From contig OY848918.1 in the NCBI GenBank assembly GCA_963693285.1, positions 248,001 through 312,000 on the forward strand: a stretch of DNA of 64,000 bases, given 5' to 3'. Both the position numbers and the translations under genes were made by a program. Within the stretch, counting starts at the first letter, position 1. Every line of letters starts with the position of its first letter. Shown here in pieces: positions 1 through 64,000 of this stretch. Below the pieces are notes generated by a model. It was given only the letters and a program-made list of their open reading frames with translations. It made no database searches and had not been told where the DNA came from. This DNA comes from Xestospongia muta. Taxonomy: Eukaryota > Porifera > Demospongiae > Haplosclerida > Petrosiidae.

Positions 1-880
1 GCTTCCTATAAGGGATCTGATAGTATTATAATCAATCATAACATTATACCTGTGGAACTAGTTTGGCAAAACTCTTCATTATACTCTCACTTTTTGCTTC
101 CTAATTATACAAATAAATTTCTCATTATATAAGTAAATTTTTCTAGACCTGATAATAAGAGAAACAGCTTGTTACAATCACTACTAATACTAATACAATA
201 CCCAAGAACAGCTGTAATAGAGAATGTAGATAACAATAGCATGAACAAAACGCTCATTCAATGTGACAATTCACACACATACATAATCTTTATCAGTTGC
301 AGGATTCCTAGATACTTCAATACTAAATGGGATGAAACACAGGAAAGCTCCGATCCAAAGCAGTAATGAAAACCCTCCAAATAACTGTTTCAAAAATTTA
401 ACAATCGCAGGAGTTTTATAAGGTGGAGTTATAGCATTGGGACCATCTCGTTGGAACACAATAGCTGCATGTGCTTCGGTCATTCCCTAATAATACAGTT
501 GGAAATATTACATAATATATACTATATTGTACCTCATCTGGATTAGTATCTAGTCTGATGTACAGATCTTCAATAGGTATTTTATGAGCATCCTTTTAAT
601 GATGTTTAGTTGAAATATGATCAAGTAAAATAAACTGACCATTTCAACTTCCTTTTTCAAATCATCTTTGTTGTGTTTTGCTATCTTCAAGAATTGCCAC
701 CACTTCTTCCTTCCTTCTGGTCTTCCTTTCTCAGTATCATCACTAGTACTGCCTTCATATTGTTCTGCTGAAGGATTGACTAGAGTCAGTGGTATATCTT
801 CAGTAACTATTACTTCCTAAGAAATATGAAATAAAGCAGTTAGCATAAATATTGCTTACCTGTTGAGAAGTAGTTGCCAT
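1..880 (-). CDS. ATP1A: Na+/K+-transporting ATPase alpha subunit, N-terminal part (runs off the left edge)
   Basis: This encodes the catalytic alpha subunit of the plasma-membrane sodium pump, a P2C-type ATPase. Seven minus-strand coding exons were read: 860-880, 640-816, 533-592, 283-486, 149-211, 50-100 and 5-1 (partial). All have GT/AG introns and one continuous frame. The protein starts MATTSQQ, has a 59-residue variable N-terminus, then the family segment [18 protein letters not shown] and [18 protein letters not shown] leading into TM1. The exon at 149-211 is the TM2 segment ending CFSYYQ, followed by [12 protein letters not shown], as in the family. The A, P and N domains lie outside the window. 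The 5' end is head to head with the ETS gene. The N-terminus is longer before the DLKKEV motif than in many animal subunits. Family identity is very secure; the paralogue is unknown. Confidence 0.95.
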
Positions 881-1289
881 TAGCGAATGATTAATGAGTT
901 TAAGTTGCGCAGTTATATCTTGAGCTAGACTTGTTGACAGTTTAAGAACACGGACAGTCACAGAGTACGATTTCCAAATATTTCCAGCTGCTACGAATAT
1001 ACGAACAGCGCATAAAATTGGACGTATTTGCCGCCATATTTTAATTAGGACGTAACTTATTATTATTCATAACCACGTGTTTGCATAATGGCTTCTAGCT
1101 TCCTGGTATCTTCCTTTGTTCTTCCGTCCTGCTGTCATAAAAGAGTGCAGCTACATAGTCATCGTTTGTTGATTGTACTAGAACTACCATCAGTTTTACA
1201 GAAAATTTTCCAGTAAGTTACATTGCAATGTCTTACCATTGACTCATAGTTCCTGTTTGATTATATAGTTCTATTGCTTGACATTTCTT
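881..1289. promoter_or_regulatory. Shared head-to-head promoter region of ATP1A (-) and the PNT/ETS gene (+)
   Basis: This 409-bp gap lies between two divergent start codons. It contains a GCCGCCATATTTT block at 1031-1043, whose complement AAAATATGGCGGC resembles a YY1 site. It also holds a run of GGAA cores read on the minus strand between about 1098 and 1130, including GGACGGAAG, the kind of site ETS proteins bind. Self-regulation of the ETS gene is therefore possible but inferred. No clear TATA box was seen. Confidence 0.5.
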
Positions 1290-4270
1290 ATGGCTACCAA
1301 CGGTAAGAGAACGCGTAGACATAGCTTTACAACGCTAGAAGAAGTATCTCGAGAACTAGAGACTTCGTCAACACAAAACGGGAGTTTATCAGAACCAAAA
1401 GCATCAGTGATGAAGGAAGATAGTTCCTCCCACAAGCGTCCACTCTCTCCTTGTGCAAGTGAAGGAAGTTCGCCAAAACGTCCTGCTACTGACGTTGCTG
1501 CTTCCACTGTTGAACAACAAACTACATCAAAGACAGAAGAGCTGTACTTACTCCCTCAAGGTTAATTAGAGTTAGAGCTAACAGCAATGAATAACTCATT
1601 TTTATTTTAAATAGATCCTGCAAAATGGACTCTACAGCAAGTCAGTCATTGGTTAGATTGGGCCATCAAAGAATTTAGTCTCGATGTTGTGGATAAAACT
1701 CAATTTCAAATGACTGGTTTACAACTCTGTGCACTTAGTAAAGAAGATTTTGTCCAAAGAGCTCCAGCCTATACAGGAGATGTACTCCATTCCCATCTCA
1801 GTCTACTACGAGCTAAAAATTGTAAGTTACTACATATAATAGATACCTTTTTTATAAGTTAAATATGCAAATTAATGTAACTATATTACTATTTCTTTAG
1901 CTGCTATTGCTAAAACTGATGAAGCTGATAAACAGAGCACAGATAACAAAGGTATGTTGTGTGCGTAGCTGTACCAGGAAGAGCATGTGATTGTCCATTA
2001 GCACCATGTTCACAATACCTCGTAACATGTTGCAATTTTACACCTATTAATAATAATTATTACATATATACACAGGTAATTATAATCCTGTTAGCTGGCC
2101 TAACTATCTCTGGCCAGGAGCAACAGTTGGCGATATCTCATATTGGCTCAAAGCACAACAAGGTACCGTTTACAAACATAGCTCTTACATTTATAATACG
2201 ATACTTGTATTAGATTACTCTGCTACAAAGAGCTCCAATGATCATATTTACTTGCCACAGATGAGATCAACAGTTACTGCAGCAGGATTTTATCCCGGTA
2301 ATTTTTAAAATAAGCTAGTAAATATAATGTGAATCATATTGATGTTCTCGTATATAGTGGCACCATTGTTGGCTAGTCCCATGGCATTAGCTGGTTTATC
2401 ATACCCACTCACTTCAAATCCAAGACAGCTACTACGAGGTAATGATATCATTGATAGTATTTCCTGTATTCTTCCTGTAAGATAAGTGTATTAACATAAC
2501 AATAATATTAGACCAACTTCCTTATTAGCATCCAGCAACTATGAACTCTATAATGTAAACTAATCATAAGTTCAAATTTAAACTACGAGTATAATTCATT
2601 AGGAAATCCTCAGGATATATTTTGTTTTAATGTGGTACTTCTATTTTCCTCTTGTCAAACTTATTATCACGTTCATTAGTCTCTGTTATGTGAATGCAAC
2701 TGGTACGTGAACAACGAAACAAACATGAGCAATTAAATGAAGGGTAAATGAAACTTCTGTACAGTCACAAGTGACTTCTCGTCCATTAAACTATGAGAAT
2801 GTCACTTTGTGTTCAAGGTGTTCATTATAAAAAGGGAGTGTATTGGAAGACTAACAATGTGTGGTTAGGTTGGGTCCTTTAACACCTGAGCAATAGCTAC
2901 ACCCTCTAGCTTAACAATTACCTGATAATAATAGTGAGGTTTTCCTCTTTCACTCTTGAACTGTTGTAAATTCAATTGAATACAATATCCTCCATTGCAG
3001 GTAGTGGTATTACGATATTGTACTACTTCTATATCCTGTAACCTCAACATTAAATTATGATCATTATAATTGTATTTAGATCTGAGACAAGACCAACAAA
3101 TTGATTGGACAGGCTTTGGTCAATCTAAAGACATCATCCTGACTAAACCTCCATACAACACAACAAACACTAGCTCATCAAGGCCTCCTCTAGTTTCTCC
3201 TCAGACGCCCAAACCATCTTCTCCACTCTTGTCCCCCTCACAAAAATTTGCTGGTCTAGTACCAGATTCTCCTCTCACTCATCTACCTCCTATAATGGGA
3301 CATACTCCATTGAGTACTCTCTCTCCATTTATGGCCCAACAAGGAGGTACACATACACCACACTAATCTTTGTTACCTTAACTGCTCTTGACTACCTGAT
3401 ACTGTAATATTTAGTGTAAGTTTAGTGTATGCCAGTGTAGTTCAGACTTGGCTAGGATGTATAGTGTTAACAGTTAATTCCTGTTAGATAAGCAAACATT
3501 TGGCTACCCATTGTTTATCTTTCTTACATCATCAATTTTAAAATGTTCTTAATATTATAGGTCAAATACAACTCTGGCAGTTTCTCCTTGAGTTGTTACA
3601 GGATGAAAAACATACTAACATTATTGCCTGGGCTGGTAACGATGGAGAATTTAAGTTGCTTGATCCTGAAGCTGTGTCTACTTTGTGGGGTATGCGTAAA
3701 CGTAAACCGAGTATGAATTATGATAAGTTAAGTCGGGCCATTCGCTATTACTATGACAAGAAGATAATGCATAAAGTTCATGGAAAGCGTTATGTTTACA
3801 AGTTCAACTTTGATACAATCGCCAAATATCTTAGTTCTGGTTCATCACAAAGTGCTATACCTCATGTGAAATCTGAAAATGATGTATTTTCAGAGTCTAT
3901 GCCAACTCTATCTTCTAAACAGGATGTTAGTGAAGCATCTGATGTTCAAAGGGACAGGGTCGCCCCCTCACAACGCAGACAGGAAGATACTCCCTGGCAA
4001 GAGGAAGAAGTTCAGGAAAAAACAGAAATACCCCTGACCTACAATAAACCCCCTGCGTCCAATACAGAAGTATCGTCATCGAGCACAGTTGTCCCAACGG
4101 CTACTATATCAAGTTTAGAACAACATTTAATGGCTGCAGCATCATCATCAACTACATTATCATCATTATCACTTTCCCCTCAAGTACCTCTCTTTAATTT
4201 AGTATCTTTTCCTGCCGTCTCTTCTGTTACCAGCACAGATAACCCTCAACTTTTCTCAGCTACAAGTTAA
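1290..4270 (+). CDS. ETS-family transcription factor with PNT (Pointed) and ETS domains, ERG/FLI-like
   Basis: A sequence-specific nuclear transcription factor. Eight exons (1290-1560, 1615-1821, 1901-1951, 2076-2162, 2214-2297, 2358-2438, 3080-3346, 3561-4270) join in frame to 585 aa. The Pointed/SAM domain is about residues 91-159 ([17 protein letters not shown] onward). The ETS winged helix starts near residue 350 ([14 protein letters not shown]), with the recognition-helix motif [18 protein letters not shown] and the wing [11 protein letters not shown]. The [13 protein letters not shown] stretch is closest to ERG/FLI-type ETS domains, but the PNT also recalls GABPA, so no orthologue name is given. 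The middle is Pro/Ser-rich and the C-terminus Ser/Thr-rich. An in-frame TTG lies upstream, but ATG at 1290 is the sensible start. The 641-bp intron at 2439-3079 shows no other exon. Confidence 0.93.
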
Positions 4271-4424
4271 TTCAACAAATATATCTCTTTAGTTTTATAA
4301 TGTACATTAATTTTAATCATTATGCACAATATTTTAAATAAATTTTAAAAATAATATAATATATGGTAATGATATGTCAGAGCTTTGGTTGTCTACTGCA
4401 ACAATTAACACTAGACAACATGTT

Positions 4425-4934
4425 TTAATGATTGATAATTCCTGATCGTAACATCAGTTCTAATTCTTGTGCTTGTCGAAGTTGATCACTAATCACTTTC
4501 TGTAATTTGTGGTGAACATCTTCATATAAAAGACCTCCCCCGACAGGAACTCGATCAAGAAACATTTCTCGTGTCAATAATAAAATCCCTTTGCCATTCA
4601 TGGGGAATCTTTCAGGATATGTATTCTGTAGTTGAAACTGAACTTCAGAGCGATGTAACCAAACTTTCACATCATCTCGAGACCACAGCCGTGGATCTAT
4701 TAAGTAAACCAATACCCACAACAGAATTATATCAACTTTAAGGCTGACAATACTAACATAATAATATCTATAGAAACTATTTTTAGTTGTACATTATTGT
4801 TAACCTGAAGAGAGTTCGCGTCCATCACTTCCTCCTCCACAATGAGATGGTGCTAACATACTGATATCGGTACAAAGCTAATACAAGCACACACACACAA
4901 AAATAATAGCAGTGATATGCGACTAGCTTACCAT
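4425..4934 (-). CDS. Small PNT-domain-only protein (Pointed/SAM domain without ETS domain)
   Basis: Three minus-strand exons (4932-4934, 4805-4877, 4425-4696) give 115 aa. Exon 1 contributes only the ATG, directly before a GTAAG donor; if this is wrong, an internal Met 7 residues on could serve. Residues from about 26 match a Pointed domain: DPRLWSRDDVKVWLHRSE, then FPMNGKGILLLTREMFLDRV and a C-terminal helix HHKLQKVISDQL. No DNA-binding domain follows; the stop is at 4425. PNT domains mediate protein-protein contacts between ETS factors and partners. PNT-only proteins such as Drosophila Edl/Mae modulate ETS factors, so a similar role toward the neighbouring ETS gene is plausible but inferred. 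The gene is tail to tail with the ETS gene (154 bp between stops) and head to head with MRPL14. Confidence 0.8.
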
Positions 4935-5136
4935 TGTGCCCGCCCCTCCTACTGTCGAAGAATTTGAGAGAGAACGTCGTAGTCAACAGGAAAAAATACA
5001 CATGACAGACAACAAAGGAGTTAAATTAAATTATCGATTAGTATACGGACCTAATTCTCCCATTTCATTTGTATAGAAATCTCAGAAGATTTCCGTATTC
5101 TTACTATTCTACCGTATACGTACCACGTGGCTTTTC
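4935..5136. promoter_or_regulatory. Short bidirectional promoter between the PNT-only gene (-) and MRPL14 (+)
   Basis: Only about 200 bp separate the two divergent start codons. The segment contains an E-box-like ACCACGTGG at about 5121-5129 and CCGTATACGTACC just before it. The 5' UTRs of both genes must lie here. Confidence 0.5.
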
Positions 5137-5538
5137 ATGGCTAGTGTGGCTCTAACTCGAATTTCTCTTTTATCAATCAGACTTTCTCGCCATGTCACTC
5201 TTTTAACGACATTTAAATTTGCTGATAACAGTGATAATGCTAAAAGGGTTACCAAATACGATCAACCCTATTGTATTAAACTACCCAAGAATAATCGTCA
5301 AGCAGGATTTGGTGATATTATTTCTATAGCTCATCGTGGTAAAGTACACAAAGCATTAATCGTCAGTCATCGTAAAATAAGTAAAACATTACCACGTTAT
5401 GATGACGAGTATATTGTTCTACTTAATGACAAGTTAGAACCTGTTGGAACACGAGTGGTTGTACCCCTGCCATCACAACTTAGATTAAGAAAAGACAAAT
5501 ATTCTAAAGTATTGGCTATTGCTACTAAATTTATCTAA
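5137..5538 (+). CDS. MRPL14: Mitochondrial large-subunit ribosomal protein uL14m
   Basis: A single-exon gene of 133 aa, the usual size for mitochondrial L14. The N-terminus (MASVALTRISLLSIRLSR) is rich in Arg, Ser and Leu and lacks acidic residues, as expected for a mitochondrial presequence. The uL14 core follows: VTKYDQPYCIKLPKN, GDIISIAHRGKVHKALIVSH, YDDEYIVLLNDKLEPVGTRV and a C-terminus PLPSQLRLRKDKYSKVLAIA. It forms part of the mitoribosome subunit interface. The downstream gene TMEM147 starts 110 bp after the stop on the same strand. Confidence 0.93.
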   Translation: MASVALTRISLLSIRLSRHVTLLTTFKFADNSDNAKRVTKYDQPYCIKLPKNNRQAGFGDIISIAHRGKVHKALIVSHRKISKTLPRYDDEYIVLLNDKLEPVGTRVVVPLPSQLRLRKDKYSKVLAIATKFI

Positions 5539-5648
5539 TTTTTATCTAATTTTTGTAAAATTATTGTAAAACACTGGATATTAATTTGTGTATTATTAGT
5601 ATACTAGCTTGGATATTCTAGTATATTCCTGCCCATGTGGTAACAGAA

Positions 5649-6535
5649 ATGACTTTCTTTCATTTTATCAACTGTTTAGCTCTCACATATAGTCCTTACG
5701 TCATCACTTATCGGTTCTCAGGATTGTAAGTTGTGGCTGTCACGTGATACTTCCTCTATAATACTCTAGGGTGGAGTTAGGAGCATACTGGCGATGTCTT
5801 AGAGCAGGAGGGGCTTATTTTATTACTCAATTAGTGAAGGTATCATTGATATGTTATCATATGATAATGACGTCATTATTTCAGATGTTATTATTAGCAA
5901 CATTCTTCCCATTAAGTGAGTTAGATGAGAATAATCATTTAGTGGTAAGACCCTGCCATAATTAACATAATTATAATAACAATTAGGAGTCTGTAAAATG
6001 CACAGTTGACTTAGTGGATCTGCTTGGATTGTATTTAGTATTAAGCAAATTTCTAGGAAAGGGAGAGAGAAGAATCCTTGTAACAGCTGTGGGTTAGTTG
6101 TCTATTATGTGGTCAGAATTATCTATTCAGTTTGTTCAATAGGTTGGGGGTTATCAGAAGCATTGGCTACAAGACTATTACCATTGTGGTTTGGAGCTAG
6201 AGGAACTGAATTTAATTGGAAATATATTCAAAGTAGTTTTGAATGTAACATCAATTTGGTCAGTATATTTCAGGATATCTTTGAATATGTTAGTAATCTA
6301 TGTTATATAGATCTATCTATTTTCAACATGCACATTTTTGTGGTTATGGAGTCGTCATGATGTCATCAAGTTACCTCTTTTAGCACCATTATTATTGTTT
6401 ACATGTTATCGACCACTCCTCTTTAATATGCTAGGCTCATTACTAGGGGCATGGGAGATCCTTCTAATTAAAGGCTTAATTGCAACCATCTTTGGGGGCG
6501 TGGCTGTTATGTTACATTCAACAAACTCAAGATAA
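5649..6535 (+). CDS. TMEM147: TMEM147, ER multipass membrane protein
   Basis: Six exons (5649-5725, 5770-5839, 5885-5944, 5987-6092, 6143-6258, 6311-6535) give 217 aa; the human protein is 224 aa. The start MTFFHFINCLALTY, the segment YWRCLRAGGAYFITQLVK, LLLATFFPLSE, VDLVDLLGLYLVLSKFLG, PLWFGARGTEFNWKYIQ and the final hydrophobic helices align along the whole TMEM147 family. TMEM147 is an ER/nuclear-envelope protein of the PAT/TMCO1-type translocon assembly that helps insert multipass proteins. The 52-bp intron 6259-6310 was placed by frame and alignment, because the reading frame shifts there. The stop lies only 32 bp from the stop of the convergent ZDHHC gene, so the 3' UTRs probably overlap. 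Confidence 0.93.
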
Positions 6536-6567
6536 AATACTATTTTATAAAAATGTGTGTACATGTG

Positions 6568-8477
6568 CTATACAAATTGGTTAATGTCATGAAATTTATC
6601 ACTTGGAGGAATAGGATCTGGAATATGAGCCTTCGCACAAGGAAAAAACCACAATATTTTAGGACCTAGATGAGTGGGTGTGGCTTACTGATGACTTGAT
6701 AACACTAACCTCTACCACACACTCCAGCAATTAATGCTAATTTAGGGGTTGCTGGCATACCAAGAGGACGACCATAACGTCGGATTTCAATTGCACTTCG
6801 ATTACATAACACAGATAATACCTATTAATTAAAAGTAATATTGAGGGTGTGGTCAATAGTTTCTCACCTGAGCTAATAGCATACCACCCACAAATACACC
6901 AAATATTACTGCCTCAAAAAAAGCAATAATTGTTAGAGTTCTATAGTAATAATAGAAAATGATAACATTAGAAATAAATTATACCTGTCTAATGTTCCTT
7001 GATCTGTATGCCAGTTTGTAATCCAGTCCCATATTATAAGACCAAGTCCATATGTACACAGTATATCTGTATAATGTAATAATAAGAGTATATCGTCTAT
7101 CAAATTAGACCCTCCTCTTAAGTGATGTACAAGGAAGGATTTAGCAAAGATCACAATTTAGTTGACCAATCAAATTTCACTATTCAGATTCTGAGTAGTG
7201 TGGGCGGCAGGATATGACACATTGTTGTTGTTGGTTAGTTATTAGAGTATGTCATTTGTATAAAGGAAAGAAAATGTTTGAACTTTACTATCAAAAGTGA
7301 GACTGTTTTGTCACTCTACATATATGTGTACATATAGTCTATTAATATTTAAATGTAGTCAATATATATTTAAAAGACAAGACTATTGGTTAATTGATTT
7401 GTATGGCTTCACTTATTACTATTTATTACAATTAAAGATCACAAATACATAGTGATTTGATTTTGGCACCCTAACATCAACTGACTTGTGAAGCTACTTT
7501 TAAAAGCATTAAAACAATAATATCTAATGAGAAATTCAATATAGAAATGTATCTACTCAGATGTAACAATATATTAACACTACACTGTATATTATCATAA
7601 CAGGTAATACTCATTTTACTTCTGGAATAAGCTCCTAATACTTTATACATGCGAGCTGTGTCCACGCCCCTTTAATTAAAGTTCTGATGTGACCTTTGCT
7701 AGACCCTTCTCACTCAGTGAAGGGAAGGTTTAGTTCAATAGATATTGTATACATTACTTACCAGCATATGCTATAAATAAAAAAAAGTATTTATAATTTA
7801 ATTCACCAACACAATTATTAATCCTATAATAAGAACAATTAATTACATCATTTAAAACACTAATTACCAGGGACAATGGTGATCCATCCTCCTAACGCAA
7901 CGCCCACAAATTCTATAATAAATTAACTAGTATATGACATCATAATGACATCATTACTTACCGACAATGATGAGATCGTGGCGGTCGATATGTTTCACAT
8001 TTAGTACAGACTGTCCACTCATCTAAAGGGGGTGGCTCCTATGATCAATTAAATAATTAAAAATAAATGTTACAAAGTAATTACCTTTTTACGTTTTTTT
8101 CGATCTTTGTGTTCTAAATCAGATGAGAAATCAATTTTGATACCAGATTGAGGGACGTACCCTATAATAATAATAATAATAATTAATTATATCATGATAA
8201 GAGTTCTATTCATGAAGTACCAGGATTAGAGAAGGATGCTCTGAGATGAGATGTCACAGCTAATATATACAGAACGTGCAAAACCAAAGCTGCTATAGTA
8301 CGCCATGTACTAAAGTAATAGAAAATATGGCGGTATATTCACGCCATTAATCTACCATTACCCTTCATGTCTTCCATACTCAATAACAACGTATACACCT
8401 ACTAGATCACCGAACAACAGTAAGATATGGACGCCTATAAAGGTCGCAATACCAAGTGGATCTCTGTGGAACACCAT
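6568..8477 (-). CDS. ZDHHC21: DHHC-type protein S-acyltransferase, ZDHHC21-like
   Basis: This protein transfers palmitate to cysteines of target proteins at Golgi/plasma membrane. Ten exons (8362-8477, 8221-8309, 8085-8161, 7962-8038, 7868-7912, 7762-7823, 6985-7066, 6868-6940, 6710-6821, 6568-6665) give 276 aa. Order: two N-terminal hydrophobic segments, a Lys/Arg-rich insert (HKDRKKRKK), the Cys-rich domain WTVCTKCETYRPPRSHHC, the catalytic RRMDHHCPWINNCVGE, two more hydrophobic segments (IAYADILCTYGLGL; EAVIFGVFVGGMLLAQ), SAIE in place of the usual TTxE, and the tail segment GPKILWFFP. The start MVFHRDPLG aligns with ZDHHC21. An in-frame ATG 14 codons upstream (8519) is an alternative. The 695-bp intron 7067-7761 shows no credible exon; the open frame there is not needed. 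The gene shares a 75-bp promoter with CFAP45. Confidence 0.9.
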
Positions 8478-8552
8478 CTTTAAACAGCATGTGAATTGGG
8501 GTGTGGTCAGCGTATCCATGGTAACAGTCAATTCTCAAACACTAACACGAAG
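8478..8552. promoter_or_regulatory. Very short bidirectional promoter of ZDHHC21-like (-) and CFAP45 (+)
   Basis: Only 75 bp lie between the chosen start codons, and 33 bp if the upstream ZDHHC start at 8519 is used. Transcription starts of the two genes must overlap or lie inside the partner's first exon or intron. A GAAAATATGGCGG block resembling a YY1 site lies at 8321-8333 in the first ZDHHC intron. Confidence 0.5.
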
Positions 8553-11996
<3,444 letters not shown>

Positions 11997-12050
11997 AAAC
12001 ATATTATGTAACATTATATAATACAGTTCCTTATAATAAAACAATAAATA

Positions 12051-14381
12051 TTAGTAGTCCTCGTCATCAGGACTGACAGAGTCTCTATTAAAACTTTCAT
12101 AATCACTAACTCCAATGGTTTCGTAACGATGATAGCTTGAAGGCTCGAGACGTTTGAACCTACTGTTAAGAATGACATCACAATGACATCATCAATTGAC
12201 TTACGACTTTCTGAATTTCCATATACAATATATTGACATTGTCACTATGGCAACACCAACAATAATAAGAAAAGGAACAAGTATGGCAGCAGCTATTATA
12301 CCACCTGTACAACGACATCACATGACAATCACATGATAATCACATGACAATTACTTACTGTTAACCAATGATGGTTGATTAGATGCTATAAAATGATTAT
12401 AATAATGAGATAATAGTAAAAAATATCACATACTAGTTGGATGGAATGTTGTACTTATAGAGGGAGAACCAGTTATCATTGTACCAGTTATCATACTAGT
12501 TGAGCGAGTTGTTGTACTAGTTGAGCCAGTTGTCATACTACTCAAACCAGTTGTCATACTACTCAAACCAGTTGTCATACTGGTAGATATTGTACTAGTA
12601 GGTACATGTGATAGAGTATGTGACGTCATAATAATGATAGGTGTGGTTACAGACCCTATTACGATAATAAAGTGGATCATATATAATATACTGATAACAT
12701 ACTAACAATATACTGACACATAATATACTGATAATATACTAACAATATACTGACACATAATATACTGATAATATACTAACAATATACTGACATAATATAC
12801 TGATAATATACTAACAATATACTGACCATATAATATACTGATAATATACTAACAATATACTGACCTGTATGTGTAGCTACGGTAAATGTAGCTGTATAGA
12901 CTTTATATACAGTAGTTATCTGATTAAAAATGGCCACATCTAAACTATAGTTTCCTCCACTGACTGCTTGTATAGAGTGTGAAACAACATCGTTAAATGT
13001 ATGAGATGTGTTCAAAAATGGCTTCGTAAATACTACTGTCACATTATATGCTATTCCTGGAGAATTAATTATAATTCCCATTACAGGGGCATCACTCATA
13101 TCAAAAATAGAACAATGGATACTTAACATAGTATCATTAATTGATACATTACAATGTACATCAGCTTTAGGAGGACCTGTACAATAAAGGGAGATCATAA
13201 ACCCACACACGCTAATTATACATACCTCCAACAAACATCATATATGTCAGTGATGTACTAGCATACGGTCCAGTAGCATTACAAGTGTAATAACCATGAT
13301 TTTCAGGTTGTCCACTTGAGAACATAAATTGTATTGATGAAGCAGTGATAGTCACATAACTATTACTAGTATGTGAAGATGTATTAGATGAGGTCAGATT
13401 AAAAGTGGGCGGGTTAGCTTGAACAGTACAATTGAGAGAGAAGTTACTTCCAGTTGCAAACTCCACCCATTTTGTGACATTGTTACCCTCTTGAAAGACA
13501 GGACCATCTACATCAAATTAAGAGCAATTAACTATAATGATATTATACATAACATAATTGTAACATAAGTACACAACATGAATGGGTAAGCACCTATTAT
13601 GACTGCCAGCCATGTCTAAATGGTTTCATTATACTATAGTGTTATTGGATATGTAATAATCATTTTAATGGTAGACTATATTGTAGTGTGAAGTATGATT
13701 CTAGATTGTTTCACTGATAATGTGAATACGAGTACATGTTTATTTACTTGTTTGTGAACTGATAAAAGTAGTCCAGACTGTTCTAGGAAAGAGTATAGCT
13801 ACTAATATAAATTATAGTTTTGCCTGGCAACAATATTTCATATTACTAGTTAACTATAGTGACTAAACTTAAACTGAAAATCAAACTTTATTGCTAGATA
13901 AACTGTCAAATGTAAAAACAAACTCACACTAAAACCGACATGAATAATGGATATATATTTGTAGAATGGACGAATAGTACACTCACTTACAATAGACAAT
14001 GAGAGAGATATTAGAAGACACTTGATCTTTAGTTATACATTGAAACTGTCTCCCCTCATCCTCAATACTGACATTAGTAAACTGATAAGTCATATGACCT
14101 GGTCCAGTCTTATTAGAAATAATCCGATGATACTTCTCACCATTTTCAACGTGACCATCAATAACTAACTCAATGTCTACACTGACATTACTTGATATAC
14201 AATATAACTCTAACACTTCACCAACAAACAATGGATTGTTCTTTGCAGTAATATTAACAAAGCTAGTTTCACCTAAAGCCATTATATTACATAATACAAG
14301 ATGATTGGGAAGGGGATAACACTTACTAGCTACTAGAGCACTCCATTCAAAGAGCACAAGGTAGAGAAGAATAGACAGCAT
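12051..14381 (-). CDS. Ig-cluster gene A: type I membrane protein, two Ig-like and one further beta-sandwich domain
   Basis: Eight exons (14327-14381 signal peptide, 13991-14272, 13226-13507, 12865-13176, 12434-12655, 12359-12385, 12205-12304, 12051-12162) give 463 aa. The signal peptide is MLSILLYLVLFEWSALVA; an in-frame ATG five codons upstream is also possible. Domain 1 is Ig-like (ELYCISS ... RQFQCITK). Domain 2 is Ig-like (FSLNCTVQANPP ... GYYTCNATG). Domain 3 is a two-Cys beta-sandwich module of the T3 type. A Ser/Thr stalk with repeats of SSMTTG follows, then one TM helix (AAILVPFLIIVGVAIV) and a 40-residue tail with YETI and DYESF, possible SH2-type phosphotyrosine sites. It is the most diverged member of the cluster. 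N-glycosylation sequons are dense. No function is assigned; a surface receptor or adhesion role is inferred. Confidence 0.85.
12683..12864. repeat. Tandem repeat at the splice donor of gene A domain-3 exon
   Basis: About five copies of a 35-38-bp unit containing ACATAATATACTGATAATAT and ACTAACAATATACTGAC. The array starts right at the donor side of the exon 12865-13176, as the CCATATATGG arrays do for T8 exons of other cluster genes. Confidence 0.85.
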
Positions 14382-14505
14382 TTTGTCTTTTATCAAAGAC
14401 AGGGTGGGGCTGACTTAATTAACTAACTTTAATATAATGAATATTATTATTAATACAATAGGGCATCAGCAGTAAATGGCTTGTATTGTCTTAGCATATA
14501 AAAAG

Positions 14506-17500
14506 TTAATTGTTAGTACCATAACTACCAAAAACATCTTTATTATCACTCTTGCCCAAAGGAGAGAATTTTCTATAATTAAAGATAATTAAAATAATTT
14601 ATTAATTATTATTCATACCTAGTGGTTTGTCTCTTCCTCCAGAAATAAAACAAAGTTCCAACTATTATAATAACAAGTGCAATAACAAACAATGGTACTA
14701 GAATACCAGCAGCTATAGCTCCTCCTATTTGACATAATTAAAATTATTATTATTATAATAAAAGGAACTTACCATTAGATTTTTTAGAATTAGGAGTTGT
14801 AGGAGTTGGAGAAGTCGTAGGAATCATTGAAGTTGTAGTACTTCCAGAACTTGTAGAACTCGAAACAACTACATAAAGTGACATATAGATAATATAGGAT
14901 TATTACATGACTACTAAAATAGATGTACTAAATGTAATAAACTGCTATATACTAGATATACTATCATAATACAACATTAAACAAGTTTACAAAACAGGTT
15001 TGACTACTTACAATAGACATCCATTTCAATCATACCCTCTCCACTACCCTCAGTATTATTAGCATTAACTGTATAGTTCCCAATATCATCTTGTGTCACA
15101 GGTGTAAACTGTATGGCTGTAGCATTAATTAAATGAATACGACTAGTATTAGATAGGGGCTTCCCCTCAAACTTCCAAGTAAATGAAGTGACTGGAGGAT
15201 TAGCTCTCATATCAGTTATCATCATGATAACATTACTACCATTGGAGAAGGTAGTCTCTGTAAACTCAGAATATATTGGAGGATCTATAATAGATATATT
15301 ATAATGATATTAGTTTAATATAAATAACTTACATAATACAGACATTGGGAGTATTGATGACTTCCATGTATCATTGACAATACATACAAAAGTTGTATCA
15401 TCATCAAGATATGTTGTATCAATAAATGTAAAGTTCTGACTATTATCTTCATTTATTCCAGCTATTAGTCGACTGTATTTATCACCAGTAGTTGAGTTAT
15501 CAATAGATATACTAAATATGACATTCATGTCAGTTGAAGCAGAACATGTAAATGTGAAGTTATCATATTCTTTAACAGTATCAGAGGTAGCACTAATGTC
15601 CACTTCAACTTTAAATCCTACAATATTAAGAAAATAGCAAGATATTTCATTAATCACTTACCCACAATAACGTATGTTGAGTTGATAACAGTGAAATTAC
15701 CCAACATATTGATAGCAGTTAGTGTTAGAGTATAAACACCTGTTACAACATGCACTAGATCAACTGTTATAATTGAAGGAAATGTGATGTCTTTAACTGG
15801 TATAACTTCAAAATTCATGTGTTTATCTTGTATAATACCAGATAATGATATAATCACTCCAGTAGCTGGAGCATCACTATCATCATTGAAGTCACAGTTA
15901 ATAAAGAATGTTGTACCCAATGTATTATTTTGACATACAGCGTGGAAGACATTAGGAACTCCTATTGAACAGAAAAACATAATGGATATAAGAAATATTA
16001 GATTAATGCATAAAATAGTTTAATAGATATATAGAATGGTTTAATGGATCTATAAATAGATCATATATACCTCCAACAAATGTCCTATAAGTTATATTAG
16101 TTGTTCCAACATCATTAGTAGCAGAAAATGTATAGTTACCACGGTTACTGACAACTGGTGACATGAAATAAATGTAGGTAGAATTATCTTTGTACTAGTG
16201 AGAAAGAGGAAATGATATACAATAAATAATATCATAATTAGTAGGGACATACTTCATATTCAACATTGGTAGTGTTCATTGAATCATTAGTGACAATAAA
16301 CGAGCTAATTGGTGGATTAGCCCCAGATAATGTCACTATAAGTTGAGCATTTACTCCAATTAAGAACTCCTTCAATATTGTCACATTATTACCTTCTTCA
16401 AACTTTGGAGGATCTACAATAACAACATCAATGATAACAATATTATTATAATATAGTATCTTACAGTAAACTTGTAATATGAAGATAGTAGAGTTATATG
16501 TCATATTGCCATTAATACCCATACACATAAATGTTGTCCCATTATCTGATGATACAGTATTAGTAAAAGTATAGGTAGTAGCATTGGTGTTAGGATTAGG
16601 TGATGTTTCTATACGAGGATATTTTGGTCCAGTGGTAGCTCCATCAATGATGATAGACATTGTGACATTAGTTGTAGCATTACATGTGAAGATAAAGTCT
16701 CCATTCTCCATTGCTACATCACTGGTTGGTATGATAGTCACATTGACATTAGTACCTAATGGACGATAATGTTAACAATGAGTTAATGACTTGTTGATAA
16801 TAGCAATATCTTATATCATAAGTGTGTTAACAATGAGTTAATGACTTGTTGATAATAGCAATGTCTTGTATCATAAGTGTATTAACAGTGAGTTAATGAT
16901 GTAGGTGGTGACAACTTAGTAAATTTAACTTTACTACTAAGATTAAGAGACTTTTCATATTCAAAGTTAAACATTTGTTTTGCTCTGTAGTGATAGGACA
17001 CCAACCAAAATTGGTCTCATATCTCAATGTCAATATTATGGATTTGTTGAAATTCAGGTCATCTTAGAACAGGTCTTTACCTGTTCTAATAAGAAATCTG
17101 ATCCTCAACTGACTACCCTCCTCATCTCTATGATTGTAAGATGATATCATATATACAATGGAGATTGATATATTTGTTATCCCAGCCTTATCATTGTGGT
17201 CACATAGGTCACCATCTAGCAAGTTGTGGCCTCAGTTTGTGACTAAAGTTAAGATCACAATCCTCAACATGCAAGAATCTAATTATTCTCTAATATCAAC
17301 TGAAATACCCTGTAAGTTTTAACTATCTGTTTAGGTCCAATTGTAGATACCTGTTCTTCTGGCAAACTCTTAATTTAGGATACTACAAGTTCAGACATTC
17401 TTCCTACTTCTACCTATCTACTGCAATTCAAGTTATTGGTACTGAACAAGCCAAGAATTCCTATTAATGTAGAGACAACTAGATGTTTCAACCTCACAGC

Positions 17501-17910
17501 TTATTAAAGATCTTGCTTACTATTAGAGATACACGACAAAAGGAGAGCCATTATCATCTCAATACATCATAAGAAATGCATATTCTATGCAAGACACTTT
17601 GTATCATCCAAACCCATCATAGACATCATAACAATCAATACTATTAGATAATACTTTTTCTCTCTAAAACTATCCAATGTACCTACCAACACTTCAGTAC
17701 AGTATACTATGTGTCAGGAACTAGTTAGTACATAGTAATGGCAAAAGGTCAATGCAGATTTTGGGGGTGGGATCAGTATTGTACATAACAAACTACAGCT
17801 TTGTTACAGTCATTATATTGAATATAAAATTGAGGAAGAAGATAACACTTACTAGTAACTAGAATACTCCATTGATAGAAGAAGACAAGGTAGAGAAGAA
17901 GTGACTGCAT
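14506..17910 (-). CDS. Ig-cluster gene B: five-domain type I membrane protein (T1-T2-T3-T4-T5)
   Basis: Ten exons (17853-17910, 16465-16755, 16253-16413, 16071-16194, 15662-15961, 15333-15617, 15012-15284, 14773-14868, 14619-14724, 14506-14572) join in frame to 586 aa. Signal peptide MQSLLLYLVFFYQWSILVT; T1 Ig-like with Cys pair (FIFTCNA ... TTFMCMG); T2 Ig-like in two exons, without the canonical Cys; T3 beta-sandwich with two Cys; T4 Ig-like with Cys pair (FTFTCSAS ... TTFVCIV); T5 Ig-like without Cys (DDIGNYTVNANN). Then a Ser/Thr/Pro stalk, a TM helix (LVPLFVIALVIIIVGTLFYF) and a short tail RKFSPLGKSDNKD. The 1.1-kb first intron (16756-17852) shows no exon. The gene lies about 125 bp from gene A and 131 bp from gene C. 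Confidence 0.85.
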
Positions 17911-18041
17911 TTTGTTTCTTTGAGATACAGGGTGGATCTGACTTAATTAATTAACTTTAATACTAATGAATACAATTACAGCAATAGCAATAAAATTGTC
18001 TATAATATGGAATACTACAGAATGTCTTAGAGTATGTTAAG

Positions 18042-21000
18042 TTAATTGCTACTACTGGTAGTACCATAACTACTAAAAGGATTGTCGATATCATTCTTGC
18101 TCAGAGGAGAGAACCTCCTGTAATTAAAGATAATTGAAATAATTTATTTAATTATTATTCATACCCAGTGGTTCGTTTCTTCCTCCAGCAATAAAATAAG
18201 GTTCCAATTATTACAATAACAAGTACAATAACAAACAATGGTACTAGAACACCAGCAATTATAGCTCCAACTAGTTGATATAATTAAAATAATAACTATT
18301 GTAATAAAAGGGACTTACCATGAGATTTTTTATTTTTAGGATCTACATAGAGAGATACAGAAATATCATAACATTACAATTACTAGTAACTCACTAATAT
18401 ATGGTAGAGTGATAGCTTCATCCTTAACATGATAGTCACCTAGATTATTAGCAGCATATATCTTTAATGTATGTTCACCTCCTCCCAAATCAACTACAGA
18501 CTTATGAATCAAGTTATCTGCTTTATACTCAGCTCCATTGACGAGAGGTTGCAATAACTTCAATGTAATATTATCATCATCTACACCCTATAAATACATG
18601 TTGCCATGACAACCTATATATCCTCAGTATTTACCTTCATGTAGAAGATGACAGTTCTAGCAGGAGCTAAGCTAGTGTCAGTGATTATCATTGATAAATA
18701 TAGTGTCATTTGATCACCAGAACCTGTTATCCTTTGAATCACATTAACTTTAACTCCATTGGGTGGACCTATGTATATGAGATTACCATATATGGAATAT
18801 AGTTAATATAATATGTAATATGGCCATATATGGTATATAGTTAATATAATACGTGATATGACCATATATGGTATATAGTTAATATAATACCTCCAACAAA
18901 TGTTTGGTAGACAATTTGAGATGATGTATATCCATTAGTTCCAAAACAAGTATAGTTCTCATGATTCTTCTGACTAGCATTATTTATAACAATCTCAAGT
19001 GAATCAGTTCCATTTTTCTTAACACTCCAATTAGATCCATTATCATGAGATGGATAAGATACATTAAGTTTTACAACTGGAGGATTAGAGTCTATTACAA
19101 TACAACTTAATATATTACCACTAGAACCAGTTTTAAATTCAGTCCATACTGTACTATTAGTATGCTCTTTAAAGATTGGTCCATCTATAAATAGACATAT
19201 TGACACATAATTTCAATAGATAAAATATTTAACTTACAGTAAACAATTAGTTCTAAACTGGAGTTAGTGACATCAATACTATTTCTAACAGTCACAATAT
19301 AACTTCCATTATCAGTTGATTGTAATGTATTAAATTGAAGAGCATCTCGAGTTACAGTGATACGATTATCTGATGTTATCTGTTTACCATCTTTCATCCA
19401 GACAGTAGTATAGTTAGAAGGATTAGCATTGACAGTTATTGTAAAGTTAAATGATGACCCATTATAACTAGTAGTTTCATTAGATACAGTAATGATAGGG
19501 GCATCTATAATTGAAAGGGGAAATTTATAATTAACAATAGTATTTTACTTACATAGAACATTTAGTAGAAATGTTAAATTGCTAGTACCCACAATATTAG
19601 ATACAGTTAATGTATAATTGTCAAGATCTGATGGTTGAAGTTCTATAAACTGAATGATAGCATCATTTAATTTAATTCTCTCATTAGATTCCAGGGGCAC
19701 TCCATTTTTTGACCAATTATAACTACTAACAGGAGGATTAGCTGTTATATTGATCACTAATGTTATGTTATCTCCTGCTAGTTTGGTGAAATTAATTACA
19801 CCATCAGTGAATACTGGAGAATCTAAAGAAGTACCAGATAAAACAACTTTATAAAACAGGTTTGACTACTTACATAATACAGACATTGGGAGTATTGATG
19901 ACTTCCATGTATCATTAACAATACATACAAAAGTTGTATCATCATCAAGATACGTTGTATCAATAAACGTAAAGTTCTGACTATTATCTTCATTCATTCC
20001 AGCTATTAGTCGAGTATGTTTATCACCAGTAGTTGAGTTATCAATAGATATATTAAACATGACATTCATGTCAGTTGAAGCAGAACATTTAAATGTGAAG
20101 TTATCATATTCTTTAACAGTATCAGAGGTAGCATTAATATAGACATCAACATTAAATCCTACAATATTACAATGATATATTATACAATGTAAAGTACAGT
20201 CCTTACCATCAATGTAGTGTGTTGAACTGAATACAGTGACATTACCAATCATATTGACAGCTGTTAATGTTAGAGTATATATCCCTGATGTTACATATGT
20301 GAGATCAATGTTAACAAGTTCAGGATATGTTAAATGTTGAACTGGTATTGTATCAAATGATACAAGTTTATCTTGTATAATACCAGGTAATGATACAATC
20401 ACTCCAGTAGCTGGAGCATCACTATCATCATTGAAGTCACAATCCAGTATGAATGTACCACCAACTGAAGTGTTATCACAGGATGCAACAAAGTGATTAG
20501 GGACTCCTAATGGACAGATAGATAAATTGATAAATGGATACATAGAAATATAAATGGATATATAGTGTTAGTATTATGGATATATACCTCCGACAAATGT
20601 CCTGTAAGTTATATTAGTTGTTCCAGCATCATTAGTAGCAGAGAATGTATAGTTACCACGGTTACTGACAACTGGTGACATGAAATAAATGTAGGTAGAA
20701 TTATCTTCGTACTAGTGAGAAGAAGAAAATGATATACAATAAATAATATAATTAATAGGGACATACTCCGTATTCAAGATTAGTAGTATTCATTGAATCA
20801 TTAGTGATAATAAATGAGCTAATTGGTGGATTAGCCCCAGATAATGTCACTATAAGTTGAGCATTTACTCCAATTAAGAACTCCTTCAATATTGTCACAT
20901 TATTGCCTTGTTCAAACTTTGGAGGATCTACAATAACAACATCAATGATAACAACATTATTATAATATAGTATCTTACAGTAAACTTGTAATATGAAGAT

Positions 21001-22315
21001 AGTAGAGTTATATGTCATATTGCCATTAATACCCATACACATAAATGTTGTACCATTATCTGATGATACAGTATTAGTAAAAGTATAGGTAGTAGCATTG
21101 GTGTTAGGATTAGGTGATGTTTCTATACGAGCATATTTTGGTCCAGTGGTAGCTCCATCAATGATGATAGCCATTGTGACATTAGTTGTAGCATTACATG
21201 TGAAGATAAAGTCTTCATTCTCCATTGCTACATCACTGGTTGGTATGATAGTCACATTGACATTGGTACCTAATGGACAATAATGTTAACAGATGTATTG
21301 ATAATAGCAATATCTTGTATCATATTTGTACTAACAGTGAATTAATGATAACAATAGTATCTTGTATCATAAGTGTGTTAACACTACATAACCATCTGGC
21401 TACCATCTGGAAGAGGACACTGTATTATGTAATTTTGTTTTAGCAGCTATTCAATGATAAATCTGATATCATCCATTATCTAATACGTCCATATATTGTC
21501 CAGTTATCACTCTGAGTGGATAACTCAGTCATAGCCCTCATATATATTTTTGACCTGATTTGTAAAAAAAGGAATGTTTCTGTCAAAAACATTTTGCCCT
21601 GATTTGTGAAAAAGGACCCCTGTTGAAACATTTCAATAAACAGTTTTCCATATAGTTATAATGAATAGTTGTACATATATAGTAACTGTACAGTGGGGTA
21701 AGAAGGAAAATTTTACTGGGGACAGCCCAAAATGATTCACAAAACGAAGTCGATATTTAATCAATTAAAATAAATTATATAGATTAATGTAGCAGTACTA
21801 TGCTTACATGCTGAACTGTAAGTATTGGGGGGGGGGGGCAATGCTTCCCCAGCTTCAATATTGGGGGGGGGCAACTGCCCCCCTGTTCCTACTCCACTGC
21901 TGTGTATATACAAAAGTGTTTTTTGTGATGTTCTAGCAGTGGTCCCTTTTCACAATCAGGCCATAAATGTTTTGCAAGTAATGGTCCTTATTGAAAATCA
22001 GGTCAAAATTTATTGACTATAGTTTTAGTAGATAGTTCATTAAATAGACAAACATAACACGTCAATAAAATAAACATAAAAAACATTACCAAATAAAAAT
22101 AAACATTATCAAAACTTTAATACCAGAGACTGAGGCTTAAAATTAACATAACTATTTCCACATAATAACTTTTAAACATTTTAATAACACAAATGTACTA
22201 TTTCGAGATCAACTATTACAACTAATACAATTATTACAACTAATAACAGATACTTACCAACTACTGAAGTTACTGTAGTTAATAACAAGACTCCACAGAA
22301 CAATGATTGTAACAT
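18042..22315 (-). CDS. Ig-cluster gene C: eight-domain type I membrane protein (T1-T2-T3-T4-T6-T7-T8-T9)
   Basis: Fourteen exons (22258-22315, 20979-21269, 20767-20927, 20588-20711, 20207-20506, 19874-20158, 19553-19822, 19238-19504, 18891-19184, 18635-18768, 18395-18587, 18319-18342, 18165-18270, 18042-18117) give 860 aa. The signal peptide is MLQSLFCGVLLLTTVTSVV. T6 (SSYNWSKNGVPLES) and T7 (TVWMKDGKQITSDNR) look like Ig folds with the Trp but no Cys pair. T8 has a Cys pair (ILSCIVID ... ENYTCFG). T9 is a two-exon beta-sandwich. There is no Ser/Thr stalk, only a 24-nt linker exon; then a TM helix and a tail GRFSPLSKNDID. This is the only long member without T5. An NFRKB 3' relic lies upstream. 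Confidence 0.85.
18771..18890. repeat. CCATATATGG palindrome array at T8 donor, gene C (3 units)
   Basis: Three units of about 37 bp, each with CCATATATGG followed by ATATAGTTAATATAATA. The array fills the intron immediately after the T8 exon in gene C. The decamer fits the CArG-box form CC(A/T)6GG. Confidence 0.85.
21820..21890. other. G-run block with complementary C-runs in gene C intron 1
   Basis: A run of about thirteen G near 21827-21838 and a run of about nine G near 21863-21871, followed by CAACTGCCCCCCTG. The arms can fold back. It may be a transposon end or a G-quadruplex-prone site; the rest of the intron 21270-22257 shows no exon. Confidence 0.4.
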
Positions 22316-22430
22316 TTTATCCTAAACAATGTAAAATATAACTATTTTACTATTAACATCAACTTACAAACTAACAAGAAGATAAGGTCAGTCAACAATC
22401 TTCTCTCTGTAAGGAGATTATTAAATGAAT
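22316..22430 (-). promoter_or_regulatory. Spliced 5' leader and promoter-proximal region, typical of genes C, D, F, G, H, I
   Basis: Reading the minus strand, a donor GTAAGTTGATGTTAATA lies about 45-50 bp upstream of an acceptor TTTAG that directly precedes GACAAAATG or ATAAAATG at the start codon. The same arrangement is present upstream of all six start codons (22315, 29386, 33371, 36003, 43274, 52661). This suggests a conserved 5' UTR intron and hence real transcripts. Confidence 0.6.
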
Positions 22431-22547
22431 TGGTCCTATAAATACTATTGACCTTGTAAGACACTATGTATTTACAAGTGTTGTTTATCACTATGAATAT
22501 AATAATTAATTGAAATATTAATTAATATTCAATGAATACAATTAATT

Positions 22548-22680
22548 ACTCAACACTGCCTAATGTTCCTAGAGGGTATACCCCTTTCATCAGAGCTGTT
22601 AATATCACTGTTAATATGAATATTATAAACTATAATAAGTAAAAATGGTAGCTCTCCTTCTAATAAATTGTTATTATAAA
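22548..22680 (-). pseudogene. NFRKB 3'-end relic upstream of gene C
   Basis: A degraded copy of the terminal part of the NFRKB last exon (52892-53140). On the minus strand it retains peptide-level matches such as NNLLEGELPFL and HINSDINSSDERGIP against DSLLEGELPFL and HINSDISSSDEGGIP. It is detached from the rest of NFRKB and is non-functional. Confidence 0.8.
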
Positions 22681-22902
22681 ACTCAATGAATTGATAATGT
22701 ATATTGTGATGTACAGAATTACAGAAAACTATATAACATATAATAATTATCCTGTTATTACAGGAGCTCACTCTATAACTAGTCTAGCTATAAAACATAC
22801 TATTTATTTATTCATTGATATCAAAGACTATTATTGACACAACAAAAAGGATAAACAATTCAACAATGTACTACAACTAATGTTTGTTTATTAAAAGATA
22901 AC

Positions 22903-25900
22903 CTAATTGATAGTACCAATAGACTCATCGTCATCATTCTTCCTCAGAGGCATAAACCCAGCCCTATAATTAAAGATAATTAAAGATAATTAAACTAATT
23001 AATTAAATTATTATTATTCATACTTAGCGGCTTGTTTCTTCCTCCAGAAATAAAACAAAGCTCCCAATGTAACAATAATAATAACAATAACAAACAATGG
23101 TACTAGAATACCAGCAGCTATAGCTCCACCTATTTGACATAATTAAAATAATAATTATTTAATAAAAGGAACTTACCATGAGATTTTTTAGAATTAGGAG
23201 CAGTAGGAGTTGGAGAAGTTGATATTGTAGGAGTCATTAGAGTAGTTGAACTTTTACGAATCATTGACATTGTAGAAATTGTAGGAATCATTGAAGTGGT
23301 TGAAATTATAGGAAATGCTGAAGTTGTAGGAACTGTTGAAGTTGTAGGAACTGTTGAAGTTGTAGTACTTCCAGTAGTTATAGAACTAGTAACAACTACA
23401 TAAAGTGACATATATATAATATAGGATTATTATATGACTACTAAAATAGATGTACTAAATGTAATAAACTGCTATATACCTGAGATACTATCATAATACA
23501 ACATTGTACAAGTTTAAAAAACAGGTTTGACTACTTACAATAGACATCCATTCCAATCACACCTTCTCCACTACCCTCAGTATTATTAGCAGTAACTGTA
23601 TAGTTCCCAATATCACCTTGTGTCACAGGTGTAAACTGTATGGCTGTAGCATTAATTAAATGAATACGACTAGTATTAGATAGGAGCTTCCCCTCAAACT
23701 TCCAAGTAAATGAAGTGATTGGAGGATTACCTCTCATATCAGTTATCATCAGGGTAACATTACTGCCATTGTAAGAGATAGCCTCTCTAAACTCAGAATA
23801 TATTGGAGGATCTATAATAGATATATTATAATGATATTAGTTCAATATAAATAACTTACATAATACAGACATTGGGAGTATTGATGACTTCCATGTATGA
23901 TTAACAATACATACAAAAGTTGTATCATCATCAAGATATGTTGTATCAATAAATGTAAAGTTCTGACTATTATCTTCATTCATTCCAGTTATTAGTCGAC
24001 TGTGTTTATCACCAGTAGTTGAGTTATCAATAGATATATTAAATATGACATTCATGTCAGTTGAAACAGAACATGTAAATGTGAAGTTATCATATTCTTT
24101 AACAGTATCAGAGGTAGCATTAATATAGACATCAACATTAAATCCTACAATATTACAATGATATATTATACAATGTATAATACAGTCCTTACCATCAATG
24201 TAGTGTGTTGAACTGAATACAGTGACATTACCAATCATATTGACAGCAGTTAGTGTTAGAGTATAAATCCCTGATGTTACATATGTGAGATTAATGTTAA
24301 CAAGTTCAGGATATGTTAAATGTTGAACTGGTATTGTATCAAATGATACAAGTTTATCTTGTATAATACCAGGTAATGATACAATCACTCCAGTAGCTGG
24401 AGCATCACTATCATCATTGAAGTCACAATACAGTATGAATGTACCACCAACTGAAGTGTTATCACAGGATGCATTGAAGTGATTAGGAACTCCTGAGGGA
24501 CAGATAGATAAACATAATGGATGTATAAAATTGTTATACTACTAAAGTAGAGAATGGTTAGGTGAAAGCATAGAAATTTTTAAATGAATGCACTAAATTA
24601 ATGTATGAATAGTATGGTCTATGAAGGAATAAATAATTGGAGGATAATAGTTAATATATGACCATATATGGTATATGTTATAGCTTATACAATGGATAGA
24701 TATAATTTATTGGAAAAATAATTATTCATATTTCCTGAGGGTGGAGCGTGAAAGAAATATGAATAATTAATAAGTATATTACAATGAACCACACCTATCC
24801 ATGGTAGAAGTTGTTTATATCATTGAAGCCATATATGAAACATACTGTTGGACACAAAATGAAAGTTTCTTGATAAAATGAAAATAATATATTTTTTATT
24901 TTAATTTTTACCATTTTCAATTTAACGTTTCTTTCTCTACTAGTTTTTTTCATAATTACAAGATAATAATACTTAACAAAATTTGTTTTATAGAGTTAAT
25001 ATGATCTTTTAGAAAAGGAATTGAAGTAGTTGTTGACAATAAAAACAACAAAAGTTATATCCTAGTTAAAAATTACAGCATGATTTTGTAAGGTCTTTGT
25101 AAGCCTTGTCAAGAATTCATAAGAAAGTTATTAATCTTATGATGGACAATATCACAAGATCTTATATAATATCTGTGGAATGAAACCTTCCAGTCTTAAG
25201 TTAAGGAATGACCTTACATGAAAAATAACTACTTATGTAATAACTTAATTACTTACTTGTTATCACTTATTTGAATTGCAATCATAAAACTATCAGAGAT
25301 TCTTTAAAGTTTATGTAAGATCTTAAGAAACACAGAAAAAACAAGATTCTTATTGTAACATCCTTTATGGTCTTACAAGAATCATACAAGATTTTTGTTC
25401 CAAATTCCTTAAAGATCTTTCAAGAACACAGCAAGAATCTTGCAAAATTCTTGCTGTGATCTTACAATTTTACAAAACAAACAAGATCTCGATAAAATGT
25501 TTTACCAGAGTGCAGTTATGACTTATGACAATGACTCCAATTGTGACAATAGGGATTTATATCTCTGACCTTGAGCCGAAACAACTTAGACTAGTCACAG
25601 AGTCTTTGGAAGTGCTAATGTTTTTCACATGAAAAAGAAATGACTGACAATTCTAAGTGCTGTCCAGCCACGTAACAGACAAGATACTTTATAATATTAT
25701 CTATTTTATGTTGTTTGTTATTGACTTTGTGTATTTTCTATATGTTATATCAACTACAGTGCAATTATGTGTAGTTATTATGTCATAGTTAGTGCTTTTT
25801 ATGTATGGCTTCATCATGATACAATGTTCATATAATACATGATATGACCATATATGGTATATACAATAGTAATATAATATATGATATGACCATATATGGT

Positions 25901-28900
25901 ATATAGTTAATATAATATATGATATGACCATATATGGTATATAGTTAATATAATACATGATAAGACCATATATGGTATATAGTTAGTATAATACATGATA
26001 TGACCATATATGGTAGTTAATATAATACCTCCGACAAATGTTTGGTAGACAATTTGAGATGATGTATATCCATTAGTTCCAAAACAAGTATAGTTCTCAT
26101 GATTCTCCTGACTAGCATTATTTATAACAATCTCAAGAGAATGAGTTCCATTTTTCTTAACACTCCAATTAGATCCATTATCATGAGATGGATATGACAC
26201 ATTAAGTATTATAACTGAAGGATTAGAGTCTATTACAATACAACTCAATATATTACCACTAGAACCAGTTTTAAATTCAGTCCATACTGTACTATTAGTA
26301 TGCTCTTTAAAGATTGGTCCATCTATAAACAGACAAATTGATACGTAACTTCAATAGATAAAATATTTAACTTACAGTAAACCATTAGTTCTAAACTGGA
26401 GTTAGTGACATTAATACTATTTCTAACACTCACAATATAACTTCCATTATCAGTTGATTGTAATGTATTAAATTGAAGAGCATCTCGAGTTACAGTGATA
26501 CGATTATCTGATGTGATCTGTTTACCATCTTTCATCCAGACAGTACTATAGTTAGAAGGATTAGCATTGACAGTTATTGTAAAGTTAAATGATGACCCAT
26601 TATAACCAGTAGTTTCATTAGATACAGTAATGATAGGGGCATCTATAATTGAATAGGGGAAATTTATAATTAACAATAGTACTTTACTTACATAGAACAT
26701 TTAGTAGAAATGTTAAATTGTTAGCACCCACAATATTAGATACAGTTAATGTATAATTGTCAAGATCTGATGGTTGAAGTTCTATAAACTGAATGATAGC
26801 ATCATTTAATTTAATTCTCTCATTAGATTCCAGGGGCACTCCATTTTTAGACCAATTATAACTACTAACAGGAGGATTAGCTGTTATATTGATCACTAAT
26901 GTTATGTTATCTCCTGCTAGTTTGGTGAAATTAATTACACCATCAGTGAATACTGGAGAATCTAAAGAAGAGCCACAATAAACAAGTTTATAAAACAGGT
27001 TTGACTACTTACAATAGACATCCATTCCAATCATACCCTCTCCACTACCCTCAGTATTATTAGCAGTAACTGTATAGTTCCCAATATCATCTTGTGTCAC
27101 AGGTGTAAACTGTATGGTTGTAGCATTAATTAAATGAATACGACTAGTATTAGATAGGGACTTCCCCTTAAATTCCCAAGTAAATGAAGTGACTGGAGGA
27201 TTAGCTCTCATATTAGCTATCATCATGATAACATTACTGCCATTGTAGAAAGCAGTCTGTGTAAACTCAGAATATATTGGAGGATCTATAATAGATATAT
27301 TATAATGATATTAGTTCAATATAAATAACTTACATAATACAGACATTGGAAGTATTGATGACTTCCATGTATGATTAACAATACATACAAAAGTTGTATC
27401 ATCATCAAGATATGTTGTATCAATAAATGTAAAGTTCTGACTATTATCTTCATTCATTCCAGCTATTAGTCGACTGTATTTATCACCAGTAGTTGAGTTA
27501 TCAATAGATATACTAAACATGACATTCATGTCAGTTGAAGCAGAACATGTAAATGTGAAGCTATCATATTCTTTAACAGTATCAGAGGTAGCATTAATAT
27601 AGACATCAACATTAAATCCTACAATATTACAATGATATGTTACTTAATATTTAAAGACACATTTCCTTACCATCAATGTAGTCCTTTGAACCTAATAGAA
27701 ATAATATCAATAATAACTTATGATTATAATGATGTTCTAGTGTGTACTATTAACATGGAGTACATTTATTAAAGAATATAACACTATAGCATTATATACT
27801 GAACCACAATACATATCTCTATACTAGCATTCAATTATATTAGTGCTGATAAATTATGTCAAGCTATTATCCTCTTACTATTTATATACATAATGATAGG
27901 GTACATTCATTTTCATTGTTTTAAATGCTTTATTGCTTGTATATCTATGAAGCCAATATAAACATTGTTTGTAGTGATAAATCCCTATTAGTGTCATAAC
28001 AGGTGACTGTGTATACTGACATAAGTGATGATGAATAATTAACACAAGCACACACCTGTGTGATCACCTGACTAAAAGTAAAGTGTTAAAATAAGTGTGT
28101 TAATTGACTAATGTTGACAATATATATATAGCTTAATAAACAAAGGAAAGAACTATGTCACTATAGGTGATCTAACTAAATGACAATTTAAAATATCCCT
28201 ACTAGAATTCTGTTAATTGAAGTCCTAGTAATGGATTACTTAGACAGGGACTATACCAACAGATCTAATCAAATTACTGAATAGAGTGAAATGTAATATT
28301 AGAGTAAAATTGATACTGAACCATTACTATAGAGTGACCTACAATACTATCTTAATACGGAGTGATCTACAATACTTACAATCAGTAATATAATATGACA
28401 ATAATGTCAACTAACCAGGCCCGGGGTAATAGTAATATGTAATAGTAATAGTAATAGAAGGGAAAGTAATATGTAATTTCATATCACATCTCTATTACAT
28501 TACTGTTTAGTCCTGTGTTGTGTTAGTTAGCAATTTAGTATGTGTCTCTGTCACTCTCTGCTATACTTTGTGGCTGCTCAGTATAGCAGGTAAGATTTTC
28601 CAAGCTAACAGATGCTCCTTGAGTGACTCTGTATTTCAAAAACCAATCGCCATAAAATGCAATGGACATGTTAGTGATGTTACAACTGCTTCATTTAATT
28701 TCTTAAATACAAATTACAAAATCTTAACCCTGTCATGAAGTAATAGTAATAGACTTCAAAGTAATAGTAATATATTACTATGAAATCAGCCTGTAATAGT
28801 AACAGTAATAGATTAAATTACAATATAATTGACCCTAGGCCTGTAACTAACATGACAGTAAGTATAAACTCATGTTCTATTAACAATGGTGACATTTGGT

Positions 28901-29386
28901 CAGTTGCCATCATGTTATTTTCAAAAAACTAGTTCTACTATAATAATGAAAGTTGACATTTTGAGAGTTGACATTCTGGAAAGTAACTTTGATGACATCA
29001 CATCAAAATGGCGACCTAATAAGCTCAGTGGGGCAGTCAGACCCTTTAGCATGGTCCAGTGGGACAGTCCAACCCTGGGATATGTTCCAGTGGGATAATC
29101 TAAACCTTAAGCCACATACTAACTTTGATACTTAATGTTTAAGTTTTAAGTAACAGTGATCAGTGTTATGATATATGATGACTTTGGACTGTACCACTGG
29201 ACATCTATAGTTACATAATCTATATACTCTTTGTAGACTGAAAAAAGACATCTAGAGTGTATCTTGTGCTATTTCTAGATCAATTATTACAACTAATACA
29301 ATTATTACAACTAATAACAGGTACTTACCAACTACTGAAGTTACTGCAGTTAATAACAAGACTGCACAGAACAATGATTGTAACAT
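22903..29386 (-). CDS. Ig-cluster gene D: eight-domain type I membrane protein (T4-T5-T6-T7-T8-T3-T4-T5)
   Basis: Thirteen exons (29329-29386, 27671-27691, 27334-27618, 27013-27285, 26692-26961, 26376-26642, 26029-26322, 24193-24492, 23860-24144, 23539-23811, 23177-23395, 23024-23129, 22903-22963) give 903 aa. After the signal peptide (MLQSLFCAVLLLTAVTSVV) comes a 21-nt microexon coding GSKDYID. The T4-T5 pair occurs twice, before and after T6-T7-T8-T3. The stalk is long and Thr-rich (72 residues). One TM helix is followed by the tail RxGFxPL-type KAGFMPLRKNDDDE. The intron between T8 and T3 is 1.5 kb and has CCATATATGG repeats and a small hairpin. The 1.6-kb first intron carries a hAT-like insertion. 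NFRKB relic upstream at 29535-29757. Confidence 0.85.
24719..24769. repeat. Small perfect hairpin in T8-T3 intron of gene D
   Basis: The arms TAATTATTCATATTTC and GAAATATGAATAATTA are complementary over 16 bp with a 19-nt loop. The homologous intron of gene I (about 46431-46479) keeps both arms with compensating extension. It may be a transposon footprint or a structured RNA. Confidence 0.6.
25843..26028. repeat. CCATATATGG palindrome array at T8 donor, gene D (5 units)
   Basis: Five units of about 37 bp with CCATATATGG and ATATAGTTAATATAATA spacer, adjoining the T8 splice donor. The unit contains a copy of the donor-like GTATTATATT. Confidence 0.85.
28416..28843. mobile_element. hAT-like non-autonomous insertion in gene D intron 1
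   Basis: A 428-bp block with inverted ends CAGGCCCGGGG / CCCTAGGCCTG, flanked by near-identical 8-bp duplications CAACTAAC (28408-28415) and TAACTAAC (28844-28851). The homologous intron of gene F lacks the block. The interior is TAATAG-rich and has no transposase. An 8-bp duplication and CAGG-type ends are typical of hAT elements. Confidence 0.65.
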
Positions 29387-29534
29387 TTTGTCCTAAATAG
29401 TGTAAAATAGAACTATTTTAATATTAACATCAACTTACAAAGTAACAAGAAGAGATCAATCACTGACCTACACACGTATATAGTTATTAAAGTTAATAGT
29501 TAGTAATAATTATCAATAATCAATGAATATAATT

Positions 29535-29757
29535 AATTTACGAGGTACTATTATCCTGTTGGTTGAAAGGTATAATCTGATGTTAATAGTGGAGGTACTT
29601 GTGTCCCTAATGTCTCTAGGAGTATGCCCCCTTCATTACAGTTACTAATATCACTGTTAATGTGTATTTCATGAACATCCTTATGAACTGTAAAGGATAA
29701 AAATAATAGTTTTCCCTCAAATAAACTGTCATTATCAACGTCTATAGATTAATCAAA
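29535..29757 (-). pseudogene. NFRKB 3'-end relic upstream of gene D
   Basis: Homologous to about 52905-53135 of the NFRKB last exon (blocks such as GTGTCCCTAATGTCTCTAGG and ATATCACTGTTAATGTGTAT). It carries substitutions and indels that break the frame. It lies between the gene D signal exon and the broken copy E. Confidence 0.85.
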
Positions 29758-29923
29758 TCACTACACACATGATTACAGGAGCTCACTACATAACTAGCCC
29801 AGATGATATAATTATGATCAGAATATATTATTTATGAATTTATTCAAAGACTATTATTGGTACAACAAAAGGCTAAAAAATTAACAAAGTACTACAACTA
29901 GTGTTTGTTTATTAGGTGTGTGT

Positions 29924-30508
29924 TTATTTGTTAATTGGTAACACCAATGGCTCATCTTCATCATTCCTGCTAAGAGGTATAAACCCAGTCCTATAATTAG
30001 AGAAAATTAATTTATTTAATTAGTATTATATTCATACCTAGTAGCTCGTCTCTTCCTCCAGCAATAAAACAAAACTCCAAATATAATAACAAGTACAATA
30101 ACAAACAATGGTACTAGAATACCAGCAGTTATAGCCCCAACTAGTAGATATAATTAAAATAATAACTGTTGTAATAAAGGGGACTTACCATGAGATTTTT
30201 TAGAATTAGGAGCAGTAGGAGTTGGAGAAGGTGCAGAACTTGTAAGAGTCCTTGAAGTTGTTGGACTTCCAGTACTTATAGAACTAGTAACAACTACAGA
30301 TAATGTCACTATAAGTTGAACATTCTTTCAAATTAAGAACTCCTTCAATTTTGTCACATTATTGTCTTCTTCAAACTTTGGAGGATCTGCAATAACAACA
30401 TCAATAATAACAATATTATTATAATATACTATCTTACAGTAAACTTGTAATATGAAGATAGTAGACTTATATGTCATATTGCCATTAATACCCATACACA
30501 TAAATGTT
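29924..30508 (-). pseudogene. Ig-cluster copy E: truncated chimeric pseudogene
   Basis: Only 3' parts remain: tail 29924-29990, TM exon 30038-30140, stalk 30189-30293, an incomplete T2a exon (from 30386) and the last 71 nt of a T1 exon (30438-30508). The T2a piece runs into a stop (TTAATTTGA) where intact copies read TTAATTGGA, and its donor is lost because it is fused directly to the stalk acceptor region. At about 30508 the T1 piece is joined to intergenic sequence homologous to 22670 onward. There is no signal peptide or start codon, so it should be non-functional as a gene. Confidence 0.8.
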
Positions 30509-30741
30509 GTTATTATAAAACTCAATAAATTGATAATGTATATTGTGATGTACAGAATTACAGAAAACTATATAACATATAATAATTATCCTGTTATTAC
30601 AGGAGCTCACTCTATAACTAGTCTAGCTATAAAACGTACTATTTATTTATTCATTGATATCAAAGACTATTATTGACACAACAAAAAGGATAAACAATTC
30701 AACAATGTACTACAACTAATGTTTGTTTATTAAAAGATAAC

Positions 30742-33371
30742 CTAATTGATAGTACCAATAGACTCATCGTCATCATTCTTCCTCAGAGGCATAAACCCAG
30801 CCCTATAATTAAAGATAATTAAACTAATTAATTAAATTATTATTATTATTCATACTTAGCGGCTTGTTTCTTCCTCCAGAAATAAAACAAAGCTCCCAAT
30901 GTAACAATAATAATAACAATAACAAACAATGGTACTAGAATACCAGCAGCTATAGCTCCACCTATTTGACATAATTAAAATAATAATTATATAATAAAAG
31001 GGACTTACCATGAGATTTTTTAGAATTAGGAGTTGTAGGAGTTGGAGAAGGTGTAGAACTTGTAAAAGTCATTGATGTTGTAGAAATTATGGCAATCATT
31101 GAAGTAGTTGAAATTATAGGAATTGCTGAAGTTGTAGGAACTGTTGAAGTTGTAGTACTTCCAGTACTTATAGAACTAGTAACAACTACATAAAGTGACA
31201 TATAGATAATAGACGGTTATTATATGACTACTAAAATAGATGTACTAAATTTAATAAACTGCTATATGCTAGAGATACTATCATAATACCACATTAAACA
31301 AGTTTATAAAACAGGTTTGACTACTTACAATAGACATCCATTTCAATCATACCCTCTCCACTACCCTCAGTATTATTAGCAGTAACTGTATAGTTCCCAA
31401 TATCATATTGTGTCACAGGTGTAAACTGTATGGCTGTAGCATTAATTAAATGAATACGATTAGTATTAGATAGGGGCTTCCCCTTAAACTCCCAAGTAAA
31501 TGAAGTGACTGGAGGATTAGCTCTCATATCAGCTATCATCATGATAACATTACTGCCATTGTAGAAAGCAGTCTCTGTAAACTCAGAATATATTGGAGGA
31601 TCTATAATAGATATATTATAATGATATTAGTTCAATATAAATAACTTACATAATACAGACATTGGGAGCATTGATGACTTCCATGTATTATTAACAATAC
31701 ATACAAAAGTTGTATCATCATCAAGATATGTTGTATCAATGAATGTAAAGTTCTGACTATTATCTTCATTTATTCCAGCTATTAGTCGACTGTATTTATC
31801 ACCAGTAGTTGAGTTATCAATAGATATATTAAACATGACATTCATGTCAGTTGAAGCAGAACATGTAAATGTGAAGTTATCATATTCTTTAACAGTATCA
31901 GAGGTAGCATTAATATAGACATCAATGTCATCAAGTTCTGGATATATTACAATGATATAATATATAATATTTAATGGTACATTTCCTTACCATCAATGTA
32001 GTCCTTTGAACCTAATAGAAAATAATGTCAATAATAACTTATGATTATAATGATGTTCTAGTGTGTACTATTAACATGGAGTACATTTATTAAAGAATGT
32101 AATACTATAACACTATATATACTGAAATACAATACATATCTCTATACTAGCTATGAATTATATTACTGCTGATAAATTATGTCAATTTATTATCCTCTTA
32201 CTATTTATATACATAATGATAGGGTACATTCATTTTCATTGTTTTAAATGCTTTATTGCTTGTATGCCTATTAAGCCAAAATAAACATTGTTTTTAGTGA
32301 TAAATCCCTATTAGTGTCATAACAGGTGACTATGTATACTGACATAAGTGATGATGAATAATTAATACAAGCACACACTATACTGTGATCACCTGACTAA
32401 AAGTGAAAGTGTTAAAATGAGTGTGTTAATTGACTAATGTTGACAATATATATAACTTAATAAACAAAGGAATGAACTATGTCACTAAAGGTTATCTAAC
32501 TAAATGGCCTTTTAAAATATCCCTACTTAGTGGGCTATTGATGAAGTCCTAGTAATGGATTATTTAGACTGGGACTATACCAACAGGTCTATCAAATTAC
32601 TGAATACACTCAAATGTAATATTAGAGTAAAATTGATACTAAATCATTAATATAGAGTGACCTACATACTATCATTAATATAGAGTGACCTACATACTAT
32701 CATTAATATAGAGTGACCTACATACTATCATTAATATAGAGTGACCTACAATACTATCTTTAATATAGAGTGACCTACAATATTAACAATCAGTAATATA
32801 ATATGACAATAATGTGACAGTAATATGATACTAAGTATAAACTCATGTTCTATTAACAATGGTAACATTTGGTCAACTACCATCATGTTATTTTCAAAAA
32901 GCTAATTCTATTATAATAATGAAAGTTGACATTTTGAGAGTTGACATTCTGGAAAGTAACTTGATGACATCACAACAAAATGGCGTCCTAATAAACTCAC
33001 TGGGACAGTTAAACCCTTTGACAAGGTCCAGTGAGACAGTCCAACCCTGGGACATGTTCCAGTGGGATAATGTAAACCTTAAGCCACATACTAACTTTAA
33101 CACTTAATATTTAAGTTTTAGGTAACAGTGATCAGTGTTATGATATATGATGACTTTGGACTGTACCACTGGGCATCTATAGTTACATAATCTATAATAT
33201 ATATATATATACTCTTTGTAGACTGAAAAAAGACATCTAGAGTGTATCTTGTGCTATTTCTAGATCAACTATTACAACTAATACAATTATTACAACTAAT
33301 AACAGGTACTTACCAACTACTGAAGTTACTGTAGTTAATAACAAGACTGTACAGAACAATGATTGTAACAT
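30742..33371 (-). CDS. Ig-cluster gene F: short two-Ig type I membrane protein (T4-T5)
   Basis: Seven exons (33314-33371, 31991-32011, 31650-31937, 31329-31601, 31009-31185, 30856-30961, 30742-30802) give 327 aa. Layout: signal peptide, 21-nt microexon (GSKDYID), T4 Ig-like with Cys pair, T5 Ig-like without Cys, Thr/Ser stalk, TM, acidic tail ending DDDESIGTIN. The T4 acceptor differs from all other copies: a new CAG at 31938-31940 replaces the usual TAG, and the exon is 3 nt longer, so the frame is kept. The 1.3-kb first intron (32012-33313) is homologous to that of gene D but lacks the hAT-like insertion. Confidence 0.85.
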
Positions 33372-33521
33372 TTTGTCCTAAATAATGTAAAATATAACTA
33401 TTTTAATATTAACATCAACTTACAAACTAACAAGATCAGGTCAGCAAGCAACCCACACACGTATATATAGGTATTAATAATAGTATTAATTATCAAAAAT
33501 CAATGAATATAATTAATTTAC

Positions 33522-33738
33522 GAGGTATTATTATCCTGTTGGTTGAAAGGTATATCTGATGTTAATAGTGGAGGTACTTGTGTCCCTAATGTCTCTAATG
33601 GTATGCCCCCTTCATTAGAGCTACTAATATCACTGTTAATGTGTATATCATCAACATCTTATGAACTATAGTGAGTAAAAATGGGAGCTCTCCCTCTAAT
33701 AAACTGTCATTATCAACGTCTATAGGTTAATCAAATCA
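33522..33738 (-). pseudogene. NFRKB 3'-end relic upstream of gene F
   Basis: Same terminal NFRKB segment as the other relics, with a similar degree of decay. It lies between the gene F signal exon and the tail of gene G. Confidence 0.85.
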
Positions 33739-33881
33739 TTACACACACGATTACAGGAGCTCACTCAATAACTATTCAGAATATATTATTTATGAATTTA
33801 TTCAAAGACTATTATTGGTACAACAAAAGGCTAAAAAATTAACAAAGTACTACAACTAGTGTTTGTTTATTAGGTGTGTGT

Positions 33882-36003
33882 TTATTTGTTAATTGGTAAC
33901 ACCAATGGCTCATCTTCATCATTCCTGCTAAGAGGTATAAACCCAGTCCTATAATTAAAGATAATTAATTTATTTAATTAGTATTATGTTCATACCTAGT
34001 AGCTCGTCTCTTCCTCCAGCAATAAAACAAAGCTCCAAATATAATAACAAGTACAATAACAAACAATGGTACAAGAACACCAGCAGTTATAGCCTCAACT
34101 AGTAGATATAATTAAAATAATAACTGTTGTAATAATAAAGACTTACCATGAGATTTTTTAGAATTAGGAGCAGTAGGAGTTGGAGAAGGTGTAGAACTTG
34201 TAAAAGTCATTGAAGTTGTAGGACTTCCAGTACTTATAGAACTCGTAACAACTACATAAAGTGACATATAGATAACATAAGATTATTATATGACTACTAA
34301 AATAGATATACTAAATGTAATAAACTGCTATATACTAGAGATACTATCATATACCACATTAAACAAGTTTATAAAACAGGTTTGACTACTTACAATAGAC
34401 ATCCATTTCAATCATACCCTCTCCACTACCCTCAGTATTATTAGCAGTAACTGTATAGTTCCCAATATCATCTTGTGTCACAGGTGTAAACTTTATGGCT
34501 GTAGCATTAATTAAATGAATACGACTAGTATTAGATAGGGGGTTCCCCTCAAACTCCCAAGTAAATGAAGTGACTGGAGGATTAGCTCTCATATCAGTTA
34601 TCATCAGGGTAACATTTCTGCCATTGTAGAAAGCAGTCTCTGTAAACTCAGAATATATTGGAGGATCTATAATAGATATATTATAATGATATTAGTTCAA
34701 TATAAATAACTTACATAATACAGACATTGGGAGTATTGATGACTTCCATGTATCATTAACAATACATACAAAAGTTGTATTATCATCAAGATATGTTGTA
34801 TCAACAAATGTAAAGTTCTGACTATTATCTTCATTTATTCCAGCTATTAGTCGACTGTATTTATCACCAGTAGTTGAGTTATCAATAGATATATTAAACA
34901 TGACATTCATGTCAGTTGAAGCAGAACACGTAAATGTGAAGTTATCATATTCTTTAACAGTATCAGAGGTAGCATTAATATAGACATCAACATTATATCC
35001 TACAATATTACAATGATATATTATACAATATTTAAAGACACATTTCCTTACCATCAATGTAGTCCATTGAACCTAATAGAAAATAATGTCAATAATAACT
35101 TATGATTATAATGATGTTCTAGTGTGTACTATTAACATGGAGTACATTTATTAAAGAATATAACACTATTACACTGAACTACAATACATATCTCTATACA
35201 GTCGACTACATTAAATTATATGAATAAATAAATTATGTTAAGCTATTATCCTCTTATTATTTCTATACATAATGATAGTGTACATTTATTTCAGTTTTAA
35301 TTTCTTTTAATACTTTTATAATCTCCAGTAGGCCTAAATAAACATTGTTTGTAGTTCTAAATCATATGTTAACTAACACAACAGTATCTATTAATAATGA
35401 TGACTTCACATCAAAATGGTGTCCTAATAGCACTGTTTGTCAATTACTAATGTACTACCAAATTATTTTCAAAATGTTAATTCTAATATAGTAATGATTG
35501 TTGCTATTTTGGGATTTGACATTTTGAGAGTTGACATTTTGAGAGCTGACATTCTGGAAAGTAACTTGATGACATCACATCAAAATGGCATCCTAATAAG
35601 CTCACTGGGACAGTCAGACCCTTTGACATGGTCCAGTGAGACAGTCAGACCCTTTGGCATGGTCCAGTGAGACAGTCCAACCCTGGGACATGGTCCAGTG
35701 GGATAATCTAAACATGTAGCCACATACTTTAATACTTAATGTTTAAGTTTTAGGTAACAGTGATCAGTGTTATGATATATGATGACTTTGGACTGTACCA
35801 CTGGACATCTATAGTTACATAATCTATATTATATATATATATACTCTTTGTAGACTGAAAAAAGACATCTAGAGTGTATCTTGTACTATTTCTAGATCAG
35901 CTATTACAACTAATACAATTATTACAACTAATAACAGGTACTTACCAACTACTGAAGCTACTGTAGTTAATAACAAGACTGCACAGAACAATGATTGTAA
36001 CAT
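33882..36003 (-). CDS. Ig-cluster gene G: shortest member, two-Ig type I membrane protein (T4-T5)
   Basis: Seven exons (35946-36003, 35052-35072, 34715-34999, 34394-34666, 34147-34251, 33996-34098, 33882-33948) give 303 aa. The design is the same as gene F: signal peptide, 21-nt microexon (here GSMDYID), T4, T5, short stalk, TM, tail. The TM exon is 3 nt shorter than in most members. The tail extends to EPLVLPINK like that of broken copy E. Intron 1 is 0.87 kb. A relic of NFRKB lies upstream. Confidence 0.85.
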
Positions 36004-36157
36004 TTTGTCCTAAATAATGTAAAATAGAACTATTTTAATATTAACATCAACTTACAAACTAACAAGAAGAGGTCAATCACCGTCCTACACACACGTATAT
36101 AGTTATTAATGTTAATAGTTAGTAATAATTATCAAAAATCAATGAATATAATTAATT

Positions 36158-36362
36158 TACGAGGTATTATTATCCTGTTGGTTGAAAGGTATAATCTGAT
36201 GTTAATAGTGGAGATATTGGTGTCCCTAATGTCTCTAGGAGTATGCCCCCTTCATTAGACTTACTAATATCACTGTTAATGTGTACATCATCAACATCTT
36301 TATGAACTGTAGAGGGTAAAAATGGTAGCTATCCCTCTAATAAATTGTCATTGATTAAATCA
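36158..36362 (-). pseudogene. NFRKB 3'-end relic upstream of gene G
   Basis: Homologous to the last about 230 bp of the NFRKB last exon; frame broken. It lies between the gene G signal exon and the tail of gene H. Confidence 0.85.
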
Positions 36363-36512
36363 TTACACACATAATAACAGGAGCTCGCTCAATAATTAGC
36401 CCAGCTGATATATGATCAGAATATAAGATTTATTAATTCATTGATATCAAACTATTATTCGTATAGCAAAAAGCTAATAAATCAACAATGTATTACAACT
36501 ATATAATGTTTG

Positions 36513-39500
36513 TTAATTGGTAATACCAATGGCCTCATCCTCGTCATTCCTGCTCAGAGGTATAAACCCAGCCCTATAATTAAAGATAATTAACTTATTT
36601 AATTATTATTATTTTTATTATTTTTATTATTATTAATATTATTATTATTATTATATTATTATTATTATTCATACCTAGCAGCTCGTTTCTTCCTCCAATA
36701 ACAAAAAGCTCCAAATATAATAACAAGTACAATAACAAACAATGGTACTAGAACACCAGCAATTATAGCTCCAACTAGTTGACATAATTAAAATAATAAC
36801 TATTGTAATAAAGGGACTTACCATGAGGTTTTTTAGAATTTTGAGCAGTAGGAGTTGGAGAAGGTATAGAACTTGTAAGAGTCATTGAAGTTACGGGAAT
36901 CTTTGAAGTTGTTGGACTTCCAGTACTTATAGAACCAGTAACAACTACATAAAGTGACATATAGATAATATAGGATTATTATATGACTACTACAATAGAT
37001 GTACTATATGTAATAAACTGCTATATACTAGAGATACTATCATAATACCACATTAAACAACTTTATAAAACAGGTTTGACTACTTACAATAGACATCCAT
37101 TTCAATCATACCCTCTCCACTACCCTCAGTATTATTAGCAGTAACTGTATAGTTCCCAATATCATCTTGTGTCACAGGTGTAAACTGTATGGCTGTAGCA
37201 TTAATTAAATGAATACGACTAGTATTAGATAGGGGCTTCCCCTCAAACTCCCAACTAAATGAAGTGACTGGAGGATTAGCTCTCATATCAGTTATCATCA
37301 TGATAACATTACTGCCATTGGAGAAAGCATTCTCTGTAAACTCAGAATATATTGGAGGATCTATAATAGATATATTATAATGATATTAGTTCAATATAAA
37401 TAACTTACATAATACAGACATTGGGAGTATTGATGACTTCCATGTATCATTGACAATACATACAAAAGTTGTATCATCATCAAGATATGTTGTATCAATA
37501 AATGTAAAGTTCTGACTATTATCTTCATTCATTCCAGCTATTAGTCGACTGTATTTATCACCAGTAGTTGAGTTATCAATAGATATATTAAATATGACAT
37601 TCATGTCAGTTGAAGCAGAACATGTAAATGTGAAGTTATCATATTCTTTAACAGTATCAGAGGTAGCATTAATATAGACATCAACATTAAATCCTACAAT
37701 ATTACAATGATATATTATCTAGTAACTACATTCTCTTACCAATAATGTAGTGTGTTGAACTGAATATAGTGACATTACCAATCATATTGACAGCTGTTAG
37801 TGTTAGAGTATATATCCCTGATGTTACATATGTGAGATTAATGTTAACAAGTTCAGGATATGTTAAATGTTGAACTGGTATTGTATTAAATGATACAAGT
37901 TTATCTTGTATAATACCAGGTAATGATACAATCACTCCAGTAGCTGGAGCATCACTATCATCATTGAAGTCACAATACAGTATGAATGTATGACCAACTG
38001 AAGTGTTATCACAGGATGCAACAAAGTGATTAGGGACTCCTAATGGACAGATAGGTAAACATAATGGATGTATAAAATTGTTATACTAGTAAAGTAGAGA
38101 ATGGTTAGGCAAGGGTGTAGGCAATAGGGGGGCTTGGGGGCCTGAAGCCCCCCCAGATTTTTATTACCCACATGTTTTATATTATAAATGTGCAGGGGTA
38201 TTATAAGCCTGAATGACTGGATATCTTAATTTGATCATTGAATCATTTTTAATAATAAAGTTCTCATTAAGAAAATAGATTATGTTTATGTGTACTGTCC
38301 AAAAATGTGCACTCATTCGATGATAGAGAACTTAGTCCAATCTCCTGGTTGTCTGATTTGCTGATTTTAGCACTAGTAGAACATGATTCACCTGGTTTCA
38401 AAGGCACAAGCCACTTTTTTAAAGACATTTTTCACAATTTAATTAATGCGTAGGCGTGCTGCTGGAAATTTTCCGAGAGTGAGCGTGGCCAAAATTAAAA
38501 TGACTATTAGTCATAGACTCCTTAGAAATGCTAGTTTTTTCATATGGAAAAGAAATGACAACTCTAAGTGTTGTCCACTCATCTAAATGATGAGATACTT
38601 TAAAAAGTTGCCTATTTGTTATTGACCTTGTGTATTTCTATGTTGTTTGGCTACTTCATGAAAAGTATCAATGTTATATTAACTACAGTGCAAATATGTA
38701 TAGTTATATCATAGTCAGTACTTTCATGTATGGCTTCATCATGATACAAAGTTAAAACATTACATGATATGACCATATATGGTATATAGTTAATATAGTA
38801 TATGATATGACCATATATGGTATATAGTTAATATAGTATATGATATGACCATATATGGTATATAGTTAATATAATACATGATATGACCATATATGGAATA
38901 TAGTTAATATAATACACAATATAACCATATATGGTATATAGTTAATATAATACATGATATGACAATATATGGTATATAGTTAATATAATACCTCCAACAA
39001 ATGTTTGGTAGACAATTTGAGATGATGTATATCCATTAGTTGCAAAACAAGTATAGTTCTCATGATTCTTCTGACTAACATTATTTATAACAATCTCAAG
39101 AGAATGAGTTCCATTTTTCTTAACACTCCAATTAGATCCATTAATATGACGTGGATGTGACACATTAAGTTTTATAACTGGAGGATTAGAGTCTATTACA
39201 ATACAACTCAATATATTACCACTAGAACCAGTTTTAAATTCAGTCCATACTGTACTATTAGTATGTTCTTTAAAGATTGGTCCATCTATAAATAAACAAA
39301 TGGAGCAAATAAATAGATACATGATTACTAAAATATGTGAATACACGTAATGTAATAAACTGCTATATACTAGAGATACTATCATAATACAACATTAAAC
39401 AAGTTTATAAAACAGGTTTGACTACTTACAATAGACATCCATTTCAATCATACCCTCTCCACTACCCTCAGTATTATTAGCAGTAACTGTATAGTTTCCA

Positions 39501-42500
39501 ATATCATCTTGTGTCACAGGTGTAAACTGTATGGCTGTAGCATTAATTAAATGAATACGACTAGTATTAGATAGGGACTTCCCCTTAAACTCCCAACTAA
39601 ATGAAGTGACTGGAGGATTAGCTCTCACATCAGCTATCGTCAGGGTAACATTACTGCCATTGTAGAAGGCAGTCTCTGTAAACTCAGGAAATATTGGAGG
39701 ATCTATAATAGATATATTATAATGATATTAGTTCAATATAAATAACTTACATAATACAGACATTGGGAGTATTGATGACTTCCATGTATCATTAACAATA
39801 CATACAAAAGTTGTATCATCATCAAGATATGTTGTATCAATAAATGTAAAGTTCTGACTATTATCTTCATTTATTCCAGCTATTAGTCGACTGTATTTAT
39901 CACCAGTAGTTGAGTTATCAATATATATACTAAATATGACATTCATGTCAGTTGAAGCAGAACATGTAAATGTGAAGTTATCATATTCTTTAACAGTATC
40001 AGAGGTAGCATTAATATAGACATCAACATTAAATCCTATAATATTACAATGATATATTATACAATGTAAACTACAGTCCTTACCATCAATGTAGTGTGTT
40101 GAACTGAATACAGTGACATCACCAATCATATTGACAGCAGTTAGTGTTAGAGTATAAATCCCTGATGTTACATATGTGAGATCAATGTTAACAAGTTCAG
40201 TATATTTTTTATGTTGAACTGGTATTTTATCAAATGATACAAGTTTATCTTGTATAATACCAGGTAATGATACAATCACTCCAGTAGCTGGAGCATCACT
40301 ATTGTCATTGAAGTCACAATACAGTATGAATGTATGACCAACTGAAGTGTTATCACAGGATGCAACAAAGTGATTAGGAACTCCTAATGGATAATACACA
40401 GAAAAATAAATGGACATATGTGTTAGTATTATGGATACATACTTCCAACAAATGTCCTGTAAGTTAAATTAGTTGTTCCAACATCATTAGTAGCAGAGAA
40501 TGTATAGTTACCACGGTGTCTGACAACTGGTGGTATGAAATAAATGTACCAAGAATTATCTTCATGATCATGCTAGTGAGAAAATAATGCATAATAAATA
40601 TTTTAATTAGTAGGGGCATACTCTAAGATTTCTAGTGAAGTTTGAATCATTAGTGATAATAAATGAGCTAATTGGTGGATTAACCCCAGATAATGTCGCT
40701 ATAAGTCGAGAATCTTTTCCAATCAAGAACTCCTTCAATATTGTCACATTATTGCCTTGTTCAAACTTTGGAGGATCTACAATAACAACATCAATGATAA
40801 CAATATTATTATAATATAGTATCTTACAGTAAACTTGTAATATGAAGATAGTAGAGTTATATGTCATATTGCCATTAATACCCATACATTTAAATGTTGT
40901 CCCATTATCTGATGATACAGTATTAGTAAAAGTATAGGTAGTAGCATTGGTGTTAGGATTAGGTGATGTTTTTATACGAGTATATTTAGGTCCAGTGGTA
41001 GCTCCATCAATGATGATAGACATTGTGACATTAGTTGTAGCATTACATGTGAAGATAAAGTCTTCATTCTCCATTGCTACATCACTGGTTGGTATAATAG
41101 TCACATTGACATTGGTACCTAATGGACAATAATGTTAACAGATGTATATTGATAATAGTGTTGTTGATGTTGTGCTGTTAGCAGTATGTTCACTATAGGA
41201 TATGACACTATAGCATTATGTATAATGTAGTGATGTACTATCACATACTATACCCATTATGAGGTAATAATAAATTATCAATCTTCCTTTAAAAAATGTA
41301 ACAATTAGTAATTTGTTGAAAAGTCTTAGGCAAAGGGGTAATAGATGTGAAAGGACATTTCAGACTTTATATTTGTCCTTAGATATATTTTGATTGGTTG
41401 TTGTATTGTATATATAGCTTGGTTTTGTTTATTGATTTTTAGTATTGGTTGTCCAGACAAATATAAAGTCTGAAATGTTCTTTCACAATTTAGTAATTTA
41501 GTCATATGTTATTGACTTGAGACATCATATCATGTCCATATATAATTTGTACAGTTTTAATTCCACAAGTTTTACTATTGTATGTTATTAGACTAGATTG
41601 TGTATGATATATGATAATAGTAGGAGTGGACCTCTCTCTCTTTGAAGATGACTAGTACTCAATTATATAATGTTTATTATATTACCATATCTACAGTAAA
41701 CAGACAATAAAATTATAATATATTGATCATACATACATTCATTTTTTAAATTTTATTTTATTACTTATATATCCAGTAAACCTAAATAAACATCGATTGT
41801 ATTCTATACCATCATAAATAATTTACTTATGATGGTATAGATATATTGTAGTGCCTTATCAATGTGATATCTTAATGTTATAACAGCTGCTAATATAATG
41901 AGTAGTTTAAATAAACTTATCCTATGTGTTGTTGAATAGCTAAAGAGTTATACAAGTACACTAGTATCATCTTTTGACTAGAAGTAAAAGTGATAAAATG
42001 AGTGTGTTAGCTGTAGTCAAGAGACTAAGATTGACAATATAAATAACTTCATAAACAAAGGAAAGAACTATGTCACTAAAGATGATCTAACTAGATGACC
42101 TGTCAAAAATCTTTACTTAGTGGGCTATTAATGAAGTCCTAGTAATGGATTATTTAGACTGGGAAAGTGGAGGTCACCTACAACTGTTATCAATTCAATG
42201 AATATAGCAAATTTGATAATACAATATTACTATAGAGTGACTTACATACTACCACTAGTTGACAAGTCTGAAGGTAAGGCTATTAGCAGAGAGTATTAAT
42301 GGTTTATTGTTCCATTAGGAAACTACTCATCTGTCATGCTTAGGAACATTTCTAACAACCAACAACCACAAAGACTGCTTCATGAGTTTAGGAACATAAT
42401 TTATAATACGTATTTCTTTTGTTGACTGGCTAATAAGATAGTATTTAGTAAGAATTACTTTGAATATTGAAAGAAGCTGTCTAAGCTGTCTATGTTAATA

Positions 42501-42616
42501 GCTAAGAAACAGCAACTCATTGACAAAATGACTTAGTAACTTATTATTTAATTGGTGCTAGTGACCCCTGGGTAATTAACAATTAAGCATATATTTGCTT
42601 TAGATTAAGTTAGATT

Positions 42617-42688
<72 letters not shown>

Positions 42689-43274
42689 CACACACACACA
42701 AACTAGCGAAATTTTGCTCTATCATTTAAATTAATTGCTTCACGTCTCTACTAAGCTCCTGAAATCTCTAGTTTTGTTTCAGATGTATTTATAAACCAAT
42801 ACACAGTCTCTATAACACTATAATATAACATGTTACAATACACAGTCTCTATAACACTATAATATAACATGTTACAATACAGTCTCTATAACACTATAAT
42901 ATACCATGTTACAATACACAGTCTCTATAACACTATAATATAACATGTTACAATACACAGTCTCTATAACACTATAATATAACATGTTACAATACATAGT
43001 CTCTATAACACTATAATATAACATGTTACAATACACAGTCTCTATAACACTATAATATAACATGTTACAATACACAGTCTCTATAACACTATAATATAAC
43101 ATGTTACAATATATACTCTTTGTAGACTGAAAAAAACATCTAGAGTGTATCTTGTGTTATTTCTAGATCAACTATTACAACTAATACAATTATTACAACC
43201 AATAACAGGTACTTACCAACTACTGAAGTTACTGCAGTTAATAACAAGACTGTACAGAACAATGATTGTAACAT
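36513..43274 (-). CDS. Ig-cluster gene H: nine-domain type I membrane protein (T1-T2-T3-T4-T5-T8-T3-T4-T5)
   Basis: Fourteen exons (43217-43274, 40828-41118, 40622-40776, 40443-40572, 40084-40383, 39751-40035, 39430-39702, 38992-39285, 37740-38039, 37409-37693, 37088-37360, 36822-36944, 36675-36774, 36513-36573) give 975 aa. The block T3-T4-T5 is present twice, separated by a single T8. T2 differs from other copies at its exon junction (T2a 6 nt shorter, T2b 6 nt longer) but stays in frame. Stalk of 40 residues, TM helix, tail KxGFIPLSRNDEDEAIGITN-like. The first intron is 2.1 kb (41119-43216) and holds a CA microsatellite, a 39-bp tandem repeat and a foldback element. The tail/TM intron is rich in ATT repeats (36600-36670). 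Confidence 0.85.
38106..38160. other. G/C-run hairpin in gene H T8-T3 intron
   Basis: GGGGGGCTTGGGGGCC followed by GAAGCCCCCCC can fold back on itself. The sequence to about 38520 is not shared with the equivalent introns of D and I, so it may be part of an insertion. No ends could be defined. Confidence 0.35.
38757..38991. repeat. CCATATATGG palindrome array at T8 donor, gene H (6 units)
   Basis: Six units of about 37 bp; five carry CCATATATGG and one CAATATATGG. The array adjoins the T8 donor at 38992. Confidence 0.85.
41347..41486. mobile_element. 140-bp foldback element in gene H intron 1
   Basis: Arms of about 30-35 bp: GTGAAAGGACATTTCAGACT at the left and its near-complement AGTCTGAAATGTTCTTTCAC at the right. 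It resembles a small MITE, but no convincing target duplication directly abuts it. A second copy is at 50215-50354 in the homologous intron of gene I, so it predates that duplication. Confidence 0.55.
42619..42701. repeat. CA microsatellite in gene H intron 1
   Basis: About forty CA dinucleotides with one interruption. The matching site in gene I (near 52350) has only a short CACACACACA, so the expansion is specific to this copy. Confidence 0.95.
42803..43110. repeat. 39-bp tandem repeat in gene H intron 1
   Basis: About eight near-perfect copies of a unit that includes CAGTCTCTATAACACTATAA and TATAACATGTTACAATACA. Gene I has a single copy at about 52459-52497. Confidence 0.95.
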
Positions 43275-43494
43275 TTTGTCCTAAATAATGTAAAATATAA
43301 CTATTTTAATATTAACATCAACTTACAAACTAACAAGAAGAGGTCAGCAAGCAACCTTCTCTCTAAGTGAACTCTTCAACTACACCCTGTTGAGTTACTG
43401 AACACATGCATCACACATGTTTTTGATAATATAATAATAAGAATAGTAAATTGTATTACTGATTTTCAATAACAAAATCAATGAATATAATTAA

Positions 43495-43752
43495 TTACTC
43501 AGTATCACTACTATTATCTGATGATAGCCATTGTCCACCCCTTGTTGGTTGAAAGGTATAATCTGATGTTAATGGTGGAGTTACTCATGTCCCTAATGCC
43601 ACTAGAGGTATTTCCACTTCATCACAGCTACTAATATCACTGTTAATGTGTTATATCATCAACATCTTTATGAACTGTAGAGGGTAAAAATGGTAGCTCT
43701 CCCTCTAATAAACTGTCATTATCAACGTCTATAGATTGATTAAATCATTATG
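43495..43752 (-). pseudogene. NFRKB 3'-end relic upstream of gene H (best preserved)
   Basis: Near-collinear copy of 52892-53140, from the terminal SSDTE-coding region through the ELPFLP region to about GATTGATT. Point changes and indels break the frame. The homology stops inside the NFRKB exon, which marks the old duplication breakpoint. Confidence 0.9.
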
Positions 43753-43924
43753 CACATGATTACAGGAGCTTACTCAATAACTAGCCCAGTTTACATATGA
43801 TCACAATATAAGATTTATTAATTCATTGATATCAAAGACTATTGTTCATATAACAAACAGCTAATCAAATCAACAATGTATTACAACTATTTAAAGCGTT
43901 TGTTAATTAAGCACATGTTATTTG

Positions 43925-44007
43925 TTAACTGTTAATTGGCTCATCGTCATCATTCCTGCTCAGAGGTATAAACCCAGGCCTATAAATAAAGATAATTAAT
44001 TTATTTA

Positions 44008-44041
<34 letters not shown>

Positions 44042-47000
44042 TATTATATTATTATTATTATTATTATTATTATTCATACCTAGCAGCTCGTCTCTTCCTC
44101 CAGCAATAAAACAAAACTCCAAATATAATAACAAGTACAATAACAAACAATGGTACTAGAACACCAGCAATTATAGCTCCAACTAGTTGATATAATTAAA
44201 ATAATAACTATTGTAATAAAGGGGACTTACCATGAGATTTTTTAGAATTATGAGTTGTAGGAGTTGGAGAAGGTGTAGAACTTGCATATGGTAGAGTGAT
44301 AGTTTTGTTCATAACACTACAGTCACCTAGATTATTAGCAGCATATATCTTTAATACATGTTCACCTCCTCCCAAATCAACTACAGTTGCATTAATCAAG
44401 TTATCTGCTTTATGCTCAGCTCCATTGATGAGAGGATGAGATAATGTCACTGTAATATTACGATCGTTATTTATACCCTATAAAAACATGTTGCCATGAC
44501 AACCTATATGTCCTCAATAATACCTTCATGTAAAACATGACAGTTCTAGCAGGAGCTAAGCTAGTGTCAGTGATTATCATTGATAAATATAATGTCATTT
44601 GATCACCAGAACCTGTTGTAGTTTGATTCACATTAACTTTAACTCCATCGGGTGGACCTATGTATATGATATGACCATATATGGTATAGAGTCATGATAT
44701 GACCATATATGGAATATAGTTAATATAATACACAATATGACCATATATGGTGTATAGTTAATATAATACGTGATATGACCATATATGGTATATAGTTAAT
44801 ATAATACCTCCAACAAATGTTTGGTAGACAATTTGAGATGATGTATTTCCATTAAATCCAAAACAAGTATAGTTCTCATGATTTTCCTGACTAGCATTAT
44901 TTATAACAATCTCAAGAGAATGAGTTCCATTTTTCTTAATACTCCAATTAGATCCATTATCATGAGATGGATGTGACACATTAAGTATTATAACTGGAGG
45001 ATTAGAGTCTATTACAATACAACTCAATATATTACCACTGGAACCAGTTTTAAATTCAGTCCATACTGTACTATTAGTGTGCTCTTTAAAGATTGGTCCA
45101 TCTATAGACAAATGGAGCAAATAAATAGATACATGATTACTAAAATATGTGAATAATGTAATAAACTGCTATATACTAGAGATACTATCATAATACCACA
45201 TTAAACAAGTTTATAAAACAGGTTTGACTACTTACAATAGACATCCATTTCAATCATACCCTCTCCACTACCCTCAGTATTATTAGCATTAACTGTATAG
45301 TTCCCAATATCATCTTGTGTCACAGGTGTAAACTGTATGGCTGTAGCATTAATTAAATGAATACGACTAGTATTAGATAGGGGCTTCCCTTCAAATTCCC
45401 AAGTAAATAAAGTGACTGGAGGATTAGCTCTCATATCAGCTATCATCAGGGTAACATTACTGCCATTGTAGAAGACAGTCTCTTTAGACTCAGAATATAT
45501 TGGAGGATCTATAATAGATATATTATAATGATATTAGTTCAATATAAATAACTTACATAATACAGACATTGGGAGTATTGATGACTTCCATGTATCATTA
45601 ACAATACATACAAAAGTTGTATCATCATCAAGATATGTTGTATCAATAAATGTAAAGTTCTCACTATTATCTTCATTTATTCCAGCTATTAGTCGACTGT
45701 ATTTATCACCAGTAGTTGAGTTATCAATAGATATATTAAATATGACATTCATGTCAGTTGAAGCAGAACATGTAAATGTGAAGTTATCATATTCTTTAAC
45801 AGTATCAGAGGTAGCATTAATATAGACATCAACATTAAATCCTACAATATTACAATGATATATTATGTAATGTAAACTACAGTCCTTACCATCAATGTAG
45901 TGTGTTGAACTGAATACAGTGACATTACCAATCATATTGACAGCAGTTAGTGTTAGAGTATATATCCCTGATGTTACATATATGAGATCAATGTTAACAA
46001 GTTCAGGATATGTTAAATGTTGAACTGGTATTGTATTAAATGATACAAGTTTATCTTGTATAATACCAGGTAATGATACAATCACTCCAGTAGCTGGAGC
46101 ATCACTATTGTCATTGAAGTCACAATACAGTATGAATGTATGACCAACTGAAGTGTTATCACAGGATGCAACAAAGTGATTAGGAACTCCTAATGGACAG
46201 ATAGATAAACATAATGGATGTATAAAATTGTTCAATTACTAAAGACTAAATGACTAAATGAATGCATAGAATTTTTACGTGAATTTACTAGATTAAGGTA
46301 TGAATAGAATGGTTTAGTGAAAGAATTGATGACTACAGAATAATAGTTAATATATGTCCATATATGGTATACAACCATATATGGTATATGTTATAGCTTA
46401 TAGAATGGATAAACAGTTTATTGTAAATATAATTATTCATATTTCCTGAGGGTGGGGCCTGAAGGAAATATGAATAATTAATAAGTATATTTACAAAAAG
46501 CCACACCTATCTATGGTAGTAGTTGTTTATATCATTGAAGCCATATATGAAACATATTGTTGGGCACGAAATGATGAGTTTCTTGATAAAATGACCACAA
46601 TATGTTTTTCATTTTAATTTTTCTTTCTCTACTAATTGCTTTCATGATTACAAGATAATAAAACTTAACAAGATTTGTTTCATAGAGTCAACATAATCTT
46701 TTAGAAAAAAGAATTGAATATATGGTTATTAAATCTTAGTTAATCTTATGATGGACAATATCACAAGATCTTATATGATATGTGTGCAATGAAAACTTCC
46801 AGTCTTAAGTTGAGGCATGATCTTGCCTGAACTTACATGAGAAATAATTACTTATGTAATAACTTGATTACTTACTTGTTATCACTTATTTGAATTGGAA
46901 TCATAAAACTATCAGAGATTCTTTAAAGTTTATGTAAGATCTCAAGAAACACAGAAACAACAAGATTGTTATTGTATCTTGTAAGACTGACAAGTCTAAG

Positions 47001-50000
47001 CTGTCCAGCCATGTAACAGACAAAGTACTTTATAATACATGATATGACCATATATGGCATATAGTTAATATAATACACAATATGACCATATATGGCATAT
47101 AGTTAATATAATATGTGATATGACCATATATGGTATATAGTTAATATAATACCTCCAACAAATGTTTGGTAGACAACTTGAGATGATGTATATCCATTAG
47201 TTCCAAAACAAGTATAGTTCTCATGATTCTCCTGACTAGCATTATCTATAACAATCTCAAGAGAATGAGTTCCATTTTTCTTAACATTCCAATTAGATCC
47301 ATTATCATGAGATGGATATGATACATTAAGTGTTATAACTGGAGGATTAGAGTCTATTACAATACAACTCAATATATTACCACTGGAACCAGTTTTAAAT
47401 TCAGCCCATACTGTACTATTAGTATGCTCTTTAAAGATTGGTCCATCTATAAATAGACATATTGACACATAATTTGAATGGGCAATATAATGAGATATTT
47501 AACTTACAGTAAACCATTAGTTCTAAACTGGAGTTAGTGACATCAATACTATTTCTAACACTCACAATATAACTTCCATTATCAGTTGATTGTAATGTAT
47601 TAAATTGAAGAGCATCTCGTGTTACAGTGATACGATTATCTGATGTGATCTGTTTACCATCTTTCATCCAGACAGTAGTATAGTTAGAAGGATTAGCATT
47701 GACAGTTATTGTAAAGTTAAATGATGACCCATTATAACCAGCAGTTTCATTAGATACAGTAATGATAGGGGCATCTATAATTGAAAGGGGAAATTTATAA
47801 TTAACAATAGTACTTTACTTACACAGAACATTTAGTAGAAATGTTAAATTGTTAGCACCCACAATATTAGATACAGTTAATGTATAATTGTCAAGATCTG
47901 ATGGTTGAAGTTCTATAAACTGAATGATAGCATCATTTAATTTAATTCTCTTGTTAGATTCCAGGGGCACTCCATTTTTAGACCAATTATAACTACTAAC
48001 AGGAGGATTAGCTGTTATATTGATCACTAATGTTATGTTATCTCCTGCTAGTTTGGTGAAATTAATTACACCATCAGTGAATACTGGAGAATCTAAAGAA
48101 GTACCAGATAAAACAAGTTTATAAAACAGGTTTGACTACTTACAATAGACATCCATTTCAATCATACCCTCTCCACTACCCTCAGTGTTATTAGCAGTAA
48201 CTGTATAGTTCCCAATATCATCTTGTGTCACAGGTGTAAACTGTATGGCTGTAGCATTAATTAAATGAATACGACTAGTATTAAACAGGGGCTTCCCCTC
48301 AAACTCCCAAGTAAATGAAGTAACTGGAGGATTAGCTCTCATATCAGCTATCATCAGGGTACCATTTCTGCCATTGTAGAAGACAGTCTCTTTAGACTCA
48401 GAATATATTGGAGGATCTATAATAGATATATTATAATGATATTAGTTCAATATAAATAACTTACATAATACAGACATTGGGAGTATTGATGACTTCCATG
48501 TATGATTGATAAAAATCACATCACATTCAAAAGTTGTACCATCATCAAGATACGTTGTATCAATAAATGTAAAATTCTGACTATTATTTTTATTCATTCC
48601 AGCTATTAGTCGACTGTGTTTATCACCAGTAGTTGAGTTATCAATAGATATATTAAATATGACATTTGTATCAGTTAAAGCAGAACATGTAAATGTGAAG
48701 TTATCATATTCTTTAACAGTATCAGAGGTAGCATTAATATAGACATCAACATTAAATCCTACAATATTACAATGATATATTATCTAGTAACTACATTCAC
48801 TTACTATTGATGTGAAATGATGAGTTGAATACAATGATATTATCAATCTGATTGACAGCAATTAGTGTTAGAGTATATATCCCTGATGTTACATATGTGA
48901 GATCAATGTTAACAAGTTCAGGATATGTTAAATTTTGAACTGGTATTGTATCAAATGATACAAGTTTATCTTGTATAATACCAGGTAATGATACAATCAT
49001 TCCAGTAGCTGGATTATCGCTATCATCACTGAAGTTACAGTTAATTGAGAATGTTGGACCGAGTCTATTATTTTTACATGCAACATGGAAATCATCAGGA
49101 ACTTCTATTGACCAGAAAAAATACAATGGATCCATAAAATATGAGATAGATGCATAGAATAATTTATGGATGTATAGAATGGTTTAATGGATGTATACAT
49201 AGGTTTGATGGATGTATAGAATGGTTTAATGGATGTATAGAATGGTTTAATGGATGTATACATAGATCATACACACTTCCAAAAAATGTCCTGTAAGTTA
49301 AATTAGTTGTTCCAACATCATTAGTAGCAGAGAATGTATAGTTACCACGGTTACTGACAACTGGTGACACGAAATAAATGTACCAAGATTTATCTTTAGT
49401 ATTATACTAGAGAGAGAGAGAGAGAAAATTATGTACAAAGAGAAAATGATATACAATAAATTTCATAATTAGTAGGGACATACTTCATATTCAACATCGC
49501 TAGTGTTCGTTGAATCATTTGTGATAATAAATGAGATGTTTGGTGGATTAGCCCCAGATGGTGTCGCTACAATTTGAGCTCTATATATAGTTACGAACTC
49601 CTTCAATATTGTCACATTATTGCCTTCTTCAAACTTTGGAGGATCTACAATAACAACATCAATGATAACAACATTATTATAATATAGTATCTTACAGTAA
49701 ACTTGTAATGTGAAGATAGTAGACTTATATGTCATATTGCCATTAATACCCATACACATAAATGTTGTCCCATTATCTGATGCTACAGTATTAGTAAAAG
49801 TATAGTTAGTAGCATTGGTGTTAGGATTAGGTGATGTTTTTATACGAGCATATTTTGGTCCAGTGGTAGCCCCATCAATGATGATAGACATTGTGACATT
49901 AGTTGTAGCATTACATGTGAAGATAAAGTCTTCATTCTCCATTGCTACACGACTGGTTGGTATGATAGTCACATTGACATTGGTACCTAATGGACAATAA

Positions 50001-52661
50001 TGTTAACAGATGTATATTGATAATAGTGTTGTTGATGTTGTTCTGTTAGCAGTATGTTCACTATAGGATATGACACTATAGCATTATGTATAATGTAGTG
50101 ATGTACTATCACATAATACACCCATTATGAGGTAATAATAAATTATCAATCTTCCTTTAAAAAATGTAACAATTAGTAATTTGTTGAAAAGTCTTAGGCG
50201 AAGGGGTAATAGATGTGAAAGGACATTTCAGACTTTATATTTGTCCTTAGATATATTTTGATTGGTTGTTGTATTGTATATATAGCTTGGTTTTGTTTAT
50301 TGATTTTTAGTATTGGTTGTCCAGACAAATATAAAGTCTGAAATGTTCTTTCACAATTTAATAATTTAGTTATATGTTATTGACTTGAGACATCATATCA
50401 TGTCCATATATAATTTGTACAGTTTTAATTCCACAAGTTTTACTATTGTATGTTATTAGACTAGAATGTGTATAATATATGATAATAGTAGGAGTGGACC
50501 TCTCTCTTTTTGAAGATGACTAGTACTCAATTATATAATGTTTATTTATATTTACCATATCTACAGTAAACAGACAATAAAATTATAATATATTGATCAT
50601 ACTTGTTTATTGTTATTAATTATATATCCAGTAAGCCTAAATAAACAGAGATTGTATTCTATACCATCATTAACCATATGGGGCTGTAGATATTGTAATG
50701 GCCTATCAATGTGGTATCTTAATGTTATCACAGCTGCTAATATAATGAATAGTTTAAATGGACTTATTCTATGTGTTGTTTAATAGCTAAAGAAGTTATA
50801 CAATTACATTAGTATCATCTTCTGACTAGAAGTAAAAGTGTTAAAATGAGTGTATTAATTGACTAATGTTGACAATATAAATAACTTCATAAACAAAGGA
50901 AAGAACTGTCACTAAAGATGATCTAACTAGATGACCTTTTAAAAAAATCCCTACTTAGTGGGCTATTAATGAAGTCCTAGTAATGGATTATTTAGACTGG
51001 GAAAGTGGGATTCACCTACAACTGTTATCAAATCAACGACACAGCAAATTTGATAATACAATATTACTATAGAGTGACTTACATACTTACTAACACTAGT
51101 TGACAAGTCTGAAGGTAAGGCTATTAGCAGAGAGTAGTAATGGTTTATTGTTCCATTAGGAAACTATATATATGTCATGCTTAGGAACACTTCTAACAAC
51201 CAGCAACCACAAAAAATATTTCATGAGTAACTATATATATTAATATAGTTCCTTAGTTGACTGGCTAATGAATGAGAAAGCATTTACCAAGGGGCTTATA
51301 GGTTAATTGTTGTTGAATAGCTAGAGTTATACAAGGACACTAGTATGATCTTAAGACTATAAGTGGAAGTGTAATTATTAATTATTAAAACTGTCACTAA
51401 AAATGATCTAACTAGATGACCTGTCAAAAAAATCCCTATTTAGTCGGCTATTAAAGAAGTCTTAGTAATGGATTACTTAGACTGGGAGAGTGGGATTCAC
51501 CTATAACTCTTATCAAATCAATAAATACAGGAAATTTGATTATACACTATTACTACAGTGATTTACATACTTACTACCACTAGTTGACAAGTCTGAAAGT
51601 TATGCGATCAATTGCAAGTAGTAATCCATTAGGAAATTACTCATCTCTCAAGATTAGGAATACTTCTCACAATCAGTAACTACAAAGACTGTTTCATGAG
51701 TGTATGGCATTATAATACATGTTTGTTTTATTGACTGACTAATAAGATAGTATTTAGTAAGAATAACAGTGATTATTGAAAGAAGCTATCTATGCTAATA
51801 GTTAAGAAACAACTACTCATTGACAAGAGGACATAATAACTTATTATTATCAAATTGGTGCTTTAGAATTAAGTTAGACTACACTACTATCATAGCAACT
51901 AAATTACCTGGAATAATTGTTACAACAGGATAATGTATGCTGTTGTATTAAATGTATCTCTCCTATTATAATAACATGTCAATAAGTACAAACTCACATT
52001 CTATTAACTAGTAATACATTGATATATTACAGGGTTTGCCTCGTGTAGTGATAACTTAGATATAATGTCAAATATGATTTTGATCTCTTTCTTTAGTGTG
52101 TCCAGGATAAAGTAAACATTAGTATTGTAGCATAATTTCTGTATACTTTTCCTTTTAACATAGTCTTTGATCTTATTCACTTTCATATTGTTCTAGATTT
52201 GTCTTATATACATCTTTTAATTGTTTTCGTCTGATTTTTCCTTTCTTCAAGTTTATAACATCACAAACATCAAGTAATCATTGTACACCTGTATCCCCAG
52301 GTTCCAGTAGTAAAGCAATTATTGCATTCCTAAGTATTACTGAACCACACACACACAAACTAGTGAAATTTTGCTCTATCATTCAAATTAGTTACTTCAC
52401 ATCTCTAATAATCTCCTGAAATCTCTAGTTTTGTTTTGGAAGTATTCAAAAACCAATACACAGTCTCTATAACACTATAATATAACATGTTACAATATAT
52501 ACTCTTTGTAGACTGAAAAAAGACATCTAGAGTGTATCTTGTGCTATTCCTAGATCAACTATTACAACTAATACAATTATTACAACCAATAACAGGTACT
52601 TACCAACTACTGAAGTTACTGTAGTTAATAACAAGACTGTACAGAACAATGATTGTAACAT
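43925..52661 (-). CDS. Ig-cluster gene I: largest member, thirteen-domain type I membrane protein
   Basis: Eighteen exons (52604-52661, 49696-49986, 49484-49644, 49277-49406, 48805-49104, 48465-48758, 48144-48416, 47823-48092, 47508-47774, 47153-47446, 45890-46189, 45557-45841, 45236-45508, 44808-45101, 44524-44657, 44231-44477, 44080-44182, 43925-43979) give 1342 aa. Order: T1-T2-T3-T4-T5-T6-T7-T8-T3-T4-T5-T8-T9, then TM and tail. T9b and the Ser/Thr stalk are fused in one exon (44231-44477) where gene C has an intron. The first T4 has a 9-nt in-frame insertion near its second Cys. Intron 1 (2.6 kb) is homologous to that of gene H. It is the copy nearest to intact NFRKB, whose stop is 231 bp upstream. 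Confidence 0.85.
44663..44807. repeat. CCATATATGG palindrome array at second T8 donor, gene I (4 units)
   Basis: Four CCATATATGG units of about 37 bp directly adjoining the T8 donor at 44808. Confidence 0.85.
47036..47152. repeat. CCATATATGG palindrome array at first T8 donor, gene I (3 units)
   Basis: Three CCATATATGG units of about 37 bp directly adjoining the T8 donor at 47153. Two more single copies occur near 46359-46392 in the same intron. Confidence 0.85.
49987..52603 (-). repeat. Gene I intron 1: segmental duplicate of gene H intron 1 with an internal duplication
   Basis: The block 49987 to about 51290 is near-identical to 41119 to about 42450 in gene H. Within gene I, about 50765-51290 is repeated in diverged form at about 51310-51880 (shared blocks such as GAAGTCCTAGTAATGGATTA with small changes). 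No exon was found in this 2.6-kb intron. Confidence 0.75.
50215..50354. mobile_element. 140-bp foldback element, second copy (gene I intron 1)
   Basis: Duplicate of the foldback element at 41347-41486, carried by the same segmental duplication. Arms start GTGAAAGGACATTTC and end TGTTCTTTCAC. Confidence 0.55.
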
Positions 52662-52891
52662 TTTGTCCTAAACAATGTAAAATAGAACTATTTTAATATT
52701 AACATCAACTTACAAACTAACAAGAAGATAAGGTCAGCAAGCAACCTTCTCTCTAAATGAACTCTTCAACTACCGCGTTGAGTTACTGAACACGTGCACG
52801 ACACAATCATAAAATTTTCGATGACATAATAATAATAATAATAGTAAATTAATATTAATGATTCAATAACAAAATCAATGAATATAATTAA

Positions 52892-55800
52892 TTACTCAGT
52901 ATCACTACTATTATCTGATGATAGCCATTGTCCACTTCCTGCTGCTTGAAAGGTATAATCTGATGTTAAGGGTGGAGGTACTCGTGTCCCTAATGTCCCT
53001 AGGGGTATGCCCCCTTCATCAGAGCTACTAATATCACTGTTAATGTGTATATCATCAACATCTTTATGAACTGTAGTGGGTAAAAATGGTAGCTCTCCCT
53101 CTAATAAACTGTCATTATCAGACTCGATAGATTGATTACAGGTTCCCAATGTAACAAGAGATGGTTTAACTGATAAAACATTTCCTTTGGAAGATTTAGA
53201 CCCACGTCCTGATGTCCCACGTTGAGATCCTCTAGGAGAACGATGAACACCTTTAAGTGAACCTGTAGTTGCCTTTTTAGGATTATCAGTCAATGAGGAC
53301 TTCGGAGAGACATCAATTAATCGACCAGACATATCACGTAATAAGATTTTCTAAGAGATTATAGAAAGCATTACATGATATGTGCATAGACTTACAGGAG
53401 ATAACTTTGTACGTGAAGTAATAACTTTTCTGTTCTTATTAGCTGCTTCTGTAGCCCAACTAATATGCTCTGAAATATGACGTAATATATATCACTTTAT
53501 TTCATGCATCCATTGACTTATTTATCCATCCATTTATGTATCATGCATCCATTTACCAAATTCTTCCTCAGAGCGGTTTCTATGGAGATAGATCCATAGT
53601 TTTTTTGAACTAATATATCGTACACATGGATCTTTTTCATAATGTAGTCTGTCTAACGCCCCACTCACTGCATTATTTAACTATAATATAATATATAGTT
53701 AATTAAAGGTTATTAAAGGGGGTGGAGCTTACTTGACCATCAGTAACATTATCAGCAATAAATTGAGAATCTCGTAATAAAATACAAAGCTATTAATTAA
53801 GAGGTAGACTCCTTTGTTAATTAATCTTTATTAATTAACTTACATCTAATCTGGTACCCTCTCCATTTGGCATTCTAGAACAAGCATCACGAACTGTTAA
53901 TAATATTCATAGTTTAAAATAGGTCAAAGTTCATTAATTACCTAATGATAATATTGTCACACAATTTGGTCTTTCTTGCTTAAGGAGGGCATGACCTCGA
54001 GCACGAGACCCTTGTTCCTTTTTACCAAGGTTTTTGGCCCCCTATAATCATATTGATCATACTGGTTACTAAAACCAGTCAGACAAGTTACCTTAACAGG
54101 ACCAACAGGTGCTTCGTAACCATGTACTTTATATGTAAATGCCTTGTGAGGTTGTTCATATCGCTGCCTCTCCTAATAAGACACACCCATTAATTAAAAG
54201 GTAATTAAGTAGGATATTACTCACCAATTCTCTAAATCGTTCTATTTCATGAGATTTACTTGGTTTAACTGATACTGTAGTAGATCTATATTATACCAGT
54301 ACTATATATTATATTATACCAATACTATATATTATATTATACCAATACTATATATTATAATACATAATATATTGTACATACACTAATGAGGGAAGTGGAG
54401 TATAGTCTGTATAATCAACTACCACCTATAAAATAGTATTAAGATCACTGGTATGAGACTGAGACTATTGGTATGAGGTTGAGACTACTAGTATGAGATT
54501 GAGACTTACCAGTGCTTTATTAAGTGTTGCTATCCAATGATTACATAATACCAGTAGTTCAATATCACTATCACGATTATTACCTAAATTATTTATTATG
54601 ATATTAATATACAGGGTTTGCCCTTTCTTTTACCAAGCCATCTCCAGTGATCAATACGATCTCTAAATTCAATAATTGGATAAAAATGAGAGAGTGGATC
54701 AAATGATGACACAGCTAGAGTAATGACATCATTATGACATCATCATTATTAGAAATGGTACCTCCCACTTCTGCTCCTAGATAACATAATGCTGACAGTG
54801 TGAGCTCCGCCCAATTTGGTTGACTAGGTAACCAGGAACAAGAACGACCCTCAGATGAATCCTGAGTTATATATGTAATTAATAATTAATTAGTTAGGGA
54901 CTTACCAATAAGACTTGAACCATCTCAGTCACCTGAGAGACCACATGACAATGACATCATCATGACATCATATAACCTACCTTGCTAAGGTCACCTTTAC
55001 GATCAGGTAGAGATTCAAAAACTTTTTTTAAAACTGCAAAAAAACTCATAAATTGACCAGTTGGAAGAGGGTTCTCTAAACTACAAACAACAATGATGAC
55101 ATCATTATGACATCATCCTTACGTAATAGGTGTGACTTTATCAACCTTTAATTTATCTGGATCTCCATATACTTCATATATAGAACCTGTACCATAAAAT
55201 AGCCCCTCCCACCTATGACATCATCATGACATCATACAATATAGCATTATAATTACCTTCTTTTGTCTTTAACCCTTTGTTGCTGGATAACAGCTACAGG
55301 ACGTTTAGTGGGTGGAGCTTTATTCACATTCTCAGTAACTGTCTTGACAACTAATCAGATATAAAACATATAAAATTAGACTCAGTTCCATACCAGGTGG
55401 ATCTGGTTTGAGAGTCTGAGATATGGAAACTGGAATACCTGCTATACTAGCTAAAGTAATACCTCTAGTATTAAGGTCTGGATCAAACTAACAGTCAATA
55501 ATATTATGTATGAGAGAGAGAGAAAGGGAAAATACTTTTTTCATTCGACGTCGTCTTTTGTGTCTTCGAAGTAACCTCTGGTACTCTTCCTCTGTGAAAA
55601 TATCAGCAGAGTTATTGACAGTGGGTGTGGTCTCTTCATCTGAAGAAGCCCCTGCTGTTAAACCACATTCATTATAACACTCATTTAATAATCTGTTATT
55701 AAAGTGATGACATCATATGACATCATTGATATCATACTTTCGATATTTTGTTTCAACTCGTTTTCTTTTCTTTTCATTTTTATGCTTGGTTGATGTAAAT

Positions 55801-56633
55801 TTAGTGGGTGTGGTCTCATATAACGAGAGGTTATCTAATGATCCATTATCTAATGCACTATGAATTAATCTCTAATAATAACAAGATAATAATTAATTTA
55901 ATGGACTCATTATATACCCGTTTTGATAGGAGCAGATCTTCTAATAATTTAACATGATATTGCTGCATATTTTGCTATTAGAATAGATACATAGCCAGTA
56001 AAATGGATATATAGCTAGTAAAATGGACACATTCTACCTTGTACAAGATAAACTTTAATTGTTTTACTTCTTCCACTAGCAAACCAACTTCACTAGTACA
56101 TTGACCCACTATGAGAAATATCATTGTTATAATGGTAATATAACATATAGGGTAATAACCATATATGGTAATATCCATATATGGTAATATCCATATATGG
56201 TAATGTCCATATATGGTAATGTCCATATATGGTAATATCCATATATGGTAATATACTTACTGCTTAGTTTTTCCCATGTTTGGTCAACAGGATTACCAAA
56301 CTTGAAATTACTACCACTGAATAAATCTCTGTCATGTGACATATTATTAGATCATGTGACTATCATGTGACATACTTTATAATATCATCTTGTTCCTCTT
56401 TATTGAGTTCTTGAGGTAATAATTTCATTAATTGTTGACGATCTTCATCAGAGAGGGTGTGTTTCCATGTCTCATGAGACATCACATGACTAAACACATC
56501 TTTCTATAAAAATATAAGAAAACTCACGTGACAATGATCTGTACATCACACGACTTACATCTTCCAACAGGCAAGCAGGTATTGAAAACTCTTCATCATT
56601 CTGTACTAGAACCACACCCTCGTCGGTAGCCAT
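52892..56633 (-). CDS. NFRKB: NFRKB / INO80G-like subunit of the INO80 chromatin remodeller
   Basis: Twenty-four exons join in frame to 799 aa (human about 1300). From 5' to 3': 56559-56633, 56376-56503, 56261-56328, 56038-56108, 55918-55974, 55738-55871, 55536-55692, 55394-55487, 55257-55350, 55123-55212, 54981-55080, 54906-54932, 54762-54861, 54634-54714, 54510-54583, 54382-54425, 54225-54285, 54092-54172, 53942-54041, 53844-53893, 53733-53789, 53557-53680, 53396-53469, 52892-53350. The N-terminus (IPACLLEDKDVFSHVMSHET; LSDEDRQQLMKLLP) is the DEUBAD domain that binds and restrains UCHL5. The winged-helix region starts near residue 330 (GQFMSFFAVLKKVFESLP). The last exon codes a basic Ser/Gly-rich tail. 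Head to head with CTNNBL1 (134 bp). Its 3' end seeded the relics in the Ig cluster. Confidence 0.88.
56159..56252. repeat. 16-bp CCATATATGG array in an NFRKB intron
   Basis: Six head-to-tail copies of CCATATATGGTAATRT in the intron 56109-56260, next to a splice donor. It shares the decamer, but not the spacer, with the arrays in the Ig cluster. Confidence 0.9.
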
Positions 56634-56767
56634 TTTACCTCACCATGTGGGTAGGCGTGACTTCACAGCTACAATAATTTTTAACCCCTTTGTTGACTTA
56701 CCTCATGTAAGTACTGTATTTCATACATGACATTTATTCCATTATTATTGTAGTTTATTTTTGTCTT
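56634..56767. promoter_or_regulatory. Bidirectional promoter of NFRKB (-) and CTNNBL1 (+)
   Basis: Only 134 bp separate the two start codons. The NFRKB start lies in GTAAAATGGCTACC, which fits a YY1-type AAAATGGC motif overlapping the ATG. No TATA box was seen. Confidence 0.5.
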
Positions 56768-59053
<2,286 letters not shown>

Positions 59054-59377
59054 ATTGTAATAATGTTGTTTATTGAACATGTTTATTGAAATAGAACAAA
59101 GCTTTTTGAATTAATACATTACAGTGTAGTCGGGTAAAGGATGGAGTGTGTGGACAGAATATAACTAATCTCTGATGTAGACTTTGATGAGTATCGTTGG
59201 CTATAATTATAGTATATGTGCTCTGCTAATGAGTTAGTCCCAAGTTGTTAGTGTAATGGAAGTTAATTTGATCAGATAACAGAAGATATCAGAGAGATAG
59301 ACAATTGTCAGAAGATGATTTAGAGTAGCATAAGGAGCAATGTTATTAAGATCATTTTACTCATTCATAATGTGTAT
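59054..59377. other. Intergenic region with a partial copy of the CTNNBL1 3' end
   Basis: No gene was found. At about 59268-59302 the sequence GATCAGATAACAGAAGATAT then CAGAGAGATAGACA repeats, with small changes, the CTNNBL1 last-exon segment at 58979-59016. It is a short decayed duplication. Confidence 0.6.
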
Positions 59378-59701
59378 TAGTCTCGTCCCCAGACCTACTC
59401 GCAAGCTAAAGTAGGTCTGGTCACATAGCTTGACTTTTGTGTCCCCAGTAAGGAATGTGGCGCAGTGTTGGTATGCAGTTAGAGGTAGTGTGAAATGTGA
59501 AATCATCAGATTGAAGTGTTAAAGCAGATTTCATGAAGAGTAGCCGTGTATTCACTTTCACACATACTTCAATTTGATTCATATTTCACAGTACCTCTAA
59601 TTGCATACCAACACCCGCGCCACATCCTTACTGGGGACACAAATGTGAAGCCGTGTGACCAGACCTACTTTAGCTTGCGAGTAGGTTTGGGTACGAGACT
59701 A
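59378..59701. mobile_element. 324-bp foldback MITE with 9-bp target-site duplication (Mutator-like)
   Basis: The two halves are inverted copies of each other over about 140 bp each. The left end is TAGTCTCGTCCCCAGACCTA; the right end, read in reverse complement, is TAGTCTCGTACCCAAACCTA. Both arms share CTCGCAAGCTAAAGTAGGTC and TGTGTCCCCAGTAAGGA. Perfect direct repeats AATGTGTAT flank it (59369-59377 and 59702-59710). There is no coding content. Very long inverted repeats plus a 9-bp duplication suggest a Mutator-like non-autonomous element. Confidence 0.85.
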
Positions 59702-59797
59702 AATGTGTATAGGTATACCTCAGTACAATAATACTTCAATAATCTAATTACAACAAATTAGTTATGCAGTGTTATTACATTGTCAGTCAGTGACAAG

Positions 59798-62700
59798 ATG
59801 AAGTTTCTTACTTTCTTTATATTATTGTCTACAGTATTAAGTAAGATGATCACTTTATTATTAGATGTCTCTAACATACTATTGTAGTAGGTGATTATGG
59901 ACAACAATGTCCTCATAATAATATCCAGCGCTTTTTTGTTAATGACCCAGCATTTGCTGATCCATTAGTCAATACTCTCTGTTTGAGATGTGGATTTATT
60001 GGTTCAACTCTATATCCTTCTGATATTGTTTGGTCACTAAATGGGAACACTTTAACTAATGGTAGTATGAATGGACAAGTTCTTATAGATCCTGTTGATC
60101 CAAATCAAAATACTTTAATAATATTAAATCCTGACAATATACTCAGTGTTGGTGACATTTTGAGATGTAATTCAGCATCAATACCAGGAGAACATACTAT
60201 TACTATAGCAACGTTTAGTAAGTCATTGTATCATAGTCTGTTATATTATGTACTCTCTCTCTCAAAACAGTCTTTGAAAATCCTACACTATCTCCTGATG
60301 GTGGACCTGATATGACAATAGATGTTACTGAAGGTACAAATCTTAACCTCTTATGTAGAGATCCTGGTAACAGTGGGACTACAAGTTATCAATGGTTTGA
60401 TGATACTGGTAGTTCACTAACGGGTGTATCAAATACTCCTCCTGTTCTGTTACAATTTACTAACATTCCAAGAAACTCTAGTGGACTCTATATCTGTCAA
60501 TCCACTAAAAATAATGTACCAGGTGTTATTAAAATGTCCAACATCACTATTAATGTACAATGTAAGTTAATCCTCTCTGTCTATGCTTGTTAATATCATC
60601 TCTTCATTGTAGATCCCGCAGCTATCACCTCTATCTCTCCTCTAAGTTCTACGTTACCTAGAGGAACCATGATCACCATTAATTGTACATTTAATGGAAA
60701 CCCTCCCCCTAAAAATGTAACATGGGAACGAAATGGGACAGTTCTTGATCCTAATAGTTTCATCTATATCTCAATCAATACTGAGTCTACATATTCTAAA
60801 TTATCTTTAATTCCTCAAGGACTAGAAGACAGTGGAACATATGTGTGTGTAACAGAAAATATAATTGGAAGAGACAATAGTTCTGAAGTGAATATTACTG
60901 TACAAAGTCAGTTATTGAAATTGCTGTTAATTGTAATATCTCTCTCTCTTTTTCCAGTTGCTCCTTCTCCTGTTTCCTCACTAACTCACCAACCTAGTGA
61001 TGATCCTGCTCACTCTGTCAAATTAACTTGGTCTTATGATTTTAATGGCAATGCTGATATCGTTGGAGTTAATATAACTTATGAAGCTGTTAGTAATAAT
61101 AAAACTCCCCACTCTGATAAGAAAGGGCCAGTCTCAGGAACTGAGACAACTATATCAGATCTTCAACCATTTACAACATATAATTTTACTGTTGTAGTTC
61201 TCAATGTTGTTAGTAATATAGTAGGTACTAGTAGATCAGTGAGTATAATGACTGATACTGCACCATTAGGTAAGTGATGTTGTTAACTTCATTGACACCT
61301 CTTTCTCTCTCTCTCGCAGTTCCTACTCCTCCTACTCTTAATAGTGTCACTACAATCAATTCAACTGCTTTGAGAGTGTCGTGGACTGTAAGTATATACT
61401 ATTATATTGTAATATTGTATGTCAAGAACTAACAATGATTATATTGCTAGCAAGTGTTATAACTATCCTATGAGCTAATGAACTATTGTCACTGTTAACG
61501 CTACTATATCCTACCTTGACAAGCTGACAATATAACAGCTAAAATTGCTCAATATGACCAATTAACTCTATATATAATCATTATATTCCTACTATATTTA
61601 TTATAGGATAACAGAGATCCATTTACACAGACACCAGTGCTGTCTTTTACAGTGACATATGTTCCAGTAGATCAGTCTCAGTTAATGTTATCTGTGATTG
61701 TATTAGCTCCACCCACTACTGTTGATATTGGTGATCTAATGAAGGGTACATATTACAATGTGACTGTATATGCTAATAATAGTGTTGGAAGGAGTCCTGA
61801 TAGTAACACTGTGACAACAAGAACTGATATTGATCGTAAGTTACTTTGTTATATGTCCATTTATTAATTTGTATGTCCATATTGTTTACATTATGCATCC
61901 ATTAAGTCAATATATGTATCCATTTGTCACACATTTACTTTTCAATTTGTAAATATGTTGAGAATTAATTAAATGTCAACAAAAATTGATATGATTAAAA
62001 ACTACAATTGTTGAATATACAAATATTATTTATTAATATCAAAATATGATACATGCATTAATAAATTATACAATGTTTAATGACTGGTACTATTGGTAAT
62101 AATGTAATTTATAAGATGAATTATACTTAGAATAGAACACCAACAATATATTATTGACATAATTTATATATTTTATTAAGTTGTAAGTGTTGATAAGGAA
62201 ACACGTTGTGATTACACAGATGCTGGTTGTGTGTGGATTGTGACAGTGGTCATGTGTCATTTAGAAGTACATTTGTCTCTATATGTATTTACATGAAGTC
62301 ATACAACTCCATTTGTTGGCAGCATTATTATATTCTTACCACACTTATATCCTTATATGGACATATTTGTCATTACATGGAAATGTTGGTTTAAATTTCT
62401 TGATGGATGATAATTTAACAATATCTCCTTATATTTGTGGTTTATAAAGTGTTATTTCTAGATCTATTAATCAATTCGTCTTCTTTCTAGCTCCATTAGC
62501 CATTAACATGCTTAATCTTACTTCTTATCCTGTCTCTTTGTGTGTCTTATGGCAACCACCTTCAGAAAATGGTGGACAAAATATATCAAGTTATCAAGTG
62601 TATGTAAGAAATGATGCTACACCAATTGAGGATTATATACTACATGGTAACTTAGGACCATCTGTTAGGTCTTATAGAATAGAACCACTTATGAACTCAA

Positions 62701-64000
62701 CTACATACAGGTATTAAGTGCTGGGTTTATGAGAGATATTGATGATCCACTCTCTCTTGCAGTATAAGTGTTGCTGCCTCTAACATGGAAGGTGGACAAG
62801 GTCCTAACACTACTATACAAGCTACAACAGGTTTGATTACAAGTTTCTTAAGAGAGTCATATGATAGTCATATTCTAGGTGATCCTATACCAGTGGAGTC
62901 AGGTATCACACTCTCTGTATCAGATATCACTGCATTACAAGCTGTTGTCAGATGGACTCTGCAGTCCTCTGATAATAAAGAACTACATCTACAATATCGA
63001 CTACAAGGTAACTACTGTGTATATATAGTCATGAGTTTAATATGTTATCAGATCAAGACTGGTCTCATATGAGAGAGATCAACTTTACTTCTAGTGTGCC
63101 TCACTATGTGTATACAAATTTGAGTCCAGACACTGTTTATAAAATACGACTGATCAGAATTGGAAATGATAATTGTCTACAACGTACCAGTCCGACTGTC
63201 AACTTTAGTACATTAGGTAATAAGTGGGTGTGGTCACACATGTCATTACATTGTTATCTTGTAGTATTAAAGATTTTAGTAACTAGTACAGTCAATGGAC
63301 CTATTACAGCTGGTGAAGATGTAGTTCTGGTTTGTAATTTAGACACTGGAGGAGCTCCACCTACTTCTGTCACATGGTCGTAAGTCATATATTATGATAT
63401 GTCATAATGACATCATTGAAATATCTATTTAGACGTGATAATGGAGTACCTATTCCTCTTGATGTCATATCTGGTAATGTACTTAACATCACAAACTCTC
63501 AAGTTGAAGACACTGCTAACTACACCTGTTCATTTCAAAATGTCAATTATACATTATCTCTTATAGTTAATAAACAGTTAATAACAGGTATATTATATAT
63601 ATTATAGTAATAGTAATTTATATATCAATTTATTATTAGCTACTACTAGTACTAGTACTACTACAATTCCTACTACTAGTACTTCTACTATTCCTACTAC
63701 TAGTACTACTACAATTCCTACTACTAGTACTTCTACTATTCCTACTACTAGTACTAGTACTTCTACTATTTCTACTACTAGTACTAGTACTACTACAATT
63801 CCTACTACTAGTACTTCTACTATTCCTACTACTAGTACTTCTACTATTCCTACTACTAGTACTTCTACTATTCCTACTACTAGTACTTCTACTATTCCTA
63901 CTACTAGTACTTCTACTATTCCTACTACTAGTACTTCTACTATTCCTACTACTAGTACTTCTACTATTCCTACTACTAGTACTAGTACTACTACATTGAT
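59798..64000 (+). CDS. Ig/fibronectin-III domain surface protein with Thr/Ser repeat (runs off the right edge)
   Basis: Fourteen exons: 59798-59840, 59891-60217, 60271-60561, 60613-60906, 60958-61269, 61320-61387, 61607-61835, 62491-62710, 62763-62830, 62879-63007, 63052-63216, 63265-63379, 63433-63587, 63640 to beyond 64000. Signal peptide MKFLTFFILLSTVLS; three Ig-like domains (e.g. ITINCTFNGNPPPKNVTWER ... SGTYVCVTE); four FN3 domains (e.g. HSVKLTWSYDFNG; TVVVLNVV; YYNVTVYANNSVGR); a further Ig domain split over two exons (VVLVCNLDTGGAPP; TANYTCSF); then a mucin-like region of TTSTSTIP repeats. It resembles receptor or adhesion ectodomains; the C-terminus is missing, so TM and cytoplasmic parts are unknown. 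It is unrelated in layout to the minus-strand cluster. The 655-bp intron 61836-62490 shows nothing recognisable. Confidence 0.85.
63640..64000 (+). repeat. 24-bp coding tandem repeat (TTSTSTIP) at the right edge
   Basis: About thirteen copies of a 24-bp unit made of ACTACTAGTACT and TCTACTATTCCT, in frame with the Ig/FN3 gene. It predicts a heavily O-glycosylated stalk and is likely to vary in length between alleles. Confidence 0.9.

What the first reader, a model, noticed from the sequence alone, without database searches (positions are those of the whole stretch)
12051..52661. Tandem cluster of eight modular Ig-like membrane proteins: candidate recognition system
Eight intact genes in one orientation share signal peptide, TM and tail but carry 2 to 13 ectodomains drawn from one set of nine modules. 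All eight splice models close in frame (303-1342 aa). Dense N-glycosylation sequons, single-pass topology and fast turnover in copy number and domain content are what allorecognition or immune receptor clusters look like (for comparison, the Hydractinia Alr Ig-gene complex). The function is inference. I do not recognise the family as a named one.
Basis: partly seen in the sequence, partly recalled or inferred. Interest (0 to 1): 0.92.

Follow-up and report, generated by a model that had tools for sequence, protein, structure and literature searches.

The report
Tandem sponge Ig-FN3 surface receptor array
A sponge-like animal genome carries eight neighbouring genes for cell-surface proteins assembled from different combinations of the domains of one ancestral receptor, a pattern expected of a fast-changing recognition or adhesion system, though nothing yet shows what the proteins bind.

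Summary
Eight head-to-tail genes on the minus strand (52661 to 12051) close in frame with 87 coding exons, all GT-AG, giving 296 to 1342 aa with 2 to 13 ectodomain modules, 50 in all. New here: Amphimedon queenslandica LOC100633809 (P0001, 987 aa) holds each of the nine modules once, in the same order, with a similar stalk, anchor and tail. So the nine modules are the domains of one ancestral receptor, and the array is an expansion of it, found at this one locus apart from weak matches. Five of seven spacers carry a piece of the last exon of the upstream, NFRKB-like gene: growth by tandem duplication. New domain joins reuse old introns. Copies hold no stop where random change would make about 13, while replacements are as frequent as chance. 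Corrections: C and I look FN3-like, gene 8 is an older lineage, signal peptide and tail are not shared by all, and a truncated ninth copy exists. Recognition or adhesion is the likeliest role; allorecognition is untested.

The parts
43925..52661 (-). gene g1, 18 exons, 1342 aa, modules A B C D E F G H C D E H I
   Evidence: closed frame, all GT-AG
36513..43274 (-). gene g2, 14 exons, 975 aa, modules A B C D E H C D E
33882..36003 (-). gene g3, 6 exons, 296 aa (303 if a 21-nt in-frame piece of C near 35072 is a micro-exon), modules D E
30742..33371 (-). gene g4, 6 exons, 320 aa, modules D E
29932..30510 (-). truncated copy without signal peptide: pieces of A and B1, then stalk, TM and tail exons
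   Evidence: tblastn and blastn matches; not a gene model
22903..29386 (-). gene g5, 12 exons, 896 aa, modules D E F G H C D E
18042..22315 (-). gene g6, 14 exons, 860 aa, modules A B C D F G H I; tail FSPL...SYGTT as in Amphimedon
14506..17910 (-). gene g7, 10 exons, 586 aa, modules A B C D E; tail FSPL...SYGT
12051..14381 (-). gene g8, 7 exons, 480 aa, modules K M L (older relatives of A/D, B/H, C; signal peptide and K in one exon); longer tail with several tyrosines
52895..53350 (-). exon upstream of g1, taken as the terminal exon of an NFRKB-like gene (inferred from the next exon on that strand, 53960-54172); source of the pieces in the spacers
   Evidence: PF25793 match (E 2.1e-7, 30 residues) to 53960-54172; no match for this exon itself
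43543..43712 (-). broken piece of that exon, spacer g1/g2 (89% identical to the g2/g3 piece)
36165..36345 (-). piece in spacer g2/g3, in-frame stop (91% identical to the intact exon)
33526..33703 (-). piece in spacer g3/g4, frameshifted (91% identical to the g2/g3 piece)
29546..29725 (-). piece in spacer g4/g5, open over the compared stretch (91% identical to the g2/g3 piece)
22559..22668 (-). shorter piece in spacer g5/g6, open over the compared stretch (74% identical to the g2/g3 piece)

Best explanation
A lineage-specific tandem array of cell-surface Ig/FN3 recognition or adhesion receptors. SHOWN BY SEQUENCE: a nine-domain receptor (A to I, serine/threonine-rich stalk, one membrane span, short tail) has a colinear relative in Amphimedon and is multiplied here by tandem duplication of a unit that includes part of the exon upstream of g1; ectodomain exons fit phase 1-1 (B and I as two-exon pairs), so recombination in introns could add or remove domains without breaking the frame, and the new joins do reuse old introns; copies have exchanged sequence; frames are kept. 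INFERRED: the proteins stand on the cell surface as N-glycosylated rods of different length and domain content and bind partners on other cells or microbes, by like-to-like or receptor-ligand contacts; the varied modules (above all the first half of E) set specificity; g6, g7 and g8, whose tails carry tyrosines, signal, while g1-g5, whose tails lack them, serve as ligands, anchors or competitors. I think a recognition role (self, symbiont or pathogen) somewhat likelier than plain adhesion.
For: Gene models. Ig matches: (g7, g8 and the F-I piece of g6 scanned; Ig_3 1.1e-15 in g7, I-set 7.6e-24 in the F-I piece). Amphimedon relative: (E 2.5e-95), colinear alignment with g6, modules (A, B, C, D, E, H each one group with the Amphimedon module). 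Cysteine pattern per module: same number in A, B, C, E, F, G, I; D and H of Amphimedon have one and two more. Single locus: 40 of 43 matches inside the array; 12 of 13. Tandem growth: pieces of the upstream exon in 5 of 7 spacers. Domain turnover through introns: in g6 the D-F intron matches the E-F intron of g1 over 51 of 51 bases at 98% (that of g5 at 88%); the H-C introns of g1, g2 and g5 begin like the H-I intron; the SP-D intron of g3 begins like SP-A and ends like C-D. Mosaic copies: 156 of 253 informative site pairs fail the four-gamete test, PHI-like p 0.007. Kept frames: no stop in 47 A-I module copies; re-placing their substitutions at random gave 12.9 stops on average and never none in 1000 runs. 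E changes cluster: 30 of 38 replacements in the first half, p 0.0005, one of 8 modules tested.
Against: No transcript, protein, binding or polymorphism data. Replacement fraction is not distinguishable from random placement in any of nine modules, so relaxed constraint fits as well as diversification; silent changes in E (7 of 10 in the first half) do not differ in placement from replacements (Fisher p 0.675). The stop test is weaker by another measure: counted as single changes on the consensus, 5 of 376 distinct changes read as stops (4 in C, 1 in B, in codons with further changes), against 12.8 expected; 26 of 2000 runs had 5 or fewer. No charged core residue and short tails argue against a classical immunoreceptor for g1-g5. 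Nothing ties the locus to grafting: the main text of the Amphimedon grafting paper PMC5450542 has no word beginning with immunoglobulin or receptor, and reports no enrichment of cell-adhesion genes (passages).
Confidence: 0.55

Rival explanations
1. Allorecognition locus: the array encodes polymorphic like-to-like binding proteins that decide fusion or rejection between individuals, as in Hydractinia.
For: Single-pass IgSF cluster at one locus with mosaic copies and changing domain content, as described for the Hydractinia complex (passages of PMC11876637 and PMC11067881). A review says that the candidate proteins of sponges, cnidarians and ascidians are not conserved (passage of PMC12065747).
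Against: No polymorphism or binding data; replacement rate is not above random; the same review says sponges appear to have a more complex genetic system than one locus; Amphimedon, which rejects allografts (PMC5450542 abstract), shows one relative in the protein searches (both limited).
Confidence: 0.18
2. Receptors for microbes or symbionts: surface pattern-recognition proteins expanded by contact with bacteria.
For: In Amphimedon 50 Ig-superfamily genes change expression on contact with healthy native bacteria (passage of PMC13372038); expansion and frame-keeping fit a birth-and-death immune family.
Against: Whether LOC100633809 is among those 50 genes was not seen (supplements not available); no ligand known.
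Confidence: 0.27
3. Plain cell adhesion: differently long rods space cells or tissues, and copy number reflects dosage, not recognition.
For: Sequence matches in PDB are mostly to adhesion and muscle Ig proteins (axonin/contactin, sidekick, Dscam, titin, NCAM2; also the insect immune protein hemolin); short tails.
Against: Best E 7e-7 for g7 and 1.3e-10 for P0001, over one to three Ig domains; turnover of copies and domains is unusual for a structural adhesion gene (inference).
Confidence: 0.25
4. Recent redundant copies under little selection: the array is duplication noise and only the Amphimedon-like copies g6/g7 matter.
For: Replacement fraction as at random; one truncated copy and two minimal genes exist.
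Against: No stop in 47 A-I modules; in A, D, E, F, G, H alone 155 distinct changes give none against 5.3 expected, 9 of 2000 runs as low.
Confidence: 0.12
5. One complex transcription unit: read-through and alternative splicing across the short spacers make chimeric proteins from many genes.
For: Stop-to-ATG spacers of 124 to 1355 bases and phase 1-1 exons; the Amphimedon record is called isoform X1.
Against: Every gene has its own start and end; g1-g6 each keep a GTAAGT donor and an AG in front of the ATG, which suggests separate 5' ends.
Confidence: 0.1
6. Assembly artefact: haplotypes of one shorter array joined head to tail.
For: Blocks of up to 97% identity between units.
Against: Units differ in domain content, intron length and spacer, and g7 and g8 are more divergent.
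Confidence: 0.06

Closest known systems
Amphimedon queenslandica LOC100633809 isoform X1 (P0001), uncharacterised
   Same: All nine modules in the same order, S/T-rich stalk, one membrane span, tail FSPL...YGTT; 37-38% identity
   Different: One gene with each module once; here eight genes with repeated and missing modules, and five with another tail end
Hydractinia allorecognition complex (Alr genes)
   Same: Clusters of single-pass IgSF surface genes (passages)
   Different: No cnidarian protein returned; polymorphism, like-to-like binding and graft control are untested here; module reshuffling from one nine-domain gene is the distinctive feature here
Sponge aggregation factors
   Same: Sponge surface or matrix proteins discussed for self recognition
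   Different: No Calx-beta or von Willebrand domain listed for the three sequences scanned (domain make-up recalled); the array proteins are membrane Ig/FN3 proteins
Neighbour gene at C2:313.1-318.2 kb, minus strand (outside the window)
   Same: Consecutive exons that read D-like (by eye, no Pfam match), E-like (I-set), H-like (Ig_3) and C-like (fn3, just under its cut-off); weak matches to g7 and g8
   Different: Also two receptor L domains (PF01030) upstream (that they are one gene is inferred); 31-32% identity
KIR, LILR and CEACAM clusters of mammals (recalled)
   Same: Tandem IgSF genes with differing domain number and phase 1-1 exons
   Different: No homology claimed; those have known ligands and adaptor or ITIM signalling

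Membership tests
Amphimedon LOC100633809 orthologue group | Nine-module order A-I with stalk, TM and FSPL...YGTT tail | tested here: met
   Best hit of each A, B, C, D, E, G, H and I module of g1-g7 is the Amphimedon module of the same letter; F hits Amphimedon G narrowly before F. g6 is colinear at 38%. The YGT tail is met in g6 and g7, not in g1-g5. g8 is not counted
Amphimedon LOC100633809 orthologue group | Each module groups with its Amphimedon counterpart in a tree | tested here: inconclusive
   B, C, E, H starred, D 90/90, A 75/69; F, G and I not one group; few columns and long branches
Immunoglobulin superfamily | Ig domains by curated profiles | tested here: met
   Ig_3, I-set, Ig_2 and ig above curated cut-offs in g7, in g8 and in the F-I piece of g6 (three of the sequences; g1-g5 not scanned)
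Immunoglobulin superfamily | All nine modules are Ig domains | tested here: inconclusive
Hydractinia Alr family | Single-pass membrane protein with IgSF ectodomain, in a cluster | tested here: met
Hydractinia Alr family | Sequence relation to Alr1/Alr2 | tested here: inconclusive
   one search returned no cnidarian protein, but the search needs shared 5-residue words; no Alr sequence was compared
Hydractinia Alr family | High allelic polymorphism | not testable with these tools
   one genome only
Hydractinia Alr family | Like-to-like binding and control of fusion | not testable with these tools
   needs bench work
Sponge aggregation factor | Calx-beta and related domains | tested here: not met
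   none listed for three sequences at E up to 1; the defining domain is recalled
Immunoreceptors with ITAM/ITIM or charged TM | Canonical tyrosine motif in the tail or charged residue in the TM core | tested here: not met
   read by eye in the eight C-termini; g8 has tyrosines (YETI, YESF) without the full ITIM; g3 has a glutamate at the outer edge of the span; motif definitions recalled

The most novel reading that the evidence does not exclude
This is a sponge histocompatibility-type locus: a polymorphic array in which intron recombination reshuffles the domains of one ancestral receptor between individuals, so that domain combination as well as sequence marks self, with tail-bearing (g6-g8) and tail-poor (g1-g5) members acting as receptor and ligand.
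Probability: 0.14. Interest if true: 0.92.

Novelty: new variant of a known kind. Interest (0 to 1): 0.62.

Why it matters
Which membrane receptors sponges use to tell self, symbiont and foreign apart is open; the review passage in PMC12065747 calls the mechanisms of invertebrate allorecognition a mystery and the candidate proteins unconserved. This locus offers a compact, single-place, mappable candidate with a colinear single reference gene in a well-studied sponge (Amphimedon), and it shows how domain content can be varied in steps: symmetric exons, intron crossovers and tandem duplication marked by a passenger piece of the neighbouring gene. Genotyping it in graft or symbiont experiments would test the idea directly.

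Tried and rejected
Positive selection as a general claim: pooled pN/pS 0.30 to 1.19 by module and replacement fractions as at random; rejected as unproven. Intron slower than exons as proof of selection: the D-E intron has 1 variable site of 48 against 40 of 285 and 47 of 273 in the exons, but silent sites are fast too and other introns vary more, so it is left as a curiosity. Fold of the A/D module: AF2 mean pLDDT 45, not used; a profile search of it against PDB sequences gave 4 matches, all at E 0.27 or more and none an Ig protein. Relatives of g8: none at E 0.001 among 4622 candidates. More Amphimedon paralogues: the profile search returned P0001 only, but only the 7988 candidates sharing most words were scored. 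Subtelomeric position: the first 6000 bases of the contig hold 1 TTAGGG and no CCCTAA, so no claim. In the DNA search, 47 of 53 matches fall on a short repeat in the L-stalk intron of g8, not on the family. C1:413162 matches only in stalk, TM and tail, in a gene with Sushi-like repeats. Papers: none of the listings showed by title or abstract start a description of this family; LOC100633809 is in no held paper.

Not resolved: tree positions of F, G and I; no call names the species, so I say sponge-like from the Amphimedon match alone.
Full report
Observation. The window lies at 248-312 kb of a 22.1 Mb contig in a 158 Mb genome of 28 contigs. On the minus strand eight genes follow each other head to tail from 52661 to 12051. 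I found module copies by tblastn and blastn, read the splice junctions, fitted exons with the phases read there and assembled the models: all eight have closed frames and GT-AG introns only. There are 87 coding exons, 17,289 coding bases and 50 ectodomain modules. Each ectodomain module is one phase 1-1 exon, except B and I, which are split in two exons that together are symmetric, and K of g8, which shares its exon with the signal peptide. An N-terminal hydrophobic stretch scores above 1.6 in 7 of 8 (g7 lower), and each model has one strong membrane segment before a tail of roughly 20 to 40 residues. A ninth, truncated copy lies at 30510-29932.

The relative that explains the nine modules. 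A search of 5.8 billion proteins with g7 gave two matches: P0001, Amphimedon queenslandica LOC100633809 isoform X1 (E 2.5e-95), and a fish CD22-like protein at 7.2e-7. P0001 is colinear with A to I, each module once, and shares stalk, membrane span and a tail with FSPL and YGTT. In a tree of 59 modules (50 of the window, 9 of Amphimedon) the groups A, B, C, D, E and H each form one side of a branch with their Amphimedon member (support from 75/69 for A to 100/98 for H), while F, G and I are not resolved; the tool warns of few columns and long branches. K, M and L of g8 fall outside A+D, beside B and H, and beside C, so g8 looks like an older lineage; no database relative of g8 was found. In the own genome, 40 of 43 matches of g7 and 12 of 13 of g8 lie inside the array (only the best candidates are scored). 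The nearest outside match lies 2 kb beyond the window, with receptor L domains and D-, E-, H- and C-like exons next to it.

How the array grew. The exon upstream of g1 on the same strand (52895-53350) has no Pfam match; the next one up (53960-54172) matches an NFRKB winged-helix domain (PF25793), so I take the gene as NFRKB-like. Pieces of that first exon sit in five of seven spacers (g1/g2 to g5/g6), with the frame broken in three of the five and open over the compared stretch in two. So the duplicated unit includes part of that exon. No such piece was found before g7 and g8, which have another signal-peptide exon. g1-g6 share a 5' flank with GTAAGT and an AG 46 bases apart in front of the ATG, which looks like a 5'-UTR intron (inference). 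The non-ancestral joins are few (H>C, E>H, D>F, E>stalk, SP>D) and tell their origin: the D>F intron of g6 matches the E>F intron of g1 over its whole length at 98%; H>C introns start like the H>I intron (85 to 97% over 115 to 156 bases, partly internal repeats); SP>D of g3 starts like SP>A and ends like C>D, with a short remainder resembling the end of C before D in g3, g4 and g5. In the D-intron-E block (9 copies) 156 of 253 informative site pairs fail the four-gamete test and the neighbour test gives p 0.007: copies have exchanged sequence.

Selection. The 47 A-I module copies hold no stop. Re-placing their 473 substitutions at random gave 12.9 stops on average and never none in 1000 runs. 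By a stricter like-for-like count, 5 of 376 distinct single changes read as stops on the consensus (4 in C, 1 in B, in codons with further changes) against 12.8 expected; 26 of 2000 runs were as low. In A, D, E, F, G, H alone it is 0 of 155 against 5.3, 9 of 2000 as low. g8 and the truncated copy are left out, and the modules come from models that had to be open, so this speaks for kept frames among these genes only. The share of replacements is not distinguishable from random placement in any of the nine modules, and pooled pN/pS runs from 0.30 (F) to 1.19 (E). In E 30 of 38 replacements lie in the first half (p 0.0005, one of 8 modules tested), but so do 7 of 10 silent changes. This fits a receptor whose amino acids are free or driven to vary while the frame is kept; it does not prove positive selection. 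Sequons are 10 to 72 per protein, above the shuffle mean in 8 of 8.

What it does. The anatomy says cell-surface rods with varied ectodomains on a common anchor. The tails of g6 and g7 keep the Amphimedon pattern with a tyrosine, g8 has several tyrosines, and g1-g5 have none. I infer two classes, tail-bearing and tail-poor. Roles considered: recognition of microbes or symbionts, allorecognition, and plain adhesion. In favour of the first, 50 Ig-superfamily genes of Amphimedon respond to native bacteria (PMC13372038, passage; membership of LOC100633809 not seen). In favour of the second is the likeness to the Hydractinia complex, described as single-pass IgSF genes with polymorphic ectodomains in clusters (PMC11876637 and PMC11067881, passages). 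Against it, a review says sponges seem to have a more complex genetic system (PMC12065747, passage), and the Amphimedon graft study reports no enrichment of cell-adhesion genes (PMC5450542, passage). None of the three has a direct test here.

Literature. The listings and the id search showed no paper describing this family; that is a statement about the held library and what I saw of it. PMC5450542 was seen as abstract, outline and passages; PMC12018476, PMC11876637, PMC11067881, PMC12065747, PMC10280926 and PMC13372038 as passages; PMC10855680 as a listing.

Verdict. It is a new, unnamed array of a known broad kind (tandem IgSF surface genes), made distinctive by its derivation from one nine-domain receptor and by frame-neutral domain reshuffling. 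The allorecognition idea remains open and testable.

Noticed in passing
window 59875-64000 (+), running on to about C2:312140: Another Ig/FN3 surface gene on the opposite strand with a long TTSTSTIP-repeat stretch followed by a membrane-like segment.
   Followed up: partly
L019:3111-8162 (-), C2:313.1-318.2 kb; similar exons again in L020: Two receptor L domains, Ig exons and an fn3-like exon in a row; L020 shows near-identical L-domain-type exons (by eye, not scanned), so a second small duplicated receptor locus may lie next to the array.
   Followed up: partly
window 48417-48464 (g1, first copy) and eight other D-E copies: The 48-base D-E intron is nearly invariant (1 variable site in 9 copies) between exons with 14-17% variable sites; no explanation settled.
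   Followed up: partly
window 57000-58695 (+): CTNNBL1-type gene (PF08216), useful as a synteny marker.
   Followed up: no
window 3542-5538: Ets-domain frame (+), a Pointed-domain frame on the other strand (4425-4793), and a ribosomal L14-type frame (5077-5538).
   Followed up: no
window 12664-12864: Repeat in the L-stalk intron of g8; 47 of the 53 matches fall on it across many contigs.
   Followed up: no
window 42875-43156 (-) and 9757-10134 (-): Short tandem repeats read through as open frames; not genes.
   Followed up: no
L021:1093-9313 (+), C1:407-415 kb: A gene with many Sushi-like repeats and a TM, flanked on both sides by near-identical tyrosine-kinase-type exons (by eye, not scanned).
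   Followed up: no
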